Positions 1 through 64,000 of a DNA stretch of 64,000 bases are shown here, piece by piece. Numbering within the stretch: position 1 is the stretch's first letter; every line of letters begins with the position of its first letter. Under the pieces are notes generated by a model. It was given only the letters and a program-made list of their open reading frames with translations. It ran no database searches and had not been told where the DNA came from. Both the position numbers and the translations under genes were made by a program. This stretch comes from Pyropia yezoensis (lineage: Eukaryota; Rhodophyta; Bangiophyceae; Bangiales; Bangiaceae): the NCBI GenBank assembly GCA_009829735.1, contig CM020620.1, positions 28,490,951 to 28,554,950 on the forward strand, written 5' to 3'.

Positions 1-77
1 TTGGGGCAACCCAACATCGTATTGACCTGGTACCAGGCGCACGACCCGCCCGCTCACAACCGCACCGAGCGGGACCT

Positions 78-2930
78 ATGCAACGAGAGATCGTTGATGG
101 AGAAGTGAAGAGGATGAGCGAAGCTAAGGTGATCCGACCTTCGATGTCGGAATGGGGTGCCCCAGTCGTTATTGTGCCGAAGAAGGATCAAACCCCTCGG
201 TTTTGCATCGATTATCGACGCCTCAACTTGGTTACCAAGAAGGACTCATACCCTTTACCAAGGATGGATGAATGCATCGACTCCCTGGGGGAGGCTACGG
301 TGTTTACCACCATCGACTGCAATGCCGGATACTGGCAGATCCCGGTGGCGGACGAGGATATCCCCAAGACGGCATTCGTCTGTCACAGTGGAGTGTACGA
401 GTTCCTAAGGATGCCCTTCGGATTGTCCAACGCCCCCGCTACATTCCAGCGGGCTATCGACATCATACTGTCGGGGGTGAAGTGGCGTAACTGCCTAGTG
501 TATTTCGATGACGTCATCGTCTTCTCGCGTAACATGGATGACCATGTACAACATGTTGACGAGGTACTCACCCTCTTGAGGAACGCCGGGGTAACCCTGC
601 GTCTGAAGAAGTGCGCCTTCTTCCAACAGACGGTCGAGTATCTGGGCCACCAGATAACCCCTGGTAAACTAGGGGTACTCGAAGCCAATACCCGGGCACT
701 CCGGGATGCCCGGTTCCCTAACACCCAGACGCAGCTCAAGAGCTTCCTGGGAATGTGCAATGTATACCGACGGTTCGTCAAGGACTTCGCTCGGATAGCT
801 ACACCGTTAACGGTTCTTACGAGCAGTACCCTGCCCAAGGTACTCCAACCCCCTTCGCCTAGCGAAGAGGAGGCATTCGAGTCGCTGAAGCGAGCCCTAC
901 TATCCCCACCCGTCCTTGCGTTACCGCACAGACGGGGGACCTTCGTCATCGATGTCGATGCATGCGATACACAAGTGGGATGCACCCTGTTACAGGGAGA
1001 GACGTTGATAGGTACCGACAACGTTATCCCGGACCTACGTCCGGTAGGGTACTTCAGCCGGACACTCAACCCGGCTGAGCGGAACTATAGTGCCACCGAG
1101 CGTGAATGCCTCGGAGTTATATGGGCAGTGCAACTGCTCCGTCCATACCTGGAGGGCTCCAGGATCATCGTGAGGTCCGACCACGAACCCCTACGATGGC
1201 TCCTCAACCTTGGTGACAAGGATTCCGATAGCCATGGGAGGCTAGCCCGATGGAGGCTGAAGATGGCCGAGCACGACTACCGCACGGTGTATAAGGCTGG
1301 GTCAACCCACCACCTCGGAGACGCGTTGTCTCGACTCGACACCCCGAGCGGGGATACCCGCCCGGTGGACGAGGACATCCCGGTGGTACCGGTCTGCATG
1401 GTGGGTAACGCCACCCAAGGTATGGTTGACCATATCATGGCACACCGAGCATGCCCACTGACTCTCGCGGACTTCCGCGAGGCACAAACCAATGACGACG
1501 ACTGTAGACGTCATCGTGCTAACCTCCTGGCCGGTACGGCCGGCATCTTCTCCGAGAACGAAGACGGACTCATATACTGGCGGGCACCCGCCGATGGACG
1601 ACATCAAGTCGTGGTTCCCGTGTCCTTACGGCAAGCCGTCATGAAACGAGAACATGAGAACCCTACAGCCGGACACCCGGGGGGTTCACGTATGTTCGCA
1701 GCAATGCGAAGGTTCTTCTACTGGCCAGCAATGGCCGTCGACGTGGTCGACCACGTAAGGGGATGCCACCCCTGTGCACGTAACCGCATGAGTCTACATA
1801 GGCGGGCGTCTGCCATGAAGCTATTCCCACCTGATGGGCCCAACGAGCAAGTCGCTATCGACATACTCGGGCCACTTCCGATAACGGAAGAAGGGAACAG
1901 GTACATCCTGGTCATGTCTGACCGCTTCACTAAGCTGTCAAGAGCGGCAGCCATCCCGAATGATACGGCATACACGATCATGAACGCAGTGGTTGACCAC
2001 TGGATCAGTGCATACGGAGTCATGAAGCAACTCCTCTCCGATAACGGAGCAAACCTTACGTCGGCATTCTGCACTAAGGTCCTGGGCATGTTCGGTATCG
2101 AACCACGTCGGGCATCCGACTACCACCCGCAGTCCAACGGGCAGGTGGAGCGGTTCAACCGCACCATCGTAAAGATGCTACAGTGCTACGTGGCCGAGCA
2201 CACGAACACTTGGGACAGGCTTCTGTCCGTACTCACCCTGGCATACAATGCCAGGCCACATCGGAGCACAAACATTGCTCCGCTGGAGTGGGTCATGCCA
2301 CTAGGCGTCGGTAACTTGACGCTGCCACCCGGCAGGTGCACTCGGTATGATACACCGAACGGCCGACCCACCGAACGCATCCACCTAGCTTGGTTGGCCA
2401 AGCTACCGTGGATGATTCCTAAGCTCAAGGGTGCCCTTGACAGAACACAACTTCGGTATAAGAAGAACTTCGACGCCCGACTACGGGTGCGCAACGCAAC
2501 CCTGGTAACAGGTGACTGGGTCTATATCAGACACCAGAAGTTCCGAGGGAACAAGCTTATGCAACCGGTCAAGGGACCGTACCAGATCCTCCACAGAAAT
2601 GACCACTCTGTTATCTTACACTCCGATACGGAGATTCAACGCATCAGCATGAATGACGTCACACCTGCTCCGATGCCGGAACAGCCTCAGCCGGTACCGG
2701 CTGGGTTGCTACATGAAGCTCTTACAACCCACCGGTCAGATGACCCGGTGGGACCGGATGGGATTCCATACCAAGTAGAGAGCGTGGTCGGACACACCGA
2801 CCCGGACCTACCAGGACCCTGGTACGTCAAGGTTATGTGGGTCGGATACGACTCACCCACCTGGGAACAGGCGGCAAATATACCCCGCCAACTCCTCATC
2901 CCGTACATGAGGCGACGACGCCTACTGTAA
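78..2930 (+). CDS. pol: Family I pol: RT, RNase H, integrase, chromodomain (5' part not visible)
   Basis: Polyprotein that copies the element RNA and integrates the cDNA. In order along the 950 codons: reverse transcriptase (FCIDYRRLN, MPFGLSNAPATFQ, YFDD active site), RNase H (FVIDVDAC, RSDHEPLRWLL), an HHCC zinc-binding domain, the integrase core (DILGPLP, SDNGAN, GQVERFN), a GPY/F-type module (VKGPYQIL) and a C-terminal chromodomain (VKVMWVGYDSPTWEQAANIP). Protease and gag are not in the window. The first codon used is simply the first ATG after the left edge, not a mature start. The domain order PR-RT-RH-INT-chromo is that of chromoviruses. Confidence 0.9.
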   Translation: MQREIVDGEVKRMSEAKVIRPSMSEWGAPVVIVPKKDQTPRFCIDYRRLNLVTKKDSYPLPRMDECIDSLGEATVFTTIDCNAGYWQIPVADEDIPKTAFVCHSGVYEFLRMPFGLSNAPATFQRAIDIILSGVKWRNCLVYFDDVIVFSRNMDDHVQHVDEVLTLLRNAGVTLRLKKCAFFQQTVEYLGHQITPGKLGVLEANTRALRDARFPNTQTQLKSFLGMCNVYRRFVKDFARIATPLTVLTSSTLPKVLQPPSPSEEEAFESLKRALLSPPVLALPHRRGTFVIDVDACDTQVGCTLLQGETLIGTDNVIPDLRPVGYFSRTLNPAERNYSATERECLGVIWAVQLLRPYLEGSRIIVRSDHEPLRWLLNLGDKDSDSHGRLARWRLKMAEHDYRTVYKAGSTHHLGDALSRLDTPSGDTRPVDEDIPVVPVCMVGNATQGMVDHIMAHRACPLTLADFREAQTNDDDCRRHRANLLAGTAGIFSENEDGLIYWRAPADGRHQVVVPVSLRQAVMKREHENPTAGHPGGSRMFAAMRRFFYWPAMAVDVVDHVRGCHPCARNRMSLHRRASAMKLFPPDGPNEQVAIDILGPLPITEEGNRYILVMSDRFTKLSRAAAIPNDTAYTIMNAVVDHWISAYGVMKQLLSDNGANLTSAFCTKVLGMFGIEPRRASDYHPQSNGQVERFNRTIVKMLQCYVAEHTNTWDRLLSVLTLAYNARPHRSTNIAPLEWVMPLGVGNLTLPPGRCTRYDTPNGRPTERIHLAWLAKLPWMIPKLKGALDRTQLRYKKNFDARLRVRNATLVTGDWVYIRHQKFRGNKLMQPVKGPYQILHRNDHSVILHSDTEIQRISMNDVTPAPMPEQPQPVPAGLLHEALTTHRSDDPVGPDGIPYQVESVVGHTDPDLPGPWYVKVMWVGYDSPTWEQAANIPRQLLIPYMRRRRLL

Positions 2931-3008
2931 CAACCCAACCGACACCGACTTCGGCTGTTGGGGGGTGAGGCTTATACCTACTAAGTAGGGTGTGACATGG
3001 TTACGGCA

Positions 3009-3097
3009 GACTTAGGTTTCTAAGTCAAATCAGACTTAGGTTTCTAAGTCGAACCAAGCTTAGGTAACTAAGTAGAGCTAAGCTTAGGTAACTAAGT
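3009..3097. repeat. Four 24-bp iterons with palindromic core in family I LTR
   Basis: Four units begin at 3009, 3033, 3057 and 3081, an exact 24 bp period. The first two read GACTTAGGTTTCTAAGTC, the last two AGCTTAGGTAACTAAGT; each is nearly self-complementary. The inverted copy of the array is at 44417-44505 in the other family I element. The position just inside the LTR start suggests a regulatory (factor-binding) array; this is inference. Confidence 0.7.
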
Positions 3098-3174
3098 AAA
3101 ACCTGAACGTTAATAAGTTAACTTAAAGGTAAAGGCTCACTCCGATAATATCGAAGTAACTAGGGAGCTTACAC

Positions 3175-3231
3175 GGGAGGATGACCTCCCCAAGCCAAGA
3201 CACCAAGTGAGGGAGGATGACCTCCCCAAGC
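3175..3231. repeat. Two-copy 36-bp-spaced repeat with GGGAGG/CCTCCC palindrome
   Basis: The block GGGAGGATGACCTCCCC occurs at 3175 and again at 3211, followed by the same AAGC. Its arms GGGAGG and CCTCCC are complementary. The inverted equivalent is near 44283-44340 in the other family I copy, so it is a conserved part of the LTR. Confidence 0.6.
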
Positions 3232-3408
3232 ATGAACCTACCGGAAGAAGTTGGACGGGAGGCAAGGCACCACTGAGCCAGAAGGGGTACTCCCCAGGGC
3301 AGCAAACAGAGGCAAGCAATGCCCCCAAAGGGGATGAGTTTATACTCACTACTACCCGGCTACCATAAGGGTTGCCGGGGCCCTCTCCCGCACAAACAAT
3401 AGCACTCC

Positions 3409-5856
3409 TCAGTGGGTAGACCCACTGCCCGAGGGAGGCCACTCACGCGTAAGCGCGTAGACCTCCGTGCTCCACCGGTCGGCAACGTCACGACGGTCGA
3501 CCACCCGAGTTACCTCGGTGCATAGCTGGACGAGGGTGCTGCGGCCAGCCTCCACGTCCTCCAGAGCTTTCTGGAGGCGGTCCAGCACGCCACCGAAGCA
3601 ACGCGCTGACCCAACCAGCGCAGCACCTGGGGGGATATCCCCCCAGCTAACAGAGAGACCCTCCCGCATTGCGCGGGTAACTAGGGCGTCAACGCCTTCA
3701 TACCAGAGACGGAGACCCCCGTCATTCATGACAGGGGCGGGAGGTGACACTGGCGCAGCCAGAGGAGCCACAGGAGCCGACACGGCTACCACCGGAGCCG
3801 GTGGCACCTGATACGAGGCCCGGTAGGACCCTACCGAAGGGGCTCCACCGTAACCACGGCGGTACTCCGCCCGACGACGGGACACCTCACGCTCCCCACC
3901 CACAGAGCCCCACTCTCGGGGACGACGGCCAACCGCCGCCGGCATCGGGTTACCGAACCACGGAGCAAGGACCTGAAGAGGGTCATGGATAACCATGGGA
4001 ATACCCAGGTCAGCAACAGCCTCGGTCGATGCCCACCCATGGCAACTGGGCTCACCCGGCTGAGTACGCCGGACACGCAACGAGTGACGAGGCAAGGGGG
4101 AAGCCCCAGCCTGCGGGTCCCGGTACGGGGGAAGGGCCAACACCCCAGCCCAGTTCACGGCATCGTGAACAGCCAGCAGGGCTTCGAACTCCCGGGCCAA
4201 CCCGGTCTTGGCGGCTATCAGATCCACGCCCAACTGCGCGATGTGCCGACGGACACCCGTCGGAAGATGAAACAGACGACCCTGCCGGCGGACGGACAGC
4301 AAGAAGGATGAAGCCTGCCCGAGGGTAACCTCAAGGGTGAAGGTACCCTGCAACGGGTGGACCGGTCGCGAGGCCAACACACTCCCGAAGTAGCGAAGAC
4401 AGGAGCCGGTGTCAAACCGGAAAGCAGGGGCGGGTTCCCACCCCTCCTGCCATAACGGCGGGCGCACGGGAGTGTATACCGGAGCACGACCGTTGCCGGT
4501 CTGCAACGCACACGTTATATCCGTGCGGAACGCATCCGCCATGACACCATGGTTACGTCGCCAACTCGACGCCGACTTCAACCCCGCCATGGGCGGGTAG
4601 GGAGCCGTCAACGACAGATACGGGGGTACCCCCGGGTAGTAGTCAAAGTCGGGATACCGACCAGTACTGCCCACCGTCTCCCCAAACGCAACCGGCTCCG
4701 CCGCCGCCGCAATCCCCCGAGCACTAGCCGGGTAGTCAATCTCCCGCGGCAACGCGGGGGCAATCAGGTCGCAGACCCCGAAGTTGGGGTCGAGGTAGAC
4801 CTCACCCCGTCCCACCCGGGTGCGCCAGAGCTGCGCATGCCGGTCGTCCGGCTGACTCAGGATCCAATGGTGTTCCACCCGGACCGCGTTCGGCTGGTTG
4901 ACCAGCCGCACCAACTCCCGCTCCCAGCTCGGGTCCACCTTGACGCGCCGGGAGGATTCTCCACGGGGATGCACCAGGTGGAAGTCCACCCGCATACGCC
5001 CATCGGACTCCATCGACTCTTGCACCGTGAGGCCTCGAATCCGAGCCACCAAGTCGGACACCGACATGGCGGGTTGACCCGCCGCCACGGCGACGCCGCC
5101 ACCCAACGGGGCAACCCGGGCAGGACCAGGAAGAATCGGGGGCGCCGGGGGACGCACCACCGGCAGAGGGGCCGACGTCGGAGATGGACGAGGCCGAGGA
5201 GGAAGAAGAAGGGCGGGCGCCCGCCCGGAGTAACTCCCGGTGTCAACCGCCATGGGAGAAGGAGCGTCTTGACCGCTCGACACCCGCGGCACCGCAGGTA
5301 TGGTACCGGCGCCGGCACCACCCGTCGGCGTAGCCCCCGCCTCGGAAGGGGAAGGCACTTGGACAGCCTCCGGAGCCGGAGCCCCGGCCGTGCGGACACC
5401 CGCACCGTCTTGACCCGCCGCACCGGGTGTCGCACCGCCACCACCACCCGCGTCAACGTCGGGACTGCCTCGAGGAGTCACCGCCCGGACACCCGGACCA
5501 CCTTGCCCAGCCGGACTCGGCCGGGAATCGCCACCTCCGCCGCAGGGCGGGCCATCTTGGGGTAGCTGCGGTGAGCCGGCACCGGCACCAGGCTCCATCC
5601 GGGCAGCCGGCAGAGAGGGGGTAGAAGCCGCCACGCGCGGTTGACCGCCGGGTTGACCTCCGGCCGACGGCACCGTCGTGCCGCTGCACACGGACGACAG
5701 TCCTCCGGCCGACAGACGGACGGACACCGCTGGCTCGTCGTCGTCAGACGAGCTCACCCCGTAACGCGCGGCGTTGGGACCGACAGGCGCGTCGTCCTCC
5801 ATCTCCTCCCCGATCAGGAGGTCTTCCTCCTCTTCAAGCACCTGGGGATAGGACAT
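3409..5856 (-). CDS. Family I LTR-borne antisense ORF, 815 aa, function unknown
   Basis: A long open frame inside the 3' LTR, opposite in direction to pol and convergent with it. I chose the ATG at 5856 (MSYPQV) because the homologous frame in the other copy starts at the matching MSDPQV. The frame stays open upstream, but without a conserved start. The protein has an acidic N-terminus, a long Pro/Ala/Gly-rich stretch, then a region of about 400 residues that is strongly conserved between the two copies and looks globular (rich in W, Y, R), then an Arg-rich and Pro/Ala-rich linker and a conserved C-terminal segment. I see no zinc knuckle, protease or polymerase motif and do not recognise the fold. 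Antisense extra ORFs are known from plant Ty3/gypsy elements such as Grande and Retand, but usually between pol and the LTR. Confidence 0.65.
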   Translation of the reverse strand: MSYPQVLEEEEDLLIGEEMEDDAPVGPNAARYGVSSSDDDEPAVSVRLSAGGLSSVCSGTTVPSAGGQPGGQPRVAASTPSLPAARMEPGAGAGSPQLPQDGPPCGGGGDSRPSPAGQGGPGVRAVTPRGSPDVDAGGGGGATPGAAGQDGAGVRTAGAPAPEAVQVPSPSEAGATPTGGAGAGTIPAVPRVSSGQDAPSPMAVDTGSYSGRAPALLLPPRPRPSPTSAPLPVVRPPAPPILPGPARVAPLGGGVAVAAGQPAMSVSDLVARIRGLTVQESMESDGRMRVDFHLVHPRGESSRRVKVDPSWERELVRLVNQPNAVRVEHHWILSQPDDRHAQLWRTRVGRGEVYLDPNFGVCDLIAPALPREIDYPASARGIAAAAEPVAFGETVGSTGRYPDFDYYPGVPPYLSLTAPYPPMAGLKSASSWRRNHGVMADAFRTDITCALQTGNGRAPVYTPVRPPLWQEGWEPAPAFRFDTGSCLRYFGSVLASRPVHPLQGTFTLEVTLGQASSFLLSVRRQGRLFHLPTGVRRHIAQLGVDLIAAKTGLAREFEALLAVHDAVNWAGVLALPPYRDPQAGASPLPRHSLRVRRTQPGEPSCHGWASTEAVADLGIPMVIHDPLQVLAPWFGNPMPAAVGRRPREWGSVGGEREVSRRRAEYRRGYGGAPSVGSYRASYQVPPAPVVAVSAPVAPLAAPVSPPAPVMNDGGLRLWYEGVDALVTRAMREGLSVSWGDIPPGAALVGSARCFGGVLDRLQKALEDVEAGRSTLVQLCTEVTRVVDRRDVADRWSTEVYALTREWPPSGSGSTH

Positions 5857-6803
5857 GTTAACGGGTGCAGAGTCCCCCGCGCCCACAAGCCGTCGACGGC
5901 TACGACCCGGTACGGTGGGATAACCGGGACGAGCCAGGGAAGCGCGGGCACCCGCGCTTATGACCACAAACGGCCACGAGCAGCGCCACAAACACGCGGG
6001 TCGACCCACGCCGCACGGGGCTACGAACGCGCCGAACCCAGGCACCTGGGCGGGACGACCCCACCCCCACACACGGGGTAAGCAAGGGGGGTCACCCCCA
6101 ACCGCCCCCACGCAACGCGGGCAGCCCCCGCCCCCCACTCAATCGTCCACACGAGAGGGACCCCCCTACCACCAGGCACCTGGCGGCGGATCCGCTTGCA
6201 CCACCCCTCGGAAAGGGGGGTCGTGAACAAAAACCCGCATCGGGAAATTAACGGTCCGGAAAACGGATCGTGTGTGTACCACACAAAGGGGGGCACCCCC
6301 CTCGGACAACCTCGAAAAGGGGTGTCTGTCGCGACGGGGCGCAAAGCCCCACCCGACGGGTAAACAGTCACGCGACCCACTTACATTCGGTAACCCGAAT
6401 GCAACTCGACCCGAGGACGGGCCGAATCTAAGGGGGGGATATGTAGCAATATGGTTGTCCGTATTGTGACCCTAATATTAGGGGGGCTACTTCTAATCCT
6501 TAACTTCCAATTTGAGAGTCCGAACTGGTCACGGTATCTATAAGTTACGTATGACCAGAGGGACTTGCATCTTGGGGTGGAGAGTAGTTAGTAGTGTCTC
6601 CGAGGGTTTATAACGAGGGGGCCGGTGGCGAATCCACCGCCGGCCAAGGAGAACAACAAACCCCTCCCATTTGGGCTCCCATCTTGGTCCCGTGGCTTGC
6701 GCTCCAAGGACAGCAACCTTGGCCTCCCGGTGACGTTGGTGCCGATCCCCCTTGGTGAGTGTTCCCTGAGAGTGGACGTGCGACGGATTCCTATTGTGCT
6801 ACA

Positions 6804-8227
6804 ATAGTACTGCTCCTTACTGGCAGCGGACTGCTGCGGAAGCTCAAGTTGAGCCGAGGTCACCAAGTAGGGGCCTCGCCGGAAGTCCTTCTCCATCCGC
6901 ACATAAAAGTGATGAGTGTGCGGATCGACTTCGTGAAGGTCCGGGGGTGAGTTGCCACCGCGTCCCAGGTGAAGGTCGGCACGTCGCCGGTGCCCAGGAC
7001 AGTTCCCCCGCGGTCTACCATGGCCTTGGCCCGCTGCACGTCTTCGAACTCGTCCTCGTCCAGGAAGGCAAACTGGTCCGTCCTGAAGTTGGGAGGAAAC
7101 CCGACCCTACGGGGGAACTTCTCCCGTAGGCGGTCCTATACCCGACTCATCGCTGTGCCAAGTCGGCCACAGCGGAGAACAGTCAACGCCTCCTCATACA
7201 GAGGCCAAGCGGGGTAAAACCACCGTCCCAAGGCCTCCCGTGGGATGACGCGGCCCATCTACGGAAGAGATCCCGCCGCCAACCCAAAGCTGGGCGACGC
7301 GGGAGTCCCATCCCCCGGAGCGATCGCGGAGCCCCCGCCGGAAGTCCCGGCGGGCGCTACACCATAAGAGGTGTCCTTCGTACGCTCGTCCAGGGAGTCA
7401 GACTCCAACCCCTGGATCGCCATGGCTCTGCCCAAGTTATGGAGAGTCAAGGCGGTTGCAGCTACATGAGACCCGCCTCGAGTTGAGGGGGGCTCGGATC
7501 GCGGGTAAATGGACAGCCTCCCCAGCGTGGGGCGGCCCAGGGTAAGGTGAAGGGGATGTGTTGGTCGTGGTGAGGTGAGAACCGGGGAGAGCAAGCTGCC
7601 GAGTGGGCAAGCTTGAGGAGAGGGGCGGTCAACGTGACCGCCTCCACGTCCACGTGACGTACCAGGGCGGCACCAAGTCGCGCCCACAACACCGAGACGT
7701 GCGTTTATACACCCCCTCGCAGGGCAGACGGGGTCGGTCGGGACTGAGGAGAGGGGAGCGTGGCAGTATTGACCCCCAGATAGGGTGGCAACACGTGCCA
7801 TGCAAGGGGCGGCAGGCCACTAGCCTGACCCGTTCCTCCCCCTGCATTTGGGTCCATATTCCCTCAGTTTGGGGTAGTTAGCTTGGTAGTAAATCCAACT
7901 TGGATTTGAGGGTTTTCTGCATTTATCGTCTTGAATTTTCGTGTGGCCCGGTGGGCAGGTGCTGGGGTGGGAGATTCTAAGTGACGAGATTCTGAGTGGA
8001 CCCTGGGGGGATAAGGGGAGGGACAGCGGGACTTGGCCTTGCTTCCCCGTCCCGACCAAGAAACTGTTGGCCCACACACCATCTTCTTGTTTGTCAGTGG
8101 GGGGTTTTCCCCACAACAGGGACAGAGTGTGTGCGACTTGCACTTCTTCCCGTTCCCCCGACACGGGAGGCAGCCCTTGGGCACCGCCCCAGCTCGGGTG
8201 TCGCGTGTGCGAGTGGTTTTTGCCGCA
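6804..8227 (+). repeat. 5' LTR (inner part) of old family II copy
   Basis: Reverse complement of the first half of the family II LTR seen at 45085-46500, ending GTTTTTGCCGCA at the junction with the internal region. It contains the decayed N-terminal part of the antisense LTR frame, around 7260-7430 on the minus strand. Together with 11726-14228 it shows that the antisense frame is present in the LTRs on both sides of one element. Confidence 0.75.
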
Positions 8228-9526
8228 CTGCAGACGCAGCTGACCCCCCGCTACCACGGCCCGGAGAGCCTGTCGGACAAGATCATAGGCGCCAACAAGG
8301 GCGAGTGGTTTGCGGCGACCGTTTTGACGAACGCGGACAACGCGCCACACGTCCTTGCTGGCCGCATCAGACTGATGCTAGCAACGGGTCTCAAGCAAAC
8401 TCACGACGGCCCCCACCATTGCCGCTCCCATGACGACCACGCCGCCGACGCCGGCGTTTATGGCGTCCACGACGGGCGCCCCCGCCCCAACCGAACGGAG
8501 TCCATGACTGTGTCCCTCGCGGCGGACGACCCCTCCCAACCGAACACTGTCTTTTACGTCCTTCGCCGCTTCCGCGGCAACGCCGCCACCATTTACAAAA
8601 CGGAGCGGACGCCGGCCAACGGCTACGGATCCCCGCGAGCCCCTGGACCAGCCAACCCGTGCGACTCCTGCGGTGGCACGGACAACTTTGCGAGGACCTG
8701 CACACGGCTCGCCGGGGAAGCCCAGCCTCCCCCCATGGCCGCCATCGCCACCACGCCCCAGCCCATGACGTCTGACCTGCCAAAGCTCCGCGACGTCTAC
8801 ACGGCCGACGACGCACCCCCGGCCATCCCGCCGCACATCCCCCACCAAGACTTCTACTTTCTACTCACCGTCGTCATCTCAAGCATCTGCGCCGCGACCG
8901 AGTCGACTCCCGACACGGCCATCATGGACACGGGCACCCCCGGCGACCTCGTTGGCGACAAGCAGCTCGGTCTGCACTCTCAAGCCCTCATCGACGGCAT
9001 GCCGCCACCCACGACGCGGTACGCGCTGGGGAACGACGTGCCGCACAGCATCGGCCGCGTATCCCCCGGCATCACCACGACGGCGACGGACGGCAAGGCC
9101 GTCACCCTCACCCTTTCGTCGGTGCACATGCTACGCCACTACGCGGTGCCCCTCCTCTTCGGCCTCGAGTCCCACCGACGCATGGGTATGATTGTGCACA
9201 CCCCCCGCTCCCGCATTTACATCGAGAACACGAAGAACGCCATCAACTGCCCGGTGCAACGCGGCCACATGACGCTACCCCCGCCGCCGCCGCCCAAGGC
9301 GGCCTTCACGTTCTACACCCGGGCGGAGCTCAGCCTGGCCAACCGCCAAATCTGCCACGCCAGCGTCACCGCCGTCATCGGCGCGTTCCCGCCCAACAAG
9401 TTCCCGCCCGCGGACATGCGCATCCTCAAGGACGTCGCCCAGTCCTGCGTGCCGTGCCAGCAGCACGCCCACCTTCCCCGCCGGCCCAAATACGCCCTCC
9501 CTCCTCGCCCCCTCGCCTTCAAGCAG
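8228..9526 (+). pseudogene. Gag/protease/pre-integrase-like remnant from a different retroelement
   Basis: This stretch does not match the family II gag-protease region. Its translation shows a zinc-knuckle-like CDSCGG segment, an aspartic-protease-like MDTGTPGDL segment and, directly after it, an H/C-rich segment (RQICHAS...CVPCQQ) like the pre-integrase zinc domain. Protease followed at once by integrase zinc domain is the gene order of Ty1/copia rather than Ty3, so a copia-like source is possible but not certain. It is continuous in frame with family II RNase H sequence from about 9527. A fossil mosaic. Confidence 0.45.
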
Positions 9527-11704
9527 ATGAGCAGCTTCCTCGGGATGTATAACAAGTACCGATGTTTCACAATTGGGTTCGCCAAGGTGGAGAAGCCGCT
9601 GAATGAGCCCGTCAGCTCGACGCTGCCAAAAAATCTGCCTGCCCCAAGTCGTATGGAGCAGACGGCCTTTGAGACCCTCCGGGATGAGCTGCTGAACCCT
9701 CTCATCTTAGCTATTCCCAGGTTGGGCGGCCACTACATCCTGGGCGTGGATTCTAGCAATGACCACCTTAGTTGTGCGTTGCTGCAGCAGCGGCCGTACC
9801 AGGAGTACTGGCCTGTGGGACATTTCAGGAAGGGGCTGAACTCGACGGAGCGAAACTATGAAGTCATCGAGTTCAAAGGACTCGCAGTGGTGTGGGCGGT
9901 GACGTCACTTCGTCACTACCTGGAGGGTGAAAAGGTCCTCATCCGCTGTGACCGCCGCGCGTTGCAGTTCGTTTTTAAGACAGATTGCACCAACACCCGC
10001 CTCACAAGTTGGAGGGTGCGACTTGCACCCTTCAGCTTTGATATTGAGTATCGTCGCGGCCGGAAACTTGCCTTGGCCAACGGCCTCCCTCGGGTACCTA
10101 CAGAGGAGCTCGATACTTACCCAATCGTTGATGACATCCCCATCGTGGGGGTGGTCACGCGCTCGGAGCAAGTGCTGAACCCCGACGCGCCAGGGAACAT
10201 GAAGTACGTGCCCTTGTCAGTGGACTTCTTCGTGAAGGCCCAGGCTGAAGATCCCTTCTGCCAGTCGCAGAGGGCGGCGCTCGACGCAGTGGCGGAGACG
10301 TGATTCTTCATCGGGGATGACGGCCTCATCTTGAGGAGAGGGGCGATACAGGGGACTGAACAACTTGTCGATCCCGCAACCCTCGACGACAGTATCCTTG
10401 AGCGAGCGCCTAACGTTCCGAAAGGTGGACGCCTGGGGTCTACTAAACTTTACCAGACCCTGAAGACCCGGTACTACTGGCCCTCGATGGTAGTGGACAT
10501 CTACAGTTGGGTCGCTGCATGCACAAGTTGTACGCAGCATCGCCTGATGGAATGGCGGCCCACTACGGCCATGTGGCTGTTCCCAGATAAGAAGCCCTTT
10601 GCCGCGTTGGCAACGGACATCCTTGGGCCCCTGACAGCGACTGAGGATGGGAACCAGGACCTCCTGGTCCTCTGCGATCGCTTCACGAAACTTACACGAG
10701 CGATCCCACTGGCAGAGATCACGGCCATGTCGTTCTCCTCAGCCTTCCTGAATCACTGGGTTGCCGCGTATGGCATCCCGGACAGAGCACTATCGGACAA
10801 CGGACCGCTATTTGCGTCCGTACTGTTTCAGAAAGTTTTGGATATGTTGGGGGTTCGGGCAAACTATGCCACCACCTACAACCGACAAACGATTGCGCAG
10901 GTGGAGCGCTTCGACAAAACTCTTGTTCGGCAGCTGCGCCACTATGTGAGTGAGCACGTGAAAACGAGGGACAAATACATTTCTATTTTGACTATCTCCT
11001 ACAATTCGCAGGTTTACTCTTCTACGGGGGAAGCACCTCTCGTCTTTGTGACTCCGCGCCGTGTGCGGTCTATTGCTATACAGCGGCCGCTCCCAAGTAG
11101 GGAGGCCGGTGGCGGGACACCAACTCATACTGAGAAAAAGGTGGAGTTGGCTGGTTGGCTCGAAAGGCTCATCCCTGAAGTCAGGGCTGAGAGGGACAAA
11201 CAGCAATGGCGCTACATACTTACTTTTGATAATAAAGTTCGTAACGCCAAGCACGTCCCCGAGCAGGGTGACTGGGTGCTGGCACTTTTGCATACGCCAA
11301 CTGGGGGAAAGCTGGTGTTCCAAACGAAGGGACCCTACCAGGTCCTTCGAACGGATGGGAGGCGGTTCACCATCGAAAACGACGATCGGACCCGCATAGT
11401 AAACTGACAGGGCGTGGTAAAAGTTGCACCACCTCCCGCAGGCGACTCCGCTTTGGCGCGTGCACTGAAAGTGTCGCGTCTGCCTTGGCTGCCTGCGGCC
11501 AACCAAGGTCCACAGGAGTAGGTGTTCGATAAGTACATTGACCACGGGTGGGATGAGGATTCTAAGCGCCGCATGTTGAGGGTGCGTTGGTTTGGCTCCC
11601 GCGCCAAAGACGATACATGGGACTCTGTGGAGGACCTCCCAGCTGAGAAGGTCCGCGCATACTGCGCCCGGAACAACATAGACCCAGACTGTCCTCCCTC
11701 AACG
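9527..11704 (+). pseudogene. pol: Family II pol remnant: RNase H, integrase, chromodomain (broken)
   Basis: Matches the end of RT, RNase H, HHCC domain, integrase core, GPY/F module and chromodomain of the younger family II pol at 56959-60942, with substantial divergence. The main reverse transcriptase domain is absent from this copy. Broken by a few changes. The last part, about 11520-11704, is the chromodomain. A fossil with no expected activity. Confidence 0.8.
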
Positions 11705-11725
11705 TGAGAAATGGCTAAGTGACTG

Positions 11726-14228
11726 TGCCAAGAGAGTGCTTCAAGCCGAAGTGGTACGCAGAGTGGCTTTTAAAAAGAGCCCTAACCCTCTCACTCTCAC
11801 AACGAAGGCAGCTGCCATTAAGGCACGCATGCTAGTCTCCCCACTACCACGGCCTTACCCTCTTGAGGAGGTGATCTCCGAGACCCACTTCGATAGCAAT
11901 CCCCGCTGGTCGGTGGGACCGGCGGCTCCAAGTCGGAGTCGTCATGCCCGCTACGGTCGCGTGTGTGACGACGACCGCGGCCGCTAGCCTTTTTGATCTT
12001 GCTCGCAAGTTGGCGATGCAGACGCCGGACCGACTCGGTCTCAGACGGAGTGGACGACTCCGACGCGGACTACGACAACTCGCCCTCCGACACAGAGGGA
12101 GAACGTCGCGAGTGGCGTCTACGACGAAGAGGCGGAGAGTACGCACGGCCCGCCCTACGCTTGTCGCGCCCAAGTGTGGCCGACACGGGCGTGATCGACC
12201 CGATAAGAGCCAACTTGGCCGTCATAAACTCTGCTACCGACTCGAAGTCGCCGTCGCAGCGACCGCACGAGCACGCTCCTCAAGTTGAGGGGTCTCCGAC
12301 GTCTGGAGTGTCACAGCGGACGCGTCCAACCACGAAATGCTGCGCACAAATGTAGTGGTCATCATCTCGGAAGTCGGAGGCGGGGACGGCAACACAAACT
12401 TGGGGTAGACCGTCAGAAGAGTGGCCCTGAAGTTGGGGGACACAGGCGTGGACGACTCACCCGCGATGCCGATCGGGATGTCCCCGTGCGGCTGGGAGAG
12501 AACAGGATGAAAAGGAGGGGGACGCCGAATAGGCGGAGCCGGTGGGCAGCCGCGACCCCTTGTTGGGGCCGCTGAAGCACCTTGCGCCATGTAATATTGG
12601 TGTGTGGCTGCGCCCAACACCATCACCTCGTCTGGGGGCTGCACAGTGTGGTGATCCACACCCGGGGCATGCGGATAGTCCCCGATCCCCAACCCCTCCT
12701 CGGTGCCAAAGTGGTCGACCATCAGCGGCAGTAACGCGGGGAACCAATGGAGGAACTCAACTTGAGGCCACCACTCCGGTTTCTTGGGCAGTCCTGCACG
12801 TTGGTCGCCGTCGCCTGTTGCGCGAATTCGAGCTGAGCCGAGGCCACCAGTAGGGACCTTCTCGGATGTCCTTCTCTATCCGCCCGTCGAAGTGTTTGAC
12901 GTGCGGGTCGGAGGAACGAAGGAACGGGTGGCGAGCTATTACCGCGTCCCACGTGAAGGTCGACATCTCGCCGGGGCCCTCGGTGGTACCCCCGCGCTTC
13001 AACATGTTGTTGAGCCGCTGCACATCCTCGACCTCCTCTTCGTCATGGACGGCAAATTAGTCCGTCTTGAAATCACTCGGGAAGCCGACCCTACGGGGGA
13101 ACTTCTCCCGTAGGCGCCCCGAGATGCGATCGATCGCTGGTCCAACTCGGACGCAGCGGGTCACGGTCAGGCAGTCCTCATACAGGGGCCAGGCGAGGTT
13201 AAGACCACGTCCCCAGGACCTCCCGTGGAGTTACGGGGCCTACCTCCCGGGGAGAGCCCGCCGCCGACCCGTCGTCGGGCAGCGCGAGCATCCCATCTCC
13301 CAGGGAAGCCGAGGAGCTCCCGCTGGAAGTCCCGGCGGGTGCTGCAACGCGGGGCGTGTCCTCCACAAGGTCGTCGAGGGAGTCAGACTACAACCCTGGA
13401 TTCACCATGGCTCCCTTTAAATCTGAGGGGCAAAAATCGGTTACCGCTGCCCGAGGCCTACCTCGAGTTCAGGGGGACTTGGAACGGGGGAAGACAGGGA
13501 GCCTCCCCTGGTTGAGGTGGCCCAGGGCAAGACAAAGGGGATGTGTGGTGCGGAAGTCGGGAAAGGTGGTCGTAAGGTGCGCTAAGGTGAGTGCAATCTG
13601 CCAAGTGGGCAAGCTTGAGGGGAGGGGTGGTCGACGTGACCGCCTCCACGTAAACGTGACGTGCCGGGGGGCAGGAAGTCGCGCCACTGGCGAGTGCGAC
13701 AAGCGTTCTTGTACCCCCTCGCAGGGCCGACCGGGTCGGTCGGACCTGAGAAGAGGGGAGTGTGGCAGAAATGGCCCCACGCAGAGGACAGGGCGCGCCA
13801 CACGGGGTCAAAATACGGCTTGTCTGCCCCGTTTCTCCCTTTGCATTTGATCTCGAATTTCCTTAGGTCAGGAATACTTTGCTTGATAGAAAATCCAACA
13901 TGGATTTGAGGGCTTCTGCGATTATATCGTCTTGAATTTTCGTGTGGCCCGGTAGGCAGGTGCTGGGGTGGGAGATTTTGAGTGGCGAGATTCTGAGAGG
14001 ACCCTGGAGGGGTTAGAGGAGAGACAGCGGGGCTTGGCCTCGCTTCCCCGTCCCGACCAAGAAACTGTTGGCCCACACACCATCTTCTTGTTTCGAAGTG
14101 GGGGGATTGCCCCACAACAGGGATCGCGTGTGCGCGACTTGCACTTCTTCCGGTTCCCCCGACACGGGAGGCAGCCCTTGTGCGCCGCCCCAACTTGGGT
14201 GCTGTGTGCGCGAGTGGCTTTTGCCACA
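11726..14228 (+). repeat. 3' LTR of old family II copy with decayed antisense ORF
   Basis: Starts TGCCAAGAGAG, 22 bases after the pol remnant, and ends TTTTGCCACA at 14228. It is followed by sequence unrelated to any element here. The minus strand between about 11850 and 13420 carries recognisable but broken pieces of the family II antisense LTR protein (Ser/Arg-rich tail near 11850-12170, middle region near 12240-13020). About 0.34 kb shorter than the young LTRs. Confidence 0.75.
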
Positions 14229-15350
14229 GAAACGGTGGAGGTGATAGATTTGCGAACGAGCTTTCAGTACTCATTTTTGAGAGTCATCCCTAGGCAAGCC
14301 AGCATTCTCACGAATGTCTGGTACAGAGATGCACGGTAGTTTTGATGCGATTGATATCACTCTGATTTTAATGGTTTAAATCTTTGAAATCGTGGGCGTG
14401 CTGATTTAAATCACATGCCCTATACCCTGAAATGCGATGGGTTGCACATTCTTTTTCAGGTCATATAGTGCTGAGCTTCCGTGACTGCGCGCGATTGAAA
14501 CTCGTGGCGGGGACCTGCCTGGCGCACTTGGCTCAGACGCGAGGCGTCGGCGACACGGCCGGCACTCACACGCGTACGCATGAGCACCCTGAGGCTACGG
14601 CAAGGCGCTTCGTGTCCACCCGGTTCTCCGAGCAACCTTCTCTGTTCTCCACGGGTTGGCGCGCTTCCCCACGGTACACGCCCTACCCTGCCTGTGGGAC
14701 CGTGACCGTTGCACCTCCCCCCCCGCGTTCTTTGACCTGTCGCTTGGGGTGCACATGCTCTCTCTTAGTGCTTTTGACACACCCATCCCCTTTGCTTTGG
14801 ACCACCGCGCTTGTGCTTTGGTGTATTGCCACACTGACCGTCCGTCCCTTTTTGTTCTTCCTTACACAGGATGCCATGGTGGATAAATCGCCTCACAAGG
14901 GCCCTGTCCCAGCTGGCCGGCCTGCAACCCCTGAGTTGCCGTTCTAGAAGCGTGGGCGGCTCGCCAGCGAGTGCTCGTCGCAGCGCAGGTAAGGAGTCTG
15001 TTCTCTGAAGTGCATGTAGAGAGACGCACGTCGATGATCAGGCGAGCTCTGCAGTCATGCTAATCGAGTGACCACGTATTGCAGGTAAAAAAAACGACCA
15101 ACTTGCAATAAAAGTCGGGGGGCAATAAGTTAAATCATACACCCCTGGTCTTGTACCCAGGGTTGCGACGACGTCGTTGCATCAAAGCCAATGTGGCCAA
15201 TGTGTGATTAAATATTCAGCAGCCGCTCAGAGGAGAGGTAGAATTGCACTCAGTAACTGGCAAAATGTGTCATAGTTACGAGCGAGTTGATTACCCGCTC
15301 TTCCAATGAAGCTGCAGTGCACTAAACATTAAAACGACCGGGGCCCCTTT
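14229..15350. other. Start of the element-free island; no secure gene
   Basis: About 1.1 kb of less GC-rich sequence, with an AT-rich stretch near 14340-14430. One exon-like block is listed separately at 14870-14988. I see no tRNA, no long conserved frame and no repeat shared with the rest of the window. Confidence 0.5.
14870..14988 (+). pseudogene. Exon-like block with a premature stop, possible gene remnant
   Basis: The block is preceded by a pyrimidine-rich tract ending TTACACAG and followed by an ideal donor, GCGCAG|GTAAGG. Inside, an ATG at 14876 in good context (GCCATGG) opens MVDKSPHKGPVPAG, which meets a TAG after 23 codons and then continues as KRGRLASECSSQR. It may be the first coding exon of a decayed gene or a chance match. 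No downstream exon is visible before the inverted repeat at 15351. Confidence 0.25.
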
Positions 15351-16011
15351 GCAGCACTGCGAGTCCCCCGTCAAGATAAAAGCCCGATTTTGGCCAGATC
15401 TCTTGCTTTGTCGTGCAAATTCTTGCCCTGCTCGAGCACGAAAATGAACGGCACGAGCAGGGTTTTGCTTTTATGGTCGAGCATGGTCGACGGGATGGGC
15501 TGAGGCCACGAAATCTCCCCCACCCTGACCGACACGACGGCCGCTGTCGGTGTTTTGTCAACCAATGACAACAGTGGTGGCGCTGCTGTTTGCTGGATGG
15601 AGCGTTCTACTGATCAGAACTCACGCCGTAGATGTCGAGCAAGGCAGAGAGATTTCGCAGTGCAGACCCTCGAAGGCTGTCGTCGCGCAGGTTTTTGCTT
15701 CACCAGTGCAAAGGCTATCGAGGTTTTTTGAACGCGTTTGTACAAACATTGCTCCCAAGTGTAGCGATGGTCGGTCGCTTCTTTGCGCATCACGAGAGTG
15801 CACTCCTGCCGCTTGCGCTTCCGTTCATACCGGGGGAGGTGGCGAAAGCCAATCTCACGAGGTGTTATAGGCAGAAAGCAAGAAACGGGGGGGAGAGCGG
15901 CGTCTATAATTCCTTGCGGGGGGGTCGTTGCAGGTTCTATGCAGGTTTTTGCTCGAGAAATTCCCAAAAAAGTAAGAAAGTTTTGACGGGCGATAAAAAG
16001 TGATGCGCTGC
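15351..16011 (+). repeat. Left arm of outer 0.65-kb inverted repeat
   Basis: Aligns over its full length, by eye around 80% identity with small gaps, with the reverse complement of 34811-35461. Both arms begin with GCAGCACTGC on the outer side. Read toward the centre, the arms share segments such as TTTTGGCCAGATCTCTTGC and GAACGCGTTTGTA. Several frames are partly conserved between the arms but none is open in both, so a shared protein cannot be claimed. It could be the terminal repeat of a large element spanning about 20.1 kb, or an arm of an old inverted duplication. Confidence 0.7.
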
Positions 16012-17500
16012 ATCCTACCCTTTCATGTGCTGTGCTCTGCGCGGGGCTGCAGCAGGCTTTGAAGCCGGGTCTTGGCCGCCGCGGTGGGGTCGAAAGGGAC
16101 GAAACTTTATCCAGGCGACGCGTCCGGTCTTGTAGGAAGGATAGTCAAGGTGCAGAGCTCCTTCGCCTTCGGAAGAGTACGTTCACGCCAGGAAGCCGCC
16201 GCACCGCCAGCGAGGCCTCTCACACTCAGCGCAGTTGATCTCCGTTGCGGTGGTTACTTCAGGTCTGAGAGGCCCCACTCTCGATTTCAAACGGTGCCTT
16301 TTCCTCACGCCATGAATCCGACGCCAAGTGCTGTTTTAGCAGGCACCATGCTGGACGCATCGGAGTTCGACGCGGGGCAACCCCGCCTGCGGAAGCCCAT
16401 ATAAGGATTATTCAAAGCAGCGCTTCGGAGCCGTCTTGCGCATGGAACTGACTCGTGAAGGTGGTGTACTTATATCATGTAATCGCTCAAACATTGCATG
16501 TGCAGTAAACGTGGAATTGGCGTTGAATACAATCGCGCTGGAAATATTTGCTCAAATCTCGCCACTCTGCAGGTACCCGAGCCGAATGTAGTGGGTGAGG
16601 TCCTTAGAGAACAGATACCCAATGAGATGATAGCAATTAACTGTGAGGAATGTCCCGGACCTTCGGCCGGCTTGCGTCGTTACACCCGAATCACTCCACC
16701 GTTCGGCGAATACGGTGTAATTCGGGCTTCCGAATCCGATTGCGGTTCGGGTAGACTCACGCACAAATCAATACGTTTCCAAGAGTCATAACCCTAACCC
16801 ACCAAGAGCTGGGAGATGTCTCCCCACTGCCTCCGTACTGTACAGTCCTTGCTCGGGAGCTCTCAAGAGACAGAGGTGGAGCTGTCTTCTAATGCTGTGA
16901 GCGAGTATGCACTTTTGCGGGGGGCTGGAACCAGCTCACTGGTTGCCGCCGCGCGGCGCCGCCCTACGATGACTGACCCGCGGCATATTAACAACGTGTT
17001 TCACGCTCGTTGATCTGGCGGCTCTGACAGGTCCTCGAGACGGTCAGGCAGTGCATCAGGTGCTGTCACCGTGATACTGGTGCGTGAGCTCCCCCGTCTC
17101 CGGAGCCTAGCACCTTCCAGGAGCGCGCTTCCCTGCGCGGAGCCTGATGCTTGTTCACGGCCGTGAGCGCAGACGCGTCACTACCCATGGCGAGACTAGT
17201 CATGCCACTTCTGTCAAGTACGCTTACACGTGGTCAATTGGTCGCCACGTGTTCTCACTGCATGTGTCGTTCGGGTGGAACGCTTCCAGAGTTCGGGCGT
17301 ATTCGCGAACCCGAATCCGAATCCGAATCGACCCCCCACCAACCCTGACCTTCGGATGAGTGTGGCCTGGGAGACACCTCATGTGTCTATCAGGACGGGC
17401 CTCGTATCCCACTCAGCCACCCCTTTCCCGGCCTGCGAACGCACCTATCACCTCGACACAGCTGCTGTACGTCTTCTTCATCGCCATCATTACTACCATC
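16012..17500. other. Region upstream of the NTPase-nuclease gene; no secure gene
   Basis: 1.5 kb of mixed composition. It holds short open frames without recognisable domains, a short CCGAAT-type tandem near 17308-17336, and scattered CCGAAT/ATTCGG motifs near 16680-16760. It may contain promoter and 5' leader of the gene that follows. Nothing else is supportable. Confidence 0.4.
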
Positions 17501-17810
17501 ATGGCTGCCCCTGCGGAACGTGACGTGGGACCCGAGCAGCCACAGGCCCCGCTTGCGCAGACCTCCGTAGGCTGGCTGTCTCCGCCCCTGCTGTTGCCAA
17601 GTGCGTGGCCTTCAGGGTCTACTCTTCCTGGCACCCGGCCGCTTGCTCTGCCCTCGGCATCGCTCTCATCACTCTTCGTGCAGCGCTGCACGCGGTTGGA
17701 CGTGTTCTGCCCGCTAGGCCGAGGCATCCTCACTCTAGGTTCTTCTCAGAAGGAACAAGTCGGACTGTGGGCGGCCGGGACATGTCTTATGAAGCAGACG
17801 AGCCCTCCAG
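17501..17810 (+). other. Candidate first exon of the NTPase-nuclease gene
   Basis: An ATG at 17501 in good context (ATCATGGCT) opens a frame that stays open to a donor, CTCCAG|GTGAGC, at 17810/17811. The acceptor ATCTTTAG at 18048, after a clear pyrimidine tract, restores the frame of the main exon: 310 + 2381 nt is divisible by three and gives 896 aa with a 238-nt intron. A rival model uses ATG 17782 in another frame and the next AG at 18067. The exon encodes no domain I recognise, so it is tentative. Confidence 0.35.
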
Positions 17811-18048
17811 GTGAGCTCTATGGTCCCTCTCTACCAGCGTGCTTCTGTCTTCCCGAGTGCTTTCCTGTCGATAGAGTCACGGGTTGGTACCGGGTTGGTA
17901 CCGCGCTTGCATTGCTGCGTGTCTTCGAGGGAACGTTCTCGTTACTCGACCCTGAAGACTGAGTGCTGACTTGAGCTAGATATCTGCTCGCTCTTGTGTG
18001 CCTGTCCAAGGTGATATTCTCTCTGTTTTGCTGTTGCTCTATCTTTAG

Positions 18049-20429
18049 ACCCCCGTGGAGCTATTAGAATCATTGCGGAGGCGCAGGCTCTACGTCCAGG
18101 CGGTGCCCCCCCCAGACCGGGGCGCATATTTGCTGATGACCCGCCCAATCCGTCTGTTGCCTACTCGCCATCGGTGGACGAGCAGATATGGGCAACGTGG
18201 TCTGCTCTGTACAAAGCGCGTCAGGAAGCGCTGCTCCAAGTGTCTTCTTTACGAGGGCTTCGAGACAAGATGAACGCGGTTGAAGATCGTGTTGATGATG
18301 ATGATGAGGATGAGGACGAGGACGAGGATATCGTACCGCGAACCCCTCTTGTGTACTTGCGGGGGCAGGCTGGAAGCGGCAAGACGTTTCTGGCCCGTGA
18401 GCTCGTCCGGGGCAAGAACGGCCCAATCAGGCAGAAGAACATCGACCCTGAGGTGATAAAGTACGCAGATAAAGCGGCCGTCTTCCTGCTGTCGTTCAAC
18501 TCGCGTTTCAGCATCGACCCTGCAGAAGAAGGCAAGCTCGTCACCAATGGGGGGGCGTACTTGCCTATGTGGCTGCGCCTTCTGTACATCGAGTTGGCAA
18601 GGTTTAAGAAGCTGCCGTGGTCTGTCTTTCTGGACGACGCCGTGAATGCCTTTGTCGAGAAGCAGCTAGACACAGCTGTCGTCGCGAGAGAGGCCTGGGA
18701 CATGCTCAACGCCCGTCGCGGGAGGTCTGATGCTCCGCTCGTTGTCATCGTGGACGAGCTGGTGCAGTGCGGCGAAAGCCTGCCCGAGGGGCACTACACA
18801 CCAAAGAACCCGTCGGCCGGCGACGCCTACCGCTCCGAGTTGTGCCGCCGAATGGACTTGTGTGGCGGTGTTGTGGGGGCGACCACTGTGAGCCAAGCAT
18901 TTATTATGGCGGAGCGCCGATCTTCCCCAAGAACACTGCAGCCCGGTGCAGTATTACGTCCACTGCAGAGCGAGGTGAGCCGGGATTTCATCGCCTCTGG
19001 GGTTCAGGCATTGTACGACAAGGGCTTTGAGTTTAACGACGCTGGGGAAGTCGTCCCAAGTGGGGCGGGCATCGGGCGCGGGACGCTGCAGCTTGACAAC
19101 CTTGTTAACGCGCTGGTCTCCGTCACAGGCGGCCATCCACGGCTCGTGTGCAAGCTGGCGTCGTGTTTGTCGTCGGCCGGTCTGAATCCCTCGGCCAACT
19201 TCAAGTCTCTTTTGAGCGCAGCTGTTTCCTTCATGGCCGAGAGCAGGGCAGGCTTTCCTTCCCTGGGGACCTCGGAGGAGTTCACGGAAGCGGTGCTGCG
19301 GGATTTACTGCTTGGTACGACGCGTCGTTTTTTCGATGTCGTTGAGTGTCAGCGCGTGGTACCGAGCGGTGAAGTGCAGGAGAAGACTGTGCCGCGGTTG
19401 GACGGCCGACCCGGGCTTGGCTACAACTACGACGAGATCGCATTGAGTACGCCAGTTGGTCTGGTTTCCTTGTCGTCTACCACCTCTGTCAACCCGCAGG
19501 CCACACTTTTCTTGCCCCCGGCCGTGCTGTTCAACTTGGCGTCGTCAAGCAAGCCGATACCTAGGTTGCAAGGCTTGGTGTTTGACATCTTCCTGAGCCA
19601 CAACGCGCCATTCTGGACTTCTTTTGAGTCTTGTCTAGTCTCCTATGACCGGGCTCTCTCCTTAGCCCGTTATCTGGCGTCCTCTGACTACAACGCCACG
19701 ACCTTCAAGGCGCTGTATCGGTCCCGATCTCCTTCATGCTTCATAGGCAGCAACAAGCTTCTGAGCCACGTCGTCATCGACGCTTCTTGTTATCGCGAGC
19801 GGGTTGTGTCTGACGTCGACTTGGACGCCGTCCTGCGATTAGCAGAGGATCCCACGCGGCGTAACGAGGTGCTACACTCGCTGTACGTGCTGAGCGACGG
19901 GACCATGGGCATTGACGCGATATCTTTTTATGAGTGCGTGGACGACTGCCATCCGTTCAAGGGCCAGCTGCTTGCCGAGGCCAAGCAGTTTAAGTACAGC
20001 TTGAACGCTTCCAAGACGACGCTGTCATGTGCTGTTGTCAGCGACGCGTGGAGCAAGACGAACAAAGCGTTCCAGAGCTCATGGCCATCGTGGAAGGACC
20101 GGATCGTGTTTGTGGTGGTGGCTCGTCGCAAGCGGTCTGTGCCTGCCTCCATTGCTGCAGTACGTGCGCTCAAGGATATGGAAGGCATTTTGCCTGGCAC
20201 TGAGGCCAACGGTGGTGATACGCCTTCTACTGTTGAGGATGCCGTCAGCATCCCCTCGGAGGAGTGGTCGTCCCAAGCCATTGTGCTTGGTCGAGACGAC
20301 CTTTATGAGCTATGCGGCCCCGTTTTTGGTGACCTCATCAATGCTTCCGAGTACTGGTTTAAGGCTTCTGGGCGCACATCTTTTTCATCGGTGTTTGTAC
20401 AGGCCGAGTCGAAGTCAGACTCGGGGTGA
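18049..20429 (+). CDS. Crinkler/RHS-type protein: P-loop NTPase fused to PD-(D/E)xK-like nuclease domain
   Basis: Main exon, about 793 codons. The first in-frame ATG inside it is at 18270, but the frame reads like protein from 18049, so an upstream exon is likely. After an acidic Asp/Glu run (about 18291-18333) comes Walker A, GQAGSGKT, at 18363. Walker B, VVIVDE, has its D at 18753, and TGGHPRLV near 19125 resembles the conserved segment late in Crinkler and RHS NTPases. The C-terminal third has GIDAI (D at 19914) followed by LLAEAKQ (E at 19977), a D...ExK arrangement typical of restriction-endonuclease-fold domains. In the CR class, known from oomycetes, fungi, trypanosomes and other eukaryotes, the NTPase module is thought to regulate a nuclease or kinase module that acts in the nucleus. 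No signal peptide is evident. The frame is intact, with GC-rich codon use. Alternative: another STAND-like NTPase with a degenerate C-terminal domain. Confidence 0.7.
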
Positions 20430-21563
20430 TGCCACCACCGCTTCCGCCGCCACAGGCGCCGGCGCCGCCCCTGATGCCCCAGCTGTTCCCGCCATACGCT
20501 CTGGGCGGCTTCCGCGCCAGCCGTCCCCGGCGCTATTCTTTCGCGGCGGTCGCAGAAGCTATCGGGAACATTCCCGATCCATCATAGCGGGCACCCAAGC
20601 TGGGAGAGAGCTCCGCGTCCGTAGTCGAGCGGCAGTCCTTACCACTTCTGCCGAAGCCGCTGGCTCCTCATGTGCTCTTCTGTCGCCGGTCGTGGCTGGC
20701 GCCGCCGCGGCCGCCGCGGCCGCCGCAGCCGCCGCCGCAGCCGCCGCTGCCGTCGCCACCGCCGTCGCTGCTGCCGTCGACATCGTCACCGCTGCTGCGG
20801 TCGCCATCGTCGCGCCGTCGTCGCTGTCGTCGCCATCGTCGACGCTGACCGTGGCGCCGCACCCCTCCCCGTGTGTCGTGGTCCTGTCGGGATGCTGTAC
20901 CCCTCCCGTTGATGAGCGTCCTGGCTTGTTTCCCGATAGGGACCCACCATCGCTTGTGTGGAACCCATTTTAGAGAACATCAATTGAATCGGTACAATGT
21001 TCAGCACACACTGCAGGCAGTCGACCACATGAGGCAGCAGTACAGGAACATGGTGGCCCCGCGACGCGGTGGCGTCTAGGCAGCGGCGGCGGCGGCAGCG
21101 GCGGTGGCGGTGGTGGCGGCGGCCAGGACCCCCACTGCCCACTGGCCCTCGCGACGGTGCGCGTCTGGTGGCGCCATGTAGCCGTGGCGGGTTTTGATTC
21201 ATGGCGCGGCTCGGGGGCGGGGATGAGGGCGGGGTTGGGGGGGAAGCGGCGGCGTCAACCACCCCGCGGTGCCTCCCGTGATACGGCTGCAAGGGAATGT
21301 GTTTTTAAAGTTGTTGATGGGGCAGCCGGTGGCCGCTGCGGGCCCGCGCCGACGCCAACCCAGCGGGCCATGGAAGCAAGGGGGCAAAGACCGACGCGCA
21401 TTACTTCCCACACCCGCCGATTAGCGTCTTTGGCTGTTCACTTCTTCCCCTCCCCTATGGATCATCCCTCTCCAGCCCCCCCCCCCCCCCCCCTCCACCG
21501 AGGTCGGCGTCGCAGCCGCCTCTGCTCGCCCTCCTGGCAGGTGCGGTCCCCACCGCCACCCGC
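20430..21563. other. GC-rich intergenic region with CCG/GCC microsatellites and an 18-base C run
   Basis: Holds the 3' flank of the NTPase-nuclease gene. There is a long (GCC/GTC)n-type tract at about 20700-20840 that creates spurious poly-Ala frames, a GGC/GGT tract near 21078-21125 and a C18 homopolymer at 21476-21493. I see no credible gene. Confidence 0.5.
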
Positions 21564-22586
21564 TTAGTTACCCACCAGGCTGTTGACCGTTTCGATCAAC
21601 GCGGTAAGCGCGTGCACCTGCTCCACCACCTTCCCCTCGGAAATGAGCAACCCGACCAGCAGCAGCGACGCGTCCTTTGACGCCTCCGCCAGCACCGTCG
21701 AGGTTGGCGCGGCCATGGCGGCGGCTGCCAGCTTCTTGTCCACGTCTTGCACTTCCGCGATAAACGGCCTGACGGCCACCAGGGCGGCCTCGCCGTCAGC
21801 CAACGACATGGCGGACGGTTTGGAAAACCTCTTGAGGAGCATCACAGACATTGCGGAGAGCGGCTTGGGAAGTGACGCCTCCACAGCCCGCAGGGACGCG
21901 GCGACCGCACCCAAGGAGATGGCATCGTTCTTGAGGGTCTCCTTCTCCGTGTTGACGCCCGCCGTCAGTTCCTTCACTGATGCCACCGCATCGTCTTCAG
22001 CAACGACCAGGGCGGCGGCCGCGGCTTCCGCCTCGCTGGCATCATGGCGGGCGGCCAGCGCGCGGTTTCGCAACCGGCACTTGCGGGGGTTGAGCACACA
22101 CTCCAGCGCCTCCGTCGCTTCCCGCACCGCCGTGTGGATCTTGACGGTGGCGCGGCGGATCTCACGCCCCCGCTCGCGTACAAACTTGGCCACGTCCACC
22201 CCGGCCCGCCGCACCGCCGCCGACGCCTTGGCCACAGACCGCCGCACCTCACGGCCGGCCTCGCGGACCACCTTCGCGACACTCTCAACAACATCGGTGG
22301 CGCCCTTGCGGATGGCCCGGCCCAGGTTGCGCACCGGCCGCTCAATATTCTTTTGCCACCACGACTCGCGGACGGCGGGGGTGGCCAGGTCGTCGCCCGT
22401 GTCCAACACGGCCCGCGATAGGGGGCGGGGCGCGACGGCCATTCGGGACCAGGCAGCAGCGCCAGCGCCAGACAGGGACGCCACCGCCGCGGCGGCGGGC
22501 CTGACCAAGGCCGTGAGGCCTGCCACGCCCAGCAGGGCGGTGACGGCCACCGCGGCGGCCGCCGTCAGGGTATGGGTGCGGGTCAT
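21564..22586 (-). CDS. Ala-rich secreted protein with amphipathic helical repeats (paralogue of 33527-34375)
   Basis: 340 aa from an ATG at 22586. The N-terminus is a clear signal peptide or membrane anchor: MTRTHTLT followed by about 25 small hydrophobic residues. Residues about 75-165 are rich in Arg, Lys, Val and Ala with a roughly 11-residue helical rhythm, as in LEA- or apolipoprotein-like helices. The C-terminal half is Ala/Leu/Glu-rich and contains an LRAVEASLPKPL segment matching LEAMAGALPSPL in the gene at 33527. I do not recognise the family. The two genes point away from each other with the Harbinger element between them. One alternative is a spurious frame in GC-rich DNA, but the paired signal peptides and aligned C-terminal parts argue against that. 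Confidence 0.6.
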   Translation of the reverse strand: MTRTHTLTAAAAVAVTALLGVAGLTALVRPAAAAVASLSGAGAAAWSRMAVAPRPLSRAVLDTGDDLATPAVRESWWQKNIERPVRNLGRAIRKGATDVVESVAKVVREAGREVRRSVAKASAAVRRAGVDVAKFVRERGREIRRATVKIHTAVREATEALECVLNPRKCRLRNRALAARHDASEAEAAAAALVVAEDDAVASVKELTAGVNTEKETLKNDAISLGAVAASLRAVEASLPKPLSAMSVMLLKRFSKPSAMSLADGEAALVAVRPFIAEVQDVDKKLAAAAMAAPTSTVLAEASKDASLLLVGLLISEGKVVEQVHALTALIETVNSLVGN

Positions 22587-23833
22587 GGCGGCACGCGTTG
22601 GGGATAGACGGGGAAAAAATAACGACAGCGCGGCTGGCGGAGGCGGGCAGGGGGGGGGGGAGGGTGGGGGTCAAAGCAGCCAAGAGGGGCGAGGAGCGGC
22701 CAAGTCGGGACGGGAAGTGGAGAGCGCAACGAGTGAAAGGGCGGGTGAGGCGGGTGCGGGTGGGCGGGTGTGATTGACCTGATGGTCGAGTGGCAACCAA
22801 CCCGAAAGGGTGGGCTTGACTCTTGTACCCAACAGCAGCGGTGGCGGTGGCGCCACCCGCCGCCGCCGTCGCACCCCCATCGCCGGTACTGGGTGCCGCG
22901 CAACGCCCCCCCACCGTAGGCATCGGCCCCCTCTCCCCGACAGACCCCGCCGCTCGGGCTGTCGACGCCCCACCGACGGCATCGGTGGGGCTGCCCTGCG
23001 AGCGGCCACTGCACAGCCCGACAACGCCGCCTCGCATCACGGTTGGTCCACCGTCGGTAGGGCGCGTCACTCCCGCCGCCCCCCCCGCTCGGACTCCTCC
23101 GTCGCGCTTCCCCCCTCCCCTTGGTCGCCACACCATAGGGGGGAAACGGTGGCTGAAACGGTGGCAGTAGCACCTCCCCTCCCCCCCCCCGGAGGGAGGC
23201 CGCGGCGGCCCCATCTCGCGAGGTGCCCTGTTGGTCCGTTCGTGCCCCGTCATCCCAACGCCCATCTCCCCCCGCCCACCGTCAGCCCATGACGCCAGCG
23301 GTGTAGCATGGTGTCGCCACCGCCCGCTGCCGCTGCTAATACTCTACCGGGCTGTGGGGTGGCGCAGACCCGCTGGCGGCGGACGAAAACGATGGCCGCC
23401 CCTGCCGCCGGGCTGTCACGGCTGGTGGACTGGCCATGAGCAAAGAGAGGGGGCCCGGGCGGCGGCGGGCGGGGGGGGGGGGGCCGGTGGCTTCCCCCCC
23501 CCCCCCCCCCCCCCCCCCAGCACGCCCCCCACCGATGCCGTAACGGCTGGCGGTTCGCCCGCTACGAGCAGCGTCAACGATCACACGGCAGCGGCAGCAG
23601 GACCCGGGGGCGGGCGGACAGCGGCAACGGAACTGGTGGGCGGGCGGGCGGCGGGAACAGGTCACTAGCGAGAGAGCAGACGCGCGAGTGGGCAGACGGC
23701 AAACATCTCTGGTCCATGGGACAGGCCCGCCGCACCGTTGGGGCCTGGTAGCTAAGCTAGCTTCACTGGTGGCAGCGGCGGCGGCGGCACGCGCGCGCGC
23801 CGCCGCGGGCGCGGGGAGAGCGGCGCGGCCCCG
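22587..23833. other. Very GC-rich upstream region with G13 and C25 homopolymers
   Basis: 1.25 kb upstream of the minus-strand secreted gene. It contains a G13 run at 23471-23483 followed by a C25 run at 23494-23518, able to pair as a hairpin or to form G4/i-motif structures, and an alternating CG tract near 23790-23806. Long Arg/Pro-rich frames exist on both strands but look like composition artefacts. Confidence 0.5.
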
Positions 23834-23876
23834 GCGCAGTGGATCTTAATCCATGTACCTAGAATTTCGCGCATGC
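23834..23876 (+). repeat. Left 43-bp inverted repeat
   Basis: Reads GCGCAGTGGATCTTAATCC then ATGTACCTAGAATTTCGCGC. It matches the reverse complement of 32286-32328 at all but about six positions, including an unbroken CATGTACCTAGAATT. The most likely role is the terminal inverted repeat of the Harbinger element. Confidence 0.65.
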
Positions 23877-25739
23877 GAATGCGAGCACGTGCCAGAGCGT
23901 GTTTTGGGTCTCCGTCGACCTCGGTTCCCTCTGCGAACCCCTGCTTCAAGTTCGAGAACGATCACGCATGAGACGATAAAAAACACTTGCATTGCGCACT
24001 CCCCCACATTCTGCGCGCATTCTGCCACACATCCAGCAGAAAAAAACACCCTGAGAGCGAACCCACCGTCGACGTCTCAATTCATTTCAGGTTTGCTAAC
24101 TGAACTTTCAGAGCGGCCTCTGATTGGCTGGCGCTCCTTTCCGACCCCGTTCCGACCACGCCCGACAGAGCAGGCCTAAAACGCCCGTGGAGTTAGGTAG
24201 ATCGGTGCTGACACGCTGTCATGAAATAGGGGCGGATTGTCTGGCGATCGCTGGGTGGAGGCGTTCCGAGGATCGCTATATTTGCAATGTGGGTGTGACG
24301 GATCAGTCAATCCCCAGGCCAACCCGGCGGAAGTCGGTCGGCATGGCGGCAAACATGCAGTCAATGTCGTGGGAACGCGACCGAATCAGGTCATCTGGAA
24401 CAATCATGTCTGTTTTGGACCCGCCACGCATACTTCCGTGTACAAATGGTTCGATTGTTTCGCTGCCAGCCACTTTGGGCCGCCACCACGAGCTGTATGC
24501 GGCGAACGACAGCCGCGGATTCGACGGGCCTCGCCCGTCCGTGTCTGACCTTCCTTCAGGGGCTGGAAGGTGCCCATCACGTACCGCGTGTCTCTTCGCA
24601 GGGGGGGCTCGTTGCCAAACAGTTGACAGGTCCTGCGTGTGGGGGGAGGGGGGCCCAGCCGGATGGGGTGGCGTGGGAAGGGCGTGTTCGACTACTCACG
24701 TCGCGGGGATGCTGTGGGCACACCCCCCCGTGGCGGATGGTCGCTTCCTTTGAGGGTGGCACATGACCATCCATTGACACACCCCACTGGCGGCCGACGC
24801 GAGGGCGCGCGCCTCGACGCGCGCCCACGTCGACCCTGCGCCCCCCCACTCCCCCACCCCTCCCAGGCGTTCGGAACGGCATTGGTGGGTGCTGCTCCTG
24901 AGAAGCGCCACGTGAGTGGCGCGGCGTTGGGATAGGGTGACCCTTGTGCGAGGATCACACGGATGAAGCCGTGGCAGGGGGGCACGCTCTCTCTTTTGGG
25001 GCCACGCGGACCGCGCGTGAGGCTCCCGCGCGAGCGCCGCGCAGGGGACGACGCGAACCCCGTCGGTGGACACCCCCCCCGTGTGGCTGATGAGTGGTGC
25101 CACCGCGCTGTTCAGGTGGCGTGAGCCCCCCTCTGTGCACCAGTCGACTGTCCACACCGCAAAAGTGGTGATTGGGGCGCCACCCGAGCTCTGGGGCGTG
25201 CCCTTGCGCGAGGGGACGCGCAGGGGAACGCCACGGCGTGTGTTTATTGGTGTCCCTGGGCACAAAAGCCCGAAGGGGGGGGCGGCGCCGTGTGCCACCT
25301 CCCCCTTGCTGTGGTCCCATCTTCAGGCGTCCAAGGTGCCGTTCTGCGCCAGCGTGCGGCGGCCCGTCGTGGGTGGGTGCTGTGCACCCCCCCCCTGTCG
25401 ACGACCCATCTGGACGGGTATCACTTGCGCGCGCGCGCGCCAGCGTGGGGCGGCCCGTCGTGGGTGGGTGCTGTGCGCCCCCCCCCTGTCGACGACCCAT
25501 CTGGACGGGTATCACTTGCGCGCGCGCGCGCTTTCCTTGCCGCACCGTCGTCGCACCGTCGTCGTCTTCGCGCCACGGTCCCCCCCACCCCTCTTCCTTT
25601 ACCACTTGCGGGCCCCTTCGCTTCATTTGCGCGCCCTCCTTGGCATTGGTTTGGGCGCGCTTTCCCCCTCCCCCTCCTCATCACCATCACGGGGAGACTG
25701 CCCCGTCAAGTGTGAGCCTCATCCCTCGACGCACCTGCC
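23877..25739. other. 5' region of the Harbinger element, no secure gene
   Basis: 1.9 kb between the left repeat and the first ORF. Apart from the 91-bp tandem duplication listed separately there are only overlapping Arg/Pro-rich frames on both strands that look compositional. It may hold promoter sequence for the Myb-like gene. Confidence 0.4.
25349..25530. repeat. 91-bp unit in two tandem copies, each ending in (CG)n
   Basis: Units 25349-25439 and 25440-25530 are nearly identical. Each contains GTCGACGACCCATCTGGACG and ends in a run of about seven CG dinucleotides, which could adopt Z-DNA. It lies 0.2 kb upstream of the first Harbinger ORF. Confidence 0.8.
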
Positions 25740-26603
25740 ATGGACGGGCGCGGCGGGCTGCCGCCGCGGGCCCCCCCCCCCCGCCCTTTCCGGCACGCAC
25801 CGCCTGAACAGGTGGGCGGTGGGTACGGGCCGCCGCGGGGGGGCGGTGGGTACAGCGACGGCCCGCCGCGGGGCGGGGGTTGGTACGGCGACGGGCCGCC
25901 GCGTGGTGGCCGCGGCGATTGGGAAGGCCCCTCGCAGCGGGGCGGCTACGGCAGCCGGGACGCCGCCCCGTCGTACGACCAGGCGCCCTTGTACGGCCCA
26001 TCGCGGCGCGCGGCAGACTGGGAGGGCCTGTCGCCGCAGCGCCAAGGGGGGGGCCATTGGAAGCCGTCGTCCCCATCCACCCAGGACGGCCGATGGCGAG
26101 GAGCTGCACCAGTACTTCAGCAGCAGCGGGGCGGCTACCCGTCAACCCAACAGCCGGCTCATCTACCCCAGCCCCCTCCACACCAGCCGACCCCTCCCTC
26201 GCACGTCACACCCTGCCCACCTACCTGCCCGTGCCCATCCTGCCCATACACATCAAGACCGTCACGCCCATCAACGTCAACGCCACCGGCACCCCCCAAG
26301 CTGGTGACGCCTACCAAGTACCGGGTCCAGTGGGGGCGACCCACCCTCAAGAGCAAGCTCAAGCGCATCCGGGAGGCCGAGCGGCTGGCGCGCCAGATTG
26401 CCTTCTTCCAACCACCTCAAGACTCATCGGGTACGAGCCCAAGCGCAACGACGTCAACATGTCAAGCAGCTCCTCCGCCGGCGGCGACCCTGCCATCGTC
26501 GCCGCAACGGCCGCCTTCAACGCAGCCAACGAGCGCGCCCGTCGGGTCGGGGAGGCCGCCGGACGCTCCGCACGAGCAGCGGTCGGCAGCGGCAAGCGAG
26601 TGA
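25740..26603 (+). CDS. Possible RGG-rich protein ORF upstream of and overlapping the Myb-like gene
   Basis: 287 aa from an ATG in good context (GCCATGGAC). Residues 1-110 are rich in Gly, Arg, Pro and Tyr, with repeated PPRGGG-type units like an RGG RNA-binding or low-complexity domain. A Pro/Ser/Thr-rich stretch and a basic helix (LKSKLKRIREAERLARQ, near 26355) follow. It overlaps the start of the Myb-like frame by 145 nt in another phase. It could be a third transposon gene, an N-terminal exon of the Myb-like protein, or one gene split by a sequencing frame error. After about 26430 the frame becomes Pro/Ser-rich and less convincing. Confidence 0.4.
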   Translation: MDGRGGLPPRAPPPRPFRHAPPEQVGGGYGPPRGGGGYSDGPPRGGGWYGDGPPRGGRGDWEGPSQRGGYGSRDAAPSYDQAPLYGPSRRAADWEGLSPQRQGGGHWKPSSPSTQDGRWRGAAPVLQQQRGGYPSTQQPAHLPQPPPHQPTPPSHVTPCPPTCPCPSCPYTSRPSRPSTSTPPAPPKLVTPTKYRVQWGRPTLKSKLKRIREAERLARQIAFFQPPQDSSGTSPSATTSTCQAAPPPAATLPSSPQRPPSTQPTSAPVGSGRPPDAPHEQRSAAASE

Positions 26604-28009
26604 CTGCCCCCATCCCTCATGGAAGCTCCCTTCCCGCTGGTCGCACTGGTCGGGCTGCTGCACCTTCTCGCAAAGCGCCACGCGCCCCCACTCGTTGTGG
26701 CCCTTCTATCGGTTCCCCTGGAAGTGATCCTACCCCGCCTGGCGGCGCGCCCTCCGCCGACGGTGGCCGAGGCATGGGCTGGACGGACACTGAGCGAGTC
26801 GTGCTCAGCCGCGCAGCCCTCAAGATCATGTCTGATGCCGTCACCGGGACGGACCAGTCTGGCAAGGTTTTCTACGGTCGCGTTGCCGACACCTTCCGCG
26901 AGGATATCAGCCACATCATTACCGGTACGCCGAAACGCAGCACGTCGGCCATCACCAAAGAGTTTCGTGACAACATTAGCAAGCAGGCCCAGCGATTTGC
27001 CTCATCCTGGAGCTACATCAAGCATGCGCAGCTGACTGGCAACCCGGGGGAGGAGGACCTCATCCGCGGGGCTGTGGCGCACTACAACGGCAAAAGGGAC
27101 TGGTATGCGGCGGTGCGCGGAGCAGTCGACGTCAACAACAAGCCCGTCGAGGGCAAGTGTCGGATCCTTCCCTGCTGGCGTGTGCTCCGGACCGTCGATA
27201 AGTACAGTGGGGCGGCGTACGACATGGCCGCCGGCAAGCTGGGCGATGACGATTTCCTTCTTGACGATGCGGGCCAGCCCATCCTCGGCAAGCGCGACGG
27301 GTCGGTGTCGGACTTCCAGGTGCCGCCCGGCGGCACCAAGGCCGCCAAAACCACGCGCGCTGCGGCCGCTGCCCTAATGCGCGAGTGCTCTGCCAACACC
27401 AAGGCATTGACCAGCATTGGGGAGACGGCCAAGATGCGCATGCAGGTCGCCTTCATGAGCGACCCCGCCATCCGTGACACGACGGAGGGGCGCCGCTTCC
27501 ACGAGAACCTTCTTAACCGCATCATGGAGCAGAGCGACGCGGAGGAGGCGCGGCGCAAGGCGGGCACATCTACCCTCATGCCACCGCGTATTTTGGCTTC
27601 CCCTGGGCCATCTACCGGCACTCCTTCCTGGGGATCTGGCCCTCCGCCGCCGTCACCGCCGCACGCACCTGTTGCCGTAATGGAGGAGAGTGACATGAAC
27701 CCGGTGGTCTCTCTCTCTCGCGGAGAGAAGGCGCAGCTGACCAAGGCCAACAACTTCCATGCGGTTGCGTCCAATTTGGCGGTGCACATGATTGAGAGTA
27801 CGCCCAGCCCCCCGCCGGGGCCATCTGACGAGCAGGAGGAAGCGGACGTGGACCGGGACATTGCGCGGGACGTGGAGAAGGACGTGGAGGACCTGGAGGA
27901 GGAGGACCTGGAGGACGGGGACGACAATGGCGGCCCGTGGGCTGCAGAGCTTGAACAAACCAAGGCCGACGACGAAGACGCTGATGATTTTGGCGAGGAG
28001 GAGGCTTGA
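26459..28009 (+). CDS. Harbinger Myb/SANT-like accessory protein, 516 aa
   Basis: In PIF/Harbinger elements this second protein binds DNA and escorts the transposase into the nucleus. I chose the ATG at 26459 (MSSSSSAGGD); the frame is open further upstream. After an Ala/Ser/Pro-rich region, residues about 107-190 form the Myb-like/trihelix domain (GWTDTERVVL...FYGRVADTF...RSTSAITKEFRDNI...FASSWSYIK). A cysteine/tryptophan segment (ILPCWRVLR, about 236) and PPGGTKAAK (about 290) follow, as in the NAM-associated C-terminal region of these proteins. The C-terminus is a long acidic Asp/Glu-rich helix with VDRDIARDVEKDVEDLEEE. Intact. It converges on the transposase gene, with 773 bp between the stops. 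Confidence 0.75.
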   Translation: MSSSSSAGGDPAIVAATAAFNAANERARRVGEAAGRSARAAVGSGKRVTAPIPHGSSLPAGRTGRAAAPSRKAPRAPTRCGPSIGSPGSDPTPPGGAPSADGGRGMGWTDTERVVLSRAALKIMSDAVTGTDQSGKVFYGRVADTFREDISHIITGTPKRSTSAITKEFRDNISKQAQRFASSWSYIKHAQLTGNPGEEDLIRGAVAHYNGKRDWYAAVRGAVDVNNKPVEGKCRILPCWRVLRTVDKYSGAAYDMAAGKLGDDDFLLDDAGQPILGKRDGSVSDFQVPPGGTKAAKTTRAAAAALMRECSANTKALTSIGETAKMRMQVAFMSDPAIRDTTEGRRFHENLLNRIMEQSDAEEARRKAGTSTLMPPRILASPGPSTGTPSWGSGPPPPSPPHAPVAVMEESDMNPVVSLSRGEKAQLTKANNFHAVASNLAVHMIESTPSPPPGPSDEQEEADVDRDIARDVEKDVEDLEEEDLEDGDDNGGPWAAELEQTKADDEDADDFGEEEA

Positions 28010-28348
28010 TGCACCTCGACTCATCTACTCTGCAGTTTTGTCCCATCCCTTGCTTGCATCTTTGTGACCGTCTGAGACCCTTTTGATATGCGTGTGCCCG
28101 CCCCATCCTTGTGCTTTGTTTGTATGCGTGTACCCGCCTCATCCTAGTGCTATGTTCCTTTTCTGCGCTGCACTTCATAGTCGTGTGCTTTTCTTTCGCG
28201 TGCGTAGAACGGCAGCAAAGGTTTTTTTTTGGCTGTGGCTGCTTCATCCAGAAGTGACCACAGTCTTTTTTTTCCTTGGAACATGCAAAGAGCCCTCAGC
28301 CTGAACATCTCGCCTGAACCCCTCGGGCGTCACCGGGTGGCAGTAAAG

Positions 28349-28398
28349 CACACAGCTGCACCCAACGTCCCCACACACAGCTGCACCCAACATTCCCG
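28349..28398. repeat. 25-bp direct repeat, two copies
   Basis: CACACAGCTGCACCCAAC occurs at 28349 and again at 28374 with a similar CC-rich spacer. Confidence 0.75.
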
Positions 28399-28698
28399 CG
28401 ACGCTCCTCGAGAGGGCTTCTTAGAGATTTGCGCTCTGGGGGGGGGAGCTCCTTCCCCACAAAACGCAGCGGCGGCAGCGCCATCGTCACAGCCAGGAGA
28501 GGACAGGATGGCTCTCTTGCTGGCGTGGGCGCGGTTTGAGACTCCCCTACCCTTCTGTGGCATTGCAGTGGCTCTAGCAGAGGATGGGGCTTCGATCACG
28601 TAGGCGTGTGCTTTGAGTCTCTGCATTGACGCCTCAGGGAGAATGGATATGGCGGCTATGATGGCCTACACACAAGCAATAGGCACAGCGTGTCAAGG

Positions 28699-28754
28699 AA
28701 AAAAAAAAAGCAGGCGTCCACCCTTGCAAAGGGTAAACGCCAGCAAAAAAAAAA
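28699..28754. other. Hairpin flanked by A-tracts in the convergent spacer
   Basis: A stem-loop at 28713-28741 (arms GGCGT...ACCCTT and AAGGGT...ACGCC) is flanked by A runs of about ten on both sides. On the minus strand these are T-tracts. It lies 30-70 bases downstream of the transposase stop codon region and may help end transcripts from one or both genes; that is inference. Confidence 0.4.
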
Positions 28755-28782
28755 CCTTTACGATGGCACCCCTCACTATGTG

Positions 28783-30438
28783 CTACAGATACGGCTGGAG
28801 GAAGGCAGCGCGGTCTTCCCATATATGAGCGGCCAAGTCGTCCCTCAGTGCCGCAAACTCATCCGCGTCTGTTGCCTCCGCGCGTGCCCGCAGCTCAAAG
28901 AGGAACGAGCCCACAGGCGGGTCTTGGGCTGGACTAACAGCGGGAAGCGGACCCTCGCCACCACCGCCACCAGGGGCAGGGCCGCCACCCCCCGCCGCCG
29001 GTCCGCCACCACGGGCAGGGCCGCCACCCCCCGCCGCTGATCCGCCACCGCCGCCGTCCCCACGTCCGCCGGCGGCAGGGCCGCCAGCCCCCGCCGCCGG
29101 TCCGCCACCGCCGCCACCGCCTCCGTGTCCACAGGCGGCAGGGCCGCCACCCCCTGCCGCTGATCCGCCACCGCCGCCGTCTCCACGTCCGCCGGCGGCA
29201 GGGCCGCCACCCATCGCCGCCGGTCCGCCATCTGGGCCGGCGGCGCCACCACCTCCACCAGCAGGAGCGCCATGGTCCCGGCCAGTGCGCCGACGAGACA
29301 AGAAACTCCCGCGCCGCTGCTCCACCGTCATGTTGTGTAAGATGGCAACGGCCTTGCCTGCGAGGATGATGCGCCGCACCGACCGAAACCGTGCAGGGTG
29401 AAGGGCCACGTGGAAACGGGCCGTCAAAACGGCGTAAAGGCGCTCTACGTCCTTGCGTAGAGCCTCCTGAAGCCGGTTGTACGTACGGTCCTGCGGCGTC
29501 TGCGGCGTGGCGAAGGGTGTGGCAAAAAAGGCGTATTGAGGATAAATACCGTCGGCGAGGTAGTAAAGGAGCGAGCGTGTGCGACCGTTGAGTGTGTAGT
29601 CGAAGGTTCGCGGCGGCCACACGCCGGAAATGACGTCAAAGTAAAGAGGAGATTGGCGCAGCACATTCAGATCATTGTTGCTCCCCGGCGTGCCAATGAA
29701 AAAATGCCAGATGAAGAGGTCCTCGTCGCATACGGTTTCCATGACGATGGAGCGCTTCTTCTTGTAGCCCTGGTACATACCAGCGTGCGCGCGAGGGCAG
29801 TTGCGCCACGTCCAATGCGAGCAGTCGATGGAGCCCATGCACCCCGGCATCCCTCGCTCCGCGTTCCGTTTCAAGATGATGGCGAGCTCCTCATTGTTGG
29901 GGCGGCGGAGGTAGATGTGCTCGTAGGTGTCCACAATGAAGTCAATAAAGCTCTTGGTGGCCTTCTCAATCGTACTGCGAGAGAGGCGGACGTACTCGTC
30001 GGTGCGGTCATACGCCTCCCCGTACGCGAGGACGCGAAAGGCCGCCACCAGCTTCTGGAGAGGATGAGACTGCGGGCGTCCCGTGGCATTGATGGTCTGC
30101 TGCCACCCGGGCTCGTCCTTGATGTCCTTGTAGATGCGATCGAAGACAACCCGCGGCACACGAAAGCGGCGCTCGAAGTCCTTCTCGTCGTACACAGGAG
30201 GGTTGCCATTGAGTCCAAAGTAATCACGTAGGGTGTTGTCCACTCCGACAGAGAAGTCGCGGTTCTTGTTGGGCCGTCGGCCAGGAAGGGACCCGGGATA
30301 ACGCTTCTCCTCCTCGGGGGGTGCGTCGTCCTCGTCCTCGTCAGATGGTGCCATGGCGCGCCGCATCGCCAGCGCATTGCTGGCACCGAGCATGGCGTAC
30401 GTGTCCAAGCCGTCGCCGCTGTCCTGGCCCAGGTCCAT
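28783..30438 (-). CDS. PIF/Harbinger DDE transposase (plant_tran type), 551 aa
   Basis: Cuts and pastes the element. The start is the ATG at 30438 (GCCATGGACC, MDLGQDSGDG); the frame is open upstream but there it is GC-rich low complexity. Residues 30-45 are acidic. A helix-turn-helix-like region lies at about 128-172. The catalytic core has D205 (GSIDCSHW), D296 (LADGIYPQY) and E332 (DVERLYAVL), with the family signature WHFFIGTPGSNNDLNVL between the first two. Residues about 388-510 are an unusual Gly/Ala/Pro-rich tandem repeat not normally part of the family, followed by a short helical tail ending FLQPYL. All three catalytic residues are present, so the gene looks functional. Confidence 0.85.
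   Translation of the reverse strand: MDLGQDSGDGLDTYAMLGASNALAMRRAMAPSDEDEDDAPPEEEKRYPGSLPGRRPNKNRDFSVGVDNTLRDYFGLNGNPPVYDEKDFERRFRVPRVVFDRIYKDIKDEPGWQQTINATGRPQSHPLQKLVAAFRVLAYGEAYDRTDEYVRLSRSTIEKATKSFIDFIVDTYEHIYLRRPNNEELAIILKRNAERGMPGCMGSIDCSHWTWRNCPRAHAGMYQGYKKKRSIVMETVCDEDLFIWHFFIGTPGSNNDLNVLRQSPLYFDVISGVWPPRTFDYTLNGRTRSLLYYLADGIYPQYAFFATPFATPQTPQDRTYNRLQEALRKDVERLYAVLTARFHVALHPARFRSVRRIILAGKAVAILHNMTVEQRRGSFLSRRRTGRDHGAPAGGGGGAAGPDGGPAAMGGGPAAGGRGDGGGGGSAAGGGGPAACGHGGGGGGGGPAAGAGGPAAGGRGDGGGGGSAAGGGGPARGGGPAAGGGGPAPGGGGGEGPLPAVSPAQDPPVGSFLFELRARAEATDADEFAALRDDLAAHIWEDRAAFLQPYL
28960..29270. repeat. GC-rich minisatellite inside the transposase 3' end
   Basis: Degenerate tandem units built from CCGCCACCGCCGCC and GGCAGGGCCGCCA encode repeated GGGGPAA and GGRGDGGGGGSAA blocks in the transposase C-terminus. 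The unit length varies, so this looks like slippage or unequal-exchange expansion that kept the frame. Confidence 0.7.
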
Positions 30439-32285
30439 GGCCGTGCCGACGGACGTGCGGCGAGGGGGAGGATACGTTGATGGAGGGTGCAGCGTCGTGA
30501 GGGAGGGGACTGTGGTGGTGAGAAAAGGAATGGTGGCGTCGCGGTGGAGGGTACGGCGATGGTGAGGCGGACAGGACGGTGATGGTGCGGAAAGAGATGG
30601 TCGCGTCGTCGACGGCCACTGCGTGCGACGACGGACGCGGCGCCACCAGCGCGCCGCCCCCCACCCCCCTGGCGCTCCACCCCCCCCAAACTGGCGACCG
30701 GCACAGGGAGCGACCTGCCTGCCCACCTGGGGCCCGTTTTGCGCTCCCCCCCCCCCCACTGCCCTGATTTTGAGGGTCTGTGGAAGGGGTCCCGCTCCAG
30801 GCGCCCAACGCCCCCCCTCCTGGCGCCGGTTCTGCGCCCCCCCCCCCAACTGCCCTGATTCTGAGGCTGTGGAAAGGGCCCAGCTCCACGCGGGAGCCGC
30901 CCCTCCTGCTGGCAGTGGCTCTAGCACCCCCCCACCGACTGCCGCCACTCTCGTGGACGTGTGCCAGGGGCCCCATCCCCGCCGTCCGCGGCTCGCAACG
31001 TGACACGCCCCAGCGGCCGCGACACGGAACGTCGACTATCTGTCGGCGGACCACGTCAGGGTCCTCTCGAGGGGCCCACCGCACCCGCGCGCATCCCCCC
31101 CCCCCCCGTCCACGCCCCCTGTCGAGGGGTCAGTGCTTTTCTGACAGCTGGATGACAGGCACGCGGCAGGTGCCATGGTACCATGGAGCACGTGGTTCGC
31201 CGACGGGCCCGGATTGCAACGAACGCGTGACGTGTGACTTTTTGTGCTCGTCAAAATCTTGATCTCGAAAACGTGACTTTGAGTTCAATCACGGAAACAG
31301 TCGTCGTGGCCTGCCAATCGGCCAATCCGAGGCTCGGACCTGGTCGGAAGGGGGGGGTGCGTTCCCCATACAGGCCGATCCTGTGGAACGCCCGACCACG
31401 TTCCGACCAGCTCCCGATTTGCGGGTTTGCTATCCGGTTGTACTTACGTTCACTGCGATGAACATCGCCGAATGCTGTATGGAGCGATATGGGGAACGTG
31501 TTGTTGGTACGTGACCCTTTCCAAGCCGGGTCTTCCCTATACGTGCCACGTGTGAAATATTCGGCCAGGTTCCCACGAGTTCAGAAATAAATGTCACTTC
31601 GGACGTGCCTGGTGGGTTCACCCTGAGTGCATATGCATGTTTTTTTTTTCGGCCCCTTGCCGGAAGCATGCACATTGATGACCCGTGGGCCACCTGATTA
31701 CATCGTTCCACAACCTCTTGCACCGCCCGTCGGCGCAAGGCATACACGTGTCTGCACAGTTCGTGCGGGAAGCGCTGCTTGACCTCGCCCGCGTCGCCGC
31801 GGGGTGTGCGCGGTCACCGCGTAGTCGACCTGGTGCACTTCGTCAGCGCCGTTGTGGCACAGTTCGCGGACAGTGCGCAGCGAAACGTGTCTGACACGAC
31901 ACGCCCTTTGTGAAAGGTTGCGCTGACGGTCACCAATTTGCATCGAGTGTTCGTTTGATTCTGCATTGTTGATGCGCGTTTGCAGAACATTGCTCCGCAC
32001 TGATGTTTGGACTCTCACGGGACATGTGCATTTCGGATTGTTCCATGAGAGAATCCACTGCAAACACGTGTTGGTTTTGGGCTATCTCAGCCGGTACTGA
32101 ACAACAAGCTTCACTTCTTACATGAGGACGTAGCCCTTCACGTCCTGGTCGTCGTAGGCAAGAAGCGAAGAGGAAAAAAGAACCTCCCAGCTCGTGGTGG
32201 TGCTCGCGCACCTTTTATGCGCGGTTTTCGCCCTCCAGAGGCCACAGGGGCCACCATGCAAAAACGTGTTTCGTAGATGCGGGCC
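30439..32285. other. Region upstream of the Harbinger transposase, no secure gene
   Basis: 1.85 kb. The first 0.6 kb is very GC-rich, with C-runs and repeated CCCCCCCC(A/C)ACTGCCCTGATT blocks near 30748 and 30840. The rest (31200-32285) is less GC-rich, presumably promoter and subterminal sequence. No credible coding region seen. Confidence 0.45.
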
Positions 32286-32328
32286 CGATGCGCGGAATTC
32301 TAGGTACATGGGTCAAGACCCACTGCGC
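32286..32328 (-). repeat. Right 43-bp inverted repeat
   Basis: Partner of 23834-23876, in inverted orientation. It shares CATGTACCTAGAATT and the GCGCAGTG outer end. Sequences just outside the two repeats do not match. Confidence 0.65.
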
Positions 32329-33526
32329 GGGGCGGGAGGGGTGCCCCATCCTGGCGGCGCGAGGAGTGGGGGGGCATCGTGACGCACCCCTCCCTGACGG
32401 ACCCCACCCGCCTGTCCCCCCCCGCCCCATCACCGCGGGGGCGGGGGGTCCCCGCTCGCCCCCCCCCCAGAGGGTGCCCGACCCCCCCCCGCCACTGCCA
32501 AGCACGGGCAGTGCTGTGAAACGTGCGCGGCGGGGCGGCCGGCAGCAGCGCGGTGTCGGCAACGTCACGTCGGCGGCAGCCGCCCCCCGTCCCCCCCTCC
32601 CCCCTTCCCACCCTCCCGCCGGCGCCAGGGGTGGCGGCCGAGGAAAACGCCTTCCTCCCGCGCCCTGCTACCTCTGGCGCGCCCCCCCCCTCCACCCTCC
32701 CCCCCCCCCGCGCTCCCCCGTCCCCCCCTGGCCCCTCCCCTCCCGCACCCCCCACCCACCGCCGCCGCAGGGCCGCGCGCGACGCGCCGCGCGGCAACCC
32801 CCCGCGGAAGGCAGCAAGGCAGCGTCCCCGTGGGCGGGGGGGGGTACGTGCGCCCCGCCCGCCTCCGCCCGCAGCGGCAATCAGAGGGGCGGCCCTCGTC
32901 GGGGGGGGAGGCGGGTGCGGGCCAGCGCCTGCCTGGTTGACCGCGGAGTGGAGGGGGAAGGGGGGGGGGGGTGGGCGGCGAGCCTTGAGCTCCACGCCAT
33001 GACCAGGCGATTGCAACCCAGGCAGTGAGCGTGGTACCGGCGCGGGGGGAAGGGCCGCCCCGTTGCCCGCCCCGCGTCGCCGGCCGTGTCCACGGCGGCC
33101 TCAGCGGCGGTGACGCGCAGCGGGCGTAGCCGCCGCGCTACGCCTGCGGTAGCTGCCCGTCGCTGGCCGTGTCTACGGTGGTGGTGGGCGACTGGACGCG
33201 CACGTGGAGGTGGCAGGGGGGGGGGGTGGGGGAGGGGGGGGCGCCACCGCTGACACTGCCTTGTGCACACCAGGCGGCGCTGCCGACGCTGTGCTCACCG
33301 TTGATGGGGTAGGGGATCACCGCTCGCCATTGCCATCGCCGCCGCTGTCGCCGCCGCACCGAGGTCCTACAAGGGACTCCCCTGCCCCGTCGCAAACAAT
33401 GAAGAGGCGGTCCCGTCAAGCCGCCAGTCACTCGCCCACTTGCTCACACCACCCGCTGCCTCCCGCCGTCCTCCCCGCTCAACCCCCACCATCCTTTCCC
33501 CCCAGGTGTTCACCCCAGCCTCATTC
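32329..33526. other. Very GC-rich upstream region of the plus-strand secreted gene
   Basis: 1.2 kb of C- and G-rich low-complexity DNA with many C runs near 32570-32760. Frames on both strands here are Pro/Arg-rich and look compositional. Its length almost equals that of the matching region on the other side (22587-23833). Confidence 0.45.
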
Positions 33527-34375
33527 ATGATGCGCGGTCGCACCCTCCGCATGGCCGTCGCGGCGGCCGCCGTTGCCCTGGTAGGCGTAGCCGCCATGGC
33601 GGCCACCACCCCCGCCACCGCTGCCGCGGTGGCCCGCGCAGAGCCAGCGGCCGCTGCCTCTGGGCCGTCGGCCGCCGCCACCTGGTCGCCCCCGCTATCC
33701 ACCTACGCCGCCGCCGCCATCAACAGCTCAGCGGACGACACTGTGGACGCGTCTCAAGACGCCACCGCCGCCGTTGCCACCGCCTCCACGGCCACGGGCA
33801 TCCCAGCCGCAGCCACCTCCCGGTTCTTCTCGCGCCTCCGTCGCGCATTTCAGAAGCGTGTCAAGGCGGCTGCCGCGGCGGCGAGGGCCATCGCCGCGGC
33901 GACGGCCCGCGCAAAGGAGGCCAAGGCTGCAGCGGAGGCCGACGCGGTTGAGACAGCCTTGACGTTTACAGACTCCGTGGCAACCACCGGGGACAAGCTC
34001 GCCACTCACAGGCAGGCCCTACGCGTGACAGGCGTGTCACTCGAGGCCATGGCAGGGGCGCTGCCATCGCCCCTCACGGGATCGCTGGCGAAGCTGCTGC
34101 AGGACCGAGTGGACGCCGCAGAAGCGACGAGGGACGACGCGCAAGCTGCCCTGTCCGCCGTGCGAAGGTTGATCCATCAAGCATTCGCTGCCATGAGCAA
34201 AATGGCGTTGACGCTGAAAAATTACGGGGACTCGGTAGCGACGACGCAGGCGCTGCAGGCGATGCATTCGGTGGTGGCGCATTTGCAAGCCATTACAAGG
34301 GAGACGGACGCGGAGGTGAAGCTCGTGGACAATGAGATCCTGACGGCTACGCTTCAGCTGCGAAAGAGGGGGTGA
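33527..34375 (+). CDS. Ala-rich secreted protein (paralogue of 21564-22586)
   Basis: 282 aa from the first of two adjacent ATGs at 33527 (MMRGRTLRMAV). A signal peptide of about 35 residues (AVAAAAVALVGVAAMAATTPATA) is followed by an Ala/Ser/Thr-rich linker, a basic segment (FFSRLRRAFQKRVKAAAAAARA) and an Ala/Leu/Asp-rich helical C-terminal half. SLEAMAGALPSPLTGSLAKLL aligns with the matching part of the minus-strand gene at 21564, and both continue as A-rich segments containing VRxxI. Function unknown. It probably passes through the secretory pathway. The gene points away from the Harbinger element. Confidence 0.55.
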   Translation: MMRGRTLRMAVAAAAVALVGVAAMAATTPATAAAVARAEPAAAASGPSAAATWSPPLSTYAAAAINSSADDTVDASQDATAAVATASTATGIPAAATSRFFSRLRRAFQKRVKAAAAAARAIAAATARAKEAKAAAEADAVETALTFTDSVATTGDKLATHRQALRVTGVSLEAMAGALPSPLTGSLAKLLQDRVDAAEATRDDAQAALSAVRRLIHQAFAAMSKMALTLKNYGDSVATTQALQAMHSVVAHLQAITRETDAEVKLVDNEILTATLQLRKRG

Positions 34376-34810
34376 AGATGGGAGGGGGAGAGACAGGCTC
34401 AGAGGGGCGTGACCGCAACGACGATGGGGTCGAGCACAAATGGCGGGTATTCCGCCAGAGTCGGAGCCGTCGGAGAGGAATTCACGCGATTTAGCGAGTC
34501 GAATGAAATTCTCGGATCGCGTCGGACAGGCGCTGGAAGTGGGGGGGCGCGTGTCACTATGTGCTGCACGCCCAGGGCGTGCACCAAGCTGCACGCCCCG
34601 GGCGGGATTAGGCGTGTTTCATGGCGTGTCACGCCTGCACGCCCGAGATTTCGGGGCGTGCACTAGGGCGCGATCGTACCTTCAATAGACTTGCATACTG
34701 TCTGACACTTCGCATCGCGCAATGAAGCCCTAATTGAATGGTTGTCAAGGGCCGAGCCACGGAGGCCATCCAGTTCTGAATACAGAAATCCAAACCTCAC
34801 GGAACCAGCT
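34376..34810. other. 3' flank with a CACGCC hairpin cluster
   Basis: Spacer between the secreted gene and the right inverted-repeat arm. Apart from the hairpin cluster at 34564-34670, nothing is recognised. Confidence 0.45.
34564..34670. repeat. Cluster of GCACGCC/GGCGTGC inverted repeats
   Basis: Within about 105 bp the motif GCACGCC or its complement occurs at least five times. It forms GCACGCCC-A-GGGCGTGC near 34566 and a second stem TGCACGCCC...GGGGCGTGCA near 34636-34662. It may be a structured RNA end or a factor-binding array. Confidence 0.55.
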
Positions 34811-35461
34811 CAGCGCAGCAGTGCTTGTCGCCTGTCAAACATTTCTTGCTTTTTGGGGAGTTTCTCGAGCAAAAACCTGCATAAATTCTACATCGGCCCC
34901 CCCTCCAGTCATCATAGACACCGCTTGTACCCCCGTTTCTTGCTTTCTGCCTATAACAGCCCGGGCGATGGGTAGTCGCCACCTCCCTAGGTATGAACGG
35001 AAGCGCACGGGGCAGGGGAGCACTCTCGTGAAGCGCAAAGACGCGACCGACCATTGCTACGCTTGGGAGCCATGTTTATACAAACGCGTTCAAAAACCGC
35101 GCAATCTCTCGCACTGGTTAAGGAAAAACCTGCGCGACGACAGCTTTCGAGCGTGTGCACGGAAATATTTCTCCGCCTTGCTCGACATGTACACCATGAA
35201 TTCTGACCAATGGAAAGCTCCGTCCACCAAACAGACAGCAGCCCCCGCTGTTGTAAATGGTTGACACAACACCGACAGCGGCCGTCGTGTCGATTATCCT
35301 GAGGAAGATTTTTTGGCCTCAGCCCATCCCCTCGATCAGAAAAGCAAAAATCTGCTCGAGCCGTTTCTTTTCGTGGTCGAGCAGGGCAAGAATTAGCACA
35401 ACGAAGCAAGAGATCTGGCCAAAATCAGGCTTGTATCTTGATAGAGGATAAGCAGTGCTGC
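34811..35461 (-). repeat. Right arm of outer 0.65-kb inverted repeat
   Basis: Reverse-complement partner of 15351-16011. It ends on the outer side with GCAGTGCTGC. The distance between the outer ends of the two arms is about 20.1 kb. Confidence 0.7.
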
Positions 35462-35730
35462 GCAGTGATGCACATCAGGCGCGCTCAGATTGCGACCATA
35501 GAATTGCGGTTCTGATTCAAAAAACGTGACTGGTGACGATGTAATCCGACGGAACTGGCCCACACAGGTGACTATCCCCTACTACCGGGAGTGCGGCAAA
35601 AGAGGGAGAGTGTGCCCAATGAGGGCGACCACCGGAAATTGGCCCCACAGACCCCAGGAGGCCCGATTCGGGATTTTGAACGAAATAAAAAACACCTCGT
35701 ACGAGACACAGCGACAGCCAAACGGATGGG

Positions 35731-36384
35731 ATGGGACTGGCCATGACGAGCGCAGGATTTTTTTTTCTGAAAGCCCATGAGAAGCGCAATGGGCTGATAC
35801 AAAGAGAGCTCAGTAAAGCTACGACACACCGGCCCATCAATTGTCTAAAGCGGCAGCAAGGCATCCACTACGATGTCCGCCAGATGACTGTACGAGCGGC
35901 GAGGCTCTCCTTTTATCGCCTCCTGACGCGACATCTCTTCCCTCCATGCTCGGGCTCCGTCACATGTGCTCTCCACCTAGTGCGGCATCTCGCGCTTCCC
36001 CATGCCGCTCTCCGCGCATGCGGCTGCAGCGTGGCCACAGCCGTGGGTGCTGACAATGCCTTTGACCCTCTCTGGCCCAGATCGTCGTCGAAGACAACGC
36101 CATCTACTACCAGTACAGCAGGTGGCGGCCCTCCCACTGGCCTACTCCCCACGTTCTCCACCCTCGCTCACTACCTGTCTTCCCCACGCCGGCCCACTGC
36201 CGGCCCCCCCCCCCCCCTTACTACCAGCCTCCACCTCTCCATTCCCCCGCTGGCTCGTCCTCTACGCCGGCGACACCGGCGAGCGGCTGCTAGGGAGGCG
36301 GCGGCCACTAAGAAGCTCGAGGCCGACGCCCGGAACCAGGAGGCCGCAGCCCAAGCAGCGGCGGCCGAGGTAATGGCTGCTTGA
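35731..36384 (+). CDS. Hypothetical ORF with a helical Ala/Glu-rich C-terminus, 217 aa
   Basis: Open from an ATG at 35731. The first half is unremarkable, the middle is Ser/Thr/Pro-rich, and the last 35 residues (REAAATKKLEADARNQEAAAQ and on) look like a genuine coiled helix. A pyrimidine tract ending GGCCCAG at 36080 could be a splice acceptor, so only the part from 36081 may be coding (last exon). No domain recognised. Confidence 0.25.
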   Translation: MGLAMTSAGFFFLKAHEKRNGLIQRELSKATTHRPINCLKRQQGIHYDVRQMTVRAARLSFYRLLTRHLFPPCSGSVTCALHLVRHLALPHAALRACGCSVATAVGADNAFDPLWPRSSSKTTPSTTSTAGGGPPTGLLPTFSTLAHYLSSPRRPTAGPPPPLTTSLHLSIPPLARPLRRRHRRAAAREAAATKKLEADARNQEAAAQAAAAEVMAA

Positions 36385-37345
36385 GCACGAGGATAAGGGG
36401 AGGTGATGGGAGAGGGGGGAGGAGGAGAGGGAGTAGAAAGGGTGAGGGGTGGGCAAGGGAGGCGGGAAGGGAGAAGGAGGGGGGGGGGTGGTGCGTGAAG
36501 GGGCTACGACAGGAGGCCCTGTGGCTCTCCTGCCCCGAGCACCCCCCTTCACTGGGTCGATTTGAGGGGTCTGACAGTCGACATACATGGGCGCAATATC
36601 CGTCCTTTGCGAGACAACTGGGGAAAACAAAGTCGTCCACTTCTATAGCCGGTCTCTTGTAGCTGTGGAGAGTATCGATGCATCAAAACAACAGGCTCCT
36701 CATGGACGTCATGTTGATGCCACGCAAGGTGTGTATGGATCGTGTCTCTTTACATAACAAAGACAAACGTATCTGAATCCGACATACTTAAGCACACTCC
36801 CGATATCTGGATATGGTGTTGACCCCGCAGCCGTCGGAGCGCCCGTCGGCACCGAGGCGCGGTACATGTTTCTTTTTTTTGTCTCCGGAAGAGCAATTGA
36901 CCTCCCGAGCGACCAGTGCCCCCCTTCCCCCTCCCCTCCCCCCACCCCCCAACATTGCCACCGCCACCACCACCTCCATCACTACCACCACCACCACCAC
37001 CACCGCCACCTCCACTGCCATCGCCGCCGTCGCCGTTAATACAGCCCTCCAACCAGGGGAGAGAGCGTACCGACAGAGTTGGCGACAACCCCCGCCACCC
37101 CCACCACGCTCGCCACCCTTGCCTGCTCGGCCCGCCCCCGCTGCCACCCACCACTGTCGACAACCCCCGACACACCTTCCACACCAGCCTGCGCCGCCTC
37201 ACGCACCCTGCTCAAACCTCCCAACGCGGCGTGGCCAGGCAACGGGCTGGCGCCCACTACGTCCGCCGCGCCCGCCGCACCAAAAATAACAAACCACCCC
37301 ACCATCAAGGGCAGACACTACCACCGCCACCACCACCACGGCTGC
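36385..37345. other. Island right edge, no secure gene; CCA/CCG microsatellite
   Basis: About 1 kb between the hypothetical ORF and the family II LTR at 37346. It includes a (CCA)n/(CCG)n tract at about 36955-37035 and a second C-rich stretch up to 37310 that make spurious Pro/Thr-rich frames. The LTR is inserted next to CCACCACCACGGCTGC. Confidence 0.5.
36955..37035. repeat. (CCA)n/(CCG)n trinucleotide microsatellite
   Basis: About 80 bp of imperfect CCA, CCT and CCG triplets with an uninterrupted core of about seven CCA units near 36985. Confidence 0.8.
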
Positions 37346-40192
37346 TGTGGCAAAAACCAATCGCACACGCGACACCCAAGTTGGGGCGGTGTACAACGGC
37401 TGCCTCCCGTGTCGGGGGAACGGGAAGAAGTGCAAGTCGCACACACTCTGTCCCTGTTGTGGGGCAAACCCCCCACTGACAAACAAGAAGATGGTGTGTG
37501 GTCCAACAGTTTCTTGGTCGGGACGGGGACGCAGGGCCAAGCCCCGCTGTCCCTCCCCTCATCCCCCCAGGGTCCCCTCAGAATCTCGCCACTCAGAATC
37601 TCCCACCCCAGCATCTGCCCACCGGTCCACACGAAAATTCTTCAAGACGATAAATGCAGAAAACCCTCCAATCCAAGTTGGATTTACTACTAAGCTAACT
37701 ATCCCAAACTTAGGGAATATGGACCCAAATGCAGGGGGAGGAACGGGTCAGGCTAGTGGCCTGCCGCCCCTTGCATGGCACGTGTTGCCCCCCTACCTGG
37801 GGGTCAACACTGCCACACTCCCCTCTCCTCAGCTCCGACCGACCCGGTTGGCCATGTGAGGGGGTGCGTAAACGCACGTCTCGGCGTTGGGGGCGCGACT
37901 TGCTGTTTCCCCTCGAGTACGTAACGCGGATGTGGAGGCCGTCACGTTGACCGCCCCTCTCCTCAAGCTTGCCCACTCGGCAGCTTGCTTTCCCCGATTC
38001 TCACTTCGCCACCACCACCACATCCCCTTCACCTTCCTCTGGGCCGTTCCATGCTGGGGAGGCCACCCGTCTACCCACGATCCGAGCCCCCCTCAGCTCG
38101 AGGCGGGTCTCGTGCCGCTGTAGCCAGGGCGTCTCTCCCCAACTTGAAAAGAGCCATGGCGACCCCGGGGGTGGAGACGGACTCCCTCGATGAACGTATG
38201 GAGGACACCTCCTACGGTGCGGCGCCCGCCGGAACTTCCGGCGTGGGCTCCGCGGTTACTGCGGGGGATGGGACTCCCGCGTCACCCGGCTTTGGGTTGA
38301 CGGCGGGATCTCCCCCGGAGGCGGGACACGTTGTCCCGCGTGAGGCCTTGGGGCGGTGGTTTTACCCCGCTTGGCCTCTGTATGAGGAGGGACTGACTAT
38401 TCTTTGCTGTGGCCGACTTGACGCAGCGATGGGTCGGGTATGGGACCGCCTACGGGAGAAGTATCTCCGTAGGGTCGGGTTCCCTGCCGGCTTCAGGACG
38501 GACCAGTTTGCCTTCCTGGACGATGAGGAGGTCGAGGACGTACAGCGGGCCAAGGCCATGATGGACCGCGGGGGGACTATCCCGGGTCCCGGCGACTTGC
38601 CGATCTTTACTTGGGACGCGGTGGCGACTGGCCCCCCGTACCTTCACGAGGCCGATCGGCACACTCATCACTTTGATGTGCGGATGGAGAGGGACTTCCG
38701 GCGAGGTCCCTACTTGGTGACCTCGGCTCAACTTGAGTTTCCGCAGCAGTCTGCTGCCAGTAAGGAGCAGTACTATCCGAAGAAGCCCGAGTGGTGGCCT
38801 CAAGTTGAGGTCCCCTACGGGTTCCCTGCGTTGCTGCCACGGTTGCTCGACCACTTCGGCTCCGTCATGTTGACGGCTGCCCCTGATCACCTGGTGTGGG
38901 CCATGTTGGCCACCCAGTGGCTCCTCGAGGTCATGTCGACCTGGGTGTCTTGTGCTCAGCGGCGGGAGATACTCGAGCATCTTCCCCTCCAGCTTATCCA
39001 ATGTTTGGAACAGCTCACCCCTCAGCTAAATGCTGAGGGGTGCTCATCAGGACAACTCACTCTACTTGAGGAGATGCTCCGCCTTCACAAGTTCATCGAG
39101 TGGGAGAGCATTGAGCAAAAGTTGCGCCGCCCCACTCGTGGGCCCAAGAACGATGGCGCACTTCGCCAGTTCGTACGGGTCGCTCGTGAACCTCACGACG
39201 GCCTTGTGGTGCTACGAGAGGGGTTGGGCATCGGGGACTACCCGTAGGCCCCGGGGGTGGATCGCCACACTGCGCCATCCCCGGACAAGGCCATAGTGAT
39301 GGCCGTGCCCTCCCACGATGACCATATGACTTAACCCACTGCCGGGGCCCCGAGTAGGGGTCGCAGTTACACCCGGGCATTGCCACTTCGGCGTGCCCCT
39401 CCACTTCCTCCTGTCCCCTACCAGCCGCTCGGGGACATCCCGATTAGCGTGGCCGTTGAGTCGTCCACCCCGGTGTCCCCCAACTTGGGGGCCACTCTTC
39501 TGACGGTTTATCCCAAGTTGGTGTTACCGGCCACGCCTCTGACCTCAGAGATGATGATCACCACGTTGGTGCGCACCATTTCCTGGTTGGCCGCGTCGAC
39601 CGCAACCCTTCAAATTTCCGAAATTCCTCAACGTTAGGAGCGCGTTCGTACTGCGGTGGCAACCGCGAGTTGCGAGTCGGTGGCGGAGTTTATGACAGCC
39701 GAGTTGGCTCGCATTGGGGCTATTATGCCCCAGCCAGCCCCACTTGGGCGTGGCAAACGTCGTGCGAGCCGGGCATACTCGCCTCCTCGCCGTCGTCGCC
39801 GACGCTCCCGGCGCTCTCCCTCCGTGTCCGAAGACGAGTTGTCTTACTCCGTCTCGGAGTCCTCTACTCCGTCAGAGTCGGAGTCGGTCCGGCGTCTGCG
39901 TCGCCAACTTGCGCGCAAGACTAAGCAGAAGAGCAGCCGCGGCCGTCGCCACTTGCGCGACCGTGAGGGGCGCGACTGTTCCGACTTGGAGCCGCGGGCC
40001 CCGCCGACTGGTGGGGATTGTTATCGGCGTGGGTCGCGCCGCTCGCCTCCACGTGAGGGCGAGGGCCGTGGGGTTCTAGAGTCTAGCATGCATGCCTAGT
40101 TGGTAGCTGCCTTTGTTGTGAGAGTGTGAGGGTTAGGGCTGTAGTTAAAAGCCACTCTGCGTACCATTTCGACTTGAAGCACTCTCTTAACA
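37346..40192 (-). repeat. 3' LTR of family II copy II-0, 2847 bp
   Basis: In plus-strand reading it starts TGTGGCAAAAACC and ends CTCTTAACA. Full length compared with 45085-47928. It includes the antisense frame. Confidence 0.75.
38156..40099 (+). pseudogene. Broken copy of the family II LTR-borne antisense ORF
   Basis: Starts MATPGVETDSLDERMED and follows the 647-aa protein at 45892 closely through the globular part and the Arg/Ser-rich tail. It carries a few breaks. The level of amino-acid conservation despite the breaks suggests fairly recent loss. Confidence 0.7.
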
Positions 40193-40210
40193 CTGTTACT
40201 CGGCCTTCCC

Positions 40211-40782
40211 TCACGTTGAGGGAGGGCTGTTAGGGTCTATCTCAATTCGGGCACAGTATGCCCGGACCTTTTCAGCAGGAAGGTCCTCCACGTACTCCCA
40301 CGTATCATCCTTGGCTTTGTAGCCAAACCAACGCACCCTCAACATGAGGCGGTCAGTGTCTTCATCCCATCCGTGGTCGATGAACTTATCGAACACGTAC
40401 TCCTGCGGGCCCTGTTTGGCCGCAGGCAGTGAGGGGAGGCGCCACGCTTCCAAAGCACGCGCCCAAGCTGGGTCGCCTGCAGGCGGTGGTGCAATTTTGA
40501 CCACGTCCTGTCCGTTCACTGTGCGGACCCCATCGTCACTTTCGATGGTGAAGCGCCGCCCATCAGTACGAAGGACCTGGTACGGCCCCTTCGTCTGGAA
40601 TATCAAGTTACCCCCAGTTGGGGTGTGTGAGTGAACCAGTACCCAGTCACCCTGCTCGGGGACATGCTTAGCATTGCTCACCTTTTTGTCAAAGGTACGC
40701 TTGTAGCGCTTTTGTGCTTTGTCCATCTCAGCCCTGACTTTAGGGATGAGGTTTTCAAGCCTAGCAGCGAACTCCGCCTTAC
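40211..40782 (-). pseudogene. pol: Family II pol C-terminal part (GPY/F module and chromodomain), truncated by insertion
   Basis: Matches the last 190 residues of the pol at 56959: post-integrase linker, GPYQVL module and chromodomain (LRVRWFGYKAKDDTWEYVEDLP). It ends where the family I LTR begins. Confidence 0.8.
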
Positions 40783-43700
40783 TGTAGCACAATAGGAATC
40801 CGTCGCACGTCCACTCTCAGGGAACACTCACCAAGGGGGATCGGCACCAACGTCACCGGGAGGCCAAGGTTGCTGTCCTTGGAGCGCAAGCCACGGGACC
40901 AAGATGGGAGCCCAAATGGGAGGGGTTTGTTGTTCTACCTTGGCCGGCGGTGGATTCGCCGCCGGCCCCCACGTTATAAACCCTCGGAGACACTACTAGC
41001 TACCCTCCACCCCAAGATGCAAGTCCCTCTGGTCATACGTATTTTATAGATACCGTGACCAGTACGAACTATCAAATTGAAAGTTAAGGGTTAGAAGTAG
41101 CCCCTATATATTAGGGTTACAATACGGCCAACCATATTGCTACATATCCCCCCGTTAGATTCGGCCCGTCCTCGGGTCGAGTTGCATTCGGGTTACCGAA
41201 TGTAAGTGGGTCGCGTGACCGTTTACCAGTCGGGTGGGGCTTTGCGCCCTGTCGCGACAGACACCCCTTTTCGAGGTTGTCTGAGGGGGGTGCCCCCCTT
41301 TGTGTGGTACACACACGATCCGTTTTCCGGACCGTTAATTTCCCGATGCGGGTTCTGTTCACGACCCCCCTTTCCGAGGGGTGGTGCAAGCGGATCCGCC
41401 ACCAGGTGTCTGGTGGTAGGGGAGCCCCTCTCGTGTTACCGAGTGAATGGGGGCGGCCGCTCCCGCTTTTCGCGGGGGCGGTTTCGGGGTGAACCCCTCT
41501 TGGTTGCCCCGTACGGGGGTGTGGCCCCGGCCCGCCCAGGTGCCTGGGTGGAGCCCGTTCGTAGCCTCGTGGACCGCGGGTAGACCCGCGCGCCTGCGGC
41601 GCTTCTCGTGGCCGTTTGTGGGCATAAGCGCGGGCGCCCGCGCTTCCCTGGCTCGTCCGCGCGAGCGTTCCTCGTACCGGGTCGAGCCGGCCTCGGCTTT
41701 TCTGCAAGGGGCGCCCCTGCCACCCCGGTTGCACCATGTCGGACCCCCAGGTACCCGGGGGCGAGGACGACCTCCTGCCTGAGGAGGGGGAAGAGGTGAT
41801 GGTGGACGACGTTCCCGTCTCCGCAACCGCCGCCGAGTGCTTCCTAGCGAGCTCGTCGGAGGACGAGGACGACCGGGTGACCGTTCGTGTGGCTCCGGAA
41901 GGCGCGCCGGGCGGGTTGTCGTCCGTGTGTAGCGGCACGACGGCTCCGTCGGGTGGCGGACAACCGCGTGTAGCGGTGGGTTCTACCGCTTCTCCTCCGG
42001 CGGCCCGGATGGCTTCTGTCGCCGGTACCGGCGTGGCTCTACCTCAAGACGGTGTCGCCGGCGTGGCCGATGGTGGTGTTGGCACCCCGTCCAGTCCGGC
42101 GGGTCAAGACGGCGCGGGTGCCCGCCCGGTTGGTGTGTCCGCTGCGGCGGGTAGCGGGTCTACCCGTGCTGCCCCCGTGGTACCCACGTCGGTTCCGGGT
42201 GGCGGCGAAGCTCTGCCCGCGGTGCCGCGGACGCGTGATGGTCAAGAGTTATCTTCCCCGGTGGCAGTGGACTCCGGGAGCTACTCCGGGCGGGCGCCCG
42301 CCCTTCTTCTTCCTCCTCGGCCGCGTGCGACTCCGGCGCCGGCCCCTCTTCCGGTGGGGCATCCCCCGGCGCCCCCGATTCTTCCTGGTCCTGCCCGGGT
42401 TGGCCCGTTGGGTGGCGGCGTCGCCGTGGCGGCGGGTCAACCCGCCATGTCGATGTTCGACTTGGTGGCTCGGGTTCGAGGCATGACTGTGCAAGAGTCA
42501 ATGGAGTCCGATGGGCGGATGCGGGTGGACTTCCACCTGCCCCATCCCCGTGGAGAGTCCTCCCGGCGCGTCAAGGTGGACCCGAGTTGGGAGCGGGAGT
42601 TGGTGCGGCTGGTCAACCAGCCGAACGCGGTCCGGGTGGAACACCATTGGATCCTGAGTCAGCCGGACGACCGGCATGCGCAGCTCTGGCGCACTCGGGT
42701 GGGACGGGGTGAGGTCTACCTCGACCCCGCCTTCGGGGTATGCGATCTAATTGCCCCCGCGTTGCCGCGGGAGGTTGACTACCCGGCTAGTGCTCGGGGG
42801 ATTGCGGCGGCGGCGGAGCCGGTTTCGTTTGGGGAGACGGTGGGCAGTACCGGTCGGTATCCCGACTTTGATTATTACCCGGGGGAATCCCCGTATCTGT
42901 CGTTGACGGCCCCCTACCCGCCTATGGCGGGGTTGAAGTCGGCGTCGAGCTGGCGACGTAACCATGGTGTCATGGCGGATGCGCTCCGCACGGATATAAC
43001 GTGTGCGTTGCAGACCGGCAACGGTCGTGCGCCGGTATACACTCCCGTGCGCCCTCCTTTGTGGCAGGAGGGGTGGGAACCTGCCCCTGCTTTCCGGTTT
43101 GACACCGGCTCCTGTCTCCGATACTTCGGGAGTGTGTTGGCCTCCCGGCCGGTCCACCCGTTGCAGGGTACCTTCACCCTTGAGGTTACCCTCGGGCAGG
43201 CGTCCTCCTTCTTGCTGTCCGTCCGCCGGCAGGGGCGCCTGTTTCATCTTCCGACGGGTGTCCGTCGGCACATCGCGCAGTTGGGCGTGGACCTGATAGC
43301 TGCCAAGACCGGGTTGGCCCGGGAGTTCGAGGCTCTGCTGGCTGTTCACGATGCCGTGAACTGGGCTGGGGTGTTGGCCCTTCCCCCGTATCGGGACCGG
43401 CAGGCTGGGGCTTCCCCCTTGCCTCGTCACTCGTTGCGTATCCGGCGTACTCAGCCGGGTGAGCCTAGTTGCCATGGGTGGGCGTCCACCGAGGCCGTTC
43501 CTGACCTGGGTATTCCCATGGTTATCCATGACCCTCTTCAGGTCCTTGCCCCGTGGTTCGGTAACCCGATACCGGCGGCGGTTGGCCGTCGTCCCCGAGA
43601 GTGGGGCTCTGCGGGTGGGGAGCGTGAGGTGTCCCGTCGTCGGGCGGAGCCCCGCCGGGGATACGGTGGAGCCCCTTCGGTGGGGTCCTACCGGGCCTCA

Positions 43701-44523
43701 TATCAGGCACCACCGGCTCCGGTGGTGGCCGTGTCGGCTCCTCTGGCTCCTCTGGCTGCGCCAGTGTCCGCTCCCGCCCCTGTCATACAAGACGGGAGCC
43801 CCCGTCTCTGGTATGAGGGCGTTGACGCCCTTGTTGCCCGCGCAATGCGGGAGGGTCTCTCTGTTAGCTGGGGGGATATCCCCCCAGGTGCTGCGCTGGT
43901 TGGGTCAGCGCGTTGCTTCGGTGGCGTGCTTGACCGCCTCCAGAAAGCTCTGGAGGATGTGGAGGCTGGCCGCAGCACCCTCGTCCAGCTATGCACCGAG
44001 GTAACTCGGGCGATTGATTGTCGTGAGATTGCCAACCGGTGGAGCACGGAGGTATACGCGATTACGCGTGAGTGGCCTCCCTCAGGCAGTGGGTCTACCC
44101 ACTGAGGAGTGATATTGTTTATACGGGAGAGGGACCCGGTGGCCCTTATGGTGGCCGGGTATTAGTGAGTATCAACTCATCCCCTTTGGGGGCATTTCTT
44201 GCCTCTGTTTGCTGCCCTGGGGAGTACCCCTTCTGGCTCAGTGGTGCCTTGCCTCCCGTCCAACTTCTTCCGGTTGGTTCATGCTTGGGGAGGTCATCCT
44301 CCCTCACTTTGTGTCTTGGCTTGGGGAGGTCATCCTCCCGTGTAAGCCCCCTAGTTACTTCGATATTATTGAAGTTAGCCTTTACCTTGAAGTTAACTTA
44401 TTAAGGTTCAGGTTTTACTTAGTTACCTAAGCTTGACTCTACTTAGTTGCCTAAGCTTGGTTCGACTTAGAAACCTAAGTCTGACTTGACTTAGAAGCCT
44501 AAGTCTGCCGTAACCATGTCACA
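40783..44523 (-). repeat. 3' LTR of family I right copy, 3741 bp
   Basis: In plus-strand reading it runs from TGTAGCACAATAGG to ACCATGTCACA, the exact reverse of the ends seen at 6803 and 2991. It contains the intact 789-aa antisense frame and the inverted iteron array at 44417-44505. Confidence 0.75.
41736..44105 (+). CDS. Family I LTR-borne antisense ORF, 789 aa, function unknown
   Basis: Open throughout, from an ATG in good context (CACCATGTC, MSDPQVPGGED). It has the same layout as the 815-aa frame at 3409-5856: acidic N-terminus, variable Pro/Ala/Gly-rich linker, then a long conserved region (MTVQESMESDGRMRVDFHL onwards) with only scattered substitutions, and the same C-terminal GSGSTH end. 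The linker differs in length and sequence while the globular part is nearly invariant, a pattern expected for selected protein rather than chance openness. It converges on the pol remnant at 44584-45084. No recognised domain. Confidence 0.65.
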   Translation: MSDPQVPGGEDDLLPEEGEEVMVDDVPVSATAAECFLASSSEDEDDRVTVRVAPEGAPGGLSSVCSGTTAPSGGGQPRVAVGSTASPPAARMASVAGTGVALPQDGVAGVADGGVGTPSSPAGQDGAGARPVGVSAAAGSGSTRAAPVVPTSVPGGGEALPAVPRTRDGQELSSPVAVDSGSYSGRAPALLLPPRPRATPAPAPLPVGHPPAPPILPGPARVGPLGGGVAVAAGQPAMSMFDLVARVRGMTVQESMESDGRMRVDFHLPHPRGESSRRVKVDPSWERELVRLVNQPNAVRVEHHWILSQPDDRHAQLWRTRVGRGEVYLDPAFGVCDLIAPALPREVDYPASARGIAAAAEPVSFGETVGSTGRYPDFDYYPGESPYLSLTAPYPPMAGLKSASSWRRNHGVMADALRTDITCALQTGNGRAPVYTPVRPPLWQEGWEPAPAFRFDTGSCLRYFGSVLASRPVHPLQGTFTLEVTLGQASSFLLSVRRQGRLFHLPTGVRRHIAQLGVDLIAAKTGLAREFEALLAVHDAVNWAGVLALPPYRDRQAGASPLPRHSLRIRRTQPGEPSCHGWASTEAVPDLGIPMVIHDPLQVLAPWFGNPIPAAVGRRPREWGSAGGEREVSRRRAEPRRGYGGAPSVGSYRASYQAPPAPVVAVSAPLAPLAAPVSAPAPVIQDGSPRLWYEGVDALVARAMREGLSVSWGDIPPGAALVGSARCFGGVLDRLQKALEDVEAGRSTLVQLCTEVTRAIDCREIANRWSTEVYAITREWPPSGSGSTH

Positions 44524-44583
44524 CCCTTCTTAGTAGGTATAAGCCTCACCCCCCAACAGCCGAAGTCGGTGTCGGTTGGGTTG

Positions 44584-45084
44584 TTATAGTAGGCGTCGTC
44601 GCCTCATGTAAGGCATGAGGAGTTGGCGGGGTATATTCGCCGCCTGTTCCCAGGTGGGTGAGTCGTATCCGACCCACATAACCTTGACGTACCCGGGTCC
44701 TGGTAGGTTCGGGTCGGTGTGTCCGACCACGCTCTCTACTTGGTATGGAATCCCATCCGGTCCCACCGGGTCATCTGACCGGTGGGTTGTAAGAGCTTCA
44801 TGTAGCAACCCAGCCGGTACCGGCTGAGGCTGTTCCGGCTTCGGAGCAGGTGTGACATCATTCACACTGATGCGTTGGATCTCCGTATCGGAGTGTAAGA
44901 TAACAGAGTGGTCATCTCTGTGGAGAATCTGGTACGGTCCCTTGACCGGTTGCATGAGCTTGTTCCCCCGGAACTTCTGGTGTCTGATGTAGACCCAGTC
45001 ACCTGTCATCAGGGTAGCGTTGCGCACCCGTAGTCGGGCGTCGAAGTTCTTCTTGTATCGAAGTTTTTGTTCTGTCAAGGGCAC
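44584..45084 (-). pseudogene. pol: Family I pol C-terminal fragment, truncated by family II insertion
   Basis: Corresponds to the last 165 or so residues of the pol at 78-2930 (linker, GPYQIL module, chromodomain). It ends abruptly at 45084, where TGTGGCA of the family II LTR starts. Confidence 0.8.
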
Positions 45085-45405
45085 TGTGGCAAAAGCAACT
45101 AGCACACACGGCACCCAAGTTGGGGCGGTGTGCTAGGGCTGCCTCCCGTGTCGGAGGAACCGGAAGAAGTGCAAGTCGCACACACTCTGTCCCTGTTGTG
45201 GGGCAAACCCCCCACGGACAAACAAGAGGATGGTGTGTGGTCCAACAGTTTCTTGGTCGGGACGGGGACGCAGGGCCAAGCCCCGCTGTCCCTCCTCTTA
45301 TCCCCCCAGGGTCCCCTCAGAATCTCGCCACTCAGAATCTCCCACCCCAGCACCTGCCCACCGGGCCACACGAAAATTCAAGACGATAAATGCAGAAAAC
45401 CCTCC

Positions 45406-47373
45406 AATCCAAGTTGGATTTACTACTAAGCTAACTATCCCAAACTTAGGGAATATGGACCCAAATGCAGGGGGAGGAACGGGTCAGGCTAGTGGCCTGC
45501 CGCCCCTTGCATGGCACGTGTTGCCCCCCTACCTGGGGGTCAATACTGCCACACTCCCCTCTCCTCAGTTCCGACCGACCCGGTCGGCCCTGTGAGGGGG
45601 TGCGTAAACGCACGTCTCGGCGCTGGGGGCGCGACTTGCTGTCCCCCATCGAGTACGTAACACGGATGTGGAGGCCGTCACGTTGACCGCCCCTCTCCTC
45701 AAGCTTGCCTACTCGGCAGCTTGCTCTCCTCAGTTCACACTTCACCATCACCACCACCTCCCCTTCACCTTCCACTGGGCCGCCCCACGCTGGGGAGGCC
45801 ACCCGTATACCCACGATCCGAGTCCCCCTCAACTCGAGGCGGGTCTCGTGCTGCGATAGCCAGAGCGTCTCTCCCAAACTTGGGGAGAGCCATGGCGACT
45901 CCGGGAGTGGAGACGGACTCTCTTGACAAGCGCATGGAGGACACCTCCTACGGGGCAGCACCCGCCGGGACTTCCGGCGGGGGCTCCGCGATCGCTCCGG
46001 GGGACGGGACTCCCGCGTCACCCAGCTTTGGGTTGACGGCGGGGTCTCCCCCGGAGGCGGGACAAGTTGTCCCGCGTGAGGCCTTGGGGCGGTGGTTTTA
46101 CCCCGCTTGGCCTCTCTATGAGGAGGGGCTGACTATTCTTTGCTGTGGCCGACTTGACGCAGCGATGGGTCGGGTATGGGACCGCCTACGGGAGAAGTAT
46201 CCCCGTAGGGTCGGGTTCCCTGCCGGCTTCAGGACGGACCAGTTTGCCTTCCTGGACGATGAGGAGGTTGAGGACGTTCAGCGTGCCAAGGCCATGGTGG
46301 ACCGCGGGGGAACTATCCCGGGTCCCGGCGACTTGCCGACCTTCACGTGGGACGCTGTGGCAACTCCCCCACCGTACCTCCACGAGGCGGATCCGCACAC
46401 TCATCACTTTGATGTGCGGAAGGAGAGGGACTTCCGGCGAGGTCCCTACTTGGTGACCTCGGCTCAACTTGAGTTTCCGCAGCAGTCTGCTGCCAGTAAG
46501 GAGCAGTACTATCCGAAGAAGCCCGAGTGGTGGCCTCAAGTTGAGGTCCCCTACGGGTTCCCGGCGTTGCTGCCACGGCTGCTTGACCACTTCGGCTCCG
46601 TCATGTTGACGGCTGCCCCTGAGCACCTGGTGTGGGCCATGTTGGCCACCCAGTGGCTCCTCGAGGTCATGTCGACCTGGGTGTCCTGTGTTCAGCGTTG
46701 GGGGATACTCTGGCATCTCCCCCTCCGGCTCCTCCAAGGTTTGGAACAGCTCACCCCTCAGCTAGTTGCTGAGGGGTGCTCATCAGGACAACTCACTCTA
46801 CTGGAGGAGATGCTCCGGCTCCATAAGTTTATCGAGTGGGAGAGCATTGAGCACAAGTTGCGCCGCCCCACTCGTGGGCCCAAGGACGATGGCGCACTTC
46901 GCCAGTTCGTGTGGGTCGCTCGTGAACTTCACGACGACCGTGTGGTCCTACGAGAGGGGTTGGGCATCGGGGACTACCCGTATGCCCCGGGGGTGGATCG
47001 CCACACTGCGCCACCCGCGGACAAGCCCATAGTTATGGCCGTGCCGTCCTATGATGACCATACGACTCAACCCACTGCGGGGGCCCCAAGTCGGGGTCGC
47101 AGTTACACCCGGGTACCGCCACCTCGGCAAGCCCCTCCGCTTCCTCCTGTTCCTTTTCAACCTCACGGGAACATCCCGATCAGCGTGGCCGTGGAGTCTT
47201 CCACCCCGGTGTCCCCCAACTTGGGGGCCACCGTCCTGACGGTATACCCCAAGTTGGTGTTGCCGCCCACGCCTCTAACCTCAGAGATGATGATCACCAC
47301 GTTGGTGCGCACCATTTCCTGGTTGGCCGCGTCGACCGCAACCCTACAGAATTCCGAGACTCCTCAACTTGAG
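45406..47373. repeat. Dispersed odd-length palindromes with CAA-N-TTG core in family II LTR
   Basis: Perfect palindromes with one central unpaired base: AATCCAAGTTGGATT at 45406-45420, CTCAACTTGAG at 46463-46473, CCTCAAGTTGAGG at 46534-46546, CCCCCAACTTGGGGG at 47213-47227 and CTCAACTTGAG at 47363-47373. A near-perfect one lies at about 45869-45890. Four of the six lie inside the antisense coding frame. The same set recurs in the LTR at 54157-56940. Confidence 0.6.
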
Positions 47374-47835
47374 AAGCGCGTTCGTACAGCAGTGGCGACC
47401 GCGAGTTGCGAGTCGGTGGCGGAGTTTATGCCAGCCGAGTTGGCTCGCATTGGGGCTATTATGCCCCAGCCAGCCCCACTTGGGCGTGGAAAACGTCGCG
47501 CGAGCCGGGCATACTCGCCTCCTCGCCGTCGTCGCCGACACTCGCGGCGCTCTCCTTCCGTATCGGAAGACGAGTTGTCTTACTCCGATTCGGAGTCCTC
47601 TACCCCGTCGGAGACGGAGTCTGTCCAGCGTCTGCGTCGCAAACTTGCGCGCAAGACCAGGCAGAAGAGTGGCCACGGGCGGCGCCACTTGTGCGACCGT
47701 GAGGGGCGCGACGGTTCCGACTTGGAGCCGCCGCCCCCTCCAACAAGTGGAGACCGTTATCGGCGTGGGTCTCGCCGCTCGCCTCCACGTGAGGGCGAGG
47801 GCCGTGGAGTGGGAGAGTCTAGCATGCGTGCCTAG
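45892..47835 (+). CDS. Family II LTR-borne antisense ORF, 647 aa, Arg/Ser-rich tail
   Basis: Open frame inside the LTR, antisense to and convergent with pol; the stops are about 110 bp apart. It starts at an ATG in good context (AGCCATGGCG). Residues 1-65 are Gly/Pro/Ala-rich. About 65-400 look globular, with many Trp and Tyr (GRWFYPAWPLYEEGL, FRRGPYLVTSAQLEF, LLEEMLRLHKFIEWESIE). About 400-530 is a Pro-rich linker. About 535-647 is very basic and Arg/Ser-rich (RRASRAYSPPRRRRRHSRRSPS, then DSESSTPSETES), like SR-type nuclear proteins. No enzymatic motif found. It lies in a copy whose gag-pol is broken, yet it is intact. The role is unknown; regulation of the element or RNA binding in the nucleus are guesses. 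Confidence 0.65.
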   Translation: MATPGVETDSLDKRMEDTSYGAAPAGTSGGGSAIAPGDGTPASPSFGLTAGSPPEAGQVVPREALGRWFYPAWPLYEEGLTILCCGRLDAAMGRVWDRLREKYPRRVGFPAGFRTDQFAFLDDEEVEDVQRAKAMVDRGGTIPGPGDLPTFTWDAVATPPPYLHEADPHTHHFDVRKERDFRRGPYLVTSAQLEFPQQSAASKEQYYPKKPEWWPQVEVPYGFPALLPRLLDHFGSVMLTAAPEHLVWAMLATQWLLEVMSTWVSCVQRWGILWHLPLRLLQGLEQLTPQLVAEGCSSGQLTLLEEMLRLHKFIEWESIEHKLRRPTRGPKDDGALRQFVWVARELHDDRVVLREGLGIGDYPYAPGVDRHTAPPADKPIVMAVPSYDDHTTQPTAGAPSRGRSYTRVPPPRQAPPLPPVPFQPHGNIPISVAVESSTPVSPNLGATVLTVYPKLVLPPTPLTSEMMITTLVRTISWLAASTATLQNSETPQLEKRVRTAVATASCESVAEFMPAELARIGAIMPQPAPLGRGKRRASRAYSPPRRRRRHSRRSPSVSEDELSYSDSESSTPSETESVQRLRRKLARKTRQKSGHGRRHLCDREGRDGSDLEPPPPPTSGDRYRRGSRRSPPREGEGRGVGESSMRA

Positions 47836-47946
47836 TTGGTAGCTGCCTTTGTTGTGAGAGTGTGAGGGTTAGGGCTGTAGTTTAAAGCCACTCTGCGTAC
47901 CAATTCGACCTGAAGCACTCTCTTGGCACTGTTGCTCGGCCTTCCC

Positions 47947-50900
47947 TCACGTTGAGGGAGGGCTGTTAGGGTCTATCTCATTCCGGGCACAGGACGCCCG
48001 GACCTTTTCAGCAGGAAGGTCCTCCACATACTCCCACGTATCATCCTTGGCTTTGTAGCCAAACCAACGCACCCTCAACATGAGGCGGTCAGTGTCTTCA
48101 TCCCATCCGTGGTCGATGAACTTATCGAACACGTACTCCTGCGGGCCCTGTTTGGCCGCAGGCAGTGACGGGAGGCGCCACGCTTCCAAAGCACGCGCCC
48201 AAGCTGAGTCGCCTGCAGACGGTGGTGCAATTTTGACCACGTCCTGTCCGTTCACTGTGCGGACCCCATCGTCACTTTCGATGGTGAAGCGCCGCCCATC
48301 AGTACGAAGGACCTGGTACGGTCCCTTCGTCTGGAATATCAAGTTACCCCCAGTTGGGGTGTGCGAGTGTACCAGCACCCAGTTACCCTGCTCGGGGACA
48401 TGTTTAGCATTGCGCACCTTTTTGTCAAAGGTACGCTTGTAGCGCTTTTGTGCTTTGTCCATCTCAGCCCTGACTTTAGGGATGAGGTTTTCAAGCCTAG
48501 CGGCGAACTCCGCCTTAAACTCAGTAGGAGTAGGCGTACTGCCACCATCCTCCCTAGTTGGGAGCGACCGCCGCACGTCAATAGACCGCACGCGACGGGG
48601 GGTCACAAAAGCGAGGGGTACTTCCCCTGTAGATGAGTGAACCTGCGAATTGTAGGCAGTCGTAAGAATAGAAATGTATTGGTCCCACGTCTTCACGTGC
48701 TCACTCACATAGTGGCGCAGCTGCCTAACAATAGTTTTGTTGAAGCGCTCCACCTGCCAATTAGTTTGTGGGCGGTAGGGGGTGGCATAGTTTGCCTTAA
48801 CCCCCAACATATCCAGCACTCCCTGAAGCAGTACAGACGCAAATTGCGGTCCATTGTCCGATAGTGTACTATCTGGGATGCCATACGCGGCAACCCAGTG
48901 ATCTAGGAAGGCTGACACGACCGACATGGCCGTGATCTCTGCCAGTGGAATCGCTCGCGTAAGCTTCGTGAAGCGGTCACAGATGACCAGGAGGTACTGG
49001 TTGCCCTCCTCGGTCACGGGCAGTGGCCCAAGGATGTCCATCGCCAACGCGGCGAAAGGCTCCTTGGCCGGGAACAATAGCATAGCCGTAGTAGGCCGCC
49101 GTTCCATCAGACGATTCTGTGCACAACTTGTGCAGGCAGCCACCCAACTGTAGATGTCCACCACCATGGACGGCCAGTAGTACCTGGTCCTCAGGGTCTG
49201 GTACAGTTTACTAGACCCCAGGTGTCCACCCGTGGGAGCGTTGTGCTCCCTCTCAAGGATACTGTCCTTGAGGGATGCGGGGACGACAAGTTGTTCGGTC
49301 CCCTGGAATACCCCCCTCCTCATGAGGAGGCCATCGTCTCCCAGAAAGAAACGCGTCTCTACCACTGTATCCAGTATATCCCTCTGCGACTTGCAGAAGG
49401 GATCCTCGGCTTGGGCCTTCACCACCTCGTCCAGGGACAGGGGCAAGTACTTCTTGTTCCCTGGCGCCTCGGGGTTCAACGCCTGACCCGAGCGCGTGAC
49501 TACCCCTACGATGGGGATGTCCTCATCGACTGGGTTAGTGTCCAGCCCCTCCGAAGGTACCCGAGAAAGGCCGCAAGCAAGGGCATGTTGCCTGCCAGGT
49601 CGGTATTCAATGTCAAACTTGAAGGGTGCCAGTCGCACCCTCCACCGGTTGAGACGAGTGTTCGTACAGTCCGTCTTAAAGATGAACTGCAACGCGCGGT
49701 GGTCACAGCGGATGAGGAACTTCTCACCCTCCAGGTAGTGACGAAGTGACGTCATCGCCCACACCACTGCGAGTCCTTCCAACTCGGTGACTCCGTAGTT
49801 CTTCTCGGCCGAGTTCAGCCCCTTACTAAAGTATCCCACCGGCAAGTACTCCTTGTCCGGCTGCTGCTGAAGCAACACACAACCAAGTTGGTCGTAGCTA
49901 GCGTCCACATCCAGGATGTAGTGGCCTCCCAACCTGGGAATAGCCAAGATGGGGGGCTTCAGCAGAAGGTCCCGAAGAGTCTCAAAGGCTTCCGGCTCCA
50001 TCCGACTTGGGGGAGGCAGGTTCTTCGGTAGCGTTGAGCTCACTAGCTCATTCAACGGCTTCGCCACCTTGGCGAAGCCCTTGGTGAAACGTCGGTACAC
50101 GTTACACATCCCGAGGAAGCTCCTCATCTGGGTCTGGGTCCGGGGGTACTGAGCCTTACGAATGGCCCTCAAGTTCTTCTCGTTAACACTGAGACGCCCC
50201 GGATGGACAACATGTCCCAAGTACTCCACCTCTTGAGTAAAGAGGTGGCACTTACTCGCCTTCAGTGACACACCGGCGTCAGCAAGTAGCTTGAACACCT
50301 GGCCAAGATGGCCAATGTGTTCCTCCGGACTTCGGGAGAACACAATGATATCGTCTAGGTACACGAGACAGATCTGCCACCGTACTCCGGCCAGAATCAT
50401 TTCCATAGCGCGCTGGAAAGTTGCCGGCGCGTTACACAGACCAAACGGTAGACGCTTGCACTGGTAGGTACCACAGTGACAGGTAAAGGTAGTTTTATGC
50501 CTGTCCTCCGGGGCAATGGGAATTTGCCAGTACCCCGCGTTACAGTCCAGGGTAGAGAACATGTTTGCCTCCCCCAGAGAGTCCAGACAGTCATCCATCC
50601 TAGTAGGGGATAACTGTCCTTCACCGTGCTCTCGTTGAGCTTACGGTAGTCGATACAAAACCGGGGGGTCCCATCAACTTTGGGGACGATAACCACCGGA
50701 CTCGCCCACTCGGCGTTGCTGGCCTCCATCACATCGAGGGCCTCCATGCGAGCAACTTGCTCCTTGACGAGGGCCCTTGAACGAGGTCCTCCCCTATACG
50801 GTTGTTGGCGTATAGGGGGTGCACCGGGCTTCAACTCGATCCGGTGTTGGGTGGCTCTCATGAGTCCCAATTGACCATCCCACAACTTGTGATATTGGTC

Positions 50901-51930
50901 CAAGAGGCGTTCAACTTGAACCCTCAACCTGGGGGGGACACCCTCCATGTTCACATGGGGTCGAGGAGAGGCGGCCGACTTGGCTTGATGCTTCTCCTTT
51001 CCGGACTTCGGGTCGCTACTTGCGCCCGCGTTGAGGGTGACCGCTACTACCGGTCCCTCGTGTTGGTCGATATAGCCGAACTTGGCTCCCGACTTGAAGT
51101 ACTTGGGCGTCGGGCTCAGGTTCAGCACCTGGATCCTCCACGGGACTTCGGCTTTGGAGTCCATCGTGCCAAGGGCAACATGCTTTTGGTGCTTGCGAGC
51201 AAGACGGGGGTTAGGGTGCACCAACCCGTTCCCCGTAAAATCAGTTACAACATCAACGTGCGCCACCGAGTTGGGGGGCAACGTGACTTTACGGGCTAGA
51301 CGCAGGGTAGCAGTAAACCCTTCCCTCACAGAGCAAACAGGCTTCGACTGTGAGACTGTCACAGGAGCCACAGACTTTCCCTTACCAAGGATGGGATAGT
51401 CTCCCCATTCATCAACTTGACCCAGTACTGAGGGCCACAAATCAAAGGCACTTGTGTAACAACATAAGGGGTACCCAGAAGCAGGGTTACCGATATATTC
51501 TCAACTATGCCATAGGTCACGTCGACCTCATGGGTCCCCAACCTAGTTGGTAGGGTCACGGCACCAACGAAGGGAAGTACCCCACCATTGATGTCAATCA
51601 TATGGTCAGCTTTGGACCTCCAGCGTTGGAGCTTCACCTCGTTTGGTAATAGCGACTTCCGTATCAAGGAGGCTCCTGACCCGGTATCAAGTACGATACG
51701 GGTACAGCATGCACGCCGGGGCAAGTTGCACCCGTCCAGCCACCTGGAAGTTCTCACCCGTCAGCACCGCGATGACCCGACGTGGGGTTACGTTCTTGGG
51801 CAGTCCTGCCCGAGGTGGGCGGACTCCCTTAGGTCGCCGCAGTATCCGGCACGGTTGGTTCGTCCTCCGGGCCCACTTGGCCGAGGCTGCCGTTGTGAGC
51901 TTCGGACGACCAGCCCCAACGGTCATTCGT
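47947..51930 (-). pseudogene. pol: Family II pol, copy II-1 (broken)
   Basis: Protease, RT, RNase H, integrase, GPY/F module and chromodomain in the same order as the intact pol at 56959-60942, nearly identical in sequence. A few breaks interrupt it in the protease-RT part. The segment from RT to chromodomain (47947-50598) is a single open frame. Confidence 0.8.
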
Positions 51931-53656
51931 TTCCCGCCGACTTGGCGTCCGAATCTGAGGGCGGGGAGGAAGACGACGAGTCCGAAGACGACGTGTCTGC
52001 CTCCTCCGCCGAGGGTGTGGCGACCGCGACGACCGGTCGAGACCCACCCTCGCGGCGTGAAACGTACTTCGTTCGTAGCCGACTTCTTACTCGCATTCCT
52101 AACAAGTCGTTGGATGCGTTTACTCAACTTGGGGCAATCATATGCCCAGTGTCCATCGGAGTTGCAGTTCCAACACCGATGGTCTGTTTCCGGGTGGGGT
52201 CTTCCCAACTGGGGAAGACGAAGGGATACCCTGGGAAGTTCCCACGGCAGCTACCACCCTCTCCTTGCGGATTCGGCGCGCCTCTCTCAACTCTCTGGCC
52301 TGGCGCGCCTCCTTCCGTTCCTTGGCCAACTCGGCCTGACGCTCCTGGCGTTGTTCCTCCCGTAACTTGCGGTAGGCCTCGCCTCTGCGGTAGGCGAACC
52401 TAGCTAACTCGGCCAGGGTCGCCCGGGCAGTGTTATGCTCCCGGGTCTCCATCCGGACTGACCAATGGAGTCTCTCCACAAACCGACTCTTCACCACAGC
52501 TTGTGGATGAAGAAACCCACAAAGATTGTTGAGCTTACGGACTCGCTCCGCAAAGGACAACTCGTCCTCCGCCTCTTCCTGATGGGCTTGCGTAAACTCC
52601 TCGACTTGAGAAGCCAACGCTGCCTCATCAACCATGGCTCTCAACAACCAGTTGACGAGCTCCAAATAGGACGTCACCTCCCCAGCGCCTCCACTTGAGG
52701 AGCTGGGCATGACGGACATAAGTTCTGTCCGCAGGTCTCCCTTCTTAAACTCCTGTAGCATGTAAAAAGCCATGCCTTCACTTATGGCATTGTCGTCACA
52801 GGCTTTTGTGAAACGACGTAGGAACTCAAAGACACGGAGGGGGGGAGTTCCGTCCCACTCCGCTTTGTGCCCAAAAGAATGAAGTGCATTCTTCTTGGCA
52901 CGGCCCATGGCTCGGGCCTGGTCAGGACCATACGCCACCGACTTGTTGTGGAGGGGTAGGTCTCACAGTCAAAGATCCTCTGGTAGACCGGGTTGGCTAC
53001 CTGGATCTTGGGCGGCACCTCACGTTGAGGGAACAGCCGCTGTGGCACTGGGGTAAGTTCACCCTCAGTGCCTGTAGTCCGGCGCGGCGCACTTGGTGTA
53101 GCCGCCGGCGTTTCCGGGGGGAACTCCCCGTGAAGGGCGTACGCCCCACCGAGTATGGTGTGGCTCCCTCGTTGAGAGTCACAGGTGTCGCCCCCAGTTC
53201 GGGGCGACCAGAGATAGGCGTAAGGGGGGATTCCCCCTGCGCCTGCGGGCTCGAAAGCCCCAATCCGGTTTGGACATTAAGGCCATCTGGCAAACTCGCC
53301 ACAATCTGATTCAGAATAGTATTCGTCATCGTGACCACCAGGTCCGGCAAAGTCTGTTGCAACACATTGGTCGCCTCCGACGGACAGTTTCCGCGAGGAG
53401 TGGATTGAAGACTCCAGTTGAGTCTCGGTCCGCCTCCGGGAGTCCACCTGAGGGGTAAGCACGGTCCTCAAGGGTCTCAAACGGGGGCATGGGCGGGAGC
53501 CCATCGCCGACCAACGGAGGTCCACCGTCCTCCGAAAGCCTAGTTGGCGACGACTCCAAGCCAAAGCTGGCTCCAACCCGAGTGGAACCGCGGGGACAGT
53601 CCTCACCCCTTGGGACGTTCCCGTTGAGTATACCACACGGTGGCCAGACTTCGGCC
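51930..53656 (-). pseudogene. gag: Family II gag, copy II-1 (broken, cut by assembly gap)
   Basis: Nearly identical to the gag at 60939-62885. Carries a few breaks, and its first part falls in the N gap. The zinc-knuckle region is at the left (C-terminal) end. Confidence 0.75.
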
Positions 53657-54156
53657 NNNNNNNNNNNNNNNNNNNNNNNNNNNNNNNNNNNNNNNNNNNN
53701 NNNNNNNNNNNNNNNNNNNNNNNNNNNNNNNNNNNNNNNNNNNNNNNNNNNNNNNNNNNNNNNNNNNNNNNNNNNNNNNNNNNNNNNNNNNNNNNNNNNN
53801 NNNNNNNNNNNNNNNNNNNNNNNNNNNNNNNNNNNNNNNNNNNNNNNNNNNNNNNNNNNNNNNNNNNNNNNNNNNNNNNNNNNNNNNNNNNNNNNNNNNN
53901 NNNNNNNNNNNNNNNNNNNNNNNNNNNNNNNNNNNNNNNNNNNNNNNNNNNNNNNNNNNNNNNNNNNNNNNNNNNNNNNNNNNNNNNNNNNNNNNNNNNN
54001 NNNNNNNNNNNNNNNNNNNNNNNNNNNNNNNNNNNNNNNNNNNNNNNNNNNNNNNNNNNNNNNNNNNNNNNNNNNNNNNNNNNNNNNNNNNNNNNNNNNN
54101 NNNNNNNNNNNNNNNNNNNNNNNNNNNNNNNNNNNNNNNNNNNNNNNNNNNNNNNN
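53657..54156. other. Assembly gap, exactly 500 N
   Basis: A round-number gap. Comparison with the second unit places only about 385 bp here: 62675-63004 (gag start, leader, primer-binding site) plus the first 55 or so bases of the LTR. The gap length is therefore nominal. Confidence 0.95.
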
Positions 54157-56940
54157 GCCTCCCGTGTCGGAGGAACCGGAAGAAGTGCAAGTCGCACACA
54201 CTCTGTCCCTGTTGTGGGGCAACCCCCCACGGACAAACAAGAGGATGGTGTGTGGTCCAACAGTTTCTTGGTCGGGACGGGGACGCAGGGCCAAGCCCCG
54301 CTGTCCCTCCTCTTATCCCCCAGGGTCCCCTCAGAATCTCGCCACTCAGAATCTCCCACCCAGCACCTGCCCACCGGGCCACACGAAAATTCAAGACGAT
54401 AAATGCCAGAAAACCCTCCAATCCAAGTTGGATTTACTACTAAGCTAACTATCCCAAACTTAGGGAATATGGACCCAAATGCAGGGGGAGGAACGGGTCA
54501 GGCTAGTGGCCTGCCGCCCCTTGCATGGCACGTGTTGCCCCCCTACCTGGGGGTCAATACTGCCACACTCCCCTCTCCTCAGTTCCGACCGACCCGGTCG
54601 GCCCTGTGAGGGGGTGCGTAAACGCACGTCTCGGCGCTGGGGGCGCGACTTGCTGTCCCCCATCGAGTACGTAACACGGATGTGGAGGCCGTCACGTTGA
54701 CCGCCCCTCTCCTCAAGCTTGCCTACTCGGCAGCTTGCTCTCCTCAGTTCACACTTCACCATCACCACCACCTCCCCTTCACCTTCCACTGGGCCGCCCC
54801 ACGCTGGGAGGCCACCCGTATACCCACGATCCGAGTCCCCCTCAACTCGAGGCGGGTCTCGTGCTGCGATAGCCAGAGCGTCTCTCCCAAACTTGGGAGA
54901 GCCATGGCGACTCCGGGAGTGGAGACGGACTCTCTTGACAAGCGCATGGAGGACACCTCCTACGGGGCAGCACCCGCCGGGACTTCCGGCGGGGGCTCCG
55001 CGATCGCTCCGGGGGACGGGACTCCCGCGTCACCCAGCTTTGGGTTGACGGCGGGGTCTCCCCCGGAGGCGGGACAAGTTGTCCCGCGTGAGGCCTTGGG
55101 GCGGTGGTTTTACCCCGCTTGGCCTCTCTATGAGGAGGGGCTGACTATTCTTTGCTGTGGCCGACTTGACGCAGCGATGGGTCGGGTATGGGACCGCCTA
55201 CGGGAGAAGTATCCCCGTAGGGTCGGGTTCCCTGCCGGCTTCAGGACGGACCAGTTTGCCTTCCTGGACGATGAGGAGGTTGAGGACGTTCAGCGTGCCA
55301 AGGCCATGGTGGACCGCGGGGGAACTATCCCGGGTCCCGGCGACTTGCCGACCTTCACGTGGGACGCTGTGGCAACTCCCCCACCGTACCTCCACGAGGC
55401 GGATCCGCACACTCATCACTTTGATGTGCGGAAGGAGAGGGACTTCCGGCGAGGTCCCTACTTGGTGACCTCGGCTCAACTTGAGTTTCCGCAGCAGTCT
55501 GCTGCCAGTAAGGAGCAGTACTATCCGAAGAAGCCCGAGTGGTGGCCTCAAGTTGAGGTCCCCTACGGGTTCCCGGCGTTGCTGCCACGGCTGCTTGACC
55601 ACTTCGGCTCCGTCATGTTGACGGCTGCCCCTGAGCACCTGGTGTGGGCCATGTTGGCCACCCAGTGGCTCCTCGAGGTCATGTCGACCTGGGTGTCCTG
55701 TGTTCAGCGTTGGGGGATACTCTGGCATCTCCCCCTCCGGCTCCTCCAAGGTTTGGAACAGCTCACCCCTCAGCTAGTTGCTGAGGGGTGCTCATCAGGA
55801 CAACTCACTCTACTGGAGGAGATGCTCCGGCTCCATAAGTTTATCGAGTGGGAGAGCATTGAGCACAAGTTGCGCCGCCCCACTCGTGGGCCCAAGGACG
55901 ATGGCGCACTTCGCCAGTTCGTGTGGGTCGCTCGTGAACTTCACGACGACCGTGTGGTCCTACGAGAGGGGTTGGGCATCGGGGACTACCCGTATGCCCC
56001 GGGGGTGGATCGCCACACTGCGCCACCCGCGGACAAGCCCATAGTTATGGCCGTGCCGTCCTATGATGACCATACGACTCAACCCACTGCGGGGGCCCCA
56101 AGTCGGGGTCGCAGTTACACCCGGGTACCGCCACCTCGGCAAGCCCCTCCGCTTCCTCCTGTTCCTTTTCAACCTCACGGGAACATCCCGATCAGCGTGG
56201 CCGTGGAGTCTTCCACCCCGGTGTCCCCCAACTTGGGGGCCACCGTCCTGACGGTATACCCCAAGTTGGTGTTGCCGCCCACGCCTCTAACCTCAGAGAT
56301 GATGATCACCACGTTGGTGCGCACCATTTCCTGGTTGGCCGCGTCGACCGCAACCCTACAGAATTCCGAGACTCCTCAACTTGAGAAGCGCGTTCGTACA
56401 GCAGTGGCGACCGCGAGTTGCGAGTCGGTGGCGGAGTTTATGCCAGCCGAGTTGGCTCGCATTGGGGCTATTATGCCCCAGCCAGCCCCACTTGGGCGTG
56501 GAAAACGTCGCGCGAGCCGGGCATACTCGCCTCCTCGCCGTCGTCGCCGACACTCGCGGCGCTCTCCTTCCGTATCGGAAGACGAGTTGTCTTACTCCGA
56601 TTCGGAGTCCTCTACCCCGTCGGAGACGGAGTCTGTCCAGCGTCTGCGTCGCAAACTTGCGCGCAAGACCAGGCAGAAGAGTGGCCACGGGCGGCGCCAC
56701 TTGTGCGACCGTGAGGGGCGCGACGGTTCCGACTTGGAGCCGCCGCCCCCTCCAACAAGTGGAGACCGTTATCGGCGTGGGTCTCGCCGCTCGCCTCCAC
56801 GTGAGGGCGAGGGCCGTGGAGTGGGAGAGTCTAGCATGCGTGCCTAGTTGGTAGCTGCCTTTGTTGTGAGAGTGTGAGGGTTAGGGCTGTAGTTTAAAGC
56901 CACTCTGCGTACCAATTCGACCTGAAGCACTCTCTTGGCA
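54157..56940 (-). repeat. LTR between the two tandem family II units
   Basis: Nearly identical to 45085-47928. It serves as 3' LTR of the second unit and, by position, as 5' LTR of the first. About 55 bases of its left end are hidden in the gap. It ends TCTCTTGGCA at 56940. Confidence 0.75.
54904..56847 (+). CDS. Family II LTR-borne antisense ORF, 647 aa (second copy)
   Basis: Same protein as at 45892-47835, apparently identical in sequence. Intact. Convergent with the pol at 56959-60942. If the two tandem units are one locus assembled twice, this is the same gene as the first. Confidence 0.65.
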   Translation: MATPGVETDSLDKRMEDTSYGAAPAGTSGGGSAIAPGDGTPASPSFGLTAGSPPEAGQVVPREALGRWFYPAWPLYEEGLTILCCGRLDAAMGRVWDRLREKYPRRVGFPAGFRTDQFAFLDDEEVEDVQRAKAMVDRGGTIPGPGDLPTFTWDAVATPPPYLHEADPHTHHFDVRKERDFRRGPYLVTSAQLEFPQQSAASKEQYYPKKPEWWPQVEVPYGFPALLPRLLDHFGSVMLTAAPEHLVWAMLATQWLLEVMSTWVSCVQRWGILWHLPLRLLQGLEQLTPQLVAEGCSSGQLTLLEEMLRLHKFIEWESIEHKLRRPTRGPKDDGALRQFVWVARELHDDRVVLREGLGIGDYPYAPGVDRHTAPPADKPIVMAVPSYDDHTTQPTAGAPSRGRSYTRVPPPRQAPPLPPVPFQPHGNIPISVAVESSTPVSPNLGATVLTVYPKLVLPPTPLTSEMMITTLVRTISWLAASTATLQNSETPQLEKRVRTAVATASCESVAEFMPAELARIGAIMPQPAPLGRGKRRASRAYSPPRRRRRHSRRSPSVSEDELSYSDSESSTPSETESVQRLRRKLARKTRQKSGHGRRHLCDREGRDGSDLEPPPPPTSGDRYRRGSRRSPPREGEGRGVGESSMRA

Positions 56941-56958
56941 CTGTTGCTCGGCCTTCCC

Positions 56959-59900
56959 TCACGTTGAGGGAGGGCTGTTAGGGTCTATCTCATTCCGGGC
57001 ACAGGACGCCCGGACCTTTTCAGCAGGAAGGTCCTCCACATACTCCCACGTATCATCCTTGGCTTTGTAGCCAAACCAACGCACCCTCAACATGAGGCGG
57101 TCAGTGTCTTCATCCCATCCGTGGTCGATGAACTTATCGAACACGTACTCCTGCGGGCCCTGTTTGGCCGCAGGCAGTGACGGGAGGCGCCACGCTTCCA
57201 AAGCACGCGCCCAAGCTGAGTCGCCTGCAGACGGTGGTGCAATTTTGACCACGTCCTGTCCGTTCACTGTGCGGACCCCATCGTCACTTTCGATGGTGAA
57301 GCGCCGCCCATCAGTACGAAGGACCTGGTACGGTCCCTTCGTCTGGAATATCAAGTTACCCCCAGTTGGGGTGTGCGAGTGTACCAGCACCCAGTTACCC
57401 TGCTCGGGGACATGTTTAGCATTGCGCACCTTTTTGTCAAAGGTACGCTTGTAGCGCTTTTGTGCTTTGTCCATCTCAGCCCTGACTTTAGGGATGAGGT
57501 TTTCAAGCCTAGCGGCGAACTCCGCCTTAAACTCAGTAGGAGTAGGCGTACTGCCACCATCCTCCCTAGTTGGGAGCGACCGCCGCACGTCAATAGACCG
57601 CACGCGACGGGGGGTCACAAAAGCGAGGGGTACTTCCCCTGTAGATGAGTGAACCTGCGAATTGTAGGCAGTCGTAAGAATAGAAATGTATTGGTCCCAC
57701 GTCTTCACGTGCTCACTCACATAGTGGCGCAGCTGCCTAACAATAGTTTTGTTGAAGCGCTCCACCTGCCAATTAGTTTGTGGGCGGTAGGGGGTGGCAT
57801 AGTTTGCCTTAACCCCCAACATATCCAGCACTCCCTGAAGCAGTACAGACGCAAATTGCGGTCCATTGTCCGATAGTGTACTATCTGGGATGCCATACGC
57901 GGCAACCCAGTGATCTAGGAAGGCTGACACGACCGACATGGCCGTGATCTCTGCCAGTGGAATCGCTCGCGTAAGCTTCGTGAAGCGGTCACAGATGACC
58001 AGGAGGTACTGGTTGCCCTCCTCGGTCACGGGCAGTGGCCCAAGGATGTCCATCGCCAACGCGGCGAAAGGCTCCTTGGCCGGGAACAATAGCATAGCCG
58101 TAGTAGGCCGCCGTTCCATCAGACGATTCTGTGCACAACTTGTGCAGGCAGCCACCCAACTGTAGATGTCCACCACCATGGACGGCCAGTAGTACCTGGT
58201 CCTCAGGGTCTGGTACAGTTTACTAGACCCCAGGTGTCCACCCGTGGGAGCGTTGTGCTCCCTCTCAAGGATACTGTCCTTGAGGGATGCGGGGACGACA
58301 AGTTGTTCGGTCCCCTGGAATACCCCCCTCCTCATGAGGAGGCCATCGTCTCCCAGAAAGAAACGCGTCTCTACCACTGTATCCAGTATATCCCTCTGCG
58401 ACTTGCAGAAGGGATCCTCGGCTTGGGCCTTCACCACCTCGTCCAGGGACAGGGGCAAGTACTTCTTGTTCCCTGGCGCCTCGGGGTTCAACGCCTGACC
58501 CGAGCGCGTGACTACCCCTACGATGGGGATGTCCTCATCGACTGGGTTAGTGTCCAGCCCCTCCGAAGGTACCCGAGAAAGGCCGCAAGCAAGGGCATGT
58601 TGCCTGCCAGGTCGGTATTCAATGTCAAACTTGAAGGGTGCCAGTCGCACCCTCCACCGGTTGAGACGAGTGTTCGTACAGTCCGTCTTAAAGATGAACT
58701 GCAACGCGCGGTGGTCACAGCGGATGAGGAACTTCTCACCCTCCAGGTAGTGACGAAGTGACGTCATCGCCCACACCACTGCGAGTCCTTCCAACTCGGT
58801 GACTCCGTAGTTCTTCTCGGCCGAGTTCAGCCCCTTACTAAAGTATCCCACCGGCAAGTACTCCTTGTCCGGCTGCTGCTGAAGCAACACACAACCAAGT
58901 TGGTCGTAGCTAGCGTCCACATCCAGGATGTAGTGGCCTCCCAACCTGGGAATAGCCAAGATGGGGGGCTTCAGCAGAAGGTCCCGAAGAGTCTCAAAGG
59001 CTTCCGGCTCCATCCGACTTGGGGGAGGCAGGTTCTTCGGTAGCGTTGAGCTCACTAGCTCATTCAACGGCTTCGCCACCTTGGCGAAGCCCTTGGTGAA
59101 ACGTCGGTACACGTTACACATCCCGAGGAAGCTCCTCATCTGGGTCTGGGTCCGGGGGTACTGAGCCTTACGAATGGCCCTCAAGTTCTTCTCGTTAACA
59201 CTGAGACGCCCCGGATGGACAACATGTCCCAAGTACTCCACCTCTTGAGTAAAGAGGTGGCACTTACTCGCCTTCAGTGACACACCGGCGTCAGCAAGTA
59301 GCTTGAACACCTGGCCAAGATGGCCAATGTGTTCCTCCGGACTTCGGGAGAACACAATGATATCGTCTAGGTACACGAGACAGATCTGCCACCGTACTCC
59401 GGCCAGAATCATTTCCATAGCGCGCTGGAAAGTTGCCGGCGCGTTACACAGACCAAACGGTAGACGCTTGCACTGGTAGGTACCACAGTGACAGGTAAAG
59501 GTAGTTTTATGCCTGTCCTCCGGGGCAATGGGAATTTGCCAGTACCCCGCGTTACAGTCCAGGGTAGAGAACATGTTTGCCTCCCCCAGAGAGTCCAGAC
59601 AGTCATCCATCCTAGGTAGGGGATAACTGTCCTTCACCGTGCTCTCGTTGAGCTTACGGTAGTCGATACAAAACCGGGGGGTCCCATCAACTTTGGGGAC
59701 GATAACCACCGGACTCGCCCACTCGGCGTTGCTGGCCTCCATCACATCGAGGGCCTCCATGCGAGCAACTTGCTCCTTGACGAGGGCCCTTGAACGAGGT
59801 CCTCCCCTATACGGTTGTTGGCGTATAGGGGGTGCACCGGGCTTCAACTCGATCCGGTGTTGGGTGGCTCTCATGAGTCCCAATTGACCATCCCACAACT

Positions 59901-60942
59901 TGTGATATTGGTCCAAGAGGCGTTCAACTTGAACCCTCAACCTGGGGGGGACACCCTCCATGTTCACATGGGGTCGAGGAGAGGCGGCCGACTTGGCTTG
60001 ATGCTTCTCCTTTCCGGACTTCGGGTCGCTACTTGCGCCCGCGTTGAGGGTGACCGCTACTACCGGTCCCTCGTGTTGGTCGATATAGCCGAACTTGGCT
60101 CCCGACTTGAAGTACTTGGGCGTCGGGCTCAGGTTCAGCACCTGGATCCTCCACGGGACTTCGGCTTTGGAGTCCATCGTGCCAAGGGCAACATGCTTTT
60201 GGTGCTTGCGAGCAAGACGGGGGTTAGGGTGCACCAACCCGTTCCCCGTAAAATCAGTTACAACATCAACGTGCGCCACCGAGTTGGGGGGCAACGTGAC
60301 TTTACGGGCTAGACGCAGGGTAGCAGTAAACCCTTCCCTCACAGAGCAAACAGGCTTCGACTGTGAGACTGTCACAGGAGCCACAGACTTTCCCTTACCA
60401 AGGATGGGGATAGTCTCCCCATTCATCAACTTGACCCAGTACTGAGGGCCACAAATCAAAGGCACTTGTGTAACAACATAAGGGGTACCCAGAAGCAGGG
60501 TTACCGATATATTCTCAACTATGCCATAGGTCACGTCGACCTCATGGGTCCCCAACCTAGTTGGTAGGGTCACGGCACCAACGAAGGGAAGTACCCCACC
60601 ATTGATGTCAATCATATGGTCAGCTTTGGACCTCCAGCGTTGGAGCTTCACCTCGTTTGGTAATAGCGACTTCCGTATCAAGGAGGCTCCTGACCCGGTA
60701 TCAAGTACGATACGGGTACAGCATGCACGGCCGGGGGCAAGTTGCACCCGTCCAGCCACCTGGAAGTTCTCACCCGTCAGCACCGCGATGACCCGACGTG
60801 GGGTTACGTTCTTGGGCAGTCCTGCCCGAGGTGGGCGGACTCCCTTAGGTCGCCGCAGTATCCGGCACGGTTGGTTCGTCCTCCGGGCCCACTTGGCCGA
60901 GGCTGCCGTTGTGAGCTTCGGACGACCAGCCCCAACGGTCAT
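56959..60942 (-). CDS. pol: Family II pol: protease, RT, RNase H, integrase, chromodomain, 1327 aa
   Basis: One open frame. In order: retropepsin (VLDTGSGASLI, about residue 77), RT ([26 protein letters not shown]), RNase H (YILDVDASYDQLG, RCDHRALQFIF), HHCC zinc domain (HNAPTGGH...CTSCAQ), integrase core (DILGPLP, SDNGPQF, WQVERFN), GPY/F module (TKGPYQVL) and chromodomain (LRVRWFGYKAKDDTWEYVEDLP), which in chromoviruses directs integration to marked chromatin. The start ATG overlaps the gag stop as ATGA (60939-60942), suggesting coupled termination and restart, or frameshifting, between gag and pol. The stop codon lies in a purine-rich stretch (GTGAGGGAAGG) that may be the polypurine tract. 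Confidence 0.9.
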   Translation of the reverse strand: MTVGAGRPKLTTAASAKWARRTNQPCRILRRPKGVRPPRAGLPKNVTPRRVIAVLTGENFQVAGRVQLAPGRACCTRIVLDTGSGASLIRKSLLPNEVKLQRWRSKADHMIDINGGVLPFVGAVTLPTRLGTHEVDVTYGIVENISVTLLLGTPYVVTQVPLICGPQYWVKLMNGETIPILGKGKSVAPVTVSQSKPVCSVREGFTATLRLARKVTLPPNSVAHVDVVTDFTGNGLVHPNPRLARKHQKHVALGTMDSKAEVPWRIQVLNLSPTPKYFKSGAKFGYIDQHEGPVVAVTLNAGASSDPKSGKEKHQAKSAASPRPHVNMEGVPPRLRVQVERLLDQYHKLWDGQLGLMRATQHRIELKPGAPPIRQQPYRGGPRSRALVKEQVARMEALDVMEASNAEWASPVVIVPKVDGTPRFCIDYRKLNESTVKDSYPLPRMDDCLDSLGEANMFSTLDCNAGYWQIPIAPEDRHKTTFTCHCGTYQCKRLPFGLCNAPATFQRAMEMILAGVRWQICLVYLDDIIVFSRSPEEHIGHLGQVFKLLADAGVSLKASKCHLFTQEVEYLGHVVHPGRLSVNEKNLRAIRKAQYPRTQTQMRSFLGMCNVYRRFTKGFAKVAKPLNELVSSTLPKNLPPPSRMEPEAFETLRDLLLKPPILAIPRLGGHYILDVDASYDQLGCVLLQQQPDKEYLPVGYFSKGLNSAEKNYGVTELEGLAVVWAMTSLRHYLEGEKFLIRCDHRALQFIFKTDCTNTRLNRWRVRLAPFKFDIEYRPGRQHALACGLSRVPSEGLDTNPVDEDIPIVGVVTRSGQALNPEAPGNKKYLPLSLDEVVKAQAEDPFCKSQRDILDTVVETRFFLGDDGLLMRRGVFQGTEQLVVPASLKDSILEREHNAPTGGHLGSSKLYQTLRTRYYWPSMVVDIYSWVAACTSCAQNRLMERRPTTAMLLFPAKEPFAALAMDILGPLPVTEEGNQYLLVICDRFTKLTRAIPLAEITAMSVVSAFLDHWVAAYGIPDSTLSDNGPQFASVLLQGVLDMLGVKANYATPYRPQTNWQVERFNKTIVRQLRHYVSEHVKTWDQYISILTTAYNSQVHSSTGEVPLAFVTPRRVRSIDVRRSLPTREDGGSTPTPTEFKAEFAARLENLIPKVRAEMDKAQKRYKRTFDKKVRNAKHVPEQGNWVLVHSHTPTGGNLIFQTKGPYQVLRTDGRRFTIESDDGVRTVNGQDVVKIAPPSAGDSAWARALEAWRLPSLPAAKQGPQEYVFDKFIDHGWDEDTDRLMLRVRWFGYKAKDDTWEYVEDLPAEKVRASCARNEIDPNSPPST

Positions 60943-62885
60943 TCGTTTCCCGCCGACTTGGCGTCCGAATCTGAGGGCGGGGAGGAAGACGACGAGTCCG
61001 AAGACGACGTGTCTGCCTCCTCCGCCGAGGGTGTGGCGACCGCGACGACCGGTCGAGACCCACCCTCGCGGCGTGAACGTACTTCGTTCGTAGCCGACTT
61101 CTTACTCGCATTCCTAACAAGTCGTTGGATGCGTTTACTCAACTTGGGGCAATCATATGCCCAGTGTCCATCGGAGTTGCAGTTCCAACACCGATGGTCT
61201 GTTCCGGGTGGGGTCTTCCCAACTGGGGAAGACGAAGGGATACCCTGGGAAGTTCCCACGGCAGCTACCACCCTCTCCTTGCGGATTCGGCGCGCCTCTC
61301 TCAACTCTCTGGCCTGGCGCGCCTCCTTCCGTTCCTTGGCCAACTCGGCCTGACGCTCCTGGCGTTGTTCCTCCCGTAACTTGCGGTAGGCCTCGCCTCT
61401 GCGGTAGGCGAACCTAGCTAACTCGGCCAGGGTCGCCCGGGCAGTGTTATGCTCCCGGGTCTCCATCCGGACTGACCAATGGAGTCTCTCCACAAACCGA
61501 CTCTTCACCACAGCTTGTGGATGAAGAAACCCACAAAGATTGTTGAGCTTACGGACTCGCTCCGCAAAGGACAACTCGTCCTCCGCCTCTTCCTGATGGG
61601 CTTGCGTAAACTCCTCGACTTGAGAAGCCAACGCTGCCTCATCAACCATGGCTCTCAACAACCAGTTGACGAGCTCCAAATAGGACGTCACCTCCCCAGC
61701 GCCTCCACTTGAGGAGCTGGGCATGACGGACATAAGTTCTGTCCGCAGGTCTCCCTTCTTAAACTCCTGTAGCATGTAAAAAGCCATGCCTTCACTTATG
61801 GCATTGTCGTCACAGGCTTTTGTGAAACGACGTAGGAACTCAAAGACACGGAGGGGGGGAGTTCCGTCCCACTCCGCTTTGTGCCCAAAAGAATGAAGTG
61901 CATTCTTCTTGGCACGGCCCATGGCTCGGGCCTGGTCAGGACCATACGCCACCGACTTGTTGTGGAGGGGGTAGGTCTCACAGTCAAAGATCCTCTGGTA
62001 GACCGGGTTGGCTACCTGGATCTTGGGCGGCACCTCACGTTGAGGGAACAGCCGCTGTGGCACTGGGGTAAGTTCACCCTCAGTGCCTGTAGTCCGGCGC
62101 GGCGCACTTGGTGTAGCCGCCGGCGTTTCCGGGGGGAACTCCCCCGTGAAGGGCGTACGCCCCACCGAGTATGGTGTGGCTCCCTCGTTGAGAGTCACAG
62201 GTGTCGCCCCCAGTTCGGGGCGACCAGAGATAGGCGTAAGGGGGGATTCCCCCTGCGCCTGCGGGCTCGAAAGCCCCAATCCGGTTTGGACATTAAGGCC
62301 ATCTGGCAAACTCGCCACAATCTGATTCAGAATAGTATTCGTCATCGTGACCACCAGGTCCGGCAAAGTCTGTTGCAACACATTGGTCGCCTCCCGACGG
62401 ACAGTTTCCGCGAGGAGTGGATTGAAGACTCCAGTTGAGTCTCGGTCCGCCTCCGGGAGTCCACCTGAGGGGTAAGCACGGTCCTCAAGGGTCTCAAACG
62501 GGGGCATGGGCGGGAGCCCATCGCCGACCAACGGAGGTCCACCGTCCTCCGAAAGCCTAGTTGGCGACGACTCCAAGCCAAAGCTGGCTCCAACCCGAGT
62601 GGAACCCGCGGGGACAGTCCTCACCCCTTGGGACGTTCCCGTTGAGTATACCACACGGTGGCCAGACTTCGGCCCACCCACATCAGAAGTGTCACCCGAA
62701 TGGACTCCCGACTGAGTCGGGGTGGCCTGTTGCCCGCCCGTACTTCCAGTCCTGCTGGCTAGAGGGACCTCTAGTCCCTCTGCGACCCCAGGTAAACCCA
62801 CCTGTGTCTCACCAGTATTCAAAGGCACTGAAGTACGTGCGTCACCCGTGTACTCCCCGGACGACGGGGGGTCCAAGCTAGCCAT
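60939..62885 (-). CDS. gag: Family II gag with zinc knuckle, 648 aa
   Basis: Capsid/nucleocapsid precursor. I chose the first ATG, at 62885 (MASLDPPSSG). The N-terminal 290 residues are Pro/Ser/Gly-rich and probably disordered. A globular capsid-like region follows (FLRRFTKACDDNAISEGMAF, about 340, to about 480), then a highly charged helix rich in Arg, Glu and Ala (about 490-545). Last comes a CCHC zinc knuckle, CWNCNSDGHWAYDC, near residue 565, and an acidic Ser-rich end. Gag proteins of this size are common in chromoviruses. The frame is complete and abuts pol. Confidence 0.85.
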   Translation of the reverse strand: MASLDPPSSGEYTGDARTSVPLNTGETQVGLPGVAEGLEVPLASRTGSTGGQQATPTQSGVHSGDTSDVGGPKSGHRVVYSTGTSQGVRTVPAGSTRVGASFGLESSPTRLSEDGGPPLVGDGLPPMPPFETLEDRAYPSGGLPEADRDSTGVFNPLLAETVRREATNVLQQTLPDLVVTMTNTILNQIVASLPDGLNVQTGLGLSSPQAQGESPLTPISGRPELGATPVTLNEGATPYSVGRTPFTGEFPPETPAATPSAPRRTTGTEGELTPVPQRLFPQREVPPKIQVANPVYQRIFDCETYPLHNKSVAYGPDQARAMGRAKKNALHSFGHKAEWDGTPPLRVFEFLRRFTKACDDNAISEGMAFYMLQEFKKGDLRTELMSVMPSSSSGGAGEVTSYLELVNWLLRAMVDEAALASQVEEFTQAHQEEAEDELSFAERVRKLNNLCGFLHPQAVVKSRFVERLHWSVRMETREHNTARATLAELARFAYRRGEAYRKLREEQRQERQAELAKERKEARQARELREARRIRKERVVAAVGTSQGIPSSSPVGKTPPGTDHRCWNCNSDGHWAYDCPKLSKRIQRLVRNASKKSATNEVRSRREGGSRPVVAVATPSAEEADTSSSDSSSSSPPSDSDAKSAGNE

Positions 62886-62985
62886 GTTGGCTGACGATCC
62901 GTATGACACGGTCCAAGACCACCGTTCCTCTGAGACAGAGGGCCCCCTACACCCGGGTGCACCCGGAGGTAAAGTTTACCTCTAT

Positions 62986-63002
62986 CCCCTGCTGCTCCAC
63001 CA
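62986..63002 (-). promoter_or_regulatory. Candidate primer-binding site of family II
   Basis: On the minus strand TGGTGGAGCAGCAGGGG begins two bases after the LTR end (63005). It starts TGG, complementary to a tRNA 3' CCA, with a GC-rich continuation that would pair with an acceptor stem reading GGAGCAG on its 5' side. The tRNA is not identified. The placement supports the LTR boundary at 63005. Confidence 0.55.
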
Positions 63003-63004
63003 AA

Positions 63005-64000
63005 TGTGGCAAAAACCACTTGCACACACGGCACCCAAGCTGAGGCGGTGTGCTAGGGCTGCCTCCCGTGTCGGGGGAACCGGAAGAAGTGCAAGTCGCA
63101 CACACTCTGTCCCTGTTGTGGGGCGAACCCCCCACGGACAAACAAGAGGATGGTGTGTGGTCCAACAGTTTCTTGGTCGGGACGGGGACGCAGGGCCAAG
63201 CCCCGCTGTCCCTCCCCTTATCCTCCCAGGGTCCCCTCAGAATCTCGCCACTCAGAATCTCCCACCCCAGCACCTGCCCACCGGGCCACACGAAAATTCA
63301 AGACGATAAATGCAGAAAACCCTCCAATCCAAGTTGGATTTACTACTAAGCTAACTATCCCAAACTTAGGGAATATGGACCCAAATGCAGGGGGAGGAAC
63401 GGATCAGGCTAGTGGCCTGCCGCCCCTTGCATGGCACGTGTTGCCCCCCTACCTGGGGGTCAATACTGCCACAAGTTCCGCCCGACCCGGTCGGCCCTGT
63501 GAAGGGGTGCGTAAACGCACGTCTCGGCGTTGGGGGCGCGACTTGCTGTCCCCCTCCCCTTGATTACGTAACGCGAATGTGGAGGCGGTCACGTTGACCG
63601 CCCCTCTCCTTAAGCTTGCCCACTCAGCAGCTTGCTCTCCTCGGTTCACACTTCACCATTACCACTACCTCCCCTTCACCCTGCACGGGGCCGCCTCACA
63701 CTGGGGAGGCGACCCGTCTACCCACGATCCGAGTCCCCCTCAACTCGAGGCGGGTCTCGTGCCGCTGTAGCCAGGGCATCTCTCCCCTACTTGGGGAGAG
63801 CCATGGCGACTCCGGGAGAGGAGACGGACTCACTCAACGAGCGTATGGAGGACACCTCCTATGGTGCGGCGCCCGCCGGGACTTCCGGCGGGGGCTCCGC
63901 GATCGCTCCGGGGGATGGGACTCCCGCGTCACCCGGCTTTGGGTTGACGGCGGGGTCTCCCCCGGAGGCGGGACACGTTGTCCCGCGTGAGGCCTTGGGG
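63005..64000 (-). repeat. 5' LTR of family II copy II-2 (partial, runs off the window)
   Basis: In plus-strand reading it starts TGTGGCAAAAACC next to the primer-binding site and continues, colinear with the other family II LTRs, to the window end. It already includes the first 66 codons of the antisense frame, so that frame lies in the 5' LTR too. Sequence is closer to the LTR at 37346 at several positions than to the LTR at 54157. Confidence 0.75.
63803..64000 (+). CDS. Family II LTR-borne antisense ORF, first 66 codons (runs off the window)
   Basis: Starts MATPGEETDSLNERMED and stays open to the edge. It is head-to-head with gag, the two ATGs being 918 bp apart, so in the 5' LTR the antisense gene points out of the element. 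Thirteen of 198 bases differ from the frame at 54904, several of them silent. Confidence 0.6.
   Translation, partial: MATPGEETDSLNERMEDTSYGAAPAGTSGGGSAIAPGDGTPASPGFGLTAGSPPEAGHVVPREALG

What the first reader, a model, noticed from the sequence alone, without database searches (positions are those of the whole stretch)
45085..64000. Family II LTRs carry a conserved 647-aa gene in antisense
The frame (45892-47835, 54904-56847, start again at 63803) lies between TG...CA ends of about 2.85 kb LTRs, opposite to gag-pol. The LTR next to the primer-binding site at 63005 already contains its start. In the unlinked old copy, pieces of the frame flank the internal region on both sides (6804-8227 and 11726-14228). 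So each element carries two copies, one head-to-head with gag and one tail-to-tail with pol. Antisense extra ORFs are known in plant Ty3/gypsy elements (Grande, Retand), but mostly internal; a full-length gene inside the LTR is unusual.
Basis: partly seen in the sequence, partly recalled or inferred. Interest (0 to 1): 0.8.

Follow-up and report, generated by a model that had tools for sequence, protein, structure and literature searches.

The report
Antisense gene in red-alga retrotransposons
A nori seaweed's jumping genes carry an extra protein gene that reads backwards between pol and the terminal repeat that follows it (not inside the repeat, as first thought), and selection kept its protein while the elements multiplied.

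Summary
The frames are real (45892-47835, 54904-56847, third start 63803). The claim that they lie inside 2.85-kb LTRs is wrong. Other genomic copies show an LTR of about 469 bp (window 45085-45553, 63005-63473), with a polypurine tract at the inner edge of the 3' LTR and exact 5-bp target duplications in 9 of 13 LTR pairs checked. The 647-aa gene is internal, between pol and the 3' LTR. Genome-wide, 910 frame-start words face 1347 LTR/primer-site junction words; a gene in both LTRs would need about two per junction.
The protein was under strong purifying selection while elements multiplied: variants shared between copies give omega 0.12 in copies chosen by LTR (0.05 in autonomous copies, where pol gives 0.18); private variants give 0.73. 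A second Ty3/gypsy family in the window has the same layout and a homologous antisense protein (25% identity over 189 aa), with relatives in Pyropia vietnamensis at 45-53%. The host is inferred to be Pyropia yezoensis.
This is the known class of antisense accessory ORFs (Grande, Retand, Boty), with a protein that matches no Pfam family. Its function is inferred, not shown.

The parts
45085..45553 (-). 3' LTR, 469 bp, of array unit 1 (TGTGGCA...TGCCACA on +)
   Evidence: LTR pairs in other copies; alignment with 63005-63473
45554..45566 (-). polypurine tract directly inside the 3' LTR (purine-rich on minus strand)
   Evidence: read from the sequence; the word spanning LTR end and PPT start occurs 1385 times genome-wide with up to 2 mismatches
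45567..45891 (+). spacer between LTR/PPT and the antisense gene; inferred site of its promoter or leader
   Evidence: position only; no transcript data
45892..47835 (+). antisense accessory gene, 647 aa (unit 1)
   Evidence: selection
47947..51500 (-). pol of unit 1, split into frames of 897 and 367 aa (not intact)
53657..54156 (.). 500-N assembly gap hiding most of the junction between units 1 and 2
54157..54567 (-). visible part of the LTR between units 1 and 2
   Evidence: matches the 5' LTRs of other copies
54904..56847 (+). antisense accessory gene, 647 aa (unit 2)
56959..61101 (-). pol of unit 2, open 1380 aa: RT, RNase H, integrase, weak chromodomain match
60939..62975 (-). gag of unit 2, open 678 aa with CCHC zinc knuckle
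62984..63002 (-). putative primer-binding site, starting TGG two bases after the 5' LTR; the matching tRNA gene was not found
   Evidence: junction word 1347 times genome-wide; tRNA not found
63005..63473 (-). LTR, 469 bp, between units 2 and 3; in the alignment the 13-bp PPT is missing on its far side
63803..64000 (+). start of the third unit's antisense gene, interrupted beyond the window (L039:1059)
38156..40099 (+). older related copy of the gene, no indels but three premature stops
11821..13408 (-). antisense gene remains in the old diverged copy (about 72-75% identical)
6804..7423 (-). further fragment of the gene start beside an old LTR
3..2930 (+). pol of family X (second Ty3/gypsy family)
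3409..5856 (-). family X antisense gene, 815 aa from the Met used here
6442..6803 (+). family X 3' LTR, 362 bp (TGTAGCA...TGCTACA), purine tract just before it; no 5' LTR was seen to pair with it
   Evidence: read from the sequence
41736..44105 (+). family X antisense gene, second copy, 789 aa
40783..41144 (-). family X 3' LTR, second copy, 362 bp
   Evidence: read from the sequence

Best explanation
This is a Ty3/gypsy LTR retrotransposon family of (by inference) Pyropia yezoensis: LTRs of about 469 bp and a complete element of about 9.4 kb. Besides gag and pol on one strand it carries one accessory protein gene on the other strand, between the end of pol and the 3' LTR. SHOWN: the position and LTR boundaries, an open frame in most LTR-chosen copies, purifying selection on the protein during element multiplication, and a homologous protein in the same position in a second family. 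INFERRED: the gene is transcribed on its own from the 3' LTR/spacer side. The protein (variable N-terminus, conserved core, probably helical C-terminal part, in this family an Arg/Ser-rich basic tail) acts in the nucleus as an element-encoded regulator of the element's expression, RNA fate or silencing, as proposed for Grande gene23 and the Retand antisense proteins. The 'gene in the LTR' appearance comes from a tandem array whose units share single LTRs.
For: LTR of 469-470 bp in 7 of 10 autonomous 5' ends and about 469 bp at both ends of 6 of 6 derivatives; exact 5-bp duplications in 9 of 13 pairs; PPT at the 469-bp edge. Genome word counts (up to 2 mismatches): LTR-primer site 1347, PPT-LTR 1385, frame start 910. 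Copies chosen by LTR, not by the frame: 14 of 22 intact. Selection: 20 LTR-chosen copies, shared variants 11 N: 37 S, omega 0.12, private 159 N: 90 S, omega 0.73; all 37 gap-free copies, shared 17 N: 89 S, omega 0.08. 14 autonomous copies: frame 0.05, pol 0.18 on shared variants. Family X: homologous protein, two window copies with omega 0.05-0.3 in the middle of the protein, P. vietnamensis relatives at 45-53%. Basic Arg/Ser tail: 27% K+R in residues 531-647.
Against: No transcript, promoter or protein evidence was available. The nuclear role rests on composition and analogy; family X lacks the Arg/Ser tail. Structure models are too poor to interpret as folds (mean pLDDT 30.7 and 35.7; only a C-terminal helical stretch of X reaches 70-83). 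No Pfam or PDB match for the 647-aa protein. LTR ends were unresolved in 3 of 10 autonomous copies (L033, L034, L035), and 4 of 13 pairs lack an exact duplication. No tRNA gene matching the primer site was found. Protein-ranked copies give lower private omega (0.43-0.5) because they were ranked by protein similarity.
Confidence: 0.8

Rival explanations
1. One reading: 2.85-kb LTRs that each contain the gene, so two gene copies per element.
For: In the window the sequence after each LTR continues into the frame on both sides of gag-pol.
Against: Other copies end at the 469-bp LTR, most with flanking duplications; PPT at that edge; 910 frame starts against 1347 LTR-primer-site junctions.
Confidence: 0.02
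2. The frame is only an antisense regulatory RNA or a chance open frame in GC-rich DNA; the protein does not matter.
For: No expression data; antisense non-coding RNAs exist in some LTR elements (review PMC7264820, passages read).
Against: Shared variants are mostly synonymous in this frame (17 N: 89 S, 89 of 106 at third positions); the other frames do not show it except the antisense frame whose third positions coincide; protein-level homology between families and species.
Confidence: 0.05
3. The protein acts on particle assembly or reverse transcription in the cytoplasm, like a structural accessory factor, not as a nuclear regulator.
For: Constraint at least as strong as in the part of pol examined; no nuclear evidence here.
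Against: No similarity to the gag of the same element (profile of the family against gag, hhalign probability 0.1%); basic Arg/Ser tail, and a nuclear analogue, Grande gene23 (PMC7264820).
Confidence: 0.25
4. The protein is a captured host gene kept for the host, not for the element.
For: Many intact copies; NCBI gene models in P. vietnamensis whose neighbourhood could not be seen.
Against: Private variants in LTR-chosen copies are near neutral (omega 0.73), so single copies are not protected; the three protein searches returned only a few sequences, those with names all from Pyropia. Whether any of these lies outside an element is unknown.
Confidence: 0.04

Closest known systems
Grande (maize) gene23, RIRE2 (rice): antisense accessory ORF between pol and 3' LTR
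   Same: Same place and orientation; conserved in most copies; regulatory role proposed, gene23 nuclear (PMC7264820, passages and section 5 read)
   Different: Protein without a Pfam match; red algal host; own promoter not tested here; sequences not compared
Retand lineage antisense ORFs with TRP28 domain (PF04195)
   Different: No TRP28 match; Retand elements were found in Eudicotyledons and Liliopsida only; here the pol-LTR region is about 2.4 kb, and the one weak short tandem repeat reported lies in the LTR, against 2.9-6.6 kb often with repeat arrays
Boty (Botrytis, Sclerotinia) antisense ORF
   Same: Shows the class exists outside plants (PMC7264820 section 5)
   Different: Fungal; sequences not compared here
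Family X in this window (pol 3-2930; antisense genes 3409-5856 and 41736-44105)
   Same: Same layout; homologous core, 25% identity over 189 aa, 48 bits
   Different: 362-bp LTR, longer N-terminus, no Arg/Ser tail
Genes within or from LTRs (MMTV sag, HTLV HBZ; recalled, no call)
   Same: Accessory protein; HBZ is antisense
   Different: This frame does not overlap the LTR

Membership tests
Antisense accessory ORF class (aORF-3R: Grande, RIRE2, Retand, Boty) | ORF between pol and 3' LTR, antisense to gag-pol | tested here: met
Antisense accessory ORF class (aORF-3R: Grande, RIRE2, Retand, Boty) | Present in most copies and conserved like other element proteins | tested here: met
   14 of 22 LTR-chosen copies intact; omega 0.05 vs pol 0.18 on shared variants of 14 autonomous copies
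Antisense accessory ORF class (aORF-3R: Grande, RIRE2, Retand, Boty) | Separate antisense transcript from its own promoter | not testable with these tools
   no RNA data held
Antisense accessory ORF class (aORF-3R: Grande, RIRE2, Retand, Boty) | Nuclear protein (shown for Grande gene23) | not testable with these tools
   only composition: Arg/Ser-rich basic tail
Retand lineage | TRP28 domain (PF04195) in the antisense protein | tested here: not met
   no Pfam family at E up to 1 for the 647-aa protein
Retand lineage | Non-chromovirus pol (no chromodomain) | tested here: inconclusive
   Chromo PF00385 at E 0.0026, 18.1 bits, below the 25.1 cut-off; no RT tree was made
Ty3/gypsy LTR retrotransposon | pol order RT - RNase H - integrase | tested here: met
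Ty3/gypsy LTR retrotransposon | LTRs with TG...CA ends, PPT, short target duplication | tested here: met
   (9 of 13 exact 5-bp duplications)
Ty3/gypsy LTR retrotransposon | primer-binding site complementary to a host tRNA | tested here: inconclusive
   TGG-starting site beside the 5' LTR, but the four places matching a T-loop-like pattern are primer sites of related LTR-element sequence, not tRNA genes, and a second tRNA-shaped pattern found none

The most novel reading that the evidence does not exclude
The antisense protein binds the short palindromes (CAASTTG and other brief inverted repeats) spread through its own element and protects or activates it, a retrotransposon counterpart of element-encoded anti-silencing proteins that recognise motifs dispersed in their own DNA (the VANDAL/VANC comparison is recalled, no call). 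CAASTTG occurs 18 times in 45085-53656, about 1 expected, and once in 16200-34700, about 2 expected; in the frame 7 against 1.0 after synonymous-codon shuffling, in pol 8 against 1.3, in gag 1 against 0.4. None of the 37 copies varies at the 17 third positions inside the motif (about 5 variants expected), but private variants are missing there too, so low mutability may explain it. Against: family X, whose protein is homologous, lacks the motif (0, 0 and 1 occurrences), and hairpin-stem sites are not clearly more conserved than others.
Probability: 0.06. Interest if true: 0.8.

Novelty: new member of a known kind. Interest (0 to 1): 0.45.

Why it matters
Antisense accessory ORFs downstream of pol are described for plant elements and for fungal Boty, with no settled function (PMC7264820). 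Two red algal families sharing one homologous antisense protein, one of them with relatives in a second Pyropia species, would show that the arrangement recurs far from land plants. With some 900 frame starts in a genome of about 107 Mb, selection on such a gene can be measured well. It also corrects the idea that the gene sits in the LTR.

Tried and rejected
Rejected: gene inside a 2.85-kb LTR.

Rejected as a clean proof: the deletion derivatives D1 (L010, L019, L022, L027, L028; about 5.0 kb, gag and most of pol lost, antisense gene intact in 5 of 5, but these came from the protein-ranked list) at first looked like a test of selection without gag-pol (shared variants 4 N: 54 S, omega 0.03). 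Pairwise differences show recombination (L010-L022: frame 10, pol remnant 15; L019-L022: frame 54, remnant 1), and the pol remnant is also still open in all five. The low omega may therefore be inherited from autonomous copies.

Rejected: identification of the primer tRNA. Four places matching a T-loop-like pattern turned out to be primer sites of related LTR-element sequence, with no tRNA found by ARAGORN; a wider tRNA-shaped pattern found nothing.

Led nowhere: Pfam (no family at E up to 1) and PDB (no hit) for the 647-aa protein; profile comparison with gag; structure prediction with 10 sequences, twice, too poor for a fold search; profile search of the protein database, which returned only P0005. 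Paper searches on Pyropia, Porphyra or red algal LTR elements with antisense or extra ORFs gave no title or abstract start describing this gene; of the listed papers only PMC11963269 and PMC7264820 were opened, in passages, and PMC7423979 was opened by DOI.

Bias noted: the 68 copies scored (of 3600 first-look candidates) and 55 (of 24638) are those most like the query protein (64 of 68 and 43 of 55 without stops), so the 22 LTR-chosen copies were used for intactness. LTR similarity itself favours young copies. Five of 42 fetched frames (L050, L051, L053, L059, L060) were dropped from the variant counts because of gaps or truncation.
Full report
Setting. The window lies in an assembly of 107.5 Mb whose three large contigs measure 43.59, 34.33 and 29.39 Mb. 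The published Pyropia yezoensis genome has scaffolds of 43.6, 34.3 and 29.4 Mbp and 48% repeats, mainly LTR elements (PMC7423979, four passages read). The host is therefore taken to be P. yezoensis; this is an inference from sizes.

The observation. The frames exist as described. The minus strand carries gag with a zinc knuckle and pol with RT, RNase H, integrase and a weak chromodomain match. Unit 1 (from 45141) and unit 2 (54157-62674) are 99.8% identical and are separated by a 500-N gap. Pol is open in unit 2 but split in unit 1.

The LTR is short. Twenty stretches with family copies were fetched, and the 5' ends of ten autonomous copies separately. In 7 of 10 the 5' copy of the repeat ends at the equivalent of 63473 and pairs with the element's own 3' end over 469-470 bp; L033 and L034 hold other family sequence there and L035 gave no match. 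Six deletion derivatives have both LTRs in one locus, again about 469 bp. Of these 13 pairs, 9 have an exact 5-bp target duplication; L010 has it displaced, L028 agrees at four of five bases, L011 and L024 have none. The inner edge at 45554 is a purine tract. The site after the 5' LTR starts with TGG, as primer sites do, but no matching tRNA gene was found: the four places with a T-loop-like match are primer sites of related element sequence, and a tRNA-shaped pattern gave nothing. Word counts with up to two mismatches give 1347 LTR-primer-site junctions, 1385 PPT-LTR junctions, 2004 matches for a word inside the LTR and 910 for the frame start. A gene in both LTRs would give about two starts per junction. 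The words differ in how well they are conserved, so the ratio is approximate.

The window holds a head-to-tail array in which neighbouring units share one LTR, so on both sides of gag-pol an LTR is followed by the frame. Such arrays occur elsewhere: PPT-side and primer-side words lie about 468 bp apart on the same strand, for example at C1:111601 and 112070 and at C1:120511 and 120979 (which list only the first 100 places each). From the visible edges of unit 2 an isolated element measures about 9.4 kb.

Selection. The tool ranks copies by similarity to the query protein, so a second set was picked by LTR similarity only (22 of the 40 listed places fetched). Of the 22, 14 are intact, 3 have one stop, 3 have frameshifts and 2 are truncated. 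Variants were counted against expectations built from the observed substitution types. In 20 LTR-chosen gap-free copies (17 of the 22 plus L013, L025 and L026, which are in the same LTR list), variants seen once give omega 0.73 (159 N, 90 S, 3 stops) and variants shared by two or more copies 0.12 (11 N, 37 S). In all 37 copies the figures are 0.83 and 0.08; in the 20 protein-ranked ones 0.5 and 0.05. In 14 autonomous copies shared variants give 0.05 for the frame and 0.18 for the part of pol covered; private ones 0.43 and 0.69. On shared variants the control frames are above 1 except the antisense frame whose third positions coincide (0.17-0.31). The pattern is that of an element gene: constrained while copies are made, largely released after insertion. 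The decayed window copy 38156-40099 has three stops.

A family of antisense proteins. A second family (X) has pol at 3-2930, an antisense frame at 5856-3409 and a 362-bp LTR at 6442-6803 read from its ends and purine tract, without a 5' partner; its second copy is at 41736-44105. The X and 647-aa proteins align at 25% identity over 189 residues (48 bits, E 1e-9 for the single comparison). Between the two X copies omega is 0.37 overall: 0.40 and 0.59 in the first two sixths, 0.30, 0.05 and 0.19 in the next three, 0.44 in the last. X has at least 55 near-complete copies in the genome and relatives in P. vietnamensis at 45-53% identity, named only 'hypothetical protein'. For the 647-aa protein only one relative was found (P0005, 94%). 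Whether the P. vietnamensis genes lie beside pol was not testable.

Mechanism. Shown: position, boundaries, selection, homology. Inferred: own transcription from the LTR/spacer side (start contexts GCCATGG, ACCATGT and AACATGT) and a nuclear regulatory role, argued from the Arg/Ser-rich tail (27% K+R) and from Grande gene23 and the Retand proteins (PMC7264820 and PMC11963269, passages read). I give the nuclear-regulator step about 0.4. The derivatives that keep the gene but not gag-pol (junction in 40 scored places of 2573 candidates) do not decide the matter, because they recombine with other copies.

Compared with what is known. The position and orientation are those of the aORF-3R class. 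The protein has no TRP28 or other Pfam match. The finding is a new member of a known kind, in red algae, with a protein family of its own. I found no description of it in the papers searched, which cover open-licence papers only and were mostly seen as listings.

A side result. Element DNA is rich in short perfect inverted repeats. Against synonymous-codon shuffles, inverted 6-mers 3-9 bp apart number 18 vs 5.3 in the frame, 29 vs 8.1 in pol, 21 vs 5.5 in gag, 35 vs 8.1 and 30 vs 8.8 in the X genes and 37 vs 6.5 in X pol. Mirror, direct and complement repeats show no comparable general excess, though one X gene has complement 25 vs 8.5 and direct 23 vs 12.1. Three other frames of the window give inverted 9 vs 5.2, 9 vs 9.5 and 14 vs 8.5. 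Old copies have fewer in aligned parts (8 vs 25, 7 vs 15, 11 vs 15), the less decayed copy at 37345 nearly as many (27 vs 32). Changes on both sides that keep pairing are somewhat more frequent than independence predicts, but numbers are small, and within the 647 family stem third positions are not clearly more conserved (12 shared variants in 112 sites vs 77 in 536). Template switching during reverse transcription and selection for RNA structure are both open.

Re-reading the calls changed one claim: the tRNA match of the primer site, which I had taken, did not hold.

Noticed in passing
window 1-6800, 40800-64000 (LTR-element DNA): Excess of short perfect inverted repeats (about 3-6 times expectation under synonymous shuffling) in gag, pol and antisense genes of both families, little or none in three other frames; fewer in old copies.
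   Followed up: partly
window 45085-53656: Palindrome CAASTTG 18 times in one element, once in 18.5 kb of other DNA; not enriched in family X.
   Followed up: partly
window 45085-64000; G000:C1:111601/112070 and 120511/120979: Head-to-tail arrays of the element with single shared LTRs, also elsewhere in the genome.
   Followed up: partly
L010, L019, L022, L027, L028: Deletion derivative of about 5.0 kb with one common junction that lost gag and most of pol but kept the antisense gene; junction at 40 scored places; signs of recombination with other copies.
   Followed up: partly
L013: A different deletion derivative, about 4.4 kb, with an inverted piece of pol beside the kept antisense gene.
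   Followed up: no
G000:C1:364744/366101, 563940/565296, 726205/727560: LTR-primer-site words about 1356 bp apart on one strand, suggesting a small tandem derivative with no room for the antisense gene.
   Followed up: no
L062-L065: Related LTR-element leaders with the same primer-site word but different LTR starts, pointing to further families using the same primer.
   Followed up: no
window 53657-54156: 500-N gap between two 99.8% identical units; pol is split in unit 1 and open in unit 2, so the unit count here may be an assembly estimate.
   Followed up: no
window 63474; L039:1059: The third unit lacks the 13-bp polypurine tract beside its LTR and its antisense gene is cut by a family X element.
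   Followed up: partly
window 28783-31035: DDE transposase frame (Plant_tran PF04827, E 7e-60) on the minus strand.
   Followed up: no
window 18015-20429: Frame of 804 aa with weak AAA/NACHT-type P-loop matches, below the curated cut-offs.
   Followed up: no
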